DNA of 60,060 nucleotides, taken from assembly GCA_030531085.1 (NCBI GenBank), contig JAUNOM010000013.1, forward strand, positions 1-60,060. The letters are read 5' to 3'. This document shows, one piece after another, positions 1 to 60,060 of this stretch. Source of the stretch: Prevotellaceae bacterium (GTDB lineage: Bacteria > Bacteroidota > Bacteroidia > Bacteroidales > Bacteroidaceae). The notes under the pieces are model-generated. The model did not search any database and was not told the origin of the DNA. It saw only the letters and a program-made list of their open reading frames with translations. Every line of letters starts with the position of its first letter. Position 1 is the stretch's first letter. A program made the translations under genes and the position numbers.

Positions 1-423
1 AAAGCCTGCACCCATCTGTATGATGACGGCGTGAGAATCTTTGTCACCCTTGGCAAACTCCGCAAGGCCATCACAAACAATCCGCAGGGCATCGTCGCCA
101 CAATGAGCATGAACAACCTCTATATGGAGACCGCCACGGAACTGGTTTCGGTATTCACCCTGCTGAAAGATGCCGTCGCCAAAGGCGGCAGGGAAAACAT
201 GCTGACAGGTGCCGACCGCAGCAAGACCTTGTGGGCGTTGAACGACAAGCTGGGTGCTTTCAGCAAGAAACTGCACAGGCTCTACCTCTCCATACGCTAC
301 TACACGATGACAGATGTGTGGAACCATGTCACCGCCGGTATGATAGACCGCAGCAACGGCGAGATAGCCACGCAAGCCCTCGGACGCTGGCGCAGGGCAG
401 GACGAATGACAATCAGTGATTAA
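1..423 (+). CDS. Conjugative-element protein, 5' end outside window (paralogue of next gene)
   Basis: The reading frame is open from base 1, so this is the 3' part (about 140 codons) of a longer gene; the GTG at 31 is unlikely to be the true start. The C-terminal part (YYTMTDVWNHV followed by GRWRRAGR) resembles the end of the next protein (KYTTMGDIWLEI, RRWKQVSK), so the two genes are tandem paralogues. The visible part is helical and polar with no membrane segment. It belongs to the transfer operon by position and strand. I cannot assign a biochemical function. Confidence 0.75.
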   Translation, partial: KACTHLYDDGVRIFVTLGKLRKAITNNPQGIVATMSMNNLYMETATELVSVFTLLKDAVAKGGRENMLTGADRSKTLWALNDKLGAFSKKLHRLYLSIRYYTMTDVWNHVTAGMIDRSNGEIATQALGRWRRAGRMTISD

Positions 424-442
424 CATAGAAAAGGATAAAGAT

Positions 443-1126
443 ATGAGATATAGTAGGTTATTTGTCATAATTCTCTTGGTTTCATCCTTTGCAGGAGTAC
501 GGGCGCAGAACGACCCTACTCTTGCAGGGATGATTCTGCTATATACCAATAAGGCGGAAAAGGAACTGAAGAACCAGGAGAAAGTGATGCTGCTACAGTC
601 CACGGGGCATATCTGGACGAAGGAAGAAGTAGAAGCCACCACCGACCTGCAGCGGGAGTTCAACAACTATCTGGACTCCTTCCGATCCATCGTCTGCTAT
701 GCCGCACAGATATACGGTTTCTATCACGAGATAACACAGCTCACAGACAATATGGGCGGTCTTGTCAGACAGCTTGACGCCCATCCTGCCAACGGACTTG
801 CCGTAGCCCTTTCTACCAAGCGCAACAGGATATACCGTGAGCTGATTATGAACAGCATAGAGATTGTTAACGACATCCGTACGGTATGTCTGTCGGGAAA
901 CAAAATGACCGAGAAAGAGCGTATGGAGATAGTCTTCGGCATCCGTCCCAAACTGAAAATGATGAATAAACAGCTGAAACGCCTGACCAGGGCGGTTAAA
1001 TATACCACCATGGGCGACATCTGGCTGGAGATAGACGAAGGGGCACGTCCTGCCAAGGCCAATAAGGCAGAGATTGTGGCAGAGGCAAAGAGACGCTGGA
1101 AACAGGTAAGCAAGAATGTCAACTGA
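443..1126 (+). CDS. Secreted conjugative-element protein with signal peptide
   Basis: An in-frame ATG exists at 416, but the ATG at 443 follows an A/G-rich ribosome site (aaggataaag) and gives a clean signal peptide (MRYSRLFVIILLVSSFAGVRA, cut near A-Q), so I chose it. The remaining ~205 residues are predicted helical and periplasmic. The C-terminal third matches the preceding truncated protein, indicating a tandem duplication. Proteins of this type recur in Bacteroidales transfer operons; an envelope role in mating-channel assembly is inferred from the signal peptide and context only. Confidence 0.75.
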   Translation: MRYSRLFVIILLVSSFAGVRAQNDPTLAGMILLYTNKAEKELKNQEKVMLLQSTGHIWTKEEVEATTDLQREFNNYLDSFRSIVCYAAQIYGFYHEITQLTDNMGGLVRQLDAHPANGLAVALSTKRNRIYRELIMNSIEIVNDIRTVCLSGNKMTEKERMEIVFGIRPKLKMMNKQLKRLTRAVKYTTMGDIWLEIDEGARPAKANKAEIVAEAKRRWKQVSKNVN

Positions 1127-1203
1127 TGGAGCAGCGGGAGCAGAGCTGAACTTGTTCGGGCTATGCCGAGTAGTGACAGAAGAAGACGAAGTCAAACCGT
1201 AAA

Positions 1204-1872
1204 ATGAAAAAGATGGGATTTTGGAGTTCATTATTAAAACATGGCGGTAAGGCCGCACGGGGAACCGGACACGTCCTCGGCACGACCGGCCGTACAGTGG
1301 GCAGTGCCGCCCTGCACCCGCAGCGCACCCTCATGGGCGCAGGAAAAGCCATGAAGACCGCAGCCGCAGGAGGTGCAGTCGGCTATGTCGCATGGGAGAA
1401 ACTTACCACGGACAAAAGCGTGGCCCGCATTGTCGGTGATGCCGTCATCGGCGAGAGTGCCACCGACACTGTCGCACAGACGGCGGACGATGTGCGTGAG
1501 CTGAAGGACAAGGCAGGGGAAGCCGTGGATGCGGTGAACAATGCCGCAAGCAGCGTCGATAACAAGTTCAGCGGTATCAGCGACTTCTTCAGGAACATGT
1601 TCGGAGGAGGTGGCGGTGACATGATAGGCAATTTCTTCGGGAACATCGGCAAGGGCAATGTATCAGGATTGAGCATCGTGGGACTGGTGGCCGCCGCGTT
1701 TATGGTATTCGGCCGCTTCGGCTGGATGAGCAAGATAGCCGGTGCTCTGCTGGGCATGATGATTATCGGCAACAACTCCAGAGTGTCGCAGGCATTGCCC
1801 AGCGGCGGAACCTCTTCCAACGGTCAGTCCCTGACCGAAGCGGAGCCACAAAACCGGGGAATGAGAAGATAG
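1204..1872 (+). CDS. Glycine/alanine-rich membrane protein of transfer operon
   Basis: The 222-aa protein has a basic N-terminus rich in Gly/Lys/Arg, an Ala/Gly hydrophobic stretch near residues 50-63, a Gly-rich linker with GGGGG near 137-141, and a convincing hydrophobic region at about residues 155-195 (VGLVAAAFMVFGRFGW, then IAGALLGMMIIG). The C-terminus is polar. It looks like a small inner-membrane component. No family is recognised. It sits between the secreted protein and the M23-like gene on the same strand. Confidence 0.65.
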   Translation: MKKMGFWSSLLKHGGKAARGTGHVLGTTGRTVGSAALHPQRTLMGAGKAMKTAAAGGAVGYVAWEKLTTDKSVARIVGDAVIGESATDTVAQTADDVRELKDKAGEAVDAVNNAASSVDNKFSGISDFFRNMFGGGGGDMIGNFFGNIGKGNVSGLSIVGLVAAAFMVFGRFGWMSKIAGALLGMMIIGNNSRVSQALPSGGTSSNGQSLTEAEPQNRGMRR

Positions 1873-1899
1873 GCAGAAAATACTATAAATAGAACATTC

Positions 1900-2730
1900 A
1901 TGAAATATACGGAACAAATGATACTGCGCTCACCGAGCGGCTACTGTATGCCGTTTGAAGAGCCTGCAAAGAAGGACGTGCAGATGTCCTTGGGCTATGG
2001 GGAACAGAAGCATCCAGCCACAGGAGAGACATTCTTCCATCACGGCATCGATTTCAATGTCAACCACTACCTGCTTTCGGCTGTGGCTACAGGTACAGTG
2101 TCCGCCATCGGGTCGGACGCCATGCACGGCATCTACCAGACCATCCGCTATGGCAAGTACGAGGTGACCTACAGGCATCTCTCCAATGTCTTCGCCAATT
2201 TCTCCCAAAGCGTGAAAGCCGGACAGACCGTTGCCGTCAGCGGAGACCTGCTACATATTGAGGTGAAGTTCGACGGCGAGGAAATCAATCCGCTAGAGTT
2301 CCTCACCATGCTCTTCGGCAATATCAAGGCGTTGGAGCATAATGCAATGATTGGTGCGGACGGGAGTGAGGCACAGAGTATGACCATACCCTCTCCATAC
2401 GACACAGACAGGCAGGAGATAGAGGCACTGATGCTCCGCTTCCTGCCCTCCTATTTCGAGGACCTGCAACAAGGAGCATACTGTATTCCTGAGCATACCG
2501 AACAGTCATTGCGCAACATCTTCTCTTTGGGAGCCGGCAAGCACTACTTCTATGAGACCGTGCCGAGCATGTCCAATCCCCTGGGCATCGGTATGCGCAG
2601 TATGCCGTTGGCCGCCAAGGTACAGAACCTGCTGATTGCCGACTTCCTCAACTACCTTGCCATGCGCCATCAGGTATATCTGTCCACCATGGACGAAGTT
2701 CTAAAAAAAAACTCCGGGAGCAAGTCCTGA
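1900..2730 (+). CDS. M23 (LytM)-like protein with degenerate active site; probable frameshift product
   Basis: Residues ~45-155 carry an M23 peptidase fold: HHGIDF gives the first zinc pair (H..D) and YRHLS the central His. The final HxH motif, normally HLHFEV, here reads LLHIEV, so one zinc/catalytic His is Leu and the domain is probably non-catalytic. The zero frame ends a few codons after a run of nine A (2703-2711). The -1 frame continues without a stop through the next 107 codons to 3035, so the natural product may be about 377 residues. The intact M23 enzyme at 7406 may supply the hydrolytic activity. Confidence 0.75.
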   Translation: MKYTEQMILRSPSGYCMPFEEPAKKDVQMSLGYGEQKHPATGETFFHHGIDFNVNHYLLSAVATGTVSAIGSDAMHGIYQTIRYGKYEVTYRHLSNVFANFSQSVKAGQTVAVSGDLLHIEVKFDGEEINPLEFLTMLFGNIKALEHNAMIGADGSEAQSMTIPSPYDTDRQEIEALMLRFLPSYFEDLQQGAYCIPEHTEQSLRNIFSLGAGKHYFYETVPSMSNPLGIGMRSMPLAAKVQNLLIADFLNYLAMRHQVYLSTMDEVLKKNSGSKS

Positions 2731-3035
2731 CGCATGACGGCATCATCGATCCTCTTGCGGACTTGGATGTGGACATCCAGAGCTTCGACATTCCGAGGAT
2801 GGTGAGCGTCTATCCTGACCGTGCCGGAGTGCGTTGGTGGACGAAGGCATGGTTCAACGGCAAGGAGGAAGGAGAGCCGTCCGTTGAGATAGAGGAACGC
2901 CTCGCCGTACTGTTCATCCACAATATGGTGAACAAGGATGAATGGCTGGAGGAGCATTACCCCAAGCAGATGGAAATCTACCACAATGCCATCGAGCAGA
3001 CAAAGGAGCAGATTCTTAAACAATACAATATATAG
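2712..3035 (+). CDS. C-terminal extension of the M23-like protein, reached by -1 frameshift
   Basis: This frame has good coding character directly from the A-run (LREQVLTHDGIIDPLADLDV...) but no start codon near its beginning. The only early candidate is a TTG at 2763 without a convincing ribosome site. It lies in the -1 frame relative to 1900-2730. The slippery heptamer A AAA AAC (2706-2712) is in phase for -1 slippage, and an inverted repeat CAAGTCC (2721-2727)/GGACTTG (2759-2765) begins 8 nt downstream. An indel in the homopolymer or a sequencing error would give the same picture. Confidence 0.55.
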   Translation, partial: LREQVLTHDGIIDPLADLDVDIQSFDIPRMVSVYPDRAGVRWWTKAWFNGKEEGEPSVEIEERLAVLFIHNMVNKDEWLEEHYPKQMEIYHNAIEQTKEQILKQYNI

Positions 3036-3043
3036 TCAGATAT

Positions 3044-4852
3044 ATGGCAGTCAAAAACAGCAAGCGCTTTGCGGAGATAGAGCGTCTTATGAGCGACTAT
3101 TTCGGGTGCCACCTTGCCCCTGTGATGAGTAAGGTGCAGCAGGATCTGTCACGTAAACAGGCAGATGAGATGCGTGCCTATTCCAGCAGTACGGCTGGCA
3201 TCCTGCGCTCCATGGCTTCCGCCAACATGCCCGGAGACGACCCATACGCCACGCTGAGAATCACAGGCGAATGGAACAGCAAGACCACAGAAGACTATCT
3301 TGCCATGTGCAAGGACTCCATACTGGGCAACAGGGATATGCAGCGCGACCTCGCGATTATGGCCGGGGAATGGCGGAAAGCCGTGGTTACGGAAATCGGA
3401 CGGGAACGCTATGACGCACTGTCAAGGCAGTTGGGGTGTGATTTGGCATACGCCTACATCGACCACCGCATGGAAAAGCTGATGATAGACAGGATGGTAA
3501 AGGACAAAATGCCTAAATCGTCCGCCGACTATATCCTCCGCAAAGCCGCACAGACCAGCCTGTTCAGTTTGCCTTACGAACTGAACAAGTCACCTCTGGC
3601 TGCAGAGATTGAAGCCAAGGGAGAGGCTGCATACAAGCCTTCGAAAACAGAGATAACCATCGGATGGGCAGCCGGTGCTTCTGCCGATGCCGTAACGATG
3701 GGAGGTGTCGGCTCTTGGGCAACATTCGCAAGGTTTGTGGGTGTTGACGTGGTGTTCAATGCCGGGATGGAACATCTCAGCAAAAAGAACAGCAGACAAG
3801 AGGTCAGTGTGGAGGATTGCATCAGCAAAGGTGTTTTTGGAACAAATGCCAATGTCTTTACCGCTTTCCGCAAGGATGCACAGAACATCAAAAATCACGA
3901 GAACAGCTACATCAAGGCCACTAATGACCGTCTCAAAAAGAAAATACCCACAAAGAATTATATGTTTATGGATTGGATCAAGCAGCCTGAACGGACAACA
4001 CTCCCATGGAATAAGGGAACATTTCTTGACCATCATGCCGACGATGCGGCACAAAGAAAAGGCAAGTACAAGGATGTGCCTTTGATGGTCGCGCCCGGGC
4101 AGGAAGATGAATATCTGAAAATAAAGGAACGTCAGGAAACCGAGGTAAAGAAAGAGGTAACTGTGCAGGAAAAACCACAGGACACATCCCAAGAAAGACA
4201 GGAACAGAACACAGAAACAGTCACACAACTGGAAGAATCCGCCATTCAGACAAACGAGAACGGCTGGGACGGGTTATTGCAGAGTTTCGGGCTGAACGGC
4301 TTTTCTGACATCGGCAAGAACCTTGGCTATGTGCTGGCCATGCTTCCCAATGTGCTTGTCGGGCTGTTCACCGGAAAGACCAAATCGCTGAATATGGACA
4401 ATAGCCTGTTGCCGCTGGCAACCATTGCCGCAGGAATATTCGTGAAGAACCCCATTCTCAAGATAATGCTGATGGGAATGGGCGGAGCCAACCTGCTGAA
4501 CAAGACCGGGCATGAGGTGCTGGACAGGAAACAGCATGAAGGCATCGCTTCACCTGCCACAAACAATGTAGGCCACAACGTTCAGTTCCGTCAATATCCC
4601 GACGAGCCGCTCAACCCGCGTATCAGCACCCCGATGCTGCAAGGACGATGCCTTGTCACCAATATAGACAATGTGCCCTGTACCATCCAGTTGCCCGACA
4701 CCGTGATAGGAGCTTATCAGTCCGGCGCATTGCCGCTGAACACCCTTGCCAATGCCATACTTGCGAAAAACGACCAGCTGCGGCAGATGGCAGCGGTACA
4801 GTATGAGAAGAATGCCCATGAGGAGGTTATAAGACCAAGAGGAATACAATAA
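3044..4852 (+). CDS. Large transfer-operon protein with two C-terminal membrane segments
   Basis: The 602-aa protein starts 8 nt after the preceding frame ends. Residues 1-200 are helical and soluble. Near 205-235 is a moderately hydrophobic Gly/Ala-rich stretch (IGWAAGASADAVTMGG). Residues ~350-400 are a charged Glu/Gln/Lys-rich linker. Two membrane segments follow near 425-445 (LGYVLAMLPNVLVGLFTG) and 455-490 (LLPLATIAAGIF, ILKIMLMGMGG). The C-terminal ~80 residues are polar. I do not recognise the family. Co-orientation and tight spacing place it in the transfer operon, probably in the inner membrane. Confidence 0.7.
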   Translation: MAVKNSKRFAEIERLMSDYFGCHLAPVMSKVQQDLSRKQADEMRAYSSSTAGILRSMASANMPGDDPYATLRITGEWNSKTTEDYLAMCKDSILGNRDMQRDLAIMAGEWRKAVVTEIGRERYDALSRQLGCDLAYAYIDHRMEKLMIDRMVKDKMPKSSADYILRKAAQTSLFSLPYELNKSPLAAEIEAKGEAAYKPSKTEITIGWAAGASADAVTMGGVGSWATFARFVGVDVVFNAGMEHLSKKNSRQEVSVEDCISKGVFGTNANVFTAFRKDAQNIKNHENSYIKATNDRLKKKIPTKNYMFMDWIKQPERTTLPWNKGTFLDHHADDAAQRKGKYKDVPLMVAPGQEDEYLKIKERQETEVKKEVTVQEKPQDTSQERQEQNTETVTQLEESAIQTNENGWDGLLQSFGLNGFSDIGKNLGYVLAMLPNVLVGLFTGKTKSLNMDNSLLPLATIAAGIFVKNPILKIMLMGMGGANLLNKTGHEVLDRKQHEGIASPATNNVGHNVQFRQYPDEPLNPRISTPMLQGRCLVTNIDNVPCTIQLPDTVIGAYQSGALPLNTLANAILAKNDQLRQMAAVQYEKNAHEEVIRPRGIQ

Positions 4853-4869
4853 TCAAAAGATAAGTATAT

Positions 4870-7401
4870 ATGAAAGACAAAACAGAACAGAACGAGCAAC
4901 AGGAGCAGAATGTCAAAGGCCAAATTGAAAAACGGGCGACCGACAAGCTGGTATCATTGCTCAGCCAGGCACTGACGAGTGCCGTGGATGCTGGCGGACA
5001 TTGGCTGAATGCCAGCGGGAAATTGTACCCGAAGCTATACCCGAAAGGCTTTGCGGTCAGCCCTTTCAATGCCGTTATCCTTGCCCTCGACTCCGATGCA
5101 AAGGGATGCAAGACCAATCTCTTCACACTCTTCTCGGAAGCCAAGGCACGCGGGGAAAGTGTGAGGGAGCATGAGAAGGGCGTACCGTTCCTTTACTACA
5201 ACTGGAACAAGTATGTGAACCGCAACAATCCGGACGATGTAATCACCAGAGAGGCGTACATGGATTTGCCGGAAAAGGACAGGCAGCTGTATAAGGGTGT
5301 CAAGAACAGGGAGACCAGAATGCTTTTCAATATCGACCAGACGCTCCTGCCCATGTCCAACGAGACGGACTACAGCATCGCTCTGAGAAAGAACGGCAAT
5401 GTGGAGGAAAGGGGCTACGGGTCAAAGGAGGACAAGCAGCTGCACGGCTATGTCAACGCATTTCTTCAGAAGATGAAGGACAATCTTGTCGCTGTACGGC
5501 AGGACGGTAGCGGAGTCGCCCATTATGACTCAGGAAAGGATGTCATCTACCTGCCACGCCAGCGTGACTTCGAGCATTATAACGACTATGTGCAGGAGAT
5601 GATGCGCCAGCTGGTGTCCGCCACCGGCCATCAGCAGCGTCTGGCACGTGAGGGCATGGTCATGAAGAACGGCAAAGCCCCATCGGAAGATGCCGTCAGG
5701 AAGGAACGTCTCATAACCGAAATCGCCTCCGGGGTAAAGATGCTGGAACTGGGATTGCCCGCACGTCTGTCAAGGGACAGTCTCGGAATGGTGGACTATT
5801 GGACGAGGGAACTCAAAGAGGACCCATGCCTGATTGATGCCGTAGAGAGTGAGGTGAACGGTGCGCTGAATGTACTGAAGAAAGCGGAACAGGGCGAGAA
5901 GGTGGAGTATGCCACCCGTCAGAATCAAAGGGAGACCGCGCGGATGCAGGAACAGATGCCCGGACACTTCTTTGTGGCGGACGAAATCAAGCAGCATCCC
6001 AGTGAGGAGCAGAGGACTGTGGTTATAGTAAGGGATACTGCAGGCAAGACCGCAGACGTGGTATTGCCGCAAGGGGCTTCCTTAGAGGTGAACAACGAGA
6101 TAAAGGGCATGAACAAGCAGCGCTTTACCAGTGCCTTGCAGAAGGAAGGCTATGACACCGTGCGTTTCTACAATCCCGACGGAGCATTGGGCTTCCGCCC
6201 GGACGACGGCTATTTTGCAGACAAGAAGATAACCGTGTCACGGTTGAAGAACTGGTCGATAGAGGACCTGTCCTCCCTGGATGCCACAGAGGCTGTGAAC
6301 CATAGCAGGGAGGTCGGCTTTGACAGCGTGCAGATGGTAAAAGACGACAAGGAACGTTGGGCACTGTATATCAAGCCTGAGGGCAAGGACGGCTTTGCCG
6401 TCTATCCCGACAAGGGTGACCTCAACCAGTTCTTCACCACCTTGAAGCAGTCAATGGACAATATCGAGAACGTGCGTGTGGAGCTGGCGCAGAAATACTA
6501 TGCCATGGCAGAGGCGAAGCCTGATCTGAAGGTTGACATCTTCGGTGCGACGGACCGGGAGGTTGACCTGAACCGCATCCAGCGTGTCGCCGTGTTCCGT
6601 GCAAAGTCCGGAGCCTGCCTGTGCGCAGCCACCATCGACGGCAGGAAGATGCAGCCGAGAAGCGTCAGCCCCTCCCAATGGCAGCGTCTGTGGGTGGCTC
6701 CCGACAGGGAGTCATACAAGCAAAGCCTTGCCGCCTCGCTGTTTGCCGATGTATTGCAAAAGGACAATGCCGTAGAACAGACCCGGCAGGAAAAACAGGA
6801 GGAGGCGACGGAGAACAAACAGGCAGAAACGGCTACCGTGGAGAAGCATGAAGAACAGGCGCAAGAGAACCGTCAGGACGATAGGCAAACAGAGGAAAAA
6901 GAGAAGAGCCGGAAAAAGGAAGCTGCGGATAAAGAGCAGAAGAAGCAGGAAGAGAAGCATAAACAGGAAGAGAAGAAAGAGAATGAAGCTGTTAAAGCCG
7001 CAGTCTCACCTATCATAAAGCAGTATCTTGACCTGAAGAGAAAACGTCCTGACGCAGTCCTGCTTTTCCGTTGCGGTGATTTCTACGAGACCTATAAGGA
7101 GGATGCGGTCAAAGCCGCTAAAATTCTCGGCATCACCCTGACAAAGAGTACAAGCCGCAAGGATGACGAGGGCAAGCCGCTTGCAATGGCAGGCTTTCCT
7201 TATCATGCACTTGACACGTACCTTCCCAAGTTAATTAGGGCAGGTGAGCGTGTCGCCATCTGTGACCAGCTGGAGGAGCCGAGACAAAAGACCTTAGCCA
7301 AGCGAGGTGTCAGTGAAACGGACTCACCTGTGAGCAAGGCGGAAAATACCGTTTCGCCGGAGAATAAGACAGAAGAACAACATTCAGGACTGAGGAGATA
7401 G
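4870..7401 (+). CDS. ArdC-like protein with dead zincin and C-terminal MutS domain I
   Basis: This 843-aa protein is a fusion. Residues ~15-165 resemble the ArdC N-terminal ssDNA-binding domain. Residues ~210-330 align with the ArdC zincin domain, but where the intact paralogue at 9976 has FHEMTHSTG this one reads [10 protein letters not shown], so the HExxH metal site is lost. Residues ~610-710 are a charged Glu/Lys/Gln linker, probably coiled coil. Residues ~712-815 match MutS domain [21 protein letters not shown], then GDFYETY, with the Phe-x-Glu mismatch-reading motif intact near residue 738. There is no MutS ATPase. Lack of a signal peptide suggests a cytoplasmic DNA-binding role, perhaps on transferred strands (inference). 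Confidence 0.8.
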
Positions 7402-7405
7402 ACGT

Positions 7406-8962
7406 ATGGGAAAGAACGCCGAGTATGCCGCACAATATGCGGCTGAAGCTAAAGAGCAGATGAAAAGGTATGGCATACCCGCCTCCGTCATCCTTGCACA
7501 GGGAATACTGGAGAGCAGCAACGGCCAGAGCGAGCTGTCGCGCAACTGCAACAATCATTTCGGCATCAAGGCAACCGCGTCATGGCTGAGAAACGGCGGT
7601 GAGTATGCGCTTTATACCGATGACAAGCCGAACGAGAAGTTCTGCAAGTACAAGACCGTGGGTGACAGCTATGAGCACCATTCGCAGTTCCTGAAGAATA
7701 ACAGCCGGTATGCCCGATGTTTTGAGCTTTCCCCGGATGATTACAAGGGATGGACACGAGGCATTGAGAAAGCCGGCTATGCCACAGGCGGCGGTTATGC
7801 GGCAAGTCTGCAACGCATCATCGAGGCCAACGGACTGGACCGTTATGACAAGGAGGTAATGCAGGAGATGAGGGCGGAGGGACGGACGTTTGGAGTGGAA
7901 GGCAATCCACGTGAGGACACACATGCGTCTGACGTATCGCAGTCCGTCGAATATTCGTTTCCCGTAAAGCGGGAGGAGTTCCTTTTTGTCACCTCACCGT
8001 TCGGCAACCGCCAAGATCCGATGAATCCGTCCGGACAGCAGATGCACAAAGGCATTGACATCAAGACAAGCCATGATGCGGTGTTGGCTACGGAAAACGG
8101 GGGCAAGATAGTAGCGGTCAACCATAATGCCAACACGGCAGGCGGCAAGTCCGTAACGGTGGAATACACCTGTGAGGACGGCGGCAAGGTGCAATGCTCC
8201 TACCTGCATCTGTCAGACATATCCGTTAAAGTCGGAGATACCGTCAGAGCCGGACAGGAACTGGGTGTGTCGGGCAATACCGGCACACGGACTACTGGCG
8301 AGCATCTGCATTTCGGTGTGAAGGCGGTTGCCGCTGACGGCACGAAACGGGACATGGATCCGGCCGCCTATCTGGCTGAGATAGGTCAGAAGGGCAACAT
8401 CAAACTCCAGGCATTGCATAATGGCAACGATTTACTGGCGAAATACAAGAGCGATATGCCACAGGAACAAAAGACTTCGTCTGAGGACTGGATGAAGAAA
8501 TTACTGTCCTCTGAAGACAGCGGTGTCGGCATATCAGGAACCAATGATCCCATACTTGACATGGCGATGACCACCTTCATGTCCCTGATGATGCTGGCGG
8601 CACAGATAGACAGCAAGGACGAGGAGCGGCAAAAAGGACTTATTTCTGCAATGGCGGCCAACAGATCGGTGGATTTGACTCCGCTCATTCCGGGCATGAG
8701 GCAATGCACCCTGTCGGTGGGTGAGAATGGCAGGACTGTCCTTCAGGCAGACAATGGCACCGTGAAAATAAACCGCGAGCTGACATCCCCGGAGATGAAC
8801 CGCCTGTCATTGGTACTGGGGCAGGAGAACTTGTCGGAAGAAAGCAAGCGGATGAAAATAGCCGGAATGGTGACGGGCATCATCGCCACACAGCAGGCCT
8901 CACAGAACTTTGAACAGGGAATGGAGGCTGAGAGCCAACAACAAAGTTTGCAGAGAAAATGA
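7406..8962 (+). CDS. Cell-wall hydrolase: glucosaminidase plus M23 endopeptidase
   Basis: Residues ~1-145 are a FlgJ/glucosaminidase-type domain (PASVILAQGILESSNGQSEL with catalytic Glu; NNHFGIKA; SYEHHSQFL). Residues ~185-315 are an intact M23 metallopeptidase: HKGIDI, YLHLS and EHLHFGV supply every zinc ligand. The remaining ~190 residues contain a hydrophobic patch near 385-400 (MAMTTFMSLMMLAAQI). Such two-activity enzymes open peptidoglycan for the mating channel. No signal peptide is visible, so it must be exported by the machinery or act from within. Its stop overlaps the next gene (ATGA), implying translational coupling. Confidence 0.88.
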   Translation: MGKNAEYAAQYAAEAKEQMKRYGIPASVILAQGILESSNGQSELSRNCNNHFGIKATASWLRNGGEYALYTDDKPNEKFCKYKTVGDSYEHHSQFLKNNSRYARCFELSPDDYKGWTRGIEKAGYATGGGYAASLQRIIEANGLDRYDKEVMQEMRAEGRTFGVEGNPREDTHASDVSQSVEYSFPVKREEFLFVTSPFGNRQDPMNPSGQQMHKGIDIKTSHDAVLATENGGKIVAVNHNANTAGGKSVTVEYTCEDGGKVQCSYLHLSDISVKVGDTVRAGQELGVSGNTGTRTTGEHLHFGVKAVAADGTKRDMDPAAYLAEIGQKGNIKLQALHNGNDLLAKYKSDMPQEQKTSSEDWMKKLLSSEDSGVGISGTNDPILDMAMTTFMSLMMLAAQIDSKDEERQKGLISAMAANRSVDLTPLIPGMRQCTLSVGENGRTVLQADNGTVKINRELTSPEMNRLSLVLGQENLSEESKRMKIAGMVTGIIATQQASQNFEQGMEAESQQQSLQRK

Positions 8963-9141
8963 AAAGGATAATGTATCACCTGTGTACGGTATTGATGGGG
9001 TTACTGGTAGTGGCAGGACATTTCCTGTTTACCCGATGGCTTTTCGGTCAGACCGTGGCTGTCGCCAGTCTCGTCTTTCAGTTTGTAGTCGGAGCATGGA
9101 TTGTCTATGAGCTGATCCGAGCACCTGTCTGTGATGACTGA
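8959..9141 (+). CDS. Small two-segment membrane protein
   Basis: The 60-aa protein is coupled to the hydrolase by an ATGA overlap. Two hydrophobic segments are visible, about residues 7-24 (HLCTVLMGLLVVAGHFLF) and 33-52 (VAVASLVFQFVVGAWIVY). It could be an inner-membrane partner, or an immunity or holin-like helper that controls export of the upstream hydrolase; that is inference from adjacency. The family is not recognised. Confidence 0.6.
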   Translation: MKRIMYHLCTVLMGLLVVAGHFLFTRWLFGQTVAVASLVFQFVVGAWIVYELIRAPVCDD

Positions 9142-9289
9142 CAAGCGTTTGTCGGCATTGCAGATATATTTGCTTCGCAGATGTTTTCTCGCCATGGCAA
9201 TGATTGAACAAGTTCATCATTACTCATCCGGCTTAACGAAAACATTCCACTTGGACACTGGAAAAGTTTAATTCAAAACGTATCAAGCA

Positions 9290-9970
9290 ATGATCAAATG
9301 TAATGTAACAGTGTGCGGAACGGTCAGCAAGACCGCTACCTGCCGCACGAACAAGGAGGGCAAGCCGTTCGTGAGCTTTGCCATGAATGTGGTGATTCCT
9401 GCAAAGAACGGGATAAACAAGACCATCGAGGTGTCGGTCATCAAGGACGGGACACTGACAGAGGCCGGGGGCTGTAATGTGGGCAGCCGCATTGAAGTTA
9501 CGGGTGTGCTCACACCCAAGAAGCGCGGTGATGCCATGTACTTCAACCTGGCAGCCAAGGGTATTAACTGTAATCCCACTAAAGACAAGGACTGTATCGA
9601 AGGTGAAATGGAGTTCCGGGGAAAAACCGGGAAAAACATTGATGAAAAGCAGGACAAGAACGGAGTACCCTTTATAAAGTTCTCAGGCTTCTCTGCCGAA
9701 AAGGTACAGGACAGTTTTGAGTACATCTGGGTCAGCTTCTTCCTGTTTGACGGGAAGCGGGAGGATTGGCTGACGCCGGGTGTGAAGGCAAGCATCAAGG
9801 GTGCCTTGTCCCTTTCCGTGTTCAATGACAAGTTGGACTTCTCCTGCCGTATTTCGGAGATGAGCGAATATGTGCCACAACCGAACGAGCAGCGAGAGCA
9901 GAGAGGAGCAGGCTCCGTCTATGCCGAGTCGCAAGGGAGGAAGACCGAAGGTCAACCATATAACGGATAA
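9290..9970 (+). CDS. OB-fold, SSB-related protein
   Basis: The 226-aa protein begins like a single-stranded DNA-binding protein (MIKCNVTVCGTVSKTATCRT, then KPFVSFAMNVVIP). Residues ~120-190 (FIKFSGFSAEKVQDSFEYIW, GVKASIKGALSLSVF) look like a second OB fold, so it may be a tandem-OB protein. The tail is Gln/Glu/Arg-rich rather than the usual SSB acidic tip. It lies 5 nt before the ArdC gene. A role in protecting ssDNA during transfer is inferred from fold and context. Confidence 0.65.
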   Translation: MIKCNVTVCGTVSKTATCRTNKEGKPFVSFAMNVVIPAKNGINKTIEVSVIKDGTLTEAGGCNVGSRIEVTGVLTPKKRGDAMYFNLAAKGINCNPTKDKDCIEGEMEFRGKTGKNIDEKQDKNGVPFIKFSGFSAEKVQDSFEYIWVSFFLFDGKREDWLTPGVKASIKGALSLSVFNDKLDFSCRISEMSEYVPQPNEQREQRGAGSVYAESQGRKTEGQPYNG

Positions 9971-9975
9971 TTCTT

Positions 9976-11688
9976 ATGGGAAAGCCATACAATAAAGACG
10001 GGCCGAGTGCCGAGGATAAGGCGCTCGACCTCTTTTCCGACTTAATGATTGAGCGTATTCAGTCATTGACAGGCAAGGACAGCTGGAAGAAACCGTGGTT
10101 TGCGGAAAATACATTACAGTGGCCAAAGAACTTAAACGGACGTGAGTATAACGGCCAAAATGCGCTGATGTTGCTCCTGCATTGTGAGAAGGAAGGCTAT
10201 AAGATACCGCGCTTCTGCACGTTTGACTGCATACAGCGGATGAACAGCAAAGACAACAAGGGCAAGGAAGACGCACCTCGCGTGTCCGTGTTGAAAGGTG
10301 AGCATTCTTTTCCTGTGATGCTTACATCATTCACCTGCGTACACAAAGAGACAAAAGAGCGTATCAAATGGGATGACTACAAGCGCCTCTCTCCGGATGA
10401 ACAGGAAAAATACAACGTCTATCCCAAGATGCAGGTCTTCCGTGTTTTTAATGTTCAACAAACCAATCTGAAGGAAGCCCGTCCCGAACTGTGGCAGAAA
10501 CTGGAGCAGGAATACTCAAAGCCTATTGCAGAAAAAGGAGAACAGTATGCCTTTGAGCCTGTTGACAGGATGATTGCCGATAACCGCTGGATTTGTCCCA
10601 TCAAGCCGACTTACGGCGATTCCGCATACTTCTCCATCAGCAAGAATGAGATTGTGGTGCCGGAAAAGCCGCAGTTCAGGGATGGCGAGTCATTCTATGG
10701 AACGGTCTTTCATGAAATGACGCACTCAACCGGTGCGGAAGGGCAGCTGAACAGGATAAAGCCATCTGCTTTCGGTTCTGCCGAATATGCCCGTGAGGAG
10801 CTTGTCGCCGAGCTGACCGCAGCACTGGCGGCACAGCGGTACGGCATGACGAAAAACCTGAAAGAAGACTCTGCCGCCTATCTCAAGTCATGGCTGGATT
10901 CTCTGAAAGAATCACCGCAGTTCATCAAGACCACGCTGCTCGACGTAAAAAAGGCAACCTCGATGCTCACGCAGCACATTGACAAGATGGCTGTGGAGAT
11001 AGATGCGGAAAAGACACAGGTGCAGGGATTTGAAGACATGGAAGAAAAGCCCGAGGGAAAGGTATTCTATGCTTCCGTTGCCTATCTCCAGTCGGCAGAT
11101 AACACAAAAGACTTCTGTGAATTGAAAGAAAAAGGGGATGAGAAAGGCATCTTGGCCCTTGCCGGAACATACTATGACGGCAACGGAATGGATGAGGAGC
11201 AAACCTACAAATCGCCTTGCAGGGAAAGAGGTGATTTTCTTCTTGCGGAAGACAAAGACCTTGCTGTTGTTTATAACGGTATTATAAATGGCACATACGA
11301 GGTGTTCATGAAGTATTCTGAACAGGAAGTGCGTGACCATATCACACGTTATGGCATCGGACGTGCCAGTGAGGATGTCAAAGAGGTGGCAAGGGAAATG
11401 GTCGCTGAGGAGTTTTCAGAATTAGCGCAGCGAAAGATGCCGATATTCCAGATGCCGAATGGCGGCTTGCTGAACCTGCAATATGACAAGGAAAAGGACT
11501 GTTTGGATGTGGGGACGGTGACAAATGCCGGACTCTCCGTAAAGCACTCCTTCCCTTTCTGCCATGACTACTCTTTGGACGCAAACATCAGTTCGGCGTA
11601 TGAGCAGTTGCTCAATATGGAGGAGTACCGGAAAGAAGAGGGAGCGGTACAAGAGGGGCACGTTGCTAAATCCGCTTTCCGCAGGTAA
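9976..11688 (+). CDS. ArdC-family anti-restriction protein (zincin)
   Basis: The protein has 570 residues. Residues ~10-180 are the ArdC N-terminal domain (SWKKPWF, REYNGQNALMLLL, a lysine-rich region, VFRVFNVQQTN). Residues ~230-340 form a zincin-like metallopeptidase with an intact HEMTH zinc site followed by the expected acidic/Ala helix (EELVAELTAALAAQRYG). A C-terminal extension of ~200 residues is not recognised. ArdC proteins bind ssDNA and protect incoming DNA from restriction. This is the catalytically intact counterpart of the protein at 4870. A possible terminator follows at 11751. Confidence 0.85.
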   Translation: MGKPYNKDGPSAEDKALDLFSDLMIERIQSLTGKDSWKKPWFAENTLQWPKNLNGREYNGQNALMLLLHCEKEGYKIPRFCTFDCIQRMNSKDNKGKEDAPRVSVLKGEHSFPVMLTSFTCVHKETKERIKWDDYKRLSPDEQEKYNVYPKMQVFRVFNVQQTNLKEARPELWQKLEQEYSKPIAEKGEQYAFEPVDRMIADNRWICPIKPTYGDSAYFSISKNEIVVPEKPQFRDGESFYGTVFHEMTHSTGAEGQLNRIKPSAFGSAEYAREELVAELTAALAAQRYGMTKNLKEDSAAYLKSWLDSLKESPQFIKTTLLDVKKATSMLTQHIDKMAVEIDAEKTQVQGFEDMEEKPEGKVFYASVAYLQSADNTKDFCELKEKGDEKGILALAGTYYDGNGMDEEQTYKSPCRERGDFLLAEDKDLAVVYNGIINGTYEVFMKYSEQEVRDHITRYGIGRASEDVKEVAREMVAEEFSELAQRKMPIFQMPNGGLLNLQYDKEKDCLDVGTVTNAGLSVKHSFPFCHDYSLDANISSAYEQLLNMEEYRKEEGAVQEGHVAKSAFRR

Positions 11689-11750
11689 AGACAGAATCGT
11701 GACAAATACTATCCGTAGATTTTACGCATAGTATGCACTGACAAAGTTCG

Positions 11751-11778
11751 GCCGCAGAGAGTCTTTTCTCCCTGCGGC
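11751..11778 (+). terminator. Hairpin ending the transfer operon
   Basis: GCCGCAGAGAG and CTCCCTGCGGC form an 11-bp stem with one mismatch and a 6-nt loop, 62 nt after the last plus-strand gene. There is no clear U-run, so it may be a weak or bidirectional terminator between convergent transcripts. Confidence 0.5.
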
Positions 11779-11900
11779 TGAACCGTTCTATCCCATTTTG
11801 TAATTCTTATATCATTCACAAAATCTTCATTTTCGGATTATTTCCTGATAGGGAAAAGTGAATGTAAGGGGAATTGCTTGTTTTTTCATACTGGTATCAG

Positions 11901-12263
11901 CTATGAGAACTCTGTTTCAAGTGCGTTTAGTAATTCAAATATCCTCACTTCTGCATCCTCCATATCTGAAACAATATCTTTGATATGATAAGGAGCACCG
12001 CATTTGCCGTGTCCGTCATCGCCAATCCAGAGCGAGGCTTCATAATCGGGGTCAAAATCCTTAAAATACTGTCTGATATTGCCAATAAGGGTATCCAACT
12101 TCTCTTCGGACATTTCGGCATAGAAACTGAAGTCCTGCCCATGCTCGGTATTGCGTTGAAATTCAAACAGGACATTGGATTTGTCCTTGTCCTCCACGTT
12201 TACACTCCAGCCATTGCTGTGTGCTATATCCTTCACTTTCTGTATCTTTTCCTTGGTGTTCAT
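11901..12263 (-). CDS. Hypothetical acidic protein, third gene of small operon
   Basis: The 120-aa protein is acidic and soluble, with no signal peptide or membrane segment. It has aromatic/acid-rich stretches such as FKDFDPDYEASLWIGDDGHG. It is read after the genes at 12651 and 12313 and probably shares their transcript, which starts at the fold-back module at 13026-13241. The family and function are not recognised. Small acidic proteins in leading regions can be DNA mimics, but nothing here proves that. Confidence 0.6.
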   Translation of the reverse strand: MNTKEKIQKVKDIAHSNGWSVNVEDKDKSNVLFEFQRNTEHGQDFSFYAEMSEEKLDTLIGNIRQYFKDFDPDYEASLWIGDDGHGKCGAPYHIKDIVSDMEDAEVRIFELLNALETEFS

Positions 12264-12312
12264 AGTCTTGGGGTGATGTGGGGAAACATTTTACATCTCC
12301 CCACTGATTGAT

Positions 12313-12654
12313 TTAGTCCGTTATCTCAAAATAATACGCCTGCTCCTTGTCTGACCACTCGGCAGTCATTGCATCCGCTTCCCTCCATAGTCGGTCATAA
12401 AGCAGGGCTTTCTGATTGTCCCTCTCATGCCACTGCCATATCTTATGATTGAGGACAAGACACAATTCCGTCCAATATTTGTAGTTGTCTTTCCACTCTG
12501 ACTTTACCTTGTTGAAGGTGTTTTCTATGACTCTGTTCCCGAACCTGTCGGCAATGGAAAAATCCTGCCAAAAGGTGGTGATAGGCTTATATCCGCAGAA
12601 CTCTGTAATGTTCCATCTTGGGGTGATGATTTGTAATGCTTCCATGTTCATCAT
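12313..12654 (-). CDS. Hypothetical protein, second gene of small operon
   Basis: The 113-aa protein is Trp-rich (ITPRWNITEF, KSEWKDNYKYWTEL, NHKIWQWHERDNQK), soluble and without a signal peptide. It overlaps the upstream gene by 4 nt (ATGA), so translation is coupled. An alternative start is the third Met (MEALQ...). The family is not recognised; it is carried with neighbours of the same accessory type. Confidence 0.6.
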   Translation of the reverse strand: MMNMEALQIITPRWNITEFCGYKPITTFWQDFSIADRFGNRVIENTFNKVKSEWKDNYKYWTELCLVLNHKIWQWHERDNQKALLYDRLWREADAMTAEWSDKEQAYYFEITD

Positions 12655-12962
12655 TGTTTTTGGTTCTCATAATAAGTTTCGGGCAGACGGTAGAGACCGT
12701 TTTCTGCCAAATGGTCTATGGCTTCCGCCGCCAAACGGCAAGCCCATTCGTTGCGCTGGTCATATCTGCCCTTGTGCCAGTTTTCCGCCAGTTGTTCCAT
12801 GAAGAAAAACATCAGTTTGGCTTTTTGGTTGACGAGATAGCGGTGGTCGTCCGCCAGTGCCTTGCCTACCTTTTGGGGTGAAGCCATCTTGCCGTTCACA
12901 TACTCTGAGAACTCGTCCACAAAACGTCTGTCATTCTCTGCTAATCGATGGTTGTATTCCAT
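12651..12962 (-). CDS. Hypothetical protein, first gene behind fold-back module 1
   Basis: The frame is open further upstream, but the ATG at 12962 (MEYNHRLAENDRRFVDEF) is the sensible start because the sequence beyond it belongs to the regulatory module at 13026. The 103-aa product is helical with many Lys, Glu and aromatic residues, and has no membrane segment or known motif. It leads a three-gene operon with 12313 and 11901. Confidence 0.65.
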   Translation of the reverse strand: MEYNHRLAENDRRFVDEFSEYVNGKMASPQKVGKALADDHRYLVNQKAKLMFFFMEQLAENWHKGRYDQRNEWACRLAAEAIDHLAENGLYRLPETYYENQKQ

Positions 12963-13025
12963 ACTTGTTGAATTTTGAAAGTTGAACTTTTTTCTTCCCT
13001 TTGTTTGAAGCCTTCCGACCTCGCC

Positions 13026-13241
13026 ACCGGGATATGTTTTATGTGCAGTGCAAGACTGCGGAAAGAGTGAGATAAGACAAGGAAACAAACATGGAGTTAA
13101 TGACTGCTTGTTGAACAAAGCGAAAAAAACGCTAATGGCACATTGGCGGAAAGCTGTCGTTAAGTCCACTGAATTGTTAGCGCAGGCGGTACTTGACATT
13201 CTCACCCGGCAGTAACTTTGCACAATAAAACGATGCCGTGT
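13026..13241 (-). promoter_or_regulatory. Fold-back module 1 (putative ssDNA promoter)
   Basis: The left arm 13026-13046 (ACCGGGATATGTTTTATGTG) pairs with the right arm 13220-13241 (GCACAATAAAACGATGCCGT) with few mismatches. The right arm is preceded by TAACTTTG (13213-13220), a Bacteroides -7 element, with TTGAC at 13193 as the -33 box. The stretch opposite the -7 is not complementary (bubble), and pairing resumes inside (GTGAGA and GACAAG on the left versus the RC of 13190-13206). In duplex DNA this promoter faces away from the gene at 12962; in the folded plus strand it faces it. Confidence 0.6.
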
Positions 13242-13470
13242 GGTGTGACGGTCGGCATAAGGGGGGCGTATTCTGATTGTATAATAGGAAATGCCATAAT
13301 ATCAAAAGACAGGAACCGCTAAAACAGCCCCAAGTCAAGAATAAAAGTGGATTCACGAATAGTAAAAGAGAGCATGGCTACGGCTATCGACGAGTTGCCG
13401 TAGTCACGCATAAAAGCCACCTGCTACAATTTCTATCGTAACAAGTGGCAGAATAAAGGAACCAAATAGG
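13242..13470. other. Non-coding gap right of module 1
   Basis: I see no convincing ORF. ATGCCG/CGGCAT arms bracket a short hairpin (13233-13258), and the rest is plain sequence before the stop of pcfJ. If the duplex promoter at 13213 is active it would transcribe into this gap. Confidence 0.4.
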
Positions 13471-14736
13471 CTATGCTGTCATACGCTTGCGGATTTGCCG
13501 TGCGTTTTTCTGTACAAGTCTGATGATGCGGTCGTGATACTCGGTGCTTTGGTTGCAAAGACCTCTTGACTGCAACACCTTGAATGTGTCAAGGCTCAAC
13601 TCAACGGTTTCGATGCGCCTGTTGCCTATTCGTGCGGAAAGTACCAATGATTGCGGTTTCAGATAATATTCACATTGTCCCACGCAATGGTGCAGTGCGT
13701 TGCCTTCCTGATAATACTCGTCCACGCTCTCCAATACGCTGATGACGATAAGTCCGTCAGTGAATGTAAGCCCGAAAAACCTGCCTTTCAACTCTTGGAA
13801 ACGCTTTTCGTTTTCCCTTGCCCTTTTCCGTTGCTCCTCACGCTTCTCCCTCTCTCGGATAGCCATTACACGCTCCTGATAGCGGTCGTGCTCGGTTGGC
13901 AAGTCTGAGGGACAGACATAATGGGCATTGTGAATGTCCTTGCCACACCTTTCAAGTGAACGGATATAATCCACCCAAAGCGAGATGTCGGAAATATGGT
14001 AGTCGTTGCGCAGGGCAATCTTGTACGTGTTCCAATACATATCCAAGTCTCTCTGATGTTGCAGAAAATAGTTCAAATCCGCTTTCCTGCCTGCCTTGAA
14101 CATCGTCTCAGCCCTGCTGTCAGTCAACAGGGCTTCAATAAGCCTTGTTGGTTCAAAACCTGCCAGTGAGCCTTTCAAGCCGTTACGCTTCAGTTTTGGG
14201 ATGACTGAATAATAAGGATAAACATAACAGTCGGAAATATGCCTGTAAACATGGTTGTCTCTCCGCAGTTCCAAGCGTCCGTCCATGACAAAAGAGTCCA
14301 TATAATATCCGCAAGAACGTTTCAATGCTGTCACCTCTTTCTTGCCGTTATCATCAATCCAATAGCGTGCTACTTCCATAGAATGGCTGTCGGCTTTTCT
14401 GCCCTTGTGGAAATTTGCGGTCAGAAGGAACACACGCTGTACCTGCAAGCTGTCTTGTGTGGTGAGGGTGGAAAAATATGCTTTCTCTCTGTATATTCTT
14501 CTGTTTGTGTCCTTTATCTCCAATCTTGCACCGCAATGAGGACAACGGCACGTTTTTTTGCTGCTCTCATTCCACTTGTGTCCGCAGTCCATGCACGTAG
14601 TACCTCCGCTTTTTGTCCGGAACGCATAATGGCTGACGCAGTGACGGAATGCCCATGTCTCCTGTTTCTCTGTCGGTGGCAGTAACCGCTCATTGGCGGC
14701 TACCACCTTATGCTGTAATCTTGTTTTTGCTTTCAT
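13471..14736 (-). CDS. pcfJ: PcfJ-like protein
   Basis: The 421-aa protein has an N-terminal zinc ribbon (CMDCGHKW then CRCPHCGA, residues ~49-70) and a C-terminal PcfJ signature near 345-400 (NALHHCVGQCEYYL, IETVELSLDTF, VLQSRGLCN). A charged helical region (REREKREEQRKRARENEKR) lies between. PcfJ proteins occur with PcfK in conjugative plasmids and ICEs; the biochemical role is not settled. The start codon overlaps the pcfK stop by one base (TAATG), so the two are coupled. Confidence 0.85.
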   Translation of the reverse strand: MKAKTRLQHKVVAANERLLPPTEKQETWAFRHCVSHYAFRTKSGGTTCMDCGHKWNESSKKTCRCPHCGARLEIKDTNRRIYREKAYFSTLTTQDSLQVQRVFLLTANFHKGRKADSHSMEVARYWIDDNGKKEVTALKRSCGYYMDSFVMDGRLELRRDNHVYRHISDCYVYPYYSVIPKLKRNGLKGSLAGFEPTRLIEALLTDSRAETMFKAGRKADLNYFLQHQRDLDMYWNTYKIALRNDYHISDISLWVDYIRSLERCGKDIHNAHYVCPSDLPTEHDRYQERVMAIREREKREEQRKRARENEKRFQELKGRFFGLTFTDGLIVISVLESVDEYYQEGNALHHCVGQCEYYLKPQSLVLSARIGNRRIETVELSLDTFKVLQSRGLCNQSTEYHDRIIRLVQKNARQIRKRMTA

Positions 14737-15173
14737 TATTCAAAGTCAAATAGTGATGGTTGTGATACTTCTTGTTTTACTGCTTTCGGTGTCGGCTTCG
14801 GTCTGCTGCTATGTTGTTGGATTTTACGCAGTTCCTCTGCCTGATATGCTTTCAGGGCTTTTTCTCTCGCTTCGGCTTTCTCCTGTTCGGATAGTTCCAC
14901 CCTGTGGTTGACAATTACTCCGCAGTTTATAGCCTTGCCGACTTCGATGTTGTCTTCATCATAGTAATGCGTGGCAAGGGAATAGACCTCGTCATCGGTC
15001 ATGCCGCAACCTCCCTCTTGGGCAATGGCTTTTGCTTGGTTGAGAATGAACGTAACACAATCGTTCAAATTCTTGTTCACTTTGGCATACGATACCGCAA
15101 AGAGTTCGTCAGTCTTGGCTCTCTCGTCCAGATAAGCCTTAATCGCCTGCTTGAAATGCTCTGTTCCTGTCAT
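14736..15173 (-). CDS. pcfK: PcfK-like protein
   Basis: The frame extends upstream but the ATG at 15173 (MTGTEHFKQAIKAYLDERAK) gives the normal PcfK N-terminus, and upstream sequence is the module leader. The 145-aa protein carries the family pattern (TDELFAVSYAKVNKNLNDCV, then FILNQAKAI). The C-terminus is a basic/Pro tail ending PSLFDFE. It lies immediately upstream of and coupled to pcfJ, as in other conjugative elements. Expression probably starts from module 2. Confidence 0.85.
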   Translation of the reverse strand: MTGTEHFKQAIKAYLDERAKTDELFAVSYAKVNKNLNDCVTFILNQAKAIAQEGGCGMTDDEVYSLATHYYDEDNIEVGKAINCGVIVNHRVELSEQEKAEAREKALKAYQAEELRKIQQHSSRPKPTPKAVKQEVSQPSLFDFE

Positions 15174-15245
15174 AATTGTTACTTTATTTGATGTTTGAAT
15201 GTGAAACTTTATTGTCTTCCCTCTTTTTGAAGCCTTTTGGCTCCG

Positions 15246-15475
15246 CTTGTCGAGAACTGATTTTTCGTGCATCAGAAGACTGCGTAACAGGGGCTATAAG
15301 ACAAGGAAACAGGCATGGGATTTAATGAAATACCACTAATGGACATTGGCTCCGCTCTCACTGTTTCGTCCATTCGTGGAAAGCTGTTGTTAAATCCGGC
15401 ACCTGTTAGCAGGGCGGTACTTGGCATTATCGCCCAGGCAGTAACTTTGCAAAGAAAAATAGGTGCCGACAAACG
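15246..15475 (-). promoter_or_regulatory. Fold-back module 2 (putative ssDNA promoter)
   Basis: The left arm 15246-15271 (TTGTCGAGAACTGATTTTTC...TGCA) pairs imperfectly with the right arm 15448-15475 (TGCAAAGAAAAATAGGTGCC...). The -7 TAACTTTG is at 15442-15449 and the -33 TTG at 15421. This module and module 1 are also direct-sequence relatives: both contain TAAGACAAGGAAACA, GAAAGCTGT and GCGGTACTTG in the same order, so they are diverged copies. It sits 73 bp before pcfK. Confidence 0.6.
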
Positions 15476-15610
15476 GTAAAATATGATTAAGAGCAGAGTG
15501 ATATATGCTAAAACAGTAGTGTTGTACACGAAATCGAAGGAAATTTAGTACATAAATGGCTTTTTTTGACTGAGAAGTATCTGTTATCAATATATTTTTT
15601 GTAATTTTGC

Positions 15611-15635
15611 ACCGAAATATTTGAAAAATATCGGT
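15611..15635. promoter_or_regulatory. abiE operator palindrome at promoter
   Basis: A 25-bp near-palindrome has outer arms ACCGA and TCGGT and A/T-rich AATATTT/AAATAT inner arms. It begins 1 nt after a Bacteroides -7 element TAATTTTG (15602-15609), so it covers the transcription start. AbiEi antitoxins autorepress by binding inverted repeats in their promoter; the position fits that role. Confidence 0.6.
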
Positions 15636-15656
15636 ATTAAAATAAGTTAATAGCAA

Positions 15657-16283
15657 ATGTGTGAGAGTATAAAATCAATAATATTCAAGCGTCTGGAGGA
15701 AAGTCCGCCACACTCGATATTCTTCTTAAACGATTTTGCAGAATTAGGATCCTTGGAAACCATAAGGAAGGTTTTTCTACAAGCTCGTCTGGCTGGCCTT
15801 GTCTCTCATTTGAGCCATGGAATTTATGTCAGACCCATGATTTCAAGGTTTGGCGAGGTGCCTCCTCCTTTGGAGACTGTTGCAAAGGAGATTGCCAAAA
15901 GGGATTATGTAAAGATTATGCCTACAGGCAGTACCGCAGCCAACTTACTGGGGCTGTCAACCCAAATACCCATGAACGTGTCTTATCTTACCACAGGTTC
16001 TTCACGGAAAATAAACATAGGCAATCGGTTCATACAATTCAAACACGCTGCCCCAAAAAATTTTGCTTATAAGGGAACCACCATACCCCTCATAGTGCAG
16101 GCATTGAGGGATTTGGGCGAAAAGAACATCAATGAAGAAACATTGTCCTCATTGGCTCTTTACATTGAAAATGCAAAGGACAAAGACTCGTTTGTCAGTG
16201 ATCTGATTTTAGCTCCGGTGTGGATTCAGTCAATTATAAAACCTTTAGTTACAGAGAAAAATGAAGCATTGGCAACAATATAA
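15657..16283 (+). CDS. abiEi: AbiEi-type antitoxin (DUF6088)
   Basis: The 208-aa protein has an N-terminal winged-helix region (residues ~10-70: FFLNDFAELGSLETIRKVFL, GLVSHLSHGIYVRP) and a C-terminal domain typical of AbiEi (VKIMPTGSTAANLLGLSTQI, VSYLTTGSSRKI). It should bind the palindrome at 15611 and repress the operon. The end overlaps the toxin gene by 23 nt, a hallmark of coupled type IV toxin-antitoxin pairs. AbiE gives phage defence and stabilises mobile elements. Confidence 0.85.
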   Translation: MCESIKSIIFKRLEESPPHSIFFLNDFAELGSLETIRKVFLQARLAGLVSHLSHGIYVRPMISRFGEVPPPLETVAKEIAKRDYVKIMPTGSTAANLLGLSTQIPMNVSYLTTGSSRKINIGNRFIQFKHAAPKNFAYKGTTIPLIVQALRDLGEKNINEETLSSLALYIENAKDKDSFVSDLILAPVWIQSIIKPLVTEKNEALATI

Positions 16284-17274
16284 CGAGACGGAACGACTTC
16301 AACTGCTTGACATAACAGCAGCAAGGACAGGTCTTCCGCGCCTCGCCGTGGAGAAGGACTGGTGGGTAACAATGGTATTGAAGGCATTATCGATGACCCA
16401 ATACTCATCGCTCATGTCATTCAAAGGCGGCACCAGCCTGTCAAAGGGATGGCAACTGATAGAGCGTTTCAGTGAGGATATTGACATTGCCTTGAAAAGA
16501 GAGGAGCGTTTCGCCATTGCAGGAACATCCAACAGCCAATTGGCAAAGGCCAGAAGAACTGCGCGACATTATATTGTCCGTGAGCTGCCGGATGAGTTGA
16601 AGGCTGCCCTGTCTTCAATGGGAGTGATGCAATTCACGGTTGAAGCAGAAACAGAAAGAATCAAAGACGGTGTCGCATACGAGATGAGGGCGGACACACA
16701 TCCTTCTGTGGTTTATGTCAACTACAGCAGCATTGTCCCGGAAACATCGGAATATCTGCAGTCCAGAGTAAAAATAGAAATCAGTTGCCTGTCGATGGAC
16801 GAGCCTGTGCAACAGAAAACATTACGTTCATTTATCTCTGAATCTGTACCGGAATCGGAAGATTTCGTGGTGGATTTCAAGACTGTTGTCCCGACAAGAA
16901 CTTTTTTGGAAAAGATATTCCTGCTTCATGAAGAGTTCCTGAAAGAGAAACCAAGAAGTTACAGAATGTCCCGGCACCTGTACGATTTGGAACGAATTAT
17001 GGATATGCCGTTTGGCATTGAGGCTTTGTCCAATAGGCAACTATATATGGAGATAGTGCAGCACAGGAATACGTTCAATCATATTCCAGGTGTTGACTAT
17101 GCCACACACAATCCTGAGACGATAAATTTCATTCCTCAGGAAAACATCATGCAGGATTGGAAAGATGATTATGAGAATATGCGTAAGCACTTCATCTATG
17201 GGCACAATACTTTACCCTACGACAAGTTGATTGATAAGATAGAAGAATTGCAGAACAGAATCCGAAGAATTTGA
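16261..17274 (+). CDS. abiEii: AbiEii nucleotidyltransferase toxin
   Basis: The 337-aa protein carries the nucleotidyltransferase signature near residues 55-80 (FKGGTSLSKGW ... RFSEDIDIAL), i.e. GGTSL-Kx(n)-SEDIDI with the two metal-binding Asp. It lacks membrane segments. Known AbiEii/MenT enzymes transfer nucleotides to tRNA and stop growth reversibly. Translation is coupled to the antitoxin. A strong terminator follows at 17293. Confidence 0.88.
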   Translation: MKHWQQYNETERLQLLDITAARTGLPRLAVEKDWWVTMVLKALSMTQYSSLMSFKGGTSLSKGWQLIERFSEDIDIALKREERFAIAGTSNSQLAKARRTARHYIVRELPDELKAALSSMGVMQFTVEAETERIKDGVAYEMRADTHPSVVYVNYSSIVPETSEYLQSRVKIEISCLSMDEPVQQKTLRSFISESVPESEDFVVDFKTVVPTRTFLEKIFLLHEEFLKEKPRSYRMSRHLYDLERIMDMPFGIEALSNRQLYMEIVQHRNTFNHIPGVDYATHNPETINFIPQENIMQDWKDDYENMRKHFIYGHNTLPYDKLIDKIEELQNRIRRI

Positions 17275-17292
17275 ACGGGAACAAGCTAATCA

Positions 17293-17330
17293 AGGAGGAC
17301 CTATCCGTCACGGACAAGTCCTCCTGTTTT
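17293..17330 (+). terminator. Rho-independent terminator of abiE operon
   Basis: AGGAGGAC (17293-17300) pairs perfectly with GTCCTCCT (17318-17325); an inner TCCGT/ACGGA stem extends it, and a T-run (GTTTTTATC) follows. It lies about 20 nt after the toxin stop. Confidence 0.85.
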
Positions 17331-17383
17331 TATCAATGAAAAAAAAGTTTTTAATGCTCTTGTCTGTTGCCTCTACGCATTCT

Positions 17384-18799
17384 CTAATTTTGCTTGAAAT
17401 ACAGCATTATTCTGGTGTGTCGGTTCGCCTCATTCGGAGAGTAATCGTCAATGCCTCCGTCATAACCTTTGGTAACAGTGCCGTTCTCCATGCCACGTTT
17501 TAGCAGTTCAGACGCTATATAATCAGCACGGGAACGGCTGAGATTGTCATTTATAGCCTCATTGCCCGTAGCACTGTCGGCAGCACCGACGACCTTTACC
17601 ATTAAGCCATATTTCTTGGCGATGCGTGCCACTTCATCGAGATTGACAAGCTGAGATTTATTCAGCAGCCGGTCAGAACCCAGTTCAAAGAAGAAATAGA
17701 CAGGCGCACCGATACAAGTTTTTCCTGATTGAATATGCGACAGATAGTTCCCGTCTGGACCTTCGGTGCCGCTGCCATATTCTTCCGTATAAGAGACGGA
17801 TTCCATGACTTTCGGATTCTGCCCATTGCCGTTTCTGTCTCTCATCCTTGCACGGAGGGAGTTAAGTCCGCTGTAATCGTTACGCGGATAGCCGTTTGTG
17901 ACAGTGGAAGCGGCATCGTCAGGGAACAGATGGTTGTATCTGTCCAGAAGTCCCTCGATGGCGAGTATCTTGCGCAGCTGCTCCAACGTCTGACGGTCAC
18001 GCTCGTGTTGAGCATGACAGAGATAGTTTTCGTCAGACAAGGATGCGGCATAAGCTGACAGCCATTCGTTCTGAGCGATGTATGGACATGCATCAATGGC
18101 ACGCCTCCATCCCGACTTGCCTATGTGAACAGACAATCCGAGGGAAGCGGACAGCAGATGGTCACCAAAACGGTGCGCCTTGCCATAGCCGTCAAAGTCC
18201 TGCATGGTTGTCATATTGCCTATCTCAGCCGTGACGGCGATTCGCCGGGACAGATGATACTGTCCCTGTATGCCGTATGATACGGCGAAAGGCTTATGCC
18301 CGTTGCCCTTGTTGTGCAACATACCTGCACCGACGTATGGGATGACGCTCCACCGTGCAAAGGAGTGGACATCATTCTTATAGATGTTGCCCAGGACATT
18401 CCACATGAAGTCGGCACGCAGATACTGGTAGTCCTGCGACTGGTTGTTACAGTCGTTAATCTGCATACCTCCGTAGTTCAGACGTCCGCCTACAGATGGC
18501 GTGAACCATTTGCCGAGTGACACGCTGAATGCCGGTTTCATACGGCCGAAGAGGTCATTGCATCCGAGTGGAGTACCGAGGAACACTGTCGTTCCTCCTG
18601 CCGCCTGAACAAACCATTTATCTGTCCACGGCGAGGCGACCAATGCCCCTTTCATATAAGTCGGCTTTAGCGGACGAAGCATCTCGTCTGCCGCAAGCCT
18701 GCGTACAATAGTGGTGGTGTCCGCCGTGTGGTGACAGTCTTTAGCTTGCACACCTGATGACAGGGCGAAACCGATGGAAAGAATAAGTATTTTTCTCAT
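17384..18799 (-). CDS. OmpA-family outer-membrane protein
   Basis: The ATG at 18799 gives a signal peptide (MRKILILSIGFALSSGVQA). A frame extension to a TTG at 18808 is less likely. Residues ~60-240 look like an outer-membrane beta barrel with alternating aromatic strands. The last ~120 residues are an OmpA C-terminal peptidoglycan-binding domain (YFFFELGSDRLLNKSQLVNL ... LSRSRADYIASELLKRG ... RHTRIMLYF). Such proteins occur next to mob genes in Bacteroidales conjugative elements and may anchor the mating apparatus or aid pair formation (inference). Confidence 0.82.
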   Translation of the reverse strand: MRKILILSIGFALSSGVQAKDCHHTADTTTIVRRLAADEMLRPLKPTYMKGALVASPWTDKWFVQAAGGTTVFLGTPLGCNDLFGRMKPAFSVSLGKWFTPSVGGRLNYGGMQINDCNNQSQDYQYLRADFMWNVLGNIYKNDVHSFARWSVIPYVGAGMLHNKGNGHKPFAVSYGIQGQYHLSRRIAVTAEIGNMTTMQDFDGYGKAHRFGDHLLSASLGLSVHIGKSGWRRAIDACPYIAQNEWLSAYAASLSDENYLCHAQHERDRQTLEQLRKILAIEGLLDRYNHLFPDDAASTVTNGYPRNDYSGLNSLRARMRDRNGNGQNPKVMESVSYTEEYGSGTEGPDGNYLSHIQSGKTCIGAPVYFFFELGSDRLLNKSQLVNLDEVARIAKKYGLMVKVVGAADSATGNEAINDNLSRSRADYIASELLKRGMENGTVTKGYDGGIDDYSPNEANRHTRIMLYFKQN

Positions 18800-18852
18800 A
18801 TTGTTCAATTTAATCTGGTGAATACTATAACAGGTGATATGGAAAGTGCCGT

Positions 18853-20304
18853 TTACCGTTTCTTCTTTTTACCGGAAGAGGGATGCATCATGCGTGCGGC
18901 TTTCATCATACAGCGTCGTGCCCATGCACGCTCATCCTCATTATCGTCACGTCCCCATTTGAGGTCTGACGAGCTGCCTCCACCGCCATGTCCTTCGGCA
19001 AAGGTAGTGGCATCATCGACATAGCCGAGGAAGAGAAGCGTGGCACAGTACATGACTTCCGTGCCATTCTCCGCAAAGGCCTGCAGCAAGGAACCGTCAA
19101 ACACGTTCTTGCCCTCTTCCGAGAGCTGTGCCGCACGTTCCGAGAACTCGCTGACCATGTTTTCCAAGAGGGCATTCCTCAGCAGGCTGTCCGCACCCTT
19201 TTGGATAGTGCCTGAGTATTTGTATGCCTCCTGCCGCAGTTCCTCCGTGCGTTCCTGTATGGCGGTCATCTCCTCTCGCAGAGCGTCGAGCTTGCGGTCA
19301 GCCTCGGAGAGTTTCTCCTGCTTGTCGTCCAGTTTTGTCTGGATAGCGGAAAGTTCCTGTTCCAACTGGTGAACTTGCATACGGAGTTTATCAGGATTGT
19401 CATGGTCTGTAAGAATTTGCCGATGCAGTTCGGCAAGAGCAGCCTCCTTCTCCGCTTTCTCCTGCAAGAGGTTATTGACCATAGAGGTGAGGCCTTTTAC
19501 TCTCCGCTCCGCCAGACGGATGTCCGACTGGAGCGATGCGAGTGTCCGCTGACGAGCAGCAACAGTCTGTTCAATGACGGTGCATTGTTCTGACAGCTGG
19601 CGGCGGTACTCTTCGGTGGTGCGGTGGCGTGCGCCTGTTTCCGAAACAGATGTTCCGCGCTCCATCCCCCAGCGTTTATTGACCTCCGCGAACTCGCTGT
19701 GCAGGGTTTTCATTCTGGCAGAAAACTCGTATTTGTCCTTACCTGCAAATATCTGCTTATACGCAAACCTGCCGTCCCTGATTGGCAGAAGGGTGCAATG
19801 ACAATGCGGATTGGTTTCGTCCAGATGTACAATGAAAGCGGCGATGTTCTCCTCGCCGTATTTGTCCGCGACAAAGCGGTAAACATCCTTCGCCCATTCC
19901 TCAATGTCCTTTTCTCTATAGAGGTGGCTGTTGTCCGCTCCATGCGTCAAATCTATCTTCTGGTCACCGAATGCCAGTTCTGTCATACGCTCACGTGAAC
20001 CACCGAATATGAAATTGACCACGGTGCGGAAGCGTGGCTCAGCCAGTCCATCGTTGGGGTCTTTGATTCCACGACTTTGTAAGATGTCCGCCATGCGCTC
20101 CGGAATGCTCCGGTTCTTGCCAACAGGACATACCTTGCCTCCACGTATCTCAAAGTTCAGACGCTCACGGCTGCGGTCGTAGTTGCCCTGTGCCGTAGCC
20201 GATTGCCAGCCCTTTTCAGTCCAGAGGCGCAGGTGTTCGTTGCTCTGCGCTGTGGTGAATCCCTTTGACGGCCGGAAATCCATCACCTGTTTTGCTGATG
20301 CCAT
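18853..20304 (-). CDS. MobV-family relaxase (Mob/Pre)
   Basis: From ATG 20304 the protein starts MASAKQVMDFRPSKG, the usual MobV opening; upstream in-frame codons reach into the presumed oriT. The catalytic/metal motif HLDETNPHCHC (HxDExxPHxH) is near residues 163-173. Residues ~270-400 are a long coiled coil (Glu/Gln/Leu/Arg-rich). The C-terminus is basic (SSGKKKKR). MobV relaxases nick oriT just upstream of their own gene and carry the 5' end of the transferred strand. The gene is transcribed away from 20514-21398. Confidence 0.88.
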   Translation of the reverse strand: MASAKQVMDFRPSKGFTTAQSNEHLRLWTEKGWQSATAQGNYDRSRERLNFEIRGGKVCPVGKNRSIPERMADILQSRGIKDPNDGLAEPRFRTVVNFIFGGSRERMTELAFGDQKIDLTHGADNSHLYREKDIEEWAKDVYRFVADKYGEENIAAFIVHLDETNPHCHCTLLPIRDGRFAYKQIFAGKDKYEFSARMKTLHSEFAEVNKRWGMERGTSVSETGARHRTTEEYRRQLSEQCTVIEQTVAARQRTLASLQSDIRLAERRVKGLTSMVNNLLQEKAEKEAALAELHRQILTDHDNPDKLRMQVHQLEQELSAIQTKLDDKQEKLSEADRKLDALREEMTAIQERTEELRQEAYKYSGTIQKGADSLLRNALLENMVSEFSERAAQLSEEGKNVFDGSLLQAFAENGTEVMYCATLLFLGYVDDATTFAEGHGGGGSSSDLKWGRDDNEDERAWARRCMMKAARMMHPSSGKKKKR

Positions 20305-20513
20305 ATCCTTGTCTTTGTTATATGTACACATTTCCTCTGTCCCCAGCTTGCTGCTTGTTCGGACAGCCTCCCGATGGTCGGAGACCAAGAGGGGGATTAG
20401 GCTACCTGCCTCCCCTCATTTCCGGCCACCGGGCAAGCCCGATTGTTTTACAGCAATGGCAGTCGTGTGAGACACGGTGCCGGTGGAAAAGAAAAAGTAT
20501 TGTACGGTGGATA
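20305..20513. other. Probable oriT region
   Basis: This 209-bp gap directly upstream of the MobV gene contains a perfect inverted repeat CGGGC-AA-GCCCG (20430-20441), TGGTC-GGA-GACCA (20375-20387) and a short ATTG/CAAT pair after it. MobV origins lie just before the relaxase gene beside inverted repeats, so this is the best candidate. I do not recognise a published nick consensus, so the exact nick is unknown. Confidence 0.5.
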
Positions 20514-21398
20514 TTAGATATTGGAACTCTCTTTAGAAGGTACAGGAGCCTCCCGGTTGGCTATAACAGCGAGGAACGGCCGGCAGAGCGACTGAAACTG
20601 CGACTTGACGGCTGCGCTTTCCTGCTGCAAGGCAGGGGAAGTGCCGTCGAGAGTCAATTCCGAGATAGCCTTTGCCGCCTCGATGAATGAGAGCCAGTCT
20701 CCTCCCAGGTCTTTGTAAAAGAAAGGAAGAAGAGAGGCGGCTTGACGCTGTTCCGCATCATGTCCGAGAACCTGATGGAAGGTGGCTTCGATGACTGCGG
20801 ACAGTGCGGTCATGCAAAGGGCACGCTCGACAGATTCGGGAATACAGCCGCCGCATGGCACTTTGCCGGGTGCATAGCCATTATCTATATTATCCAAGAC
20901 TGCGGCAATATCTTCCGTGACCTGCTCATAGAGACTCTCACATTCCGAGGCACAGGCGGAAGCGGACAGTTTGCCGTTCCGCCATCCGTCCAACGCGGTA
21001 CGCATCTTCTGGCGGAACTCATCCATGGTAATGTCAATCGGAGAAGTGGCAGGAGACTCAGCCAATGAGGGGATGGTGACTATCTGGCTCTTCGTAAGAC
21101 GGGTGACGGCAATCTGTCCCATCTTCTCCAATTGCTCGATGAATATGCGGACAGTGGCACGGTGCCAGTGCCAGCACTCAGCAAGTCCGGTAATGGTGAT
21201 GACGAACTGCCCGTCCGACAAGGTGAACTCCTGCCTGCACAAGTCCTTTGGAATATACTGTACGGAAGCCTTGTCCACAAGGTCGAGATAGGCTTCGAGT
21301 TTCGACAGCCGTACCCCGGACCGCTCCTTCAGGAACTCCAGCAGGGATATCTGTGCGGACATCCTGCCGGAACACGTTTTATCTTTCTGTTTCTTCAT
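20514..21398 (-). CDS. Mobilisation-region protein with winged-helix-like N-terminus
   Basis: The 294-aa protein lies upstream of the relaxase across the presumed oriT. Residues ~35-110 look like a helix-turn-helix domain (FTLSDGQFVITITGLAECWH, ATVRIFIEQLEKMGQIAVTR). The rest is helical with CGGC near residue 180. An accessory oriT-binding or regulatory role is plausible but unproven. There is no signal peptide. Confidence 0.6.
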   Translation of the reverse strand: MKKQKDKTCSGRMSAQISLLEFLKERSGVRLSKLEAYLDLVDKASVQYIPKDLCRQEFTLSDGQFVITITGLAECWHWHRATVRIFIEQLEKMGQIAVTRLTKSQIVTIPSLAESPATSPIDITMDEFRQKMRTALDGWRNGKLSASACASECESLYEQVTEDIAAVLDNIDNGYAPGKVPCGGCIPESVERALCMTALSAVIEATFHQVLGHDAEQRQAASLLPFFYKDLGGDWLSFIEAAKAISELTLDGTSPALQQESAAVKSQFQSLCRPFLAVIANREAPVPSKESSNI

Positions 21399-21478
21399 TT
21401 TGGGTAATCTGTTTGGTGAATACTATTTCTACTGCCGAGGTCCGTTGTACAACAGAACCGGCATGATACAGGTGATAT

Positions 21479-21973
21479 TTAATAGTAATATTCGATGAGC
21501 ATGTCCTTGTCCTCTACAAGCACCTTGCGGTCATCCCTGTTGTCCCACAGTGACAGGATGGAGCGTGAGGGATAGAACAATGCCGCCAGAAGGACAAAGG
21601 ACACGGTGACCGCCAGCGTGAACAGATAAGGAGTGAAGGCAAACACCACAGCCGACAGCGCGGCGGTGCAGAAGCATCTGCGTTCATCATGCAGGCGGTG
21701 AAGCCACTTATCCACATCCATGAATACATAGAATACGGTAAAGGCTATGGTGGAGCCTACGACACCGGTATCATTATAGTGTACACACAGATAGAGGAAA
21801 TGGAATACGTACAAAAGGATGAGAAGCACCTGACGGTACAGCTTCCTTGCTGCCACAAGTGCGGTCATCCGCAGGCAGAACCATGTCATGAAGCCCTTGT
21901 GGCTTCTGTACAGGAACAGCGGCACGAGGAAGAATGCCGACATCATAATGATAAACAGTATTTTACTTGTCAT
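21479..21973 (-). CDS. Polytopic membrane protein
   Basis: The 164-aa protein has an N-terminal membrane segment (ILFIIMMSAFFLVPLFLY) and further hydrophobic stretches near 45-65 (VLLILLYVFHFLYLCV), 72-88 (GSTIAFTVFYVFM) and 105-135 (AALSAVVFAFTPYLFTLAVT). It is acidic near the C-terminus and overlaps the upstream gene by 11 nt. No family is recognised; it is probably part of the mob/transfer membrane set. Confidence 0.6.
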   Translation of the reverse strand: MTSKILFIIMMSAFFLVPLFLYRSHKGFMTWFCLRMTALVAARKLYRQVLLILLYVFHFLYLCVHYNDTGVVGSTIAFTVFYVFMDVDKWLHRLHDERRCFCTAALSAVVFAFTPYLFTLAVTVSFVLLAALFYPSRSILSLWDNRDDRKVLVEDKDMLIEYYY

Positions 21974-22352
21974 GATATGTATAGCATGTATATAATGGTA
22001 ATGGACTCAAATCAGGATTTACGGTACCGTGCGTGGCGGTTGATATGACGCGCTCCACGTCCTTCAGCGTCAGTTCTCCCCTGGTAATTCTCTGCCGGAA
22101 TGCTTCATCCGCTGTACGAAGGCTTTTTATTGCCTGCTCGATGTCGTATTCGGCAATCTGCCACACCTGGCCTCTCGTATAAGGAAAGTGATGGTGCACA
22201 GCCTTGACCACAAGCACACGGCATAGGATGTCGGTCAATCTGCCGTTCTTGATGACCGTGTGCTTCCGGACACTGTTTATGCTGACAATCTCCAGCCAGG
22301 TACGGTGGCGGTCAAGAAGATGGATAATCTTCATGTACAGTGTTTCCTTCAT
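21963..22352 (-). CDS. Hypothetical soluble protein
   Basis: I chose the ATG at 22352 (MKETLYMKIIHLLDRHRTWL); the frame is open 8 codons further. The ~129-aa product is basic and helical, perhaps DNA-binding (RHTWLEI..SVRKHTVIKNGRLTD resembles a winged helix), but no motif is decisive. It overlaps the membrane-protein gene downstream. Confidence 0.5.
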   Translation of the reverse strand: MKETLYMKIIHLLDRHRTWLEIVSINSVRKHTVIKNGRLTDILCRVLVVKAVHHHFPYTRGQVWQIAEYDIEQAIKSLRTADEAFRQRITRGELTLKDVERVISTATHGTVNPDLSPLPLYTCYTYHDK

Positions 22353-22464
22353 CGCTTTGTCAGGAGAATGTGGCAATCAATGATACGGCGGATATGGACA
22401 GCGTAATATAATATGGCTGTGATATAATATAAACGTCTTATACGCCTTATGATGGATGAACCTT

Positions 22465-22911
22465 TCATATAAAGTCAAGCAGAACCTCCTCCTTTGGTTT
22501 CATGTATTTGAAGAATCCGTTTTTGCCGTGCAGGTCAAGGTCAAGACAGACATCGGCCGACATGTATTCCAGCGACTCATAGATGGTCACTTTTATCTGA
22601 CAGACCATGCCACGCTCATTGGTGGCGGCATTGACCTTGAACATCCGTCCGAAGGCAGGATTGGAATATGCGCAGCAGCTGTGTCCGAACTCCGTCTGAC
22701 GGCTTGGGATGTGGTGGTAGAGGATAATCATCTCCATCTCGTCTTCGAGAAAGTCCATCACATCCTCTATCGGGCAGGGATTGCTCAAATTGAATGTCAG
22801 GAGCACATAGTCGTCATACCTGACAGGTTTCTCCATCTTGCGCTTGTCCAGCAGTTCCGGCAACTGCAACGGCACGACGGCAAGGAAATCATCGCAAAAC
22901 TGTTCTAACAT
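22465..22911 (-). CDS. Hypothetical acidic protein
   Basis: The 148-aa protein is rich in acidic residues (DVMDFLEDEMEMIILYHH) with a C-terminus KPKEEVLLDFI. No signal peptide, membrane segment or known motif is visible. It sits 24 nt after the lipoprotein gene in the same orientation and is probably co-transcribed. Confidence 0.55.
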   Translation of the reverse strand: MLEQFCDDFLAVVPLQLPELLDKRKMEKPVRYDDYVLLTFNLSNPCPIEDVMDFLEDEMEMIILYHHIPSRQTEFGHSCCAYSNPAFGRMFKVNAATNERGMVCQIKVTIYESLEYMSADVCLDLDLHGKNGFFKYMKPKEEVLLDFI

Positions 22912-22935
22912 AGTCGTATTCTCTGTATGGGGTGT

Positions 22936-24078
22936 TTATAATCGTGTGATGTAAATCTTCATCATGAGCATGGGCATGTCCGCCATTCTCTTCTTGTCAA
23001 GATGAAGCCGTTTAGCCAGACCATCCATCTCCTTGGACAGGGCATCGGCCAACTTATAGTAGTCGCTCTTGTCCTTTTCGGATAGGACACTTACGGAGAG
23101 GTCGTCCATGGACATGAACGGCTGCACCATCATCAGAAGGTAGGCGTGCAAGGTTTCTTCGGACTTCACCTTGCCGCTTTTCAAATCTCCGATGGCGGCT
23201 TGTGCGTTGCGGAGCAGTCTGAGGTTGGTGCGCATGGCAAGGTAAATCATCGCATCCTTATGGGATAGTTCTTCGACGGGCGAAGCGGCAGAACCGATTA
23301 CCTTGCGGTCGGCGGCACGGAGTATCTGTACGCAGCATTGTTCGGTGTACCTTGTTATGTCGGCGATGTTGCTGTCGGCAAGATCCGGCAGATATTGCAG
23401 GAATGCCTTGAAGTGCCGGTGCTCTTCCCTGATGAAGGCACGCAGGGCCTCTTTGTCGTGGATACCCTGTTTTGCAGACTTTTGCAGAAACTGCTGATAA
23501 CGCTTCAGCACCGCCTGTTTCCCACCTTTATTATATATGGGCAGGCTGTCCAAGGACGCAAAGAACGGCTGTGCCTCTTTCATGGCTTGATGCAGTTCCC
23601 CGTCATGCGCGTATGGAGAAGTCCGTTCCCTGAGGTAAAGCAGGTCATGGTAACTGCGCTGCCTGGACATCGCCATGCGGCACAGCTCTATGCGGATGGA
23701 ATCCTTTATCTCACGATATGCCACAAATGGATATGAGTGAGAGAAACCGGCAGTGTCACGTGCCAGACATGATGCTACGGAGTCGTTCAGCACGCGCCAT
23801 TCACTGATTACCTTGGCCAATGACTGGACGGAAACTTTGTCGTCCTTTCGGAGATTGGTCAGGAAGCCGTGGTATTCACTGATGGCTTCATCACTTGAAC
23901 GGAACGACTTGATGCCGTTCCCGTCCGAACACGCTGTCAGCATGAATGCGGCAATCGCCGTGGCAATACATGCGGCAAGTCTGATGCCGTCGTTTGAGTT
24001 TGATTTTGTAGAACTGTTGTTCTGCTTTCTGCAATGGAGGATAACACATCTCCTGCAATGTTGATTTTCGTATGTCAT
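22936..24078 (-). CDS. Lipoprotein of the mobilisation region
   Basis: The 380-aa protein has a long basic N-region followed by a hydrophobic segment and lipobox (IATAIAAFMLTACSD, Cys near residue 50), so it is likely a lipoprotein. The mature part is helical. A normal minus-strand promoter is visible: CAAAGTTA on the plus strand at 24115-24122 is TAACTTTG read toward the gene. Because this promoter faces its gene, it contrasts with those in the fold-back modules. Function unknown. Confidence 0.65.
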   Translation of the reverse strand: MTYENQHCRRCVILHCRKQNNSSTKSNSNDGIRLAACIATAIAAFMLTACSDGNGIKSFRSSDEAISEYHGFLTNLRKDDKVSVQSLAKVISEWRVLNDSVASCLARDTAGFSHSYPFVAYREIKDSIRIELCRMAMSRQRSYHDLLYLRERTSPYAHDGELHQAMKEAQPFFASLDSLPIYNKGGKQAVLKRYQQFLQKSAKQGIHDKEALRAFIREEHRHFKAFLQYLPDLADSNIADITRYTEQCCVQILRAADRKVIGSAASPVEELSHKDAMIYLAMRTNLRLLRNAQAAIGDLKSGKVKSEETLHAYLLMMVQPFMSMDDLSVSVLSEKDKSDYYKLADALSKEMDGLAKRLHLDKKRMADMPMLMMKIYITRL

Positions 24079-24407
24079 TCTATTAACTGTTTTGAGTCTG
24101 ATTTTGAATTTGACGATGCAAAGTTAATGTATTTCAATGGCATTGATGCAATATTTGTTACAAGTTTAATCTTATTTGTGTATCATACTTACGAGTTTGA
24201 TTTACAATGAAATCAACTGAAAGAAAACATGGAAATTTTCGTCTCAAAGTTTGATTTATCCTTCAAGTATGATAATTTCTCAGAAAAATCATGTACCTTT
24301 GCACTTGATTTCACCTTCGGGACATTGTCGGCTGCACTCGGCATAGCCAAAGCAGGCTTTTCTCTGCTCCCGTTGGCACAACAATTCATTTAACAGCGTA
24401 CAACAGT
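24079..24407. promoter_or_regulatory. Divergent control region with repeated operators
   Basis: The 329-bp gap is A/T-rich between the lipoprotein and recombinase-like genes. It holds a perfect direct repeat AGTTTGATTTA (24194-24204, 24248-24258) and a perfect inverted pair ATCATACTT (24182-24190)/AAGTATGAT (24265-24273). TACCTTTG at 24294-24301 is the rightward -7 element for the gene at 24408. The repeats look like binding sites for a regulator, possibly the recombinase-like protein itself. Confidence 0.55.
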
Positions 24408-25037
24408 ATGGCAAAAGTAGGTTACATCTTCATCGCCGCTGACGGCGAGGACTATTCAGAAGAAAAGGCTTGGATGCAGCAATACGGCTGTGTACAGGTC
24501 ATAGAGGAAATGTCCGGACATGAGAGGCTGCGCCCGATGTGGAAGCAGCTTATATCAAGTCTGGAGCGTGGCGACGAGCTGGTGGTGTCAAAGTTCAGCA
24601 ATGCCCTGCGCGGCACCCGTGAGCTGGCTACATTAATAGAATACTGCCGTGTGAAGGTGGTGCGCATCATATCAATCAAAGACCGCATCGACACATTCGA
24701 TGAACTTTTCCCGGACACCAAGCCGTCGCAGGTCATTCAGATGTTCGGCTCACTGTCCGAGGAATGCGCAGTGCTACGCAAGGCATCAGCTCACATCATC
24801 CATCTGCAACAGAACATCAGACCGCCAAAGAAAACGGACAAGGCTCTGTCAAAGCTGGAGCGGGAGAAGAACATCGTGAACATGTATAACGAGGGGCACA
24901 GCATCGATGACATCTTTGCCGTCAGCGGATTTACAAGCCGCAGCTCTGTGTTCCGCATACTCAACAAGTATGGTGTGCCCCTGAACCGTGGACCGCATAG
25001 CGGGCCGCTGAAAAAAAAGAATAAAAGAAAGGAATAA
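24408..25037 (+). CDS. Serine-recombinase homologue lacking the catalytic serine
   Basis: The 209-aa protein aligns with resolvases: KVGYIFIAADGED corresponds to K-x-GYARVSTxxQ, so the catalytic Ser is Ala and the following Thr is Ala; the Arg two before is Phe. DELVVSKFSNALRG replaces D-x-LvV-x-x-LDRLGRS, losing further active-site residues. The Gly-Cys/SGHERLRP core and C-terminal helix-turn-helix (HSIDDIFAVSGFTSRSSVFR) remain. It should still bind DNA but not recombine, so a regulatory role on the repeats just upstream is likely. Confidence 0.75.
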   Translation: MAKVGYIFIAADGEDYSEEKAWMQQYGCVQVIEEMSGHERLRPMWKQLISSLERGDELVVSKFSNALRGTRELATLIEYCRVKVVRIISIKDRIDTFDELFPDTKPSQVIQMFGSLSEECAVLRKASAHIIHLQQNIRPPKKTDKALSKLEREKNIVNMYNEGHSIDDIFAVSGFTSRSSVFRILNKYGVPLNRGPHSGPLKKKNKRKE

Positions 25038-25040
25038 GGA

Positions 25041-25586
25041 ATGGAAGATATAAGAAAGGTTTTCACGATCCAATGGGTTGGCCCATTTGAAACTTTTGCT
25101 TCTTTGTCCGAGTATTTGAATGACCCAAACACTTGTGACTGTCATTTGTTCAGCTTCTATTACTGTTCTGGCAGCAAAAAAGGTAAAGGGCATCCCATGA
25201 ACAAGGATGACTACCGGTATTTTGGTCTCCATCGCTCCGAAACGCCAATACACACAAGAGTGACTCCTTGGCATGAACATTTGAGATACTTTCGAGAACC
25301 ATTTTCCCTATGGATAGGAAGCTTTAGTGATTCGACACAACAGACTCCCCAAAACATTGAGGATGTAGAGACCGTTTTTATTTCGACATACAAGGACGTA
25401 CTTACAGAGAATAAACAAAAGAAAAAGGCAACCCCTAAAGAAAGTATCTGCATCATAAACCTTTGGTATAGGTCTAATGAAAAAAGATGGTTGAACAAGA
25501 AACGAGATATCAAGGTCTTCAACGATGTACTTGTTTATGAGGCTGAAAGTGTGACCTATTCCAAAGGCAATTTATCAATAGTTTAA
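25041..25586 (+). CDS. Hypothetical protein, possibly GIY-YIG-like
   Basis: The 181-aa protein starts 3 nt after the recombinase-like gene. It has aromatic strands FSFYYCSG and DDYRYFGLHRSE spaced somewhat like a GIY-YIG core, followed by TRVTPWHEHL, but I cannot verify the catalytic Arg/Glu arrangement. No membrane segment. It is probably co-transcribed with the recombinase homologue and thioredoxin. Confidence 0.5.
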   Translation: MEDIRKVFTIQWVGPFETFASLSEYLNDPNTCDCHLFSFYYCSGSKKGKGHPMNKDDYRYFGLHRSETPIHTRVTPWHEHLRYFREPFSLWIGSFSDSTQQTPQNIEDVETVFISTYKDVLTENKQKKKATPKESICIINLWYRSNEKRWLNKKRDIKVFNDVLVYEAESVTYSKGNLSIV

Positions 25587-25589
25587 GAT

Positions 25590-25889
25590 ATGGAAACATT
25601 CAAGGACGTTATATCAGCCGACCAGCTTGTATTGGTCGATTTCTTCGCCACATGGTGCCAGCCATGCAAGATGATGCATCCTATCCTGGAACAGGTGAAA
25701 GATGTATTGGGAGACAGAGTCCGCATCATCAAGGTGGATGTGGATAAATATGGTGTTACCGCAAGCCGGTATCAAGTACAATCCGTACCGACACTGATGT
25801 TGTTCAGACAAGGCGAGGTGCTTTGGCGCACAAGTGGCATGATATCCAAGGCAGAACTTTTGTCAACAATAGACCCGTTTCTAAGATAA
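25590..25889 (+). CDS. trxA: Thioredoxin
   Basis: The 99-aa protein is a standard thioredoxin: VLVDFFATWCQPCKMMHP contains the redox site WCxPC with Gln-Pro between the cysteines, plus the cis-Pro motif (SVPTLMLF). It is cytoplasmic, without a signal peptide. Its stop overlaps the alcohol dehydrogenase start (TAATG), so translation is coupled. The pair appears to be cargo for thiol/redox stress. Confidence 0.9.
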   Translation: METFKDVISADQLVLVDFFATWCQPCKMMHPILEQVKDVLGDRVRIIKVDVDKYGVTASRYQVQSVPTLMLFRQGEVLWRTSGMISKAELLSTIDPFLR

Positions 25890-26923
25890 TGAAAGCATAC
25901 ACATATATAGACAAAGGCAGGTTTGAGTTGATAGACAAAGACAAACCTGTACTGCAAGAGCCAACCGATGCCATCGTGCGTGTGACACTCGGAAGCATCT
26001 GCACCAGCGACCTGCACATCAAGCATGGCAGTGTGCCGCGTGCCGTAAAGGGAATCACCGTAGGCCATGAGATGGTGGGTGTTGTTGAAGAACTCGGAAG
26101 CGAGGTCAAAGGTTTCAACAAAGGCGACAGGGTGACAGTCAATGTCGAGACATTCTGCGGTGAATGCTATTTCTGCAATCATGGCTTTGTGAACAACTGC
26201 ACCTCTCCGCACGGCGGTTGGGCATTGGGATGCCGCATTGACGGCGGTCAGACGGAATACGTGCGTGTGCCGTTGGCAAGTCAAGGACTAAACCGTATCC
26301 CCGATGGTGTGAGCGATGAACAGGCTCTGTTTGTCGGTGATATTCTCGCCACCGGATTTTGGACCGCACGCATCAGCGAAGTCTCTGAAAACGATACGGT
26401 GCTTATCATCGGTGCCGGTCCTACTGGCATCTGCACGTTGCTCTGCGTGATGCTGAAACATCCTAAGCGTATTATTATTTGCGAGCAATCGGAAGAGAGA
26501 CGTGCCTTTGTCAAGGAGCATTATCCGGATATACAGACTACAACTCCAGAGGAATGCCAATCCTTCGTCATGCAGTACAGCGACCATGGAGGAGCCGACC
26601 GTGTGATAGAGGTGGCAGGAGGTAAAGATACGTTCCAACTGGCATGGCAATGCGCTCGTCCAAACGCCATTGTCACCATCGTAGCACTATATGACGATCC
26701 ACAGGTTTTGCCTTTGCCACAGATGTACGGCAAGAATCTCACCTTCAAGACCGGCGGTGTGGACGGCTGCGACTGCGAAGAGATACTCCAACTGATTAAA
26801 GAGGGCAAGATAGACACAACTCCTCTTATCACACATCGTTTCCCTCTTTCGGACATAGAAGAGGCATACCGAATCTTTGAGAAAAAGGAAAATGGTGTCA
26901 TCAAAATTGCCATAACCCAATAA
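25889..26923 (+). CDS. Zinc-dependent alcohol dehydrogenase
   Basis: From ATG 25889 the protein has 344 residues of the medium-chain dehydrogenase family. Catalytic zinc ligands are in GSICTSDLH and the GHE motif (TVGHEMVGVVEELG). The structural zinc lobe has four Cys (CGECYFCNHGFVNNC). The NAD(P)-binding glycine motif is VLIIGAGPTGICTLL near residue 170. Substrate is not deducible. Coupling to thioredoxin suggests detoxification of a reactive aldehyde or alcohol (inference). Confidence 0.88.
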   Translation: MKAYTYIDKGRFELIDKDKPVLQEPTDAIVRVTLGSICTSDLHIKHGSVPRAVKGITVGHEMVGVVEELGSEVKGFNKGDRVTVNVETFCGECYFCNHGFVNNCTSPHGGWALGCRIDGGQTEYVRVPLASQGLNRIPDGVSDEQALFVGDILATGFWTARISEVSENDTVLIIGAGPTGICTLLCVMLKHPKRIIICEQSEERRAFVKEHYPDIQTTTPEECQSFVMQYSDHGGADRVIEVAGGKDTFQLAWQCARPNAIVTIVALYDDPQVLPLPQMYGKNLTFKTGGVDGCDCEEILQLIKEGKIDTTPLITHRFPLSDIEEAYRIFEKKENGVIKIAITQ

Positions 26924-26949
26924 ACAAATTAAATATGTGAACACGCACA

Positions 26950-27432
26950 ATGAGCATGAATATAATATTTCTTGATTTTGATGGAGTTATGGCTACTGCT
27001 TCATATGATATGTATCTTGTCAAAAATCATTATTCAGAATGTGATGATAATGGACGGGTAAAGTTTGACCCTAAATGTATTGCTAATCTAAAAAAGATGA
27101 TAGACGAAACTAATGCAAATGTTGTAATCACATCAGACTGGAAATATATTGATACTTATGAAAGCCTGTTGACTATGTGGAAACAAAGAAAAATGCCTGG
27201 TTTTATGATTGATGTCACACCTAACGTAAGCAAACATAGAGGAACGGAAATTACAAGATGGCTTGAAGAGTGTGATGTTGATTGCAACTATGTGATAATC
27301 GATGACCTTGATGCAGAGAATTTTACTGAAAATCAACAAAGCAAATTAGTTGTCGTTAATCCTTGGTCTGGGCTTGATGAGGAGGTTGCAAGACGTGCAA
27401 TTATTATACTAAAATCGCAAGAAACAAAATAA
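26950..27432 (+). CDS. HAD-superfamily protein, RNA-repair-associated type
   Basis: The 160-aa protein begins IIFLDFDGVMATA, with the HAD nucleophile motif DxDGV; the acid motif is near VIIDDLDAENF and VITSDWK is the Ser/Thr motif. Length and sequence resemble the HAD domain of Swiss-army-knife RNA-repair proteins. It could be a phosphatase acting on nucleic-acid ends. It is A/T-richer than its neighbours, suggesting separate acquisition. The second Met (26956) is an equally good start. Confidence 0.7.
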   Translation: MSMNIIFLDFDGVMATASYDMYLVKNHYSECDDNGRVKFDPKCIANLKKMIDETNANVVITSDWKYIDTYESLLTMWKQRKMPGFMIDVTPNVSKHRGTEITRWLEECDVDCNYVIIDDLDAENFTENQQSKLVVVNPWSGLDEEVARRAIIILKSQETK

Positions 27433-27444
27433 ATACATCATACA

Positions 27445-27942
27445 ATGAAGAAACTATCATCAAAAGGAATGAAGGCACTGAAAGTTATACACCTTATATG
27501 TGCGATAGCGTGGTTTGGCTCTGGCATAGCACTGAACCTGCTGCGGCATCTCGTTGAGGTGAATGATGCTGCAGGAATGTATTGGATGGCAGAGATACTG
27601 GAAACCATCGACATGAAGATTCTCGTGCCCGGTGCTGTCGGATGCCTGCTTACGGGCATTGTTTATGGCGCATTCACCAACTGGGGCTTTTTCAAACACA
27701 GATGGCTCACCGTGAAATGGGTGCTGACCATATTCATGATTTTGCTTGGCACATTCAGTATGGGACCATTGGTCAGGGAAAATGTAATGATAGGTAAAGC
27801 GATACTGGATGGTTGCGGTGATGCCACGCAATACTGGCGTAATGTGACTGCGAATGAATACACCGGTCTGCTCCAGATAGTGCTGCTCACCGTCGTGACC
27901 GTTATCTCGGTGTATAAGCCGTGGAAGAAAAGGCAAAAGTGA
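27445..27942 (+). CDS. DUF2269-like integral membrane protein
   Basis: The 165-aa protein has four hydrophobic segments, near 12-32 (VIHLICAIAWFGSGIALNLL), 60-78, 86-104 (VKWVLTIFMILLGTF) and 140-158 (GLLQIVLLTVVTVISVY). The conserved first-helix His/Trp pattern fits DUF2269-type proteins. It follows the HAD gene in the same direction. Function not known. Confidence 0.65.
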   Translation: MKKLSSKGMKALKVIHLICAIAWFGSGIALNLLRHLVEVNDAAGMYWMAEILETIDMKILVPGAVGCLLTGIVYGAFTNWGFFKHRWLTVKWVLTIFMILLGTFSMGPLVRENVMIGKAILDGCGDATQYWRNVTANEYTGLLQIVLLTVVTVISVYKPWKKRQK

Positions 27943-27954
27943 CAGTTGGATGAC

Positions 27955-28221
27955 ATGGATATTATAACAGGTTATCTTCTCACCGTCAACATTATCTCTT
28001 TTGTTCTGTACGGCATGGACAAGTACAAGGCTAAAAGAGGGAAATGGCGTATTTCTGAGGCTACGCTGCTGACGATGGCTGTCATCGGCGGCAGCATCGG
28101 GGCATGGACAGGCATGAAAGTATGGCATCACAAGACCATGCACAAGAAGTTCACAATAGGAGTACCCCTTGTGCTCACCCTTCAGGCGGCTCTCGCGATA
28201 TACCTCCACATCAGGGCATAA
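27955..28221 (+). CDS. DUF1294 small membrane protein
   Basis: The 88-aa product begins MDIITGYLLTVNIISFVLYG; the motif MDKYKAKRGKWRISE and the glycine-rich GGSIGAWTGMKVWHHKT are the DUF1294 signature. An upstream TTG (27946) is a poorer start than the ATG at 27955. Two to three membrane segments are visible. It ends the plus-strand cargo operon. Confidence 0.82.
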   Translation: MDIITGYLLTVNIISFVLYGMDKYKAKRGKWRISEATLLTMAVIGGSIGAWTGMKVWHHKTMHKKFTIGVPLVLTLQAALAIYLHIRA

Positions 28222-28281
28222 TCATCCGCTGCGCTTTTACAGGAAAGTGTAGACAAAAGAGAATGATACGGATGTCGGCCG

Positions 28282-28395
28282 TCAGCGGTCTCTTCTGAAA
28301 TCGTTTCGTCTCTCTCCGCCAAGCATAGCCTTGAACACACAGCCCAAGACTCTGAAAACGAAAAAGAACACGGTGATTGCAATAATGTCGTCCAT
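28282..28395 (-). CDS. 37-aa membrane microprotein
   Basis: A minus-strand ORF from ATG 28395 to TGA 28282 encodes 37 residues: a hydrophobic helix (DDIIAITVFFFVFRVLGCVF) followed by a basic tail (GGERRNDFRRDR). This is the layout of single-pass microproteins or small toxins. It is the third reading frame after the PRTase and SLOG genes, 22 nt downstream of the SLOG stop, so it may share their transcript. The ribosome site is weak. Confidence 0.45.
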   Translation of the reverse strand: MDDIIAITVFFFVFRVLGCVFKAMLGGERRNDFRRDR

Positions 28396-28417
28396 AACTG
28401 TTTCTTATTTTAATGAA

Positions 28418-28915
28418 TTATACACTATTATATAGGTTCACCACTTCCAGCCCGTTTTGTCCGGCTTTCTTGACTGTATAGAACGTACCGCCCCTGTTAG
28501 TGCCATCATGGTAGGCAATGAGCCGTGAACTGTGGTTTACCATATAGTCGTTGCGCTTTAGGAGACAACCGTTGTAATATCGCTCGCTCAATACGACAAC
28601 ATCATCCACGATGCGTAGGATGGCATTGTACTTGGCTTGCACTTCTTTGCTCCATCTGTCAGTCTGACCTCGGAACGGCACAACGGCTATTACCTGCAAG
28701 TCCATCAACTCACTTTGCAACGAGAGGGCGGCTTCTGCCGCCAGCAGGTCAAATCCCATAGCCATTCCACAATAGAAGCATCGGTAGCCGTCAGCGTATA
28801 CCTTGGCTATCTCGGATTTAAGACGTTGTTTCAAGTCCTTCCGCCCTGCGAAAGGAATATTACGGTGTCCGCTGAAGCATACGGACACCACCTTGTCATA
28901 CTTTGATTTGGTCAT
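28418..28915 (-). CDS. SLOG-superfamily nucleotide-binding protein
   Basis: The 165-aa protein has the Rossmann-like SLOG (DprA/YpsA/LOG) pattern: VSVCFSGHRNIP at the N-terminus, then FYCGMAMGFDLLAAEAALSL with the glycine loop, and VIAVVPFRGQ. These proteins bind or hydrolyse nucleotide-derived ligands. It lies 1 nt after the PRTase gene, an association that suggests both act on a phosphoribosyl nucleotide. The partner link is inference. Confidence 0.75.
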   Translation of the reverse strand: MTKSKYDKVVSVCFSGHRNIPFAGRKDLKQRLKSEIAKVYADGYRCFYCGMAMGFDLLAAEAALSLQSELMDLQVIAVVPFRGQTDRWSKEVQAKYNAILRIVDDVVVLSERYYNGCLLKRNDYMVNHSSRLIAYHDGTNRGGTFYTVKKAGQNGLEVVNLYNSV

Positions 28916-28916
28916 A

Positions 28917-29483
28917 TCATTTCACTTTGTAGTGAGTTCTTGCGAGGAATACACCTCCGAGTACATTTGCACCGAGACTTTCAAGCTGGCTGGCATAGAC
29001 GGCATAGCTCAGTCCCTTGGTTATCACATCGTCAAAGACAACCACCGACTTGCCGTTGAAAAAGTCCGAGTCAAACTCTATGACATTGACTTTTCTGACC
29101 TCCTTCTCTGCCTTGCGGTTCTCATGGATTGTCAGCCGTTCGCCACTCACCGACACATAGTCATAGCCGTTAATGGCTCCGGTCAACTCGCACACCTTTT
29201 GACAGAAAGCCTTGTAGCGAATTTCGTTCTTCTCATTTGAGGATGCCGGCACTGGGGAGAACACGATGTCGGCGCATGATGCCCCATAGCGCTCGGTCAT
29301 AGCTGTTGCTGTGCGCTTCGCAACCTCCTCGTATGCCCGTCCGTCCTTGAAGTCAAACACTAATTGCCTGTCGGCAATCTCTTTCTCGCCTACATTGCGT
29401 ATGCGTGCAGGATAATACTTGCAGAACCATGTCTGCGGTTTGTCAAGCTGCCTTTGAAGTTCTATGTCTATCGTCTTTGCCAT
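28917..29483 (-). CDS. Phosphoribosyltransferase-like protein
   Basis: The 188-aa protein has a type I PRTase PRPP loop near residue 150 (SVVVFDDVITKGLSYAVYAS: two acids followed by T-K-G). The N-terminal half is less conserved, with SPVPASSNEKNEIRYKAFC resembling ComF-like proteins. It is the first gene of the PRTase-SLOG operon behind module 3, and its first codons overlap the leader peptide at 29468-29533. Confidence 0.75.
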   Translation of the reverse strand: MAKTIDIELQRQLDKPQTWFCKYYPARIRNVGEKEIADRQLVFDFKDGRAYEEVAKRTATAMTERYGASCADIVFSPVPASSNEKNEIRYKAFCQKVCELTGAINGYDYVSVSGERLTIHENRKAEKEVRKVNVIEFDSDFFNGKSVVVFDDVITKGLSYAVYASQLESLGANVLGGVFLARTHYKVK

Positions 29484-29533
29484 GTCTCTGATTTATTTTC
29501 ATTAACTTCGTTGAAGAAACTCACGCTCAGCAT
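29468..29533 (-). CDS. Leader peptide 1 (MLSVSFFNEV...)
   Basis: A 21-codon ORF (MLSVSFFNEVNENKSETWQR and one more Arg) ends inside the PRTase gene, out of frame with it. The same opening, MxSxSFFNEV, precedes the genes at 31269 and 38780. The SFF codons (AGTTTCTTC) can pair with GAAAGAAAC just upstream in the mRNA, so the leader could control access to the gene. Conservation of the peptide in three different places is the evidence for it. Confidence 0.5.
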   Translation of the reverse strand: MLSVSFFNEVNENKSETWQRR

Positions 29534-29604
29534 AGTGAATGAATTCCCTCTGTGTTCGCTTAATAGTTTCTTTCCCTCTGTTTGCTGATTCTCAGCCTGT
29601 CCGA

Positions 29605-29753
29605 GGGATATTTTTTGCTTTGTCAGAATGATGGCGGTCAATAAGGCAAATTGACAGCAGGAAATACTCTCTGCCCTTCAGAGGAAGATTTCCTGCAAAG
29701 ACGGTTTGTCCGTTTGAAAAACCGCAGGCATTACCTTTGCAAAACAATATCCC
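29605..29753 (-). promoter_or_regulatory. Fold-back module 3 (putative ssDNA promoter)
   Basis: The left arm 29605-29618 (GGGATATTTTTTGC) pairs with the right arm 29739-29753 (GCAAAACAATATCCC). The -7 element TACCTTTG (29732-29739) is unpaired opposite TTTGTCAGAATGA. GCGGT then pairs again, and an inner perfect stem GCAGGAAAT (29657-29665)/ATTTCCTGC (29688-29696) caps the fold. The gene start is 122 bp away, with the leader peptide between. Confidence 0.65.
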
Positions 29754-30001
29754 CAAGGGCTGAGCTGACGGAGTGATACGTTTCTTGCAAGAGAAGGGGC
29801 GGGACGGTGTGGGGCAAAGCTGTATAACCGGAGACTTTCCAGACTAAAATGGCACAGAAACAATGTCTATATTAAGTAGAGGATTAGTAAAAGCTAAAAC
29901 TGGATATACTATTTACAATTCTGCTACAGATAGTATATGCCAACCATAGTAAAATCAGATTTAATACGGTTAGCACATACTACTTTCAGTCAATACGACT
30001 T

Positions 30002-30424
30002 TTAGAAGGGCAGGTCTTCGTCCTTGTCCTGCGGTGCGTCGGCAGGCGGTTCGGGAGTATTGCCTTCGGCTTTGACAGCCTTTCGTACCTGGGTTGCCGT
30101 ATTGTCAGCCGTTTCCTTTTTACCTGTGTTGACAAAGGCGATGGAGTCAGCAATGATACTGTGCTGGATATGGTTTTCTTCGTTGCGGTCAGTCCAGATG
30201 GAAGATGTCAGCGTACCCTCCACAAGCACCATGCGTCCCTTTGTGAGGTATTCAGCCAAACGGATGTGGTTCTCCTTGCTGCTCTTCACCCTTACCCATG
30301 TAGTAATGTTCCTGCCTTTGCTGTAATCGTCCACGGCGATGTCAACAGCCATGAATGTGCCGTGTGTTCCTGTGATGACGCGGCAATCCTTGCCGATGCG
30401 TCCGATAGTGTGAGTGTAAATCAT
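30002..30424 (-). CDS. ssb: Single-stranded DNA-binding protein (first copy)
   Basis: From ATG 30424 the ~140-aa protein opens IYTHTIGRIGKDCRV, has the OB-fold core (TTWVRVKSSKENHIRLAEYL, KGRMVLVEGTLTSS) and ends in the acidic SSB tip DEDLPF that docks partner proteins. A start four codons up uses TTG and is less likely. It is the third gene of an operon begun at 31269. Conjugative leading regions usually carry ssb. Confidence 0.88.
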   Translation of the reverse strand: MIYTHTIGRIGKDCRVITGTHGTFMAVDIAVDDYSKGRNITTWVRVKSSKENHIRLAEYLTKGRMVLVEGTLTSSIWTDRNEENHIQHSIIADSIAFVNTGKKETADNTATQVRKAVKAEGNTPEPPADAPQDKDEDLPF

Positions 30425-30474
30425 AATGTTATGCAATTTGTGGCAAGCTGGTTAGGCTTGCCGTTACCTTGTTC

Positions 30475-30705
30475 TCAATATCCTTTCTTCGTCTGCCTAG
30501 TGTTGGCGACAAAAGATTTGTTACTGCCAGTGAGACTGATAGAGCCGCAATTAACGAAATCACCGTCCGCATAGACTTTGTACTTTTGTCCGCTGACCTC
30601 GTGCCCCAGTTTCATGCGACCTCGCATCCATTTCTTGGCAGCTGTCAACGTGCAGAATGTTTCACTCTCTTTCGTTGTCTCGTCATATACTATGCACTGT
30701 ATCAT
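30475..30705 (-). CDS. Small hypothetical protein between ssb and 30718
   Basis: The 76-aa basic protein (MIQCIVYDETTKESETFCTL ... KWMRGRMKLGHEVSG) has no signal peptide, membrane segment or known motif. It is 12 nt after the upstream gene and 50 nt before ssb, in the same operon. Composition suggests a nucleic-acid contact but this is not demonstrated. Confidence 0.55.
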   Translation of the reverse strand: MIQCIVYDETTKESETFCTLTAAKKWMRGRMKLGHEVSGQKYKVYADGDFVNCGSISLTGSNKSFVANTRQTKKGY

Positions 30706-30717
30706 ATCTGTTTCCTC

Positions 30718-31269
30718 CTATCTCCATGGCTTGATGTTTGATGTCACATAGTCCAACTGCCCTCCAAAGATGTCGTTTAACTCTATGCTGTATTGCTCGC
30801 CACGGTCTTGCTTGTCCTCACCGATAAGAGACAGGTTGCCTTTGGCATCCACCCGTGCGGCATAAATGACAATATCGCAAGGCTCGTCAAACAGATAACC
30901 GGCTACGATGGGTCGCTCGCCATTGAAATGCACTTCAAAGCCACCGTCAACCTCTTCGCCATACTTCCGAAGAGCCGCTTTCAACTCGTCTTGCTCACGG
31001 TGTTTCAACTCCTGAAGTTGTCCGTGGATAGTGAGGTCTTTCAGTTGTGCCTCCCGTTGCGTATGGGTTGCCTCGCCTGTCTTTCGGTCGATGTCAAACT
31101 TGTGGTACACTACTGGAACATGGTCTGTGGAAGCGGCAAGACATGTGATGTTATTCACAGAGAAGCCCTTTCTGGTGAGGAACTCCTTGATGTCAGAGCC
31201 GATAAGATGGTCGGTTACGTCAAGAAACTCGATGCGTGCGTCAGCATCATGCAGGATAATAATCTTCAT
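30718..31269 (-). CDS. Hypothetical protein, first gene of ssb operon
   Basis: The ATG at 31269 (MKIIILHDADARIEFLDVTD) is chosen as the start of the 183-aa main protein. The frame runs on upstream through the leader peptide MPSKSFFNEF at 31338, so here the leader is fused in frame, unlike the copies at 29468 and 38777. The product is acidic and soluble with no recognised family. Expression probably starts at module 4. Confidence 0.6.
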   Translation of the reverse strand: MKIIILHDADARIEFLDVTDHLIGSDIKEFLTRKGFSVNNITCLAASTDHVPVVYHKFDIDRKTGEATHTQREAQLKDLTIHGQLQELKHREQDELKAALRKYGEEVDGGFEVHFNGERPIVAGYLFDEPCDIVIYAARVDAKGNLSLIGEDKQDRGEQYSIELNDIFGGQLDYVTSNIKPWR

Positions 31270-31338
31270 CGCCTTACGTTTTTTTAGTGATACAATCATT
31301 TTTTCTTTAAATTCGTTGAAGAAACTCTTGCTCGGCAT
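31270..31338 (-). other. Leader peptide 2, fused in frame to the next gene
   Basis: The ORF opens MPSKSFFNEFKEKMIVSLKK and continues without a stop into the gene at 31269. The SFFNEF segment and the GAAGAAAC/GTTTCTTTC pairing are shared with the other two leaders. Either translation starts here and makes an N-terminal extension, or the leader has lost its stop. Confidence 0.45.
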
Positions 31339-31403
31339 AGTGAGTAAACTCCCTCAGCACTCGCTAAATCGTTTCTTTCCCTCCTTTCGAGACCTTTCAG
31401 CCT

Positions 31404-31649
31404 GTGGAGGGATATTTTCTGCCCCAACAGCCGCCATAAAAGGCAAACAGACAAATTATGTGTGAGGAATACTCTTTTCCTTGGAAAAGGAAGATTGTTC
31501 ACAGTCGTCAGACCGCAAGCAGAAAGCTCGTGCCAACGAGAGCAGAAGCCAAGCTCGCTTGAATTATGCCGAGTGCAGCCGAGCTTGCGCGAAGCAGAAT
31601 TTGACGGTTGGCATAGAGCGGCTAACTTTGCAGGAAATATGCCTGCCAC
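31404..31649 (-). promoter_or_regulatory. Fold-back module 4 (putative ssDNA promoter; clearest example)
   Basis: The left arm 31404-31422 (GTGGAGGGATATTTTCTGC) pairs with the right arm 31630-31649 (GCAGGAAATATGCCTGCCAC). The -7 element TAACTTTG (31623-31630) faces CCCAAC, a mismatch bubble. AGCCGC (31429-31434) pairs with GCGGCT (31618-31623). The -33 TTTG (31600-31603, 19 nt from the -7) lies in AATTTGACGGTTGGC, paired with GCAAACAGACAAATT (31443-31457). An inner hairpin CTTTTCC-TT-GGAAAAG (31474-31489) lies near the left-hand side. Confidence 0.7.
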
Positions 31650-32346
31650 TGCGCTGACTGGAAGAAAACCGATAATTGCAATACAACAGAAGAAGCCATA
31701 TATTATATAAGGTGAACCGTAAGGATAAAAAAGGAATGGGCGGGCTGTGAAGCTGTCGCCGGTCTGATGTACCGGCATAAGGCGAGTGTGTTGACAGTAC
31801 GGGAAGCAAGCCATCGAAGCGTTAGCCTTGATAGCTTGTGGCATGGACTGGCAATTCTCTCGCGCCGGTGTCTTGGCACAATGTCATCTTAGGGCTAATA
31901 GCAACCTGTTGCCATCAGCCCTAAAATGTCTTTGTGACTACAGACCGTGAGACGTTTCGATAAGGCGTGGGGCGAAGCTGTACAAAACAAGACGGACGGT
32001 ATCACCGCATATAACAAGGGTGGAAACGGTAAAAGTTGGGCACGGAGACATTGATGAACTCGCTTGGCCCCGACAAGCATGTTCTGTCCTTGCCTTGATC
32101 CACAAGGATAAGTTGCAAGTAGCAGACTTGTATGCCACCTGCGATTTATCTTTGTGGACAAGAACCTTTACCGCCATATAACAGGAGATATTTGCAGTCA
32201 AAGAGGAAAAGAAAGATACAACAGTCTGGATAATACCATATAAGAGAACCGTGAGTAAACTGGGAATAGGCAAAAGGCAGCCCATGCCGGCTTTCCTTTG
32301 AAAGGCAGTCCCAGCATGGATTATTCCGTTCCGTTGTTACGATGTG
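31650..32346. other. Long non-coding stretch with hairpins
   Basis: There is no credible ORF over ~700 bp. It contains GCCGGT/ACCGGC around 31765-31782, a 7-bp TAGGGCT/AGCCCTA hairpin with inner CAAC/GTTG (31890-31923), CCACAAGGATAA paired with TTATCTTTGTGG (32100-32158), and a diverged copy (32191-32220) of the 22-bp repeat at 41717 and 42864. It may hold an RNA gene or the relics of a lost cassette. Confidence 0.4.
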
Positions 32347-32634
32347 TCAGTCTTCAAAATCCCATTCCAATATGTTAATCTCCTCACCGTCTGCAATGCC
32401 CTTGATGGGGTCACAGACGAATGTGCCGAAAAAGTTTACAACCACACAGCCCCTTTTCAGTGAGGCTGGTTCGCTTCCGTTATCGTCTGCATGTCGGATT
32501 TGATACCATTCCTTGTTGGGCGGAAGTGTCTCAGCCGTAATTCTAAGGTCAATAAACTTACCCTTTACTGAAATTCCATTTTCAAGCACCAGTGACATCG
32601 GTGTCTTGTCCTCATTGTTGTAATTGAATGTCAT
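32347..32634 (-). CDS. Small hypothetical protein
   Basis: The 95-aa protein has alternating hydrophobic strands (GISVKGKFIDLRITAETLPP, KRGCVVVNFFGTFVCDPIKG) and an acidic end (LEWDFED). It looks like a small beta protein. It is the second gene after 32654 in an operon behind module 5. Function is not recognised. Confidence 0.55.
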   Translation of the reverse strand: MTFNYNNEDKTPMSLVLENGISVKGKFIDLRITAETLPPNKEWYQIRHADDNGSEPASLKRGCVVVNFFGTFVCDPIKGIADGEEINILEWDFED

Positions 32635-32653
32635 ACTCCTAAATTTTATGTGA

Positions 32654-33055
32654 TTATTTGTTCAAGTGTTTTATAGGCATGGCTTCCTCGTCCGTCTCGT
32701 CGTACTCATACGTGGTGTCCTCGTCCTCGTATTCAAGCTCATCGTAAGAAACATGGATATGTCGGCGGTGATAGAGTGCCGCGAATGTACTGATTATCTT
32801 ATCCGTCAGAGCCTTGCCCTCTGAAAATACAAAGTGAAGTCCCTTTGTCATATAGTCGAAGTCGAAATCCGCCATTTCTCCCTTATAGCGGTCATCTGTG
32901 CTGTATATCGTCACAGAAACATAGTCTTCCGTACCGCTTTGCAGTTCTACAAGATGTCCGTAACAGGTAAAACTCATGTTGTTGCTCTCGCTTGTCGTAA
33001 CCTTGTCTATCAGTTTTTCGATAAACTTGTAGGTTTTGTTCCTTTTCCTTGTCAT
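32654..33055 (-). CDS. Hypothetical protein with acidic C-terminus
   Basis: The ATG at 33055 (MTRKRNKTYKFIEKLIDKVT) is the start; upstream frame belongs to module 5. The 133-aa product has a basic N-terminus, a central beta region (SFTCYGHLVELQSG, YVSVTIYSTDDRY) and a strongly acidic tail (YEDEDTTYEYDETDEEAMP). The acidic tail could imitate DNA or bind partners; that is speculation. Confidence 0.6.
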   Translation of the reverse strand: MTRKRNKTYKFIEKLIDKVTTSESNNMSFTCYGHLVELQSGTEDYVSVTIYSTDDRYKGEMADFDFDYMTKGLHFVFSEGKALTDKIISTFAALYHRRHIHVSYDELEYEDEDTTYEYDETDEEAMPIKHLNK

Positions 33056-33110
33056 AGTATAAACCGTTTTATGTGAAACTTTTTGTTTTCCCTGCTTTCG
33101 GCTTGATACT

Positions 33111-33284
33111 TGCCGTTCAGGGATTTTACGGATGCCCACACACGGTCATCAGAACAGCGTCATGCGACGGCTTTTCCTGCCTAATTACACTCCGCATGGA
33201 GGAAGAATTTACAGGAAATGCACTTTAAGCCGCCTGCATCATGCGGCGATGACAGACCTTTGCATCCGATAAATCCTGACGGCA
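33111..33284 (-). promoter_or_regulatory. Fold-back module 5 (putative ssDNA promoter)
   Basis: The left arm 33111-33135 (TGCCGTTCAGGGATTTTACG, GATGC) pairs with the right arm 33262-33284 (GCATCCGATAAATCCTGACG...). The unpaired segment holds GACCTTTG (33255-33262), a -7 element with one mismatch to TAnnTTTG. GTCATC (33145-33150) pairs with GATGAC (33248-33253) beyond the bubble. The gene begins 56 bp to the left. Confidence 0.6.
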
Positions 33285-33456
33285 GATACAGGCATTAAGA
33301 AAATTCAAACTACATGAGGGCAGTTAAGTAACTAAAAAGGCTAAATTGTGTATAAAAGAGAGAAATACATGAGAAAAATGAGTTTGTGCGCTTTATTTTG
33401 ATACTTTTCAAGAAAAGACTTGGCAGTTTGGGGTTTTATTGTTAATTTTGCACTCG

Positions 33457-33545
33457 AAAACAAGAAGATATTCGGTTCATTCCGAATCAAAGATAACCGA
33501 ACCCGTCTGCATCCCGAAGATCTGCAGGCGGGTCACTTTTATATA
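33457..33545 (+). ncRNA. Candidate small RNA with own promoter and terminator
   Basis: TTG (33420-33422) and TAATTTTG (33443-33450), 20 nt apart, make a good Bacteroides promoter. A hairpin ATTCGG/CCGAAT follows, then an 11-bp stem with one G-U pair, ACCCGTCTGCA (33501-33511)/TGCAGGCGGGT (33523-33533), and a T-rich tail (ACTTTTAT). This predicts an RNA of about 85-90 nt with no ORF. It lies beyond the 3' end of the methylase/helicase gene, on the opposite strand. Confidence 0.55.
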
Positions 33546-33628
33546 AGAGGTGTGTTTCCAAGTATGATACTGGAAGCCGGAAGTAAAAAAGGATAACCAC
33601 AGGACAGATTCCAACTTATAAAAGGGAT

Positions 33629-33658
33629 ACGGGCAAGTATGTGCGCATACTTGCCCGT
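33629..33658 (-). terminator. Perfect hairpin downstream of methylase/helicase gene
   Basis: ACGGGCAAGTATG and CATACTTGCCCGT form a perfect 13-bp stem with a TGCG loop. On the minus strand it is followed by TATCCCTTTTATAAG. It lies about 120 bp past the stop of the 1666-aa gene; a second weaker hairpin, CCCTGT/ACAGAGGG, is closer to the stop (around 33725-33765). Confidence 0.6.
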
Positions 33659-33779
33659 AGAAGTGCAGATACTTCGGCTTTTAAGTGCACTTATTTTGCC
33701 ATCGAAGTGCAGTAACAAAAATCCCCCTGTCCGGTTATCACAACCAAACAGAGGGAGAAGGTTAAATATAGAGTGATTA

Positions 33780-36700
33780 TCATGCCACCTTTTCTGTGGC
33801 TTTAATTTCCGTTTCATGCTCCGGACTTGGTTCGGGCTGTTGCTCCGTCTTGTTCAAGTCCGCCTCAATCTTCCTTTGCAGTTCCTTGCATTCCAGTGTG
33901 AGCCTTACCAGCTCGTCCGCCTTGTTCCATTCTCTGCCCATAATTTCCTGCAATGTCGGCAACTCGCTTTCCAACTGTCCGATGCGGTTCTGCTGTTCTT
34001 TCAAGAGTACAGGCAACTTTTCAAGCGTTGCTTTTGGATATTGCGCGGACTCAACAAAGCCCAATGGCAATGCACCTGACACACCACAACGGTACTTCAA
34101 TCCGCTTGCTCCCTCCACAAAAAATGAATTATGGTCGAACAAGCCTGTGAGGTTGGTCTCGCTGTGCACCGAAAGGTTCAATCCCATGTAGCTGCCGATG
34201 GTCTCATATACACCGCTGCGGTAGGTCTTTGATATGCGGTGCAGCTCACGTCCTGTCTCCTCTGCCGTTGCCTGTTGCATATTCAACAACTGCGTCACGG
34301 CTTCACCGTTATATGAGCCGATATATTCCAAATCCTGCCTCATGCGCTCTGCCGTGCGCCTTGCTTTCTCTATCTCCTGCCTGTTTGCGGCAATCTTCCG
34401 CTCCGCCTTTATGCGGTTTTTCTTGAATATCGCCTGCTCCTTTTCCAATTGCATAATCTTGTTGTCAAGTTTCGCCTTGTTCAGCAGGTCGGTATTGCCG
34501 GAAAGGATAGCCACGAACTCGGCAAAGTTCATTCCGCTGTCCTCGTCCATGCTGTCCTCGTCAATACGGCGGACGGCTATCGTGCCGTTATTGATTTGGT
34601 TTATGAACATCTGTTTGTTCTTCAAAAGGTTGAACTTGTAGGCATCAAGCGTTTTCTCCGTACCGTAGATTACAACGTCAACCACATTGCCGCCCCACAG
34701 CTTCACGGTGTTGCCCTTTCTCACGGCTCTTCCGTTGCGCTGTTCCATGTCGGCAGGTCGCCAGGGTATCTCCAAATGATGCACCGCAACTGCACGTTTC
34801 TGTGCGTTCACCCCTGTGCCTAACATGGTGGTCGAGCCGAAAAGCACCCTTACCTTTCCATTGTTCATGTCCTCAAAGAGCCGCTTTCTCGCTCTTTCGG
34901 TCTTGGCGCACTGGATAAACTGAATTTCATCAGCCGGAATACCGAGCCGTACCAGCTTGTCCTTTATGTCGCTGTAAACATTCCACTCGTTGGGCTTGTA
35001 TGTTGACAGGTCGCTGAACACGAACTGTGTGCCACGGTTGGCATTGGAGCGCATATAATAGTCATAGATTGTGTCTGCACATACAGAAGCCTTGTTGTTG
35101 GCATCGTCATGGAACTTGTCGCCCAGCAAGCGCATATCCAGCGCCATCTTCCTTGCCACATTGGTGGCGATAAGCATTTTCGCCTTGTCGAGGTTTTCGG
35201 GTTCCTGTGTGTCAAGTCCCAAATCCTCCCATTGTCCGCTGTTGGCAAATGAGACAAGCCTTCCTATCATTTCTTCCTGCTCGATGGTCGGGGCATGTGA
35301 CAGAAAGCGCACGTTCTTCTCCGGCACGTCAAGGTTTATCATGTCGGCGGTTCTGTAATCTGTAATTTCACGCAGGAACATCGCCAGCTCCGGCACTTTG
35401 ATGTAGGTGCGGAAACGCTCTTTTCTCTTGATTGCTCCTGTCACGTTCAACTCGTAGTCTGCCGTCTTCTTCGTGAATATCGCCGCCCATGCGTCAAAGC
35501 AGCTTATCCGCTGTCTCAGCAGTTCCTTTGGACGCAGGTATTTGAACATCACGTAAAGCTCGGTCAGTGCGTTCACCACTACCGTACCCGACAGGAATGT
35601 TGCGCCAAGGTCTCTGCCGTTGCGGTTCTGAATGTCACGAATGGCAAACAGCATGTTCATCGCCCTCTGTGAGCCTCTTGTGTTCCCGATGCCTGCAACC
35701 CTCGTGTGCCGTGTCTGAAACATGAGGTTCTTAAAAAGATGACACTCGTCAATGAATATGTGGTCGATGCCCATTGAGTGAAAGTCCACGGTGTCGTCCT
35801 TGCGGTTCTCTATCTTCAAGCGCAGCTCGTCAAGTTTGGCTGTAAGGTTCTGCTTCCTCTGTTCAAGCCCCTTTTGCATCTTTCCGCTGCGGTAGCGCAT
35901 GGTGCTTTTCTCCAGCACTTCAAGGCTGCGCTCCACATCGTCAAGTTCTTCCGTGAATATCTCAATCATCGTCTCCTCCGACTGCGGAATCTTGGCGAAC
36001 TGGTCGTGTGTCATGATTATGCAGTCCCAGTTGTTGTTCTTTATCTTTGAGAATACCTCCTTGCGGTTGGCTGGTGTGAAGTCCTCCTTGCCCGGATATA
36101 GCACCTTTGCCATGGGATATGCCTTGCGGAATGTGTCGGCTATCTCATGCACATTGGCTTTCAACCCGATAATCATCGGCTTTTGCACAAGTCCGAGCCT
36201 TTTCATTTCGTATGCCGCCACACACATTATCATGGTCTTGCCTGTTCCAACCTCATGCCAGCAGATGCCGCCTCCGTTCTGCTTTATCATCCAGATAGCA
36301 TCTTTCTGTGACGGGTACAGGTCATTGTAGGGGAATTGCTCAAAGGACAGCCCGGGGAATGTCTGTGCAGAACCGTCATAGTGCGGACGGACATAGCAGT
36401 TGAAACGCTCGTTATATACTCTCACAAGCTCGTCACGCACCTCTATGGGCTGGCGGTCAAGCCATTCATTGAAGCGATTGCGGATTTCCTGTATCTTGGC
36501 GGCTGCCTCCTGTATGGCTTCTTCATCGGGTACACGCACCTTTTCTGTTCCACGGAAAATCTCTTTTGTGATTTCGGGCACGGTGTCCTGAAGGGCGAAC
36601 ACGAAGAGTTCTTCACCGTTGTAGTTGCGCACGGAATAGGTGTTGTATGCGATTGGGGAATATCCTTGCAGGCGTACAAGATAGGTGTCGTTCACGTCAA

Positions 36701-38780
36701 AGTACATCACGCTTGCCTCCACGTCAAAAAGTTCTGATGCGAAAGCGGCATAAAGCCGTGTGTCAATCCAACGCTCGCCCATGTTGATGTCAAGCTCCTC
36801 GTATGGCACTGTTTCGGGACTGACTTCCTCCAATGCCCTTAATGCCTCTTCCGTATATGCCTTTTCCTTGCCGTCCAAGTTTGCGGTGCAGGAAACAATC
36901 TCCTTGCTCTTGGCTATTACGTTCCCTGCAAGGAACATGCCTTTATGCTCCCATCTGCCGACAGCGGGGTTATAGAATATCTCGCCTTTGAGTTCTGCGG
37001 CTATATCGTCCTCGCTCTTGCCTGTGGACTGTGACATATAGGACATATTTACCATTCCGTAGTAGTTAAGGCTGCTCAGCAAGGCTTCCATGGGGGTCTG
37101 TACATTTGCCGTGGTCTCTTTCTGAAATGCGACAGGCTCACGCATGATGTCAGCCTTGAAGATGTCCTTGCCGACCTGCATTTCAATGGTGAACACCTCC
37201 ACACCGAGGCTGTCAAGCATGATAAACTCCCTGTTGTCGTTGTCGTGAAAATATCCCCACTTGGCTACGAAAGCGTCATACTCCCTGTTAAGCTGTTCCC
37301 TCAATGCTTCTTCTTCCCTCTGTTCTTCCCTTTCTGTGATTGAAAGTTCAAAATAGGTCTTGCGGATAGGGAAATAGTCTCTTGCCCTCTCAATGTTCAC
37401 CTTGCCGTCATCGACAGGTTGGAAGTCAACGGCAACGGTGGTGTAATGGCTTGATTTGCGGTATTGCAGTGTTCCGACCTGTCCCTCAAACATCACCAGA
37501 GCACCGCTTTTCATCCAGTCCTCCGTATTGTCCGTATAGGCACGTTTTCCTTTCCGTGCGGAAACATTCATGTCACAGTCCATGTCTCCGAACAGCGACA
37601 TCTGCATGGGCTGGTTGCCCTCGTTGGAAAATAAACTCTTTCTAAAATATCGCTCAAAGTCGCCCTGCAACATTCCACACAGGTACTTGAACATGGAAAC
37701 CTCACCGCTCTCCCACAGGTATTTGCGCACATATTTGCCGTACTGGTTCATGACGATACGGCTGCCTGTGGCAAGCGTGGTCTTTGGCATGGTGAAGAGT
37801 CTGTTTGTATATTCCGTGGTCTTTCCTGACATATCCACCATTTCCTTGCTGACTTGCAGGAAAGCCTGCTCACGTCCCGAAAGTGCGCTCTTATGTGTGT
37901 TCTTCTGAAAGACAAGCAGGTCGCTTCCCACCTCTATGCCGCTTGTCTGCATGAAAAGCGTGTCGGGCAGACGCAATGCGGTTATGAGATTGGCATGACG
38001 TACAAGATACTCACGCACGAACTTGTTGCCCGGTGTGTCGGCTACTCCCCTTGAAGTGACGAAAGCCAGCAAGCCGCCCTCGTTAAGCAGTTCCATGGAC
38101 TTTACAAAGAAATAGTTATGTATGGTCTTGGTCGCCTGTTCGTAGATGCCGCCCTTTTTCCAAAGCTCCGCATCGAACACACGGAAGTTGCCGAAAGGTA
38201 TATTGGACGCTACGACATCAAAACTGCGGTTCTCCGTGATAGTGCTGTCTATGGTCTCAAAACCTGCCGTATAGGTCTGCGCCTCGTCATGCAGGACGGA
38301 AAGGATAAGTCCTGTGAGGTGGTCTTTCTCGAAAGCGTGTGTTTGGGTGTCGGGCATGGCTACTGGCAGGAAACCGCCAATTCCTGCGCTCGGCTCTAAG
38401 AATGTGCGCATGGTAAAGCCGTTTTCTGCAAACACTTTCTGTATCTGCCGTGCCACTGCGTCAATGACAGACTGCGGTGTGTAGAAAGCGGTCAGCACTG
38501 ATGCCTTGATGCTTGATATTACCTGATGGCGCATCTTGTCCGTGAAGTATGGATATTCGTCTATCAGCCTTTGCAGCTTGCCGATAGGCTCTGCCATATC
38601 TCCTGTGATTGGCTTGTCCGTACCCATGTTAAGCACTTCCTTGATACCGCCAAAGCCTGAATACAAGGAAAGCGTCTCTTTCTCCTTGTCCGTGGCACGC
38701 CGCCCCTGTACCTTGACTTTCATCGCTGTCTCTATGGCTTCCACGTTTGCCACGAGTGATTTCTGTTTGTTGTAACTCAT
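33780..38780 (-). CDS. DarB-like N6-adenine methylase/helicase fusion
   Basis: The protein has 1666 aa. Residues ~115-260 are an adenine methyltransferase: motif I FLEPSAGIGGF near 130, motif IV VVASNIPFGNF near 195 (N-I-P-F in place of NPPF). Residues ~840-1380 are a superfamily-2 helicase: Walker A WHEVGTGKT near 845, DECH box (DHIFIDECHLFKN) near 1013, and motif V/VI MLGTGVNAQKRA...RPADMEQRNGRAVRKG near 1330-1360. The C-terminus is coiled coil. The architecture matches DarB of phage P1, which protects incoming DNA from type I restriction. It stands alone behind module 6 and overlaps leader peptide 3 (ATGA). Confidence 0.85.
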   Translation of the reverse strand: MSYNKQKSLVANVEAIETAMKVKVQGRRATDKEKETLSLYSGFGGIKEVLNMGTDKPITGDMAEPIGKLQRLIDEYPYFTDKMRHQVISSIKASVLTAFYTPQSVIDAVARQIQKVFAENGFTMRTFLEPSAGIGGFLPVAMPDTQTHAFEKDHLTGLILSVLHDEAQTYTAGFETIDSTITENRSFDVVASNIPFGNFRVFDAELWKKGGIYEQATKTIHNYFFVKSMELLNEGGLLAFVTSRGVADTPGNKFVREYLVRHANLITALRLPDTLFMQTSGIEVGSDLLVFQKNTHKSALSGREQAFLQVSKEMVDMSGKTTEYTNRLFTMPKTTLATGSRIVMNQYGKYVRKYLWESGEVSMFKYLCGMLQGDFERYFRKSLFSNEGNQPMQMSLFGDMDCDMNVSARKGKRAYTDNTEDWMKSGALVMFEGQVGTLQYRKSSHYTTVAVDFQPVDDGKVNIERARDYFPIRKTYFELSITEREEQREEEALREQLNREYDAFVAKWGYFHDNDNREFIMLDSLGVEVFTIEMQVGKDIFKADIMREPVAFQKETTANVQTPMEALLSSLNYYGMVNMSYMSQSTGKSEDDIAAELKGEIFYNPAVGRWEHKGMFLAGNVIAKSKEIVSCTANLDGKEKAYTEEALRALEEVSPETVPYEELDINMGERWIDTRLYAAFASELFDVEASVMYFDVNDTYLVRLQGYSPIAYNTYSVRNYNGEELFVFALQDTVPEITKEIFRGTEKVRVPDEEAIQEAAAKIQEIRNRFNEWLDRQPIEVRDELVRVYNERFNCYVRPHYDGSAQTFPGLSFEQFPYNDLYPSQKDAIWMIKQNGGGICWHEVGTGKTMIMCVAAYEMKRLGLVQKPMIIGLKANVHEIADTFRKAYPMAKVLYPGKEDFTPANRKEVFSKIKNNNWDCIIMTHDQFAKIPQSEETMIEIFTEELDDVERSLEVLEKSTMRYRSGKMQKGLEQRKQNLTAKLDELRLKIENRKDDTVDFHSMGIDHIFIDECHLFKNLMFQTRHTRVAGIGNTRGSQRAMNMLFAIRDIQNRNGRDLGATFLSGTVVVNALTELYVMFKYLRPKELLRQRISCFDAWAAIFTKKTADYELNVTGAIKRKERFRTYIKVPELAMFLREITDYRTADMINLDVPEKNVRFLSHAPTIEQEEMIGRLVSFANSGQWEDLGLDTQEPENLDKAKMLIATNVARKMALDMRLLGDKFHDDANNKASVCADTIYDYYMRSNANRGTQFVFSDLSTYKPNEWNVYSDIKDKLVRLGIPADEIQFIQCAKTERARKRLFEDMNNGKVRVLFGSTTMLGTGVNAQKRAVAVHHLEIPWRPADMEQRNGRAVRKGNTVKLWGGNVVDVVIYGTEKTLDAYKFNLLKNKQMFINQINNGTIAVRRIDEDSMDEDSGMNFAEFVAILSGNTDLLNKAKLDNKIMQLEKEQAIFKKNRIKAERKIAANRQEIEKARRTAERMRQDLEYIGSYNGEAVTQLLNMQQATAEETGRELHRISKTYRSGVYETIGSYMGLNLSVHSETNLTGLFDHNSFFVEGASGLKYRCGVSGALPLGFVESAQYPKATLEKLPVLLKEQQNRIGQLESELPTLQEIMGREWNKADELVRLTLECKELQRKIEADLNKTEQQPEPSPEHETEIKATEKVA

Positions 38781-38839
38781 ATATTTAACCTTGTTTGAAA
38801 ATTTATTTTAACTTCGTTGAAGAAACTTACGCTCGGCAT
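38777..38839 (-). CDS. Leader peptide 3 (MPSVSFFNEV...)
   Basis: A 20-codon ORF (MPSVSFFNEVKINFQTRLNI) has a TGA overlapping the ATG of the methylase/helicase gene (ATGA), so translation should be coupled. It matches leader 1 and leader 2 in MxSxSFFNEV, and its TTTCTTC codons can pair with GAAAGAAAC upstream. Confidence 0.55.
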   Translation of the reverse strand: MPSVSFFNEVKINFQTRLNI

Positions 38840-38909
38840 TGTGAGTAAACTCTCTCTGCGCTCGCTAACTCGTTTCTTTCTTCCCTCATTTCGGTCTTTC
38901 TGTGACCGT

Positions 38910-39077
38910 GGGATTTATTTTTCTGCCTATCCAAAGGTGGCGGCGACAAACGGACAAGGCTGACGTGGAAAATACGCTCGACGGCGGAGAGGAAGATTTT
39001 CCGCAGTCACTCGCGGCATGGCCAGGCATTGGCAGGCTTGGAGGCGGCGGTTTACCTTTGCGGAAAAATAATATCCC
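38910..39077 (-). promoter_or_regulatory. Fold-back module 6 (putative ssDNA promoter)
   Basis: The left arm 38910-38923 (GGGATTTATTTTTC) pairs with the right arm 39063-39077 (GAAAAATAATATCCC), one bulge. The -7 TACCTTTG (39053-39060) is unpaired; the -33 TTG is at 39029, 21 nt away. Inner pairing GGAAAAT (38967-38973)/ATTTTCC (38996-39002), extended by TGAC/GTCA, mirrors module 3. The gene starts 130 bp left. Confidence 0.62.
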
Positions 39078-39246
39078 GGCGGTCATGCAGAATGAAAAAA
39101 CAGAGTATCGGCAGGTAAAAGGGTACAGGACTGTGCGGTATGACTGGAATGATGCAAGATAAAAGAGAAAAATATATTTGTAGGATAGGAAAACATGAAA
39201 GGGCTATAACAGCCGTACCACTTCGTGTGGAGTTTCAAAAAGAGTT

Positions 39247-39322
39247 GGGGCATACTCTTTGGGCATTAGCAAAGAGTATGCTCCCCGGCGTATCTGCGGT
39301 TTCTGCCGACACAGCCGGGGAG
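39247..39322 (-). terminator. Twin hairpin with alternative pairing
   Basis: CATACTCTTT (39251-39260) pairs perfectly with AAAGAGTATG (39271-39280), extendable by GGGG (39247-39250) with CCCC (39283-39286). CTCCCCGGC (39281-39289) also pairs perfectly with GCCGGGGAG (39314-39322). The CCCC can join only one of them. On the minus strand the first hairpin is followed by CCCCAACTCTTTTT, so this ends the operon read from 40154, possibly conditionally. Confidence 0.6.
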
Positions 39323-39332
39323 TCTGATTAAA

Positions 39333-39563
39333 TCATTTAACGACCGCAGGAATCTGTGCCTCACTGACAACTGTCCCGTCGCGTAACCAGCGGATGATGC
39401 CTGGCTTCAACCCGAAATCACCAAAGGCTATACCCTGCATATATATACTGTATTCTTCCTTGGAAAGGTTGCGCCCGGTTAGGTTTTTGTATATCATGGG
39501 AATACTGATTCCGTCTGTGCTCCAAAGCACGACCTTGCCGTCTTGTGTTATCTCATCTTTCAT
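39333..39563 (-). CDS. Small hypothetical protein
   Basis: The 76-aa protein (MKDEITQDGKVVLWSTDGIS ... SIYMQGIAFGDFGLKPG) is soluble with no recognised motif. It is the second gene of the operon behind module 7, 51 nt after the gene at 39615, and is followed at once by the twin hairpin. Confidence 0.55.
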   Translation of the reverse strand: MKDEITQDGKVVLWSTDGISIPMIYKNLTGRNLSKEEYSIYMQGIAFGDFGLKPGIIRWLRDGTVVSEAQIPAVVK

Positions 39564-39614
39564 GTCTTATTGTTTTATTGAACTTTCATTGCTTGTATAT
39601 TTGTTTGCTCAGTG

Positions 39615-40154
39615 CTATGCTGTTCCGTTTGATAAGACACATTTCCTGCATCTTGTTTTCCAACCGTATATCTCTGCCACGTATGGGTGGAGCGAGCGTG
39701 TCATCTTGCGGAACTGAACCTCATCGATTTCTCCGCTGTAGATTTTCTCTGTTATCCGCTCCGCCGCTTCCATGTCCTTTGCCACACGGTAAAGGATATA
39801 GTTCGTACCGTCATGGTGATATTCGACACCACGGATATTGTAAGTGTCGCCAAACCATTCTGCATCATGCGTGGAGCGCAGAATGTCCGCAATGTTTCTG
39901 CCGATGATTTTATATCCCTGTCTCCGACCGTACCACAAGCCGAGGTCTGCAAAGGCGATTATTACTCCATTGACTTCCTTGTTGAGATTGGTGCGCTCAT
40001 CATCAAGCCACAGATAGACTTCTTCTGCCCACTCTTCGTTTGTCACTTCATGCTTCGCATTACCAGAACATTCACGCTTGTTTTCTTGATACGCCTTTCG
40101 TGCGTCCTCGTCCAAAAGACTATCACAAGTCCAAATTAGCTGTTTCTTAACCAT
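39615..40154 (-). CDS. Hypothetical protein, first gene behind module 7
   Basis: The 179-aa protein is acidic in its first half (SLLDEDARKAYQENKREC, TNEEWAEEVYLWLDDERTN) and more basic at the end. A central hydrophobic strand region (GVIIAFADLGLWYGRRQGYK) suggests a mixed alpha/beta fold. There is no signal peptide and no known family. An anti-defence role is possible by position only. Confidence 0.6.
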   Translation of the reverse strand: MVKKQLIWTCDSLLDEDARKAYQENKRECSGNAKHEVTNEEWAEEVYLWLDDERTNLNKEVNGVIIAFADLGLWYGRRQGYKIIGRNIADILRSTHDAEWFGDTYNIRGVEYHHDGTNYILYRVAKDMEAAERITEKIYSGEIDEVQFRKMTRSLHPYVAEIYGWKTRCRKCVLSNGTA

Positions 40155-40200
40155 TTTGATTTCGTTTTTATTGTTTTCCCTATGTTTGGAGGCTTATGCC

Positions 40201-40398
40201 CCAACTTGCAGGGATTGTATTTACGTTGCGATGAAAAGACAGCAGAAGACAGAGGACATTCGGAAGGTTACGTTACAGAATATATCAAATACTCTTTTTC
40301 GCATGGAAAAGGAAGATTTTATGCTGTCTGTAATGAATACCGAGGTAATCCGTAAGCAGCTGTGTACCTTTGCAACTTAAATGCACTCCCGCAGTTGG
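40201..40398 (-). promoter_or_regulatory. Fold-back module 7 (putative ssDNA promoter)
   Basis: The left arm 40201-40229 (CCAACTTGCAGGGATTGTAT, TTACGTTGC) pairs with the right arm 40372-40398 (GCAACTTAAATGCACTCCCG, CAGTTGG) with about four mismatches or bulges, the longest outer stem of the set. The -7 TACCTTTG (40365-40372) faces GATGAAAAG, unpaired. ACAGC (40239-40243) pairs with GCTGT (40359-40363). The inner CTTTTTC/GGAAAAG hairpin resembles module 4. The gene is 47 bp away. Confidence 0.68.
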
Positions 40399-40552
40399 AT
40401 GCGCATGATACGGATAAGGATTGGTATAACAGTTTTATGGCTGTATAACAGAGCCAATAGAATATTTATATAGAAAAGGTGGAATGAGGACGGTTTGTCC
40501 TGAACAAAAACAAAAGCGACCCGGAGGCCGCCTTGTTATGGGTGAGAAAAGG

Positions 40553-40942
40553 CTATTTCTTGCCTTTCTTGGTAGCCTTCTTGATCGGCTTTTCCGCTGG
40601 AGTCTCCTCCTCCTTCTCAGGTGTGGGATAAAACTTGGTCGCAACCATGATTATTCTGTTGTGGGACACTCCTTCCTTGTCTGTCCATTCCTCAGGCTTG
40701 AAGAAGCCCTCGACGGTGAGCAGCGCACCCTTGGTGAGTTTGTCGAAGGAGTCGGTGTTCTCGTTCTTGCGCCATGCCTCCATATTCATGAAAGCCGATA
40801 TGCGGTTGGTTTCCTCGCCGTTCTTTTCCTGACGGCCTACTGCCAGGGAGAAGCGTGCTACGCTGGCGTTTGTGAACTTACGGATTTCTGCATCCTTACC
40901 TACGAAACCTGAAACTGTGAAGTTGTTCTCAATCTTTTTCAT
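40553..40942 (-). CDS. ssb: Single-stranded DNA-binding protein (second copy)
   Basis: The 129-aa protein has the OB-fold pattern (NNFTVSGFVGKDAEIRKF, VARFSLAVGRQ, KGALLTVEGFFKPEEW) but ends in a Lys-rich tail (EKPIKKATKKGKK) instead of the acidic tip, so it should not recruit host replication partners like a standard SSB. It is a single-gene unit 26 bp from module 8. Together with the SSB at 30002 and the OB-fold protein at 9290 the element carries three ssDNA binders. Confidence 0.82.
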   Translation of the reverse strand: MKKIENNFTVSGFVGKDAEIRKFTNASVARFSLAVGRQEKNGEETNRISAFMNMEAWRKNENTDSFDKLTKGALLTVEGFFKPEEWTDKEGVSHNRIIMVATKFYPTPEKEEETPAEKPIKKATKKGKK

Positions 40943-40967
40943 TTTGAATTGAATTTAAAAGTGAAAC

Positions 40968-41180
40968 TTAATTTTTACATGCAATCAAAAGCAGGGATGT
41001 GGCACCATGTGGGAAGCACCATGAAAATCGTCCGCAATACTCTTTTTGTTGGTGGCGATGAACGGCAGAGAGGAAGAAAAAGGAAGATTACGCACTATTT
41101 TATTGGTCACAGCGACAGCGGCCACACAAGAAGGACATTTCCTTCGCAGCATCACGCTAAATTCGCATGGTAAAAATAAG
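40968..41180 (-). promoter_or_regulatory. Fold-back module 8 (putative ssDNA promoter)
   Basis: The left arm 40968-40983 (CTTAATTTTTACATGC) pairs with the right arm 41165-41180 (GCATGGTAAAAATAAG), with one A opposite G near the middle. The unpaired part holds TAAATTCG (41158-41165), a weakened -7 element. The interior contains AATACTCTTTTTG ... GGAAGATT, the spacer motif shared with modules 3, 4, 6 and 7. This is the weakest promoter match but the position relative to ssb is the same. Confidence 0.52.
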
Positions 41181-41775
41181 TGGCTTTGAAATTGCTCAAT
41201 TCAGAAAAATCGGGCATAAAACAATGGAACAAAGGTCGTAAGCGAGGAGGCTATCCGTTCGCAACGCCGATGCACAGTCTCGAATGTATGCCGTAAAGAA
41301 CGAAACGAGGAAATATAAGCAACAGCTGGATCGACTGAATAGGCGAGGCATGGGAACGATTATGCAGACCGGCAATTCATAAAGGAACTGCTCATACAAA
41401 GAGGTGTCAAACCAAGGAATGGCAGATATGGCAAGAATGGAGTGTACCACAGCAGTCATGGTACTGAAGCAAGTTTTACATCTGAAAAGGACGGAATACA
41501 GGCAAAGACAAATAAGGATTTCCAAGTGGCGAAATGGACTTTTTAATAACAAGGTGACGTGTCGCTTACAATGGTGAAGGAAACGAAGTGGCATATAGAA
41601 AGGAATGTATTTGTCATACAACAGGATTTGAGCAAGCTGGCAGATGCTCTGCTTGTGACATGGAATATCTGATAAAACAGCCATCACATCGTTGGAAGTG
41701 CGGATATAAAAGAGTCTTTGCAGTGAAAAGAAAAAAGAGCCTGCAAAACCATATTGTCCACAGACTCTCCTTTCA
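41181..41775. other. Non-coding or decayed stretch
   Basis: No strong gene is present. Two short plus-strand ORFs exist, 41284-41382 (MYAVKNETRKYKQQLDRLNR..., 32 aa, basic) and 41419-41577 (52 aa, basic); neither has a convincing ribosome site. A minus-strand frame (41196-41783) lacks protein-like composition. The stretch may be a decayed cassette. Confidence 0.4.
41717..41738. repeat. 22-bp direct repeat, copy 1
   Basis: The 22 bp from 41717, TTTGCAGTGAAAAGAAAAAA plus GA, recur exactly at 42864-42885, with a diverged copy at 32191-32220. The two exact copies bracket the operon 41776-42553 together with its module 9. Confidence 0.75.
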
Positions 41776-41952
41776 TTATTCACAGATAACTATGTCATCT
41801 TTATACTCTGTAACTTCCTTGCCGTTGGTAAGTTGGATAATGACCTCACTGCCCAAGTCTTCAACTATTGTTCCCTCTGTCTGTCCCTTTCGTGGGTAAA
41901 GCAGGGTGCAGAAACAACCGACAATGCCTTCCAGCTGTTCAAAGTCTATCAT
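41776..41952 (-). CDS. Small hypothetical protein
   Basis: I chose the ATG at 41952, preceded by GGAGGAA, giving a 58-aa protein (MIDFEQLEGIVGCFCTLLYP ... VIIQLTNGKEVTEYKDDIVI). A longer frame to 42030 would overlap the upstream gene. It is small, acidic and probably of beta structure, with no known family. It is the second gene behind module 9. Confidence 0.55.
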   Translation of the reverse strand: MIDFEQLEGIVGCFCTLLYPRKGQTEGTIVEDLGSEVIIQLTNGKEVTEYKDDIVICE

Positions 41953-41968
41953 AGCCAGTTCCTCCCTG

Positions 41969-42553
41969 TCAGCCAAAAGTGATTGGATTGATGCAGAAAC
42001 CTGTGTCTTCTGTCTCATACTCATAGTCATTGATGAGGTCCATCATTTCTTGTTCGGTCTTTTCGTCCAATGAAACGCCTGTTTTCTCACACCATTTATT
42101 GACGGCATCGCCAATGGTGGGATATGCACCCTCGCAATCCTCAAAAATGTCTCCGTAGGTAGTGACGTAACACTCTTCGGGGAAGAAGTCGTTTTCGTCA
42201 TGGGTGTAGAAAATGCCGCAACCTGGCTCAACTTCTCGCCAGCTGATTGACAACTCGTAGCCAAGTGCCTTATTCACTTCGTCAAATAACATATCGCAGG
42301 AAGACCATGCACTTTCTGTGTCAAAGGACAAGAGGGCATAATCGTCTTTCTCGTTCTCCTCATATTCTGCCCAATAGATGTGTCCTCTCACCGAGATGCC
42401 TTTCTTCTCGTAGTCGATACCATAGTGTTCTGCCAAGAGATGCAGATACACGTCCTTACTGTTCACCTCCAAATCTTGAAGTGTCTTCCAGAGGTCGGCT
42501 ACCGCTTTGCGTGAGCCTGTTACCTTGTGTTGGGTTATTGCAATGTTAGCCAT
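41969..42553 (-). CDS. Acidic accessory protein (Api92/DUF1281-like?)
   Basis: The 194-aa protein is very acidic, especially at the C-terminus (EKTEQEMMDLINDYEYETED). The stretch ISWREVEPGCGIFYTHDEND resembles the ferredoxin-like Api92/DUF1281 family found on plasmids, and the acidity recalls DNA-mimic anti-restriction proteins such as ArdA. Neither assignment is firm. It is the first gene behind module 9, in a cassette flanked by 22-bp repeats. Confidence 0.55.
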   Translation of the reverse strand: MANIAITQHKVTGSRKAVADLWKTLQDLEVNSKDVYLHLLAEHYGIDYEKKGISVRGHIYWAEYEENEKDDYALLSFDTESAWSSCDMLFDEVNKALGYELSISWREVEPGCGIFYTHDENDFFPEECYVTTYGDIFEDCEGAYPTIGDAVNKWCEKTGVSLDEKTEQEMMDLINDYEYETEDTGFCINPITFG

Positions 42554-42587
42554 AAGATAAATTTTTTATTTTCTTCCCTCATGTAGA

Positions 42588-42799
42588 GCCAACTACCGTC
42601 GGGATTGATTAAAGAATTATGTTGCCTCAAAAGGTGTTATGGCTCATCAAGGCAAGGTTTTGCCGTCAAATACTACCTCTGGCACAATCAGAGTGTGGAG
42701 ATTTTACGGGCAAACCGCAGGCACTGACCTTGCAGGATGAATGCCATCACAGGTACCTTTGCAACACAATTCTTATCAAAGCCCGATCGATGTGTTGGC
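42588..42799 (-). promoter_or_regulatory. Fold-back module 9 (putative ssDNA promoter)
   Basis: The left arm 42588-42625 (GCCAAC, then TCGGGATTGATTAAAGAATT, then TGTTGC) pairs with the right arm 42761-42799 (GCAACACAATTCTTATCAAA ... GTTGGC) over most of its length. The -7 TACCTTTG (42754-42761) faces CTCAAAAGG, unpaired; the -33 TTG is at 42730, 21 nt away. TGTTATGGC (42635-42643) pairs with GCCATCACA (42743-42751). The gene begins 35 bp left. Confidence 0.68.
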
Positions 42800-42863
42800 A
42801 TACAAACATACAGGTGCGGCAATACAGGTCGATTAAACAAATCTCAATAGTGGCTTAATAGTA

Positions 42864-42885
42864 TTTGCAGTGAAAAGAAAAAAGA
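42864..42885. repeat. 22-bp direct repeat, copy 2
   Basis: Exact copy of 41717-41738, just right of module 9. The interval between copies (about 1.1 kb) contains module 9 and its two genes, as expected for an inserted cassette. Confidence 0.75.
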
Positions 42886-42920
42886 TACACACGGACATTG
42901 GCTCTGTTCTGCAAAAAACG

Positions 42921-43093
42921 CTTTAGTTTACCATGGTTAGCTTTTATATATATGCTAACCTAAAGTAAACTATATATTGGCAGGCTGAAATACCAGCAGT
43001 TCACCATGCAGGAAAAGGAATAAAACAGTAGAATGCAAAATACTTTAGTTTATCTTGGTTAGCTCTTATATATATGCTAACCTAAAGTAAACT
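42921..43093. repeat. Two near-identical nested palindromes, 122 bp apart
   Basis: Unit 1 (42921-42971) and unit 2 (43043-43093) each contain AGTTTAC/GTAAACT (unit 2: AGTTTAT) outside and GGTTAGC/GCTAACC inside, around a TATATATAT loop. They differ at only a few bases. They lie near the right end of the element and could be binding sites for an integrase/excisionase, replication iterons or terminators. Confidence 0.7.
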
Positions 43094-43597
43094 GTATATA
43101 TGTCCGTATAAAAGTCGAAAATCACATGGAGCTGCCTGTGCCAGAACCAAAGATCGAGAATCGTAAAAGAGGTACAGGAAGTCTTTCTTCCTTTGACTGC
43201 AAAATATTCTTCGCACATACGATAAAGCAATCTCCAATTTCACATTTGGATTTTAACAACCAAATTGATAATAGGGAAAAGAAACACCGAGTCAAGTAGT
43301 CCGCAAAATCCATATCAAAGCCGCAATGCGAATATTTGTTTTTTCATCCATCTATAAAAATGAAGGCATCTGATAGGAAAGAAGCCAAGAGAAACAGGTA
43401 AAAGAACAATATCGTGGTTCTCGTCACTTTTGTTTCTGTTTTGTTTCTTAAAAAGTTGAATACAAACAGAAATAGGTGATTATAAGGTGTTTGCAAAATA
43501 TTTATTTAGACTTGCGAAGTTTCCAAGGGTCAGAAAACAGAGCGCAGAGTAAACGCCTTTTCCATTATGTCGTGTCACTACCCACCCGTTTCTCTCC

Positions 43598-43648
43598 TGT
43601 TAAGGTACGTGATGTACCTTGGAGCACGGCGTGTGCTGAGACTTAACA
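43598..43648. repeat. Three-armed palindrome near element boundary
   Basis: TGTTAAG (43598-43604) pairs with CTTAACA (43642-43648). Inside are AAGGTAC/GTACCTT (43602-43608, 43614-43620) and AGCAC/GTGCT (43623-43627, 43633-43637). The first two stems share three bases, so two forms are possible. It could be a cruciform recombination site or a structured RNA. Confidence 0.6.
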
Positions 43649-43912
43649 AAACATATACCGCGTTCTTGTCACGGCATTATGTCTTATTGTGCGCAAATGT
43701 ACAAATATTTTTCTTTATATACAAATATTATAGATGTTTTTTTAAAATTTTTTTGTGTTTTGGGGTGTAGGGTATTAGTTGTCAGTTGTGAATTATGAGT
43801 GATGAATGATGAGTGGTTTGGCCTTTTGGTTGTTTGGTTATTAATTGTCAGTTATGAAAAACTCACAACTAATAACTCATCACTCATAATTCATTACTCA
43901 CAACTCATCAGT

Positions 43913-44013
43913 AAAGCTATCAAATCACTCAGTAATCTCTATCAAATTACAAGGTAAAAGCATAGAGATTACACCGTAAAAGCTATCTGATTACCGGGTG
44001 ATTTGATAGCTTT
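43913..44013. repeat. 22-bp-period palindromic repeat, copy A
   Basis: Four imperfect 22-bp units (AGCTATCAAATCACTCAGTA.., CTCTATCAAATTAC.., AGCATAGAGATTAC.., AGCTATCTGATTAC..) follow one another. The whole is an inverted repeat: AAAGCTATCAAATCAC (43913-43928) with GTGATTTGATAGCTTT (43998-44013), perfect 16 bp, and GTAATCTCTAT/ATAGAGATTAC inside. A second copy is at 56942. Confidence 0.8.
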
Positions 44014-44096
44014 TGCGGTGCGTCATTTTAGTTGTTTTGTTGTTTAGGGGTTTTGATGTTTGGTTGTATTGATGTTTGGTGGTTTGATGATTCTTA

Positions 44097-44159
44097 GGTT
44101 GTGGGTCTTTTGTTTTTATGGCGATTTATATAACCAATAGCCACCAAAGACCCACAACC
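44097..44159 (-). terminator. 14-bp perfect inverted repeat after GH127 gene
   Basis: GGTTGTGGGTCTTT (44097-44110) and AAAGACCCACAACC (44146-44159) pair perfectly across a 35-nt A/T-rich loop, 22 bp past the stop. It probably ends the arabinofuranosidase operon. Confidence 0.6.
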
Positions 44160-44180
44160 CAAAACCTAAAACCGACAACC

Positions 44181-46721
44181 CTACTTCAGCAGCCTGATGT
44201 AGTAGCATCCCGGCAGCGGTGTGTCGCCTGTGGCGGCAATCCTTACCCGCACGGAACTCTTGGGAGTCTTGCCGTCGGGCATCAGCATCATGTCGGGCAG
44301 TATGAGCAGCTCCATGTTGAAGAAGCCCTTGTCGTCGGCGTTCTCCGCCTTTGCCGGTATGGTGAACTGCTGCAGCGGCTTGTCGTCAATGTACACTGTG
44401 GCGGTGCGGTTACGGTCTGCCGTGGTGTAGCGCATCATCAGTGACAGGCCCTTTTCCGTACCTGTGGTGTTGGCAAGGGTGTACTGTATGTATCCTCCCT
44501 TCTGCGCATCGCGGTAGAACTCGTCGCGGTATGCGCCGTAACGGCTGTCGGGCGAGTAGCTCGCCTCATGTCCTGCCTCGCTCTGCTGTTCTCCTGTCGC
44601 CACGAAGTCCACGGTGCGGTCGGCCAGGGCCTTTGCCTCACGGTCTGCACGTGTCATGTCGCTCATGTTGAACACTTCCCTTGGCTGCTGGTACCAGTAG
44701 CACATATAGCGTGCGTGCTGTATCTCATAGAATGGTCTCAGTGTCAGCCTGTCCCACTGTCTGACCTGTCCGGGGCCGGCGTTGTACGAGTCTGCCTTGA
44801 TGTTGAAGCGCAGCCGGCTGATGTCGGCAGGCTCTATGCGCCGCATCAGCGCGTCGCGGCCGCACAGCAACAGCGGTGCTGACGACAGTGTAAGTACCTT
44901 GCCGCGCGCTCCGAGTGAGTGGCCCATGCGGCTTTCGTCACCATATTCGTTCTGCAGTGCCTCGTATGTCAGGCCTGTGGCGGCCTCGTCATCCTTGTCG
45001 GTGGCGGTGGTTTGCGCTCCAAGGAGTATCGGTCCGTAGCCGAATGACACGTAGTCCGTGTAGTTGGGGCATACATCGTAGCGCAGCTCCATGGGCAGTG
45101 ACACTGTTATCACGTCTCCCTTGCGCCATGTCCTTGTGATGTAGACGTAGGATGCGGTGCCCTTGTCCACGATGACGTTCTGCCGCGCGCCGTTGATGTC
45201 TATGGCATAGCCGTCCGTTGTCCAGTGCGGATGGCGGATGGCGATGGTGTATTTGCCGCCTTTCTGTACCGTCAGCCTTGTGGATGGCTCGTAGGGGAAG
45301 GTGGTCTGCTGCGTTATCGAGAAGTCCTTGCTGCGCAGTGTGCTGGCCGTGAACAGGTTCACGTAGAGGGTCTTCCTGCCATCGTGCGAGTATATGAAGT
45401 GTCCGTACTTGCTGTGGTTCTCCATTCCCGTGCCCACGCAGCACCACATGCCCTGGTTTACCTGTGAGTATATGCGGTAGGCCTGCGGACGCAGTGAGGT
45501 GAAATACACGTATCCGCCTGTCCGCGGGTCCTGTGTGGAGAGTATATGGTTCCACATGGCGTACTCGTAGAAGTCGGTATACTGTGCGTCGTGTGTGCTG
45601 TCGAAGAGCATTTCCGACAGTTTCATCATGTTGTTGGTGTTGCAGCTCTCCGGTCCGTCGGCCTCCTTGATGTACTTCTCGCAGTTGTCCTGGCTGAGGA
45701 AGTGCTCGTTGATGCTGTTGCCGCCTATGCACACGGTGCGGTTCCGTGCCACATCTGTCCAGAAGTTGCTTGCCGCCGTGGCGTATTCCCTTGCCGTGGC
45801 GTCCTCCTGTGCTATGCGCTGGAAGCCGATGTACTTGGGCACCTGCGTGTTGGCATGGCGTCCGTTGAGGAATATGGCGCTGAACTTGCCGTCGTCGCCC
45901 TGCATTCCGTCCACCATCACCTTGTGGCTGTAGCGCTTTGCGGCGTCGAGATAGCGCTTGTCGCCGAAGATACGGTAGGCGTCGGCCAGTGTCTCGTTCA
46001 TGCCTCCGTGCTCAAAGTCGAGTACTCGCTGCATATCCTTGTCGCTAAGGTGGCTGACCACGCTGACGGACCAGTCGCAGATGGCGCGGAAACAGTCACG
46101 TGCGGTGCGGTTTCCCGTGTAAAGCCATGCGTCGCGCAGCCCCGCCAGTATCTTGTGCTCACAGTAGAAGGGCACCCAGTAGCCGTACTTGCGGAACTCT
46201 GTCATGTCGTTGGCGTACAGTCCCGTCCATATCTGGTTGATGGGCTGTCCGCCCACGAAGCCCTTCAGGCCCGTGTTGTCGTCAATGTACGCGTCCTGGC
46301 AGTCCTTCACTATCCCAATGCAGTAGTCAAGGCGCTCCTTCAGCTGCCGGCGCACATCGACATCCTCCGTGGCGGCCCATGCAAGGGCGAGCGCGGTGAG
46401 GTAATGTCCGCCCACATGGCCCTCAAGGGACCAGTCCTTCAGTCCCCAGTTCTTGAACGACGGGTGCTTCTCCACCCATCCGTGATAGCGTGAGCCGGGC
46501 TTGGAGTCAAGGCCGGCCTGGCGTATCAGCGGAGTCATGAGCCTGTCAGCGTCATACTCCAGCAGCAGCCTGTTGTTGATGTTCAGCGCGTTCAGGAAGG
46601 GACCGTCCAGTAGACGTACCTCCTTGAGGTCGAAGTGCTGCGGATAGATCTGCGACTGCGCGCTTACTGCTGACGGCACGGTGAGCGCCGCCAGCAGTAC
46701 TGATGCTATAATGCCTCTCAT
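44181..46721 (-). CDS. GH127 beta-L-arabinofuranosidase (DUF1680)
   Basis: The 846-aa protein has a signal peptide (MRGIIASVLLAALTVPSAVS). It then follows the GH127 plan: FDLKEVRLLDGPFLNALNIN, the (alpha/alpha)6 barrel with GGHYLTALALAWA, and the CC motif NQGMWCCVGTGMENH near residue 425, where the catalytic cysteine and zinc ligands lie. The C-terminal beta domains include a carbohydrate-binding-like end. It removes beta-L-arabinofuranose from plant glycans or glycoproteins in the periplasm. It is 6 nt after the GH51 gene and co-transcribed. Confidence 0.9.
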   Translation of the reverse strand: MRGIIASVLLAALTVPSAVSAQSQIYPQHFDLKEVRLLDGPFLNALNINNRLLLEYDADRLMTPLIRQAGLDSKPGSRYHGWVEKHPSFKNWGLKDWSLEGHVGGHYLTALALAWAATEDVDVRRQLKERLDYCIGIVKDCQDAYIDDNTGLKGFVGGQPINQIWTGLYANDMTEFRKYGYWVPFYCEHKILAGLRDAWLYTGNRTARDCFRAICDWSVSVVSHLSDKDMQRVLDFEHGGMNETLADAYRIFGDKRYLDAAKRYSHKVMVDGMQGDDGKFSAIFLNGRHANTQVPKYIGFQRIAQEDATAREYATAASNFWTDVARNRTVCIGGNSINEHFLSQDNCEKYIKEADGPESCNTNNMMKLSEMLFDSTHDAQYTDFYEYAMWNHILSTQDPRTGGYVYFTSLRPQAYRIYSQVNQGMWCCVGTGMENHSKYGHFIYSHDGRKTLYVNLFTASTLRSKDFSITQQTTFPYEPSTRLTVQKGGKYTIAIRHPHWTTDGYAIDINGARQNVIVDKGTASYVYITRTWRKGDVITVSLPMELRYDVCPNYTDYVSFGYGPILLGAQTTATDKDDEAATGLTYEALQNEYGDESRMGHSLGARGKVLTLSSAPLLLCGRDALMRRIEPADISRLRFNIKADSYNAGPGQVRQWDRLTLRPFYEIQHARYMCYWYQQPREVFNMSDMTRADREAKALADRTVDFVATGEQQSEAGHEASYSPDSRYGAYRDEFYRDAQKGGYIQYTLANTTGTEKGLSLMMRYTTADRNRTATVYIDDKPLQQFTIPAKAENADDKGFFNMELLILPDMMLMPDGKTPKSSVRVRIAATGDTPLPGCYYIRLLK

Positions 46722-46727
46722 TATGCC

Positions 46728-48707
46728 TTACAGGTTTATGGTATACATCACGAATGAATGAGGCTTCAGGTCAACACTCATCTTCCGCTTCACCTTCACC
46801 GTCTCTGTAACGGGCGCTATGGGCTGCGCCTCATAGTTGTTCTCCGCGTCGGGACTGCCTGCCAGGGTGGTGAGCTTGCCCACGGACTTCATTCCCTTGA
46901 AGCGTGACAGGTCCACGGTGACCTTGCGCGCGTCGCCCGATGCGTTGCATATCTTGACAAACAGCTGGCGGGTCTTGGTGTTGAGCACCACGGACTGCTC
47001 CTGCATGTTGGTCTTCTCGCCGTCAAATTTGACGCAGTCGCCGTAGAAGTAGTCACCGGCGGACTGTCCGAACATCTGCTGCACATAGTAACTGCACGTC
47101 AGGTACGGCCTCTCATTGTCGAAATAGATCAGGTCCGGGTTCCAGTTTGTGGCCCCCTTGCGCGCAAATAGCGGCGCATAGCTTGTCATGGCCACCACGT
47201 CACCGTTGCGTTCCACATGGCACAGGTACAGCGCCTCGGCCAGTGCGTCGGCCATCTTCTTGTCCTTGGCGGCGTACTCGCCCAGGTATACCTTTGTCTT
47301 ACGGTCGCGCGGATAGGCGTCATACTGTCGGCTTGTCTCGAAATATCCCCTCTGCTCGTAGTAGTGCTCATCGAGAATAGGCATTCCTAACTCCTCGGCT
47401 ATCTTCCATCCGTTGTCAAAGTCGGGGTTGCCGGGGTGTGAGCCGGGGCCTGCCGTTCCCACAATCACTATCTCGGGATGCGCCTTGGTGATGCGCTCGT
47501 ACATATACTTGAACCTCTCGGCGAACTCTGGAGATATCTTCTCCTCGTTGCCGATGCCGAGATACTTCAGCCCGAACGGCTTGGGGTGTCCCTGTTCCGC
47601 GCGTATGCGGCCCCACTTTGTGTCAACGCTGCCGTTAGCCCACTCTATCAGGTCCAGAGCATCCTGCGTCCAGCGGTCCATATCGCTCATGGGGCAGGCG
47701 TCCTGAGCCTGTCCTTTCATTCCCCAACCGCCGTTGGCGCCCTGACAGCTCACACCGCATGGCAGTATGGGCAGCGGCTCCATGTTCATGTCCTCACACA
47801 ACTGGAAGTACTCGTAGTATCCCAATCCCATGGACTGGTGGTATCCCCATGTGTTCTTCATCTGCACTCTCTGCTCCTTCGGGCCTATGGTGTTCTTCCA
47901 GTGGTATGTGTTCCAGAAGCCATCGCCACCGCCGTGCACCACGCATCCGCCTGGAAAGCGCATGAACTTGGGGTTAAGCGCCTCCAAGGCCTCGGCCAGG
48001 TCGCGGCGCATACCGTGTCCCTTGTATGTGTCCTGCGGCATCAGCGACAGCATATCCACATCCATGGTGCCAGGAGTCATGACGAGGAAGCGCAGCATGG
48101 CGTCCTTACAGTCCGCGTTTGCGGTCAGGGTGCACACGTTCTTGCTCCATGTGGTGCCGCCGACGGTCAGTGTGGTGTCCGCTATCACGGTCTGTTCCTT
48201 GCCCGGAGCCACCAGAACCACGCGCACCTGCTTCTCCTTGCCGTCCGGACAGCGTGTGAAGACGGAGAAGTCATACTTTGCGCCGCCCTTGACAGTGATG
48301 CCGTCGAAGCCGCGGTTCTCCAGACCGTAGCCTGTCCAGCCGTTAAAGTCATAGTAATGGCCCACCCTTTCTGTCGTCAGCCTCATGTAGTTGGGGTTGT
48401 TCCTGTGCAGAGGGTCGGCCTGCAGCGTCTGTATCTGGCCCAGAGAGTGCCCGGGGCGTATCACGCGCCATGCCGTTGCGGGTCCCCATCCGTCACGCTC
48501 GTTGGCGTTGAACTCGAAAGATCCGTTCTGAAGCAGCTCGGCATACAGTCCGCCGTCAGCGGCATGGCTTATGTCCTCAAAGAAAATGCCTATCAGCTCG
48601 CTGCTGATGGCCTTGCCGCCGGCAGGAGGTGTCAACGGCTTGGCAGCCTGTACGGTGAATGACGATGCCGCAAGCATAAGCGGCAGTGATGACTTTAAGA
48701 TCTTCAT
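46728..48707 (-). CDS. GH51 alpha-L-arabinofuranosidase
   Basis: The 659-aa protein has a signal peptide (MKILKSSLPLMLAASSFTVQA), an N-terminal carbohydrate-binding-like region, and a GH51 barrel: MRFPGGCVVHGG near 245, the acid/base in YLGIGNEEKISPEF near 390, and the nucleophile in VYLGEYAAKD near 475. It releases alpha-L-arabinofuranose. A clear promoter (CAAAGTTA on the plus strand at 48749-48756, i.e. TAACTTTG) precedes it. With GH127 it handles both anomers of arabinose. Confidence 0.9.
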   Translation of the reverse strand: MKILKSSLPLMLAASSFTVQAAKPLTPPAGGKAISSELIGIFFEDISHAADGGLYAELLQNGSFEFNANERDGWGPATAWRVIRPGHSLGQIQTLQADPLHRNNPNYMRLTTERVGHYYDFNGWTGYGLENRGFDGITVKGGAKYDFSVFTRCPDGKEKQVRVVLVAPGKEQTVIADTTLTVGGTTWSKNVCTLTANADCKDAMLRFLVMTPGTMDVDMLSLMPQDTYKGHGMRRDLAEALEALNPKFMRFPGGCVVHGGGDGFWNTYHWKNTIGPKEQRVQMKNTWGYHQSMGLGYYEYFQLCEDMNMEPLPILPCGVSCQGANGGWGMKGQAQDACPMSDMDRWTQDALDLIEWANGSVDTKWGRIRAEQGHPKPFGLKYLGIGNEEKISPEFAERFKYMYERITKAHPEIVIVGTAGPGSHPGNPDFDNGWKIAEELGMPILDEHYYEQRGYFETSRQYDAYPRDRKTKVYLGEYAAKDKKMADALAEALYLCHVERNGDVVAMTSYAPLFARKGATNWNPDLIYFDNERPYLTCSYYVQQMFGQSAGDYFYGDCVKFDGEKTNMQEQSVVLNTKTRQLFVKICNASGDARKVTVDLSRFKGMKSVGKLTTLAGSPDAENNYEAQPIAPVTETVKVKRKMSVDLKPHSFVMYTINL

Positions 48708-48748
48708 AATATATAAAGGTTTTGGTTAGAAAATTCAAGTGTCGCTGA

Positions 48749-48989
48749 CAAAGTTACGAAAAAAATCTGTCATACAAGCCTTATTCTGTAATTATTTGGC
48801 CTTTTTGTTATAATTGAAGAACTATTTGATATATTCTTTATAACACTGGTCCGTGCAATGACAGAACTTGCCCAGTGCAAATTTACTAAATGTTTTGTAA
48901 ACAAAGGTTAGAAATAACGGTTAAAACACGATTTTATACAGAAAAAGAACGTTTTTATTATAATATTCCAAGATATTATTGTAGCTTTG
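48749..48989. promoter_or_regulatory. Divergent promoters for GH51 and DUF5686 genes
   Basis: CAAAGTTA (48749-48756) is the minus-strand -7 element for the GH51 gene. TAGCTTTG (48982-48989) is the plus-strand -7 element for the DUF5686 gene, about 55 bp before its ATG. The ~225 bp between them is A/T-rich with no ORF. Confidence 0.65.
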
Positions 48990-49043
48990 CAGTGGATAAT
49001 GCAAACCCCCAAGTGCTGTAACAGCACGACAGAACAAGAGACC

Positions 49044-51206
49044 ATGAGCTTTACAACCTACATCCGCTCCGTGTTGGAAAAGCGTGTGACAGCGCTGCTC
49101 CTGACACTGCTGTGCCTGTCCGCCACGGCGTGCGCGGCCGCAAGAGGGGCGGAGGATGGGCGCAGGAACGTTGCCGCGGTGCTGGACAGCGTGTTCTCCC
49201 TGTCGGCAAGGGTGGGCAATGAGAGGTGGCACTACACGGGACACTACTACTACCGCGGCGTGCTCGACCTGCAGCGCAAGAACTTCATCGTGGCCTCCGT
49301 GCCCAACAGGCGCTTCTATATGAAGGGCGGAAGGGAGCTGCTGACGGAGGATTGGGGCGAGGTGGAATACACCATGCCGGGCATATTCACGCGAAAGGTG
49401 AGGCGGCGCAGCAACTCCACGGCACGCTATGCGGCGGCTCATGGATACATCATGGACTTCTTCAACGTCAGCCTGCACAGTGTGTATCTGTTAGGAGACC
49501 ACATACTGTCGCCGCTGAGACGCGAGAACAGGCACAGTTACCGCTATTCTCTCGACTCCATATCATGCGGCCGCGCCTACATTGCCTGTAAACGGAGGCG
49601 GCGGAATATGCAGCTGGTGGACGCCTACATTATATATAATATGGAACAGGGCCACATCAGCAGTGTGAAAGTGAGCGGAATGTACAACTTTGTGGACTTC
49701 ACCATGACCGTGGACATGGGCACCCGGGGGCTGGAACGCTATTGGCCGCAACGTACATCGCTGGACTTCAGATACTGGTACTACGGCAATGTGTTCAAGG
49801 GCAGCGCCGTCTATGCGCAGACATACTCGGGACTGACGCCGGACTACACACCACCGCTGGACACAAAGAACCCTCATGACATAACGTCACGCTATGCTCT
49901 GGCTCTGGACACCGCTGCCATAAGGCATGACAGAGCCTTCATGGACAGTCTGCGCCCGATACCCTTGTCGGCAGAAGAGCTGCGCCTGTACAAGGAGGCG
50001 GAAGGGACGGGCGGCGGAACTGACTCCCTGCACGCTGCGACACCGCAGCAGCGCAGTGGCGGAACGCCGAAATGGATAAAGAGCATAGGACACGTCGGGG
50101 AGTTCTTCTTTAACGACCACGACCTGATGACGACGGCCTACAGCTCACTGAAGGTGCTGTCGCCAAACCTTGGATACTCCGGCAGCCGCGGAGTGTCGTG
50201 GAGACAGGATATAGAGTACGCATACCAGATGGGCAACGGAAGGCGGTGGAGCATAGTGCCCAGAGCCACATACTACTTCAAGGACAGTGAGCTGACAGGA
50301 CGCGTGCGCAGCGAGCTGCTCTTCAACCCCAAGCATCTGGGCAGCGCAGCATTCGAGGCCGGTATGCAACAGATTACAGCCAACAGCAATACACTGTACT
50401 TTGTAAGCGAGGTGGGGCCTGACGGCAAGGAGAACGTGGAGGCATTGGACTTCACGGACTTCTACTGGCACGCCGACATCAAACGGGAGGTGGCCAACGG
50501 ACTGGACCTCTCCACTGGAATAGTGATGCACCACTACCGTCCGAGACGCTATGCCAGGACGCACAGCGCAGAGCTGGGACTGCGCGAACGCTACCGTGAG
50601 TTCGCCACAAGGCTGACCGCAAGCTACACACCGCGTCAGGACTATTACATGGTGGGCACACGAAAGGTGCGGGTGGAAAGCTCCATGCCCACATTCACCG
50701 TAAGCTACGAGCGGGGAATAAAGGGAGTGCTTGGCAGCAGCAACAACTTCGAGAAGTGGGAGACGATGGTGACACAGAGCAGGCAGCTGACACCACTGCA
50801 CAGACTGATATGGAAACTGGGAGGAGGAATGTTCACGGACAAGGAGAACAGGGACTTTCTGCAGTACGAGTACTTCAACAACGGCATAACAGCCTACAAC
50901 TGGGACGATGACCGCAGCGGCGTATTCCAGCTGCTGGACCAGAAGTACTACCACAACAGCTACCACTACCTGCGCGGCCATGTGGTGATGGAGAGTCCGA
51001 TACTGATACTCGGCAACTTCAACACCCATCTGCTGCGCGCCGAGCGACTGTATGTCAACGCCCTGCTGACGGAGGGACTGGTGCCATACATAGAGTTTGG
51101 CTACGGCATAAGCAACGAGATGTTCGACATAAGCGTCTTCGGTGGATGCATAAAGGGCGGGACATTCAAGACCGGCCTGAAGTTCAGCCTGCATATCTTT
51201 GACTGA
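49044..51206 (+). CDS. DUF5686-family outer-membrane beta-barrel protein
   Basis: I chose the ATG at 49044, after the mapped -7 element and leader; an upstream frame extension contains the promoter. The ~720-aa protein has a signal sequence (RVTALLLTLLCLSATACAAA), a central domain, and a C-terminal half of alternating aromatic strands ending FKTGLKFSLHIFD, a proper barrel C-terminus (last residue next to aromatic Phe). DUF5686 proteins are Bacteroidota surface proteins, often with an N-terminal carboxypeptidase-like domain that is lacking or divergent here. Function unknown. Confidence 0.8.
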   Translation: MSFTTYIRSVLEKRVTALLLTLLCLSATACAAARGAEDGRRNVAAVLDSVFSLSARVGNERWHYTGHYYYRGVLDLQRKNFIVASVPNRRFYMKGGRELLTEDWGEVEYTMPGIFTRKVRRRSNSTARYAAAHGYIMDFFNVSLHSVYLLGDHILSPLRRENRHSYRYSLDSISCGRAYIACKRRRRNMQLVDAYIIYNMEQGHISSVKVSGMYNFVDFTMTVDMGTRGLERYWPQRTSLDFRYWYYGNVFKGSAVYAQTYSGLTPDYTPPLDTKNPHDITSRYALALDTAAIRHDRAFMDSLRPIPLSAEELRLYKEAEGTGGGTDSLHAATPQQRSGGTPKWIKSIGHVGEFFFNDHDLMTTAYSSLKVLSPNLGYSGSRGVSWRQDIEYAYQMGNGRRWSIVPRATYYFKDSELTGRVRSELLFNPKHLGSAAFEAGMQQITANSNTLYFVSEVGPDGKENVEALDFTDFYWHADIKREVANGLDLSTGIVMHHYRPRRYARTHSAELGLRERYREFATRLTASYTPRQDYYMVGTRKVRVESSMPTFTVSYERGIKGVLGSSNNFEKWETMVTQSRQLTPLHRLIWKLGGGMFTDKENRDFLQYEYFNNGITAYNWDDDRSGVFQLLDQKYYHNSYHYLRGHVVMESPILILGNFNTHLLRAERLYVNALLTEGLVPYIEFGYGISNEMFDISVFGGCIKGGTFKTGLKFSLHIFD

Positions 51207-51213
51207 ATTACGC

Positions 51214-52095
51214 TCATGAGAACGGCAGGGCATCATAGCCGCACGCATCACACTCATGCGCCATTGCAATGTCCGAGTCTCTCAATACCTGTAAATCGTT
51301 TATATGTTCCTTTAAGCATTTCAGCGCCTCAGCATCATTTATTTCCTCGCGTCTGTCCCTGCTTAACCTGCAATATTCCTCCTCCTGTTCTATCCCTGCA
51401 AACCTGCGTCCGCACAAATTGGCCGCTATGCCTGTTGTGGAACTGCCACAGAAGGGATCAAAAATCCAGTCTCCCTGGCTGGTTGAGGCAAGAATGGTAC
51501 GCACAAGCAGTCTTAATGGTTTCTGTGTAGGATGTTTACCGCACGTCTTTTCCCATCTGCCAATGGCTGGCATACGCCATACATCAGTCATCTGGCGGCC
51601 TTCATTTATCTCCTTCATAAGCCCATAGTTGAACTTATGCGGCACCTTCTGCATCTTCCTTGCCCAAATTATGAACTCGGTAGAATATGTAAAGAAACGG
51701 CATGAGATATTAGCCGGCGGATTGGTCTTCTGCCATGTTATGACATTCAGTATCTTATAGCCAAGCGAAGTGAGGCTGTTGGCCACTGAAAATATGTTGT
51801 GGTAAGTCCCGCTTATCCATATTGTGCCATTGTCCTTCAGCTTGTCGCGGCACAGACGCAGCCATTCCATGTTGAACGTGGCCATATCCTCCTGTGACAG
51901 GCCTTTGTCCCATTCCCCCTTATCCACACAGACTACCTTTCCACTCTGCAACGATATGCCGCCATTGGACAGAAAGTATGGAGGATCGGCAAATATCATG
52001 TCGAACTTGAAGTCAAATTCCTTCAGGAGTCTGAGACTGTCACCATGCGCTATTATATAATCATTATCAGGTGATCTGTAATATGACTGTATCAT
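51214..52095 (-). CDS. dpnA: DpnA-type adenine methyltransferase (GATC, beta class)
   Basis: The 293-aa protein has the beta-class order: catalytic DPPY at the N-terminus (MIFADPPYFLSNGG near residue 37) and the AdoMet motif FDPFCGSSTTGIAA near 220. It matches DpnA, the second methylase of DpnII systems, which can methylate GATC also in single-stranded DNA and so helps incoming transformed or transferred DNA survive. The C-terminus carries CDACGYDALPFS, a possible Zn site. Its ATG overlaps the stop of the endonuclease gene (TAATG). Confidence 0.88.
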   Translation of the reverse strand: MIQSYYRSPDNDYIIAHGDSLRLLKEFDFKFDMIFADPPYFLSNGGISLQSGKVVCVDKGEWDKGLSQEDMATFNMEWLRLCRDKLKDNGTIWISGTYHNIFSVANSLTSLGYKILNVITWQKTNPPANISCRFFTYSTEFIIWARKMQKVPHKFNYGLMKEINEGRQMTDVWRMPAIGRWEKTCGKHPTQKPLRLLVRTILASTSQGDWIFDPFCGSSTTGIAANLCGRRFAGIEQEEEYCRLSRDRREEINDAEALKCLKEHINDLQVLRDSDIAMAHECDACGYDALPFS

Positions 52096-52928
52096 TATCC
52101 CTCGTTTGCCTTTATCCTTTTAATGAATTCCCCGATGGATGTAAGGTTATAGACGCTCTGTATAATGGAACAGGCCTCCTGTAGCTTGTTCCTTGCCGAC
52201 CTCCAGCCAACACCGTCCGTTATCCATACAAACTCAAAGCCTTCAACTGAATTTATCTTTGGAGCAATGTCAGAATAAGAACGTGCCACCTCGTTTAGCT
52301 TTGAACCGCCTCCTGTATAGAAGTTTACCTCAATAAGATAGACCTTTGATGATGTATTCACTACAAAGTCAAAACGTTTCTCATCGTCTCCAAGCGCAGC
52401 GGCAATGGCAGGCCACTCTCTGGAATAGACCTCCCTCCTGAATGCAATGCCCGCATCAGACAGTATGGACGAGACTGTATTCTCCATGATATGCCCGCTT
52501 CTGTTCTTTCTTGCATTAGTGTCCAGACCGGTCTCTATGCCGAATACGTAATCTACAAGATTGGTTATCTTCCGCCTCTGCAGCACATCTCCAAGTCCGG
52601 TAGCCTCAAGAAACGACATTACAGAGTCGACAGAGCCAAACATACTGTCCAAGGGGACACAGTTGCCGGCGGCATCCAGTATCAGTTTCCTGTCGTGAGC
52701 ACGCACTGCCACAAGAATGTTCATGACGGAAAAGGCACTCCTGTCCCTCCTCCATATTGTCTCCACACTCTGGCGCAGGTCTGTTGCGCCAACAAGACTG
52801 TTGAGCATATATAGGCTCAGCTTAATGTCATCGACATTTCTGGATATCTTGTCAAAGTCACAAAAGAAGTCCAGCGTCTGGTTAGTCTCCTTCAGTTGGG
52901 ACATGAATTTATTGAAATCCTCAAGCAT
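52095..52928 (-). CDS. DpnII/MboI-type restriction endonuclease (GATC)
   Basis: The 277-aa protein has the DpnII family core: SRNVDDIKLSLYMLNSLVGA near the N-terminus, and the PD-(D/E)xK site in KRFDFVVNTSSKVYLIEVNF (D...EVN) followed by YTGGGSKLNEVARSYSDI. It should cleave unmethylated GATC. It overlaps the upstream DpnM-type gene by 8 nt and the downstream methylase by 1 nt, so all three are coupled. Confidence 0.9.
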   Translation of the reverse strand: MLEDFNKFMSQLKETNQTLDFFCDFDKISRNVDDIKLSLYMLNSLVGATDLRQSVETIWRRDRSAFSVMNILVAVRAHDRKLILDAAGNCVPLDSMFGSVDSVMSFLEATGLGDVLQRRKITNLVDYVFGIETGLDTNARKNRSGHIMENTVSSILSDAGIAFRREVYSREWPAIAAALGDDEKRFDFVVNTSSKVYLIEVNFYTGGGSKLNEVARSYSDIAPKINSVEGFEFVWITDGVGWRSARNKLQEACSIIQSVYNLTSIGEFIKRIKANEG

Positions 52929-53880
52929 AAATCAGTTTTCCTAAATTGATATTATGTGACACTCTACTCTGTTGCCTGCTGTTTGTCCTGATATAATTAT
53001 GTATCAACAGTTCTGACACCTTTCCCCGTCCTGCACCGTTGGCATTGATGTTGCGCGATGCCATGATTCTCTCTATATGGTAGTTTGCATATAGGGAGTC
53101 AAAGAAATCGTCAGACTCATTCAGACTCCTACAGTCCGAATTGCTAAGCATAAAACTATACCCCCTTGCAGACACCCTGTCACAGAATTTCTTCAGCCGT
53201 ATCTGGGACTCGTCATTAAATGCCTCCTTGGTGTAGTCGTTAAAGTTGGAGGTGTTACTCAACGGACGGTATGGAGGATCAAAATAAAACAGAGTATTGC
53301 CAGACGCATGATCCATGGTCATTTCAAAGTCACCGTTGATTATTTCAACCCTTCCCAGCAGCTCGCTGTCAACCCTGAGCGTGTCCGCATCACAAATCAT
53401 GGGACGCATATACTTACCAAAAGGCACATTGAACAGTCCCTTCCTGTTCACACGGTACAGGCCGTTAAAGCAGGTACGGTTAAGGAACATGAAACAGACA
53501 GTGTTCTCTACAGGGTCAAGCCCCTTCTCATTGTACCGCTGGCGGACAGCAAGGAACATCTCACGCTTCGCCTCCACATCCGTCAGTGCCAGATATCTGG
53601 ACTGTATGGCAAGCAGTTCACGTATCAGCGCCTCCACATTGTCACGCACTGTCATGTAACAGGTAATCAAATCTGAATTGACATCGTTAATCACAGCACG
53701 CCTTATGTTGCGGTAACGCTGCAGCATATAGAACATCATGGCGCCTCCTCCCACAAACGGCTCTATGTAGGTCACATCTTTCCATGTATGGAAGCCGGCC
53801 GGAAGCAGGCCCTCCAGTTGTTCAATGAGCTGCCCTTTGCCTCCTACCCATTTGATGAATGGTTTTGCTTGTATATTCAT
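52921..53880 (-). CDS. dpnM: DpnM-type Dam adenine methyltransferase (GATC, alpha class)
   Basis: From ATG 53880 the protein begins MNIQAKPFIKWVGGKGQLIE, the alpha-class Dam AdoMet motif; an upstream in-frame ATG would add a nonconserved hydrophobic piece. DPPY is in YFDPPYRPLSNTSNF near residue 190. It protects host GATC sites and must be made first, so it leads the operon. The -7 element CAAAGATA (53907-53914, TATCTTTG on the minus strand) lies just upstream. Confidence 0.9.
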   Translation of the reverse strand: MNIQAKPFIKWVGGKGQLIEQLEGLLPAGFHTWKDVTYIEPFVGGGAMMFYMLQRYRNIRRAVINDVNSDLITCYMTVRDNVEALIRELLAIQSRYLALTDVEAKREMFLAVRQRYNEKGLDPVENTVCFMFLNRTCFNGLYRVNRKGLFNVPFGKYMRPMICDADTLRVDSELLGRVEIINGDFEMTMDHASGNTLFYFDPPYRPLSNTSNFNDYTKEAFNDESQIRLKKFCDRVSARGYSFMLSNSDCRSLNESDDFFDSLYANYHIERIMASRNINANGAGRGKVSELLIHNYIRTNSRQQSRVSHNINLGKLIYA

Positions 53881-54003
53881 TGTCCTGTTTTTCTTGCAAG
53901 AATTTACAAAGATAACATAAAAAATTGAGATTGTTATTAAGCAGCCTCCATTTTTCATATTATTTCACATATCAGGATTACAATGGAAACATCCTCTCCA
54001 CAT

Positions 54004-54486
54004 TCACCTTACCCGCCACACCTTCAATGAAATGTAATCCCTTCTTGCCTGCGGCTCACATACAAAGACGGCGTTGTTGAGCCATCCGTAGCGGCTGTCA
54101 AACGGTGCCTCGAACTTTGGTGAGGTGCGGAAATAGAAGCCTTCAGGCCCGTCGTACAGTATGTCGGTGTTGCGCACGTGTATGAATACGCTGTCAGAGG
54201 TCATGATGTTGTATATGGCCTCCAGCTCTGTACGGTGCCTGTCCCTGTCCACTAACTGGTAGTCCGCGCCGCCGCCAAGCACCGTGCCGCTAAGCATCGG
54301 GCCGGAGAATGTGCCGCCGGTGATGGGTATCACGACGCGTTCACCGTGAGCCGTGGCGCCGACAGAGAATGCCTTGCCGCAGGTCACCTTCAGCTCACAC
54401 ACATATTCCAGAGCCGGAGCCTCCGGCTGTGCGCCGCCTGCAATGGACAGCAGCAGGAATGTTATAAGGTTTAGAATCCTTTTCAT
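54004..54486 (-). CDS. DUF3237-family secreted protein
   Basis: Starting at ATG 54486 the 160-aa protein has a signal peptide (MKRILNLITFLLLSIAGGAQ) and the DUF3237 beta fold (RVVIPITGGTFSGPMLSGTV, LGGGADYQLVDRDRHRTELE). The extended frame to 54552 reads into the promoter region (CAAAGGTA at 54512-54519 is its -7 element). The biological role of this family is poorly known. Confidence 0.82.
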   Translation of the reverse strand: MKRILNLITFLLLSIAGGAQPEAPALEYVCELKVTCGKAFSVGATAHGERVVIPITGGTFSGPMLSGTVLGGGADYQLVDRDRHRTELEAIYNIMTSDSVFIHVRNTDILYDGPEGFYFRTSPKFEAPFDSRYGWLNNAVFVCEPQARRDYISLKVWRVR

Positions 54487-54662
54487 AGTCATGAAGTTTA
54501 CTGCCTCCATGCAAAGGTAGCCTTTTCCGCCGAACAGGGCAAGCGTTTTCACAGTTTTTTTACGGGCAGGCGGCCATGAGTGTTAAATGTTTCCATAAAT
54601 TATGCCGTGTGCAGGGATTTTACTAACTTTGCACCCCGATTTAAAAAACATATAAATAAGCA

Positions 54663-55040
54663 ATGATTACACAATGTGCGGTACTGTTCGCCTTCCTTGC
54701 CATGGGCGAACTGATTGTATGGGCCACCGGCATTCCGGTGCCCTCCTCCATCATTGGCATGCTGCTTCTGGCCGCGGCGCTACGCTACAGGCTTGTAAGG
54801 CCACGCCATGTGGAGGGAGTGGCAGACTTTCTTGTACGCAACCTCGGCTTCTTCTTCGTCCCGGCCGGCGTGGGTGTCATGCGCTGCATGGGCATCATCC
54901 GCGACCAGTGGCTCCCCATTGTGGGTGCCACGGTGGCCAGCACGTTTGTCATCATAGCCGTGACAGGCTGGGCTCACCAGCTCACACGGCGCTATCTCTC
55001 ACGTCTTAACATTCACAGTCATGGAGTTTCTGCAAAATAA
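54663..55040 (+). CDS. lrgA: LrgA/CidA-like holin-type membrane protein
   Basis: The 125-aa protein has four hydrophobic segments and the CidA/LrgA pattern: GIPVPSSIIGMLLLAAALR near residues 22-40, and NLGFFFVPAGVGVM near 67-80. LrgA/LrgB pairs modulate murein hydrolase export or act as metabolite transporters. The promoter TAACTTTG is at 54624-54631. The end overlaps lrgB by 20 nt. Confidence 0.87.
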   Translation: MITQCAVLFAFLAMGELIVWATGIPVPSSIIGMLLLAAALRYRLVRPRHVEGVADFLVRNLGFFFVPAGVGVMRCMGIIRDQWLPIVGATVASTFVIIAVTGWAHQLTRRYLSRLNIHSHGVSAK

Positions 55041-55716
55041 ATACTTCCTTATAGCGCTGACCTTCGCGGCGTTCATCGGCGCGCAGTGGATAAGGCGGCG
55101 CACGGGACTGGCTCTTCTCAATCCCATACTCGTCTCCATCCTTATCATTGTGTCCTGCCTGCTCCTTGCCGGTGTGGACTATGACTGCTATGCCGCAGGC
55201 GGCTCATACATAGACTTCTGGCTTAAGCCTGCCGTCGTGGCTCTGGGCGTGCCTCTCTACCGCCAGCTTGAGTCCATACGCAGACAGCTTCTGCCCCTGC
55301 TTCTGGCCGAACTGGCCGGCTGCGTGGCCGGTCTGGTATCTGTTGTGGTGGTTGCGCGGCTGCTGCAGGCCACTCCGGAGGTGGTGCTCTCACTGGCCCC
55401 CAAGGCCGTCACCACTCCGATAGCGATGGAGGTGTCGCAGACCATAGGCGGCATTCCGGCCCTGACAGCCGCCGTAGTGGTGTGCACGGGCATCTTCGGC
55501 AGCATGGCCGGGTTCTCAATGGTGCGCACCAGCCGCATCAAGAGCCCCATTGCCGGCAGCCTGTCTATAGGAACAGCGTCACACGCGGTAGGCACAGCGG
55601 CGGCCTTCGAGCGCAGGGGAATGCGCTATGGCGCATACTCCTCATTAGGACTGACGCTCAACGGCCTGTTCACCGCCCTGCTCTCACCGTTCATCCTGCC
55701 GCTGTTGGGCTATTAG
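55021..55716 (+). CDS. lrgB: LrgB-like integral membrane protein
   Basis: The 231-aa protein has about six to seven membrane segments and the LrgB signature LAPKAVTTPIAMEVSQTIGG near residue 125, with SLSIGTASHAVGTAAAFER further on. It is the partner of LrgA and is translationally coupled to it. It sits convergent to the alpha/beta hydrolase gene. Confidence 0.87.
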   Translation: MEFLQNKYFLIALTFAAFIGAQWIRRRTGLALLNPILVSILIIVSCLLLAGVDYDCYAAGGSYIDFWLKPAVVALGVPLYRQLESIRRQLLPLLLAELAGCVAGLVSVVVVARLLQATPEVVLSLAPKAVTTPIAMEVSQTIGGIPALTAAVVVCTGIFGSMAGFSMVRTSRIKSPIAGSLSIGTASHAVGTAAAFERRGMRYGAYSSLGLTLNGLFTALLSPFILPLLGY

Positions 55717-55732
55717 GTGCGGGGGATGATGC

Positions 55733-56836
55733 TTATCTGCCGAGATACTCACAGAAGTACTTCTCAATAGCGGCAAAGGGTATCACGTCCTTGCGGTCGT
55801 AAAGGTCAGTGTGGCTTGCACCGGGAATCACCATGAAGAGCTTGTTGTTCTCCTTTCCCGGAGTGACGGTCAGTCTCTTGTAGGCATCACTGCCGAAGTA
55901 GAATGAGTGTGCTTTCTCGCCATGCAGTATCATCACCGCGCTCTCTATCTCTCCGGCCCGGCTCATCAGCGGGAAGTTTATCCACGGAATAGGTGATGTG
56001 GCGTTACGTCCTCCGTTAGAGTTGAGCGAACGCGCGTGGTACCCACGCTTGGTCTTGTAATAGTCATAGTAGTCACGCAGGAACTTCGGCGCATCTGCCG
56101 GCAGCACATCCGGTACGCCCCCTCCAAGTTTCGGGGTGCCATTACGGTAATCCTCGGTGCGCTGGGCCGACAGTCTCTCACGAATGGCATTGCGCGCCTC
56201 GGCACTGTCGTCAGCGTCAAAGTATCCGTTGGCATTGACACGGCTCATATCATACATGGTTGAGGCGAGCGTGGCTTTGATGCGCGTGTCGGATGCCGCG
56301 GCATTGATAGCTATGCCGCCCCATCCGCAGATGCCGATAATGCCCACCCTCGCAGGGTCCGCGTACGGACTGGTGACAAGGAAGTCAACCGCCGCACTGA
56401 AGTCCTCCGTATTGATATCGGGAGAAGTCATGTAGCGCGGCGTGCCGCCGCTCTCGCCGGTGAACGACGGGTCAAAGGCCAATGTAAGGAAGCCCCGTTC
56501 CGCCATTTCCTGCGCATACAGTCCGGCGGCCTGTTCCTTCACTGCTCCGAAGGGACCGCAGACGGCTATCGCCGGCAGTTTGCCGTCCGTCCCCTTCGGT
56601 CTGTACATATCGGCGGCGAGAGTGATGCCGTACCGGTTAACGAATGTGACCTTGCTGTGGTCTACCTTGTCACTTTTCGGGAAAGTCTTGTCCCATTCCT
56701 TTGTAAGAGTCAAATCTTCCATGATGTTATCGTTATGTTTGTTACCGGCTGCATTCATCCCCGAAAGGCCTGTGAGCATGGAGAGAATGAATACGGCCAA
56801 ATATTTAGTCGTTTTGTTGTTTAGTCGTTTTGTCAT
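55733..56836 (-). CDS. Secreted alpha/beta hydrolase with atypical nucleophile elbow
   Basis: The 367-aa protein has a signal peptide (YLAVFILSMLTGLSGMNAAG) and a hydrolase fold: LPAIAVCGPFGAVKEQAAGL oxyanion region, the elbow VGIIGICGWGGIAINAAASD near residue 170, and GASHTDLYD for the catalytic His. The usual GxSxG serine is absent: Trp stands where related proteins have Ser, with Cys two residues before. Either Cys is the nucleophile, as in dienelactone hydrolase, or the protein is not a serine hydrolase. Confidence 0.75.
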   Translation of the reverse strand: MTKRLNNKTTKYLAVFILSMLTGLSGMNAAGNKHNDNIMEDLTLTKEWDKTFPKSDKVDHSKVTFVNRYGITLAADMYRPKGTDGKLPAIAVCGPFGAVKEQAAGLYAQEMAERGFLTLAFDPSFTGESGGTPRYMTSPDINTEDFSAAVDFLVTSPYADPARVGIIGICGWGGIAINAAASDTRIKATLASTMYDMSRVNANGYFDADDSAEARNAIRERLSAQRTEDYRNGTPKLGGGVPDVLPADAPKFLRDYYDYYKTKRGYHARSLNSNGGRNATSPIPWINFPLMSRAGEIESAVMILHGEKAHSFYFGSDAYKRLTVTPGKENNKLFMVIPGASHTDLYDRKDVIPFAAIEKYFCEYLGR

Positions 56837-56941
56837 TTGGTTGTTTAGTTGTTTGGTCGTTTGGTGGTTTAGTTGTTTGGTTGGATAGTGTTGTGTTCAT
56901 GTTACAACTAATAACTCATCACTCACAACTCATAACCCAAA

Positions 56942-57046
56942 CAAAAGCTATCAAATCACTCGGTAAAAGCATAGAGATTACCTTGTAATATCTATCAAAT
57001 TACCCAGTAAAAGCTATCTGATTACAAGGTAATTTGATAGCTTTTG
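56942..57046. repeat. 22-bp-period palindromic repeat, copy B
   Basis: CAAAAGCTATCAAAT (56942-56956) pairs with ATTTGATAGCTTTTG (57032-57046), perfect 15 bp. Inside are the 22-bp units of copy A, with the two central units in the opposite arrangement. The gap 56837-57183 also holds simple TTGT/GTTT repeats and CTCATCACTCA runs and no gene. Confidence 0.8.
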
Positions 57047-57183
57047 TTTTGGGTTATGAATGATGAGCTTTCTGTTTTAACAAAACAACGAAACAACAAA
57101 ACCACCAAATCACTAAAATGATGGTTGTAGGTTAAGTTATTAGTTTTAACCAGACGACCAAAACACTGAACCACCAAACAACC

Positions 57184-57519
57184 TTATTGTTTCTTGAATG
57201 GTGATTCAACCTCCTCGTCAGTAGCCTCAAGAAGGAAAAACACCGGGCGCAGGCCATCGTTGCAGCAGCTTATGGCAGTTCCCGGCTTACGTATCCAGTC
57301 GTTGAACCAGAACTGTCTTGAGCCATTTGCCAGTGCGAACACATACTGGTGGATGGAGCGCCATGCGCCGTCGCACAGTCCCTCGGGCCTTGATGCTCCT
57401 GCATAAAAGACGTCGCCGACATTCATGCACGGGCAGGGTGATATCCCATCCACACCATACTCCTTTGCCAGCTCCTCGTTAAAATCTTTCCTTAACACTG
57501 TGATTTTCACTTTCTTCAT
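57184..57519 (-). CDS. TIGR04076-family small protein
   Basis: From ATG 57519 the ~111-aa protein (MKKVKITVLRKDFNEELAKE) carries Cys clusters CPCMNVGD and ISCCNDGLRPV, typical of TIGR04076 proteins. The promoter CAAAATTA (57567-57574, minus-strand TAATTTTG) is upstream. A metal- or redox-linked role is suggested by the cysteines only. Confidence 0.75.
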   Translation of the reverse strand: MKKVKITVLRKDFNEELAKEYGVDGISPCPCMNVGDVFYAGASRPEGLCDGAWRSIHQYVFALANGSRQFWFNDWIRKPGTAISCCNDGLRPVFFLLEATDEEVESPFKKQ

Positions 57520-57634
57520 ACTTCTGTTTATTTTAGGTTCGTAATGTTCATTATACTTTTCTGCTGCAAAATTACGCAAAAAGCCCCACAGTGCAGTTAC
57601 TGTGAGGCTCAATCATCGTTACTGAAAAGTTCAG

Positions 57635-58486
57635 TCAGCCTTTCTTTTTAAAGACAGCGGTCGGCGTCATGCCGAACTCCCTCTTGAAAGCCGTGGAGAA
57701 ATGTGAAGGGTTACGGAAACCTACCTCGGCGTATACATCCACAACCTTTCTCCTGCCGCTTTTCATCAGCTCGTACGCCCTTTCAAGTCTCTTCTTGATA
57801 AGCCACTTTTCAGGCGTGAGGTCGCTGACCTTCTTGAAGTCACGCTTGAATGTGGCAAGGCTGCGCCCAGTATAATGCGCAATCTCCTCAATGCTAAGGT
57901 CGCACATGAAGTTCTCTTCCATAAAGCCGAGGATGTCAATTTTCCACGGTTCGTTGAAGTCAAACATCGTGGGTACAAATCTCTCGTCTATCGACAGCAG
58001 TGCCATCAGCCCCTCCTGCAGCTTCAGTTCCATGAAGTTGTCCTTAGGTTTCACGTCTGGGTCAAAGTACGGTGTCATAGAGGCAAAGAGACTGGCCAGC
58101 TCCACCGTCCTGGGCAGTTTGACAACTCCCTTCTCCAGCTTCCTGGCCTGAACCCTGTCAAGTGACAGCCTGCTGTACATATCCCTGAGAAAGCCGCGCG
58201 TGAACATAAGGAATATACCGCAGTAGCGCTCGCCGTCACAGGTCTTCTTATACATGGTGATATGATGGTCCCTCGGAATGAATACGCACTCACCCTTACG
58301 CACATGGATCTCCTCCGTGCCATTGTCCAGTATCATCTCTCCGGAATAGACGTAATTGAGCGCGTACTCACGGGAACGGTGTATGCAGCCGCTCACATCA
58401 TCATAGAAGAAGCTGTAGAAAACATTGTTATAGTTGAATATCAGCTTCATCGGACCAAGATTCTCCTCCTGTTGATTTATAGCCAT
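57635..58486 (-). CDS. AraC-family transcriptional regulator
   Basis: The 283-aa protein has an N-terminal cupin-like sensing domain (FIPRDHHITMYKK near residue 75) and a C-terminal AraC DNA-binding domain with two helix-turn-helix motifs (LSIEEIAHYTGRSLATFKRD; VVDVYAEVGFRNPSHFSTAF then KREFGMTPTAV). It is read toward the TIGR04076 gene, 115 bp downstream. Its ligand is unknown. Confidence 0.88.
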   Translation of the reverse strand: MAINQQEENLGPMKLIFNYNNVFYSFFYDDVSGCIHRSREYALNYVYSGEMILDNGTEEIHVRKGECVFIPRDHHITMYKKTCDGERYCGIFLMFTRGFLRDMYSRLSLDRVQARKLEKGVVKLPRTVELASLFASMTPYFDPDVKPKDNFMELKLQEGLMALLSIDERFVPTMFDFNEPWKIDILGFMEENFMCDLSIEEIAHYTGRSLATFKRDFKKVSDLTPEKWLIKKRLERAYELMKSGRRKVVDVYAEVGFRNPSHFSTAFKREFGMTPTAVFKKKG

Positions 58487-58577
58487 AAGCCCCTTTTTAT
58501 TAATAATTTAATCTCAAAAAACAGAACCACCAAACCTCTAAGAGGATGGTTTTAGGTTTTGGGTTTTAGGTTCTATA

Positions 58578-59108
58578 TCATTTCCTAAGTTTTGCCTTGT
58601 TTCCTATGGACAACGTCTTGCCTGATAGAGTCACCTGCTCATTCTTCCAATTCCACTCACGAACCAACTCTGCCTCACGGGAATCCTCTTGCAGGTCTTT
58701 CACACTATTAGAAACATCATATTTCCGTTCGTCCCAGTTCTCTGCCCAGTTATGCCCTTCATTCAATCGCTGTTTTGGTTTAATGTATGGGTTATGGGTG
58801 TCATTGGGAACATTGCAATAAACACCGTCTATATCTATATGGGTAGAGATAAGACCGTTTGCCATAGTGTATGTTCCTTTCAACCGGATATAAACGGAGT
58901 ATTGGCTCGGCACCTCCATTGTACTGTTCAGCCTTACCTCAAACGTACCATCATCTTTAAATCGACAATTACCTTTAAGGTATTTATAGTGACTCCCCAG
59001 CTGTTCAAGTGCACCCTTGCGGCATTTCCACTTGCCTGTGATGTCCTGCGCCTGTATTGTCAATGGGAATAGTGTGCAGGCAAGAAGTAAAATAATAAAG
59101 TGTTTCAT
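58578..59108 (-). CDS. Secreted hypothetical protein (lipocalin-like?)
   Basis: The ATG at 59108 gives a signal peptide (MKHFIILLLACTLFPLTIQA). The mature part begins QDITGKWKCRKG, a GxW opening seen in lipocalin-type proteins, and contains beta-rich segments (FEVRLNSTMEVPSQYSVYIR). The last third is polar with basic and acidic pairs. No defined family. Confidence 0.65.
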   Translation of the reverse strand: MKHFIILLLACTLFPLTIQAQDITGKWKCRKGALEQLGSHYKYLKGNCRFKDDGTFEVRLNSTMEVPSQYSVYIRLKGTYTMANGLISTHIDIDGVYCNVPNDTHNPYIKPKQRLNEGHNWAENWDERKYDVSNSVKDLQEDSREAELVREWNWKNEQVTLSGKTLSIGNKAKLRK

Positions 59109-59136
59109 AATTATAGTTGCTATTTCATTTAAAAAA

Positions 59137-59733
59137 CTACCTCCATATACACATATCCGCTTCATAATATCCTTCTTTCGGATTAAGAACGAGTGGGGTG
59201 GAATATTTGAAAGTGCTTATCTTATCAAACATATCCGATATCTCTTTAGGAGTGTATAAATCGAATAGGCATACATCCGATTTAATACGTGTACAGATGA
59301 CACTGCCATTATCTACAATTATTGTTCTGATGTATATGCCCATATCTTTGACTGTCAGTCCTTTTTTGTTATTTACAAACAAATTCTCACAGAATTGGGC
59401 CATCTTTTTTGCCTCTTGTTTGCGTAAAGGTTCATTTGTCCAAGCAGGAGTAGTTGCAAGGCCCACTTCATCATAAGCCTTTTTTATTGCTTTTATATTT
59501 TTAGCCTTATTCTCATAAACATCTATTGTATATACATAAAAACTATATTCCGATATATTGCGCTCCGTAACAGTCCTATTCCCCACAGTTTCCTTCCGTT
59601 CTTCATCTGCGAAACAACACAGAGAATAAACAAGGAATAGTCCTACGCACAAATAATGAAAAAGATGTTTGTTAACAGAAAGATTAGAGTTAAAAGTCTT
59701 TACGACTGTCTGTAAATAGATTGTTTTTTTCAT
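59137..59733 (-). CDS. Secreted hypothetical protein
   Basis: The 198-aa protein has a long N-region then a hydrophobic core (YLCVGLFLVYSLCCFADEER), i.e. a signal peptide or anchor. The mature part has an alpha/beta look (VKDMGIYIRTIIVDNGSVIC, TPLVLNPKEGYYEADMCIW). It is A/T-rich relative to the region. It is 28 nt upstream of 58578-59108 in the same direction. Not recognised. Confidence 0.6.
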   Translation of the reverse strand: MKKTIYLQTVVKTFNSNLSVNKHLFHYLCVGLFLVYSLCCFADEERKETVGNRTVTERNISEYSFYVYTIDVYENKAKNIKAIKKAYDEVGLATTPAWTNEPLRKQEAKKMAQFCENLFVNNKKGLTVKDMGIYIRTIIVDNGSVICTRIKSDVCLFDLYTPKEISDMFDKISTFKYSTPLVLNPKEGYYEADMCIWR

Positions 59734-59740
59734 TGTTCTA

Positions 59741-60060
59741 TTATTTATTTTTTTCTTTGAAACCTATGAAATTTAATATATCTCTCCAGTTCCAATTATA
59801 TTTTGGATTGTGATTTTTATAATAGGTAGAGTGACAATTTGAGGAATTATTATTATCTATATATTTCCAATAATTTCGGAAATTATCAGATAAATCTTTA
59901 TGATTCAAATTTTCAAGCGTGCTAATAAATTCAGAAGTGTATGTCAATTCTCCATTTATGTTCTTGCAGCCTTTTTTTACTTGAGCTGCAAATGTATTCC
60001 AAATGTGGACCACTGGAAAAAGTGTGTGGATATCGTAGTACAATAAAAATACTATTTTGT
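59741..60060 (-). CDS. Hypothetical protein, 5' end outside window
   Basis: The frame is open from the right edge to the stop at 59741, so the gene starts beyond 60060; the TTG at 60043 is only the first start-like codon. The visible ~105 residues are rich in Asn, Lys and Tyr (YWKYIDNNNSSNCHSTYYKN), typical of A/T-rich accessory genes. It is 7 nt before 59733, so probably the same operon. No motif. Confidence 0.55.
   Translation of the reverse strand, partial: KIVFLLYYDIHTLFPVVHIWNTFAAQVKKGCKNINGELTYTSEFISTLENLNHKDLSDNFRNYWKYIDNNNSSNCHSTYYKNHNPKYNWNWRDILNFIGFKEKNK

Follow-up and report, generated by a model that had tools for sequence, protein, structure and literature searches.

Foldback modules before the minus-strand operons of a Prevotellaceae mobile element as probable single-stranded DNA promoters

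Nine foldback modules (M1 to M9) were found in the window, by which we mean the whole stretch of 60,060 nucleotides analysed from a Prevotellaceae bacterium, and each of them is likely to drive the minus-strand operon to its left as a single-stranded DNA (ssDNA) promoter. The recipient probably turns on defence and survival genes through these folds while the incoming DNA is single-stranded. Structure, covariation, strand, register of the -7 element, position before operons and strand relative to relaxase genes were computed directly, and we infer transcription from ssDNA and a function like that of the Frpo/ssi elements, with a Bacteroidota promoter. The Frpo/ssi-like reading had been put forward in a preliminary description of this DNA, and it is backed by shuffles, a minus-strand control, an Infernal search and covariation, as well as by two further predictions: a strand opposite the nearest relaxase gene (39/44 pairs) and genes of establishment and anti-restriction types (SSB, ArdA, PcfK) behind modules. 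Structures of this type also turn up in many mobile elements related to this gut conjugative element.

The promoter consensus of Bacteroides consists of a -33 element (TTG) and a -7 element (TAnnTTTG). All nine modules lie on the plus strand at the positions first claimed and fold as claimed with DNA parameters; seven contain an exact plus-strand TANNTTTG, and the -7-like elements of M5 (GACCTTTG) and M8 (TAAATTCG) are each one mismatch off. M1 (13010..13257, -7 TAACTTTG at 13213-13220, z -5.3) precedes a minus-strand operon starting at 12962, and its homologues (family A1) occur at 8 other loci. M2 (15243..15477, -7 TAACTTTG at 15442-15449, z -4.5; family A2) precedes the pcfK-pcfJ operon, with the PcfJ and PcfK genes on the minus strand at 13471..15272 (Pfam PF14284, PF14058); a relative of PcfK is annotated as AcrIIA9 family in CP126057. 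The targets of M3 (29588..29769, -7 TACCTTTG at 29732-29739, z -4.4) are a 188-aa gene and a YpsA-SLOG gene, and that of M4 (31393..31662, -7 TAACTTTG at 31623-31630, z -4.3) is an operon starting at 31299 which includes an SSB gene (30002..30436, minus strand, PF00436). M5 (33101..33293, -7-like element at 33255-33262, z -5.3) is conserved in locus L210 and stands before the gene at 32654-33055 and an LPD28 gene. M6 (38900..39090, -7 TACCTTTG at 39053-39060, z -4.1) precedes a gene for a 1666-aa N6-methylase/helicase (33780..38780, minus strand), and M7 (40201..40398, -7 TACCTTTG at 40365-40372, z -5.0) the gene at 39615-40154. M8, the weakest of the nine (40952..41195, -7-like element at 41158-41165, z -2.5), is 97% identical in locus L210 and precedes a second SSB gene (40553..40942, minus strand, PF00436), and M9 (42597..42789, -7 TACCTTTG at 42754-42761, z -7.0) precedes the gene at 41969-42553. 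The M5 and M9 operons also have an ordinary minus-strand TANNTTTG to the right of the module (33495 and 42810, respectively). Genes needed on entry had been expected in these operons, and the operons of the window do include SSB twice, PcfK and an N6-methylase. Among 40 genes examined behind modules elsewhere, ArdA was found five times, YpsA three times, N6-methylase twice and ParB once; an opposite-strand ORF lies behind 40 of 40 modules examined, a count made without a control set.

Compared with shuffles under DNA parameters, the plus-strand modules gave z scores from -2.5 to -7.0; no shuffle out of 200 was as stable for eight modules, and one out of 200 was for M8. The minus strand folds too, but less stably in 8/9 modules. 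When each right arm was set against all nine left arms, the cognate left arm ranked first in 9/9 modules (M3 being tied with one foreign arm, and M5 placed 3 bases away from its -7 in this test), and mean arm pairing was -32.3 kcal/mol for cognate versus -16.8 kcal/mol for non-cognate arms. The seven modules with an exact -7 are the 7 best foldbacks among the 29 plus-strand TANNTTTG sites of the window, with 0/18 among the minus-strand sites, and elsewhere in the genome none of 148 TANNTTTG sites in 195 kb reaches -26 kcal/mol. Window foldbacks without a -7 are equally strong, the top one lying at 57055; the special feature is the pairing of a foldback with a -7, not the strength of the fold by itself.

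The -7 sits inside the arm. It had been described as falling in a non-complementary bubble in every module; the bubble does reach the -7 at its TA edge in 7/7 exact modules, but TTTGC and the following bases are mostly paired, and some related families (A3) have a paired TACCTTT followed by a small bulge. A left arm with TANNTTTG on the other strand was found in 0/49 unique sites, a set including about six probable non-members (L038, L091, L094) that were kept in this count and in the strand-energy counts given below. Pairing of the -33, previously noted for M4, is present there but is not limited to M4, since in 88.6% of cells the CCTTG element is base-paired within helix 1 of the covariance model. 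Of the idea of different sequences with one plan, the plan holds, but the sequences are not unrelated: an apical hairpin, AATAC...GGAAGATT, is common to most modules. When the nine modules were checked, AATAC(T/G)C...GGAAGATT occurred in M3 (from 29663), M4, M6 (from 38971), M7 (from 40288) and M8, while M9 has a variant of it and M1, M2 and M5 do not match; 8/9 modules, all but M8, have TTCCCT no more than 120 bases from the gene start. Among 42 unique sites outside the window, picked by foldback energy alone, 26 have the hairpin, versus 0/148 control sites. The apical pattern was found in 45/301 genomes of the family sample (control matches 1) and in 13/395 genomes of the phylum sample, where the backwards-pattern control gave 5 matches and many of the matches are therefore chance. 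There were 46 apical-pattern sites in 44 loci, 45 of them scored and one at an edge; 24 fold at -26 or below, one at -21.2 and 20 between -8 and -18, and the 24 strong-folding sites include 5 repeats of the window modules M3, M6 and M7 and some near-duplicates.

The covariance model R1 was built from 28 modules, all outside the window. Double compensatory changes were seen in 17 of its 20 pairs, and its covariation score was 0.494, versus 0.182 when shuffled and at most 0.17 when slid. Double changes counted by RNAalifold affected 19/55 pairs in A3, 8/68 in A1 and 4/46 in A2, and with DNA parameters the counts were 15/44 in A3, 8/64 in A1 and 0/26 in A2, the M2 family. In the Infernal search R1 found 8/9 modules, all on the plus strand: M6 (E 2.2e-14), M9 (E 1e-11), M3 (E 4.6e-10), the core of M4 at 31461-31503 (E 0.001), M5 (E 0.0021) and M7 (E 0.0045), with M1 (E 0.41) and M2 (E 0.55) near chance; M8 was missed, and there was one minus-strand match at E 0.93. 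Searched with R1, the 12 control stretches gave no match at E<=1. Rfam gave no family at gathering score and one unrelated weak match at E<=5, and on these grounds we rejected a known Rfam RNA family as the identity of the module.

In 41 pcfK loci, strong foldbacks lie on the strand opposite pcfK in 43 of 44 cases, and all TANNTTTG sites in the pcfK loci are split 434 to 262 between the strands. These loci were scanned as a whole, which left 10/41 with no strong foldback; the whole-locus scan replaced a scan of the region directly upstream of pcfK only, where a strong foldback was found in 2/39 loci, presumably because other genes precede pcfK in the operon of most relatives. Of the 44 nearest pairs of a relaxase gene and a module at a distance of up to 30 kb, 39 have the two on opposite strands and 5 disagree, which fits a T-strand promoter, provided that the relaxase gene enters last. 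Neighbouring modules are on the same strand in 45/47 pairs. Seen from the presumed oriT, the operons sit past the tra genes, unlike in F; of the 29 opposite-strand pairs on that side within 30 kb, 23 are more than 10 kb apart. In three circular elements the expected strand has 9 foldbacks at <-24.5 and the opposite strand 4. With the nic consensus, a single weak nic-like match that fits was obtained, lying on the plus strand of CTn214 between mobA and parA; two other elements gave no fitting match. The relaxase gene and oriT of the window element lie off the contig.

We propose that the plus strand would enter the recipient as the T-strand in conjugation, where the right arm with its -33 and -7 would pair with the left arm and form a local duplex whose promoter is aimed into the gene. 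Owing to mismatches or a bulge in or next to the -7, the left arm would lack an intact -7, so that in duplex DNA there would be no consensus promoter toward the gene. RNA polymerase may initiate on the fold, copying first the left arm and next the single-stranded gene as its template; SSB, PcfK, the methylase and similar products would be made ahead of the second strand, and second-strand synthesis would turn the promoter off. Counting against this model are the two deviating -7 elements, the poor R1 results for M1, M2 and M8, the 0/26 pairs of A2 with DNA parameters, the position past the tra genes, the ordinary minus-strand TANNTTTG of the M5 and M9 operons, the 5 discordant relaxase pairs, the 10 pcfK loci with no strong foldback and the 4 foldbacks on the unexpected strand of circular elements.

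Frpo1 and Frpo2 of plasmid F and ssi/Frpo of ColIb-P9 are described as non-coding sites that precede leading-region genes, in which the stem-loop of one strand rebuilds a promoter into the gene, serving ssb and anti-restriction genes (PMC9849209, PMC11541004). The modules are likewise non-coding sites before operons, with a predicted one-strand fold that rebuilds a promoter into the gene, and they serve SSB and anti-restriction-type genes; the region before plasmid F ssb, where Frpo2 lies, folds to a similar plan by the same method. Unlike Frpo/ssi with sigma-70 boxes, the modules use the Bacteroidota -33/-7 and have the recurrent apical hairpin and widely varying arms, and unlike in F they are many per element and placed beyond the tra genes. 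R1 gave no match at E<=1 in the plasmid F stretch (L097), and no sequence relation to Frpo was detected; the modules resemble Frpo in their anatomy and context rather than in sequence. In vitro, Frpo/ssi elements prime DNA synthesis as well (PMC7690428), and this, together with the recurrent apical hairpin, would agree with modules that are mainly single-strand origins, priming the second strand through a polymerase or primase with early expression as a by-product. We consider such a role unlikely as the main one, because the copies number nine, every one of them preceding a minus-strand operon, when one or two origins would be enough, the -7 and -33 are kept, and an ORF follows on the opposite strand in the uncontrolled count above.

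It is less probable still that the fold acts in RNA, be it in a 5' leader transcribed with the minus-strand operon or in antisense RNA of plus-strand sequence, even though the minus strand folds too and covariation by itself cannot separate DNA from RNA. The -7 strand is favoured by 5.4 kcal/mol (35/39 modules at <=-28), versus a preference of 0.5 kcal/mol in the other window foldbacks at <=-28 (44/82; p 1.5e-8 against the modules). The preference for the -7 strand goes beyond selection bias and speaks against a minus-strand leader RNA, a reading we rejected. The strand-energy test with its selection control was used in place of a count of G.T versus A.C mismatches (26 vs 15 columns, p 0.12), which is suggestive only and biased toward G.T because the folding program permits G.T. 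Moreover, a duplex transcript from the right-arm promoter would begin inside the right arm and would not include the module, and a gathering-score Rfam family is lacking.

The capsule promoters of Bacteroides invert between inverted repeats, and the modules are similar in that the promoter adjoins inverted repeats and in duplex DNA points away from the gene, as in an inverton in its off state. Yet that the modules are phase-variable promoters caught in the off position is very improbable: their arms differ from one another, hence there is no shared repeat or recombination site, the -7 is inside the arm, and 43/44 strong foldbacks in pcfK loci share one orientation to pcfK. Chance inverted repeats beside ordinary plus-strand promoters, with which the strong foldbacks lacking a -7 would agree, are scarcely credible, being contradicted by covariation and opposed by the top rank of the 7/7 exact modules among 29 sites, the 0/148 genome sites, the shuffles, the R1 matches and the cognate arm pairing.

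The papers on ssDNA promoters consulted here concern enterobacterial plasmids searched by sigma-70 rules or BLAST. Samuel et al. (2024) reported Frpo-like candidates in T-strand anti-defence islands of leading regions, found in four islands via BLAST to known Frpo and a sigma-70 consensus (PMC11541004). The modules would likewise be T-strand promoters, and a search of that kind is probably blind to the modules; the string "Bacteroid" has 0 occurrences in the main text of PMC11541004. No ssDNA promoter of Bacteroidota was found in the literature searched, which comprised open-licence papers only, so absence is unproven. More tentatively, the modules may form a Bacteroidota class of ssDNA promoters of their own, unrelated in sequence to Frpo, with up to dozens per genome, a recipient gene programme run only from the T-strand, perhaps a part in priming the second strand, and an apical hairpin recognised by a dedicated factor, which may be the SSB of the element, PcfK/PcfJ or a primase. 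If our reading is true, the family would be conserved in structure, unrelated in sequence and built for another sigma factor, it would provide a DNA-level marker for early-entry genes in gut conjugative elements, and the unknown genes behind modules would be anti-defence candidates. Should the family hold, it would point to more than one origin of early T-strand expression, or to a divergence beyond recognition.

Folding with DNA parameters (thermodynamic values at 37 C, SSB not included; energies in kcal/mol) confirmed that the nine plus-strand modules M1 to M9 (13026..42799) all form long foldbacks, as the preliminary description had proposed; the promoter sits close to the base of each right arm. 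None of 200 dinucleotide shuffles was as stable for eight modules and one of 200 was for M8, with z values from -2.5 (M8) to -7.0 (M9). The window was scanned on both strands (23,880 positions). Positions without a -7 were equally strong in places, and the strongest of all, 57055, had none; since such foldbacks can match the modules in strength, the signal is the association of foldback and -7. Among the 29 plus-strand TANNTTTG sites in the window, none folded as well as the seven in modules (-26.4 to -38.6): the best of the others reached -20.2, and the best of the 18 minus-strand sites reached -23.8. The control was 194,883 bases from ten further contigs of this genome (including contig C1 with a weak relaxase match), folded with arms slightly longer than in the window scan; with these longer arms the window modules reached -27.0 to -41.7, whereas 0/148 control sites reached -26 and 1/148 reached -24.5. 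When arms were swapped, the own left arm was the best partner of every right arm. Between the gene start and a point 300 bp beyond the module -7, no minus-strand TANNTTTG was found in seven operons, and the M5 and M9 operons had one each.

The same arrangement was found beside relatives of pcfK in named genomes (41 loci oriented with pcfK on the plus strand, some being near-copies of each other), whose hosts include Prevotella, Bacteroides, Porphyromonas, Parabacteroides, Dysgonomonas and Paludibacter. Of these loci, 31 carried at least one TANNTTTG site with a foldback below -24.5, and 43 of 44 such sites lay on the strand opposite pcfK, against a split of 434 to 262 for all TANNTTTG sites. 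The window, the pcfK loci and three circular elements together gave 75 sites at -25 or below, of which 49 were unique; TACCTTTGC was the commonest -7 form, and the other strand of the left arm carried TANNTTTG in 0/49. The -7 had been described as lying in a non-complementary bubble, which holds for a bubble at the TA edge, whereas most unique sites have TTTGC and the bases that follow it paired. One would expect this layout of a promoter that has to stay silent toward the gene in duplex DNA but work once the strand is folded.

The modules had also been described as different in sequence, and their arms do vary, but they are not wholly different, because an apical hairpin of AATAC, a variable stem and then GGAAGATT recurs across families. 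It was present in 26 of 42 unique outside sites selected on foldback energy alone, compared with 0/148 control sites. The pattern of hairpin plus -7, with arm pairing not required, occurred in 45 of 301 family genomes, with one control match; 24 of 45 scored sites folded at -26 or below, five of them window modules, and nearly all the remaining sites look like chance. Pairs with double changes under RNAalifold numbered 8/68 in the M1 family, 4/46 in the M2 family and 19/55 in the ICE pcfK-operon family, and 8/64, 0/26 and 15/44 under DNA parameters when only Watson-Crick pairs were counted. Covariation was also measured in A4, an alignment of 28 diverse modules out of 55 candidates, from which window sequences are absent but which includes relatives of M3 and M4 from the stretch L070: 17 of 20 pairs had double changes, 88.0% of cells were paired against 68.7% after shuffling, and the covariation score was 0.494 against 0.182 (0/500 shuffles; at most 0.17 for a slid alignment). 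Because members were picked on foldback and hairpin motif, the arm pairing of helix 1 and the letters of the motif partly reflect that choice; the stem lying between motif and arms (columns 65-72 with 122-129) is free of this selection and had double changes in 7/7 pairs.

R1, the covariance model built from A4, recovered eight of the nine modules, all on the plus strand: M6 (2e-14), M9 (1e-11), M3 (5e-10), the M4 core (0.001), M5 (0.002), M7 (0.005), M1 (0.41) and M2 (0.55), the E-values being rough by the tool's own warning. M8 had no match in the window search. The single minus-strand match in the window had an E-value of 0.93, and M1 and M2, which lack the standard apical hairpin, are therefore near chance by R1 alone. 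The 12 longer control stretches, out of 14, gave no match at E<=1. On the three circular elements, R1 gave 3.9e-17 in L092, weak matches in NZ_CP103120 (0.006-0.13), and in CP103159 a match of 6.7e-15 to a training sequence, others there being at 0.0027. Only three own-genome matches had E<=0.001, all in the module-bearing element (150 of 342 first-look candidates scored). At E<=1e-4, with strict filters, 19 candidates scored per genome and the own genome in both samples, R1 matched 21 of 149 genomes in the order sample and 6 of 148 in the phylum sample; of five stretches around phylum-sample matches, three loci had four hairpin-bearing foldbacks at -24 or below and two had none. An insert in CTn214 (L091:38326-38494) holds a match of 2.7e-9 on the strand opposite to its host element, adjoining a putative abortive-infection gene and the insert's mobilization genes. 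The module class can be very abundant, because one genome (G845) alone holds 38 matches, many clustered on one strand.

Modules at -28 or below were stabler on the -7 strand by 5.4 kcal/mol (35/39), against only 0.5 kcal/mol (44/82) for other window foldbacks of that strength (p 1.5e-8); the selected fold is therefore that of the window's plus strand. A common layout is seen in the circular elements p214_V8GG (CTn214), B. thetaiotaomicron BFG-510 and B. fragilis BFG-481: minus-strand relaxase genes, divergent plus-strand tra genes and then minus-strand operons preceded by plus-strand foldbacks. Below -24.5 they have nine plus and four minus foldbacks; two of the minus ones are at a capsule locus, and the other two precede mobA and a regulator gene, respectively. 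The foldbacks upstream of a plasmid capsule locus, before UpxY (L094:11205-11244), look like a true invertible promoter, a useful contrast to the modules. Across 14 genomes (145 of 146 R1 matches used), each relaxase was paired with its nearest module up to 30 kb away, and the two lay on opposite strands in 39 of 44 pairs (p 1.4e-7; 10/12 at 10 kb, 29/33 at 20 kb, 39/46 at 40 kb), although pairs from related elements are not independent of each other and some of the relaxases may be those of another element. Neighbouring modules shared a strand in 45/47. Excerpts of PMC11541004 describe the relaxase as typically last to enter; if so here, the folded strand would be the T-strand.

The window begins contig C11 of a 2.37 Mb draft genome, and the oriT and relaxase of the module-bearing element lie outside the contig. 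Mainly plus-strand genes at 0-11.7 kb, including M23 peptidase and ArdC-type proteins, precede the minus-strand operons at 11.9-42.6 kb, which encode PcfJ, PcfK (relatives of which are located in Bacteroidales conjugative elements), a YpsA-SLOG protein, LPD28, a 1666-aa N6-methylase/helicase and both SSBs of the preliminary description. Between M2 and M3, a block at 15657-28221 (DUF6088, OmpA-like protein, Mob_Pre relaxase, resolvase, zinc alcohol dehydrogenase) is probably an inserted mobilizable element. In 8/9 operons TTCCCT occurs on the plus strand (AGGGAA in the mRNA) between the gene start and the left arm, no more than 120 bases from the start codon; it may be a translation signal that these operons have in common. 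Just right of M9, a palindromic stretch (ctttagttta...taaagtaaact) in two near-identical copies at 42918-43090 may be a terminator or recombination site close to where the minus-strand region ends, and genes for GH127 beta-L-arabinofuranosidase and alpha-L-arabinofuranosidase follow at 44181-48707. A PcfK relative in CP126057 (22551-22967) is annotated as a Cas9 inhibitor of the AcrIIA9 family, so M2 may serve an anti-CRISPR gene.

The longest ORF near each of 40 of the 146 modules was taken, and these genes include ArdA (5), DUF4121 (3), YpsA (3), N6-methylase (2) and ParB (1); the PADLOC models matched were mainly methyltransferases and ShosT. Excerpts of PMC9849209 report early expression of ardA and ssb of ColIb-P9, and a requirement of Frpo2 for early ssb expression of F. 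The candidate modules would resemble Frpo in mode of action, but R1 had no match at E<=1 in the plasmid F stretch; membership of the Frpo family is not claimed, because this sequence test failed and the promoter role is a prediction. Frpo is known as a second-strand primer in vitro (PMC7690428, in part), and a similar role of the modules in second-strand priming would be compatible with these data. The apical hairpin recurs although the arms drift, and this speaks for a partner. The best account of module function would be a T-strand promoter read by the Bacteroidota sigma factor.
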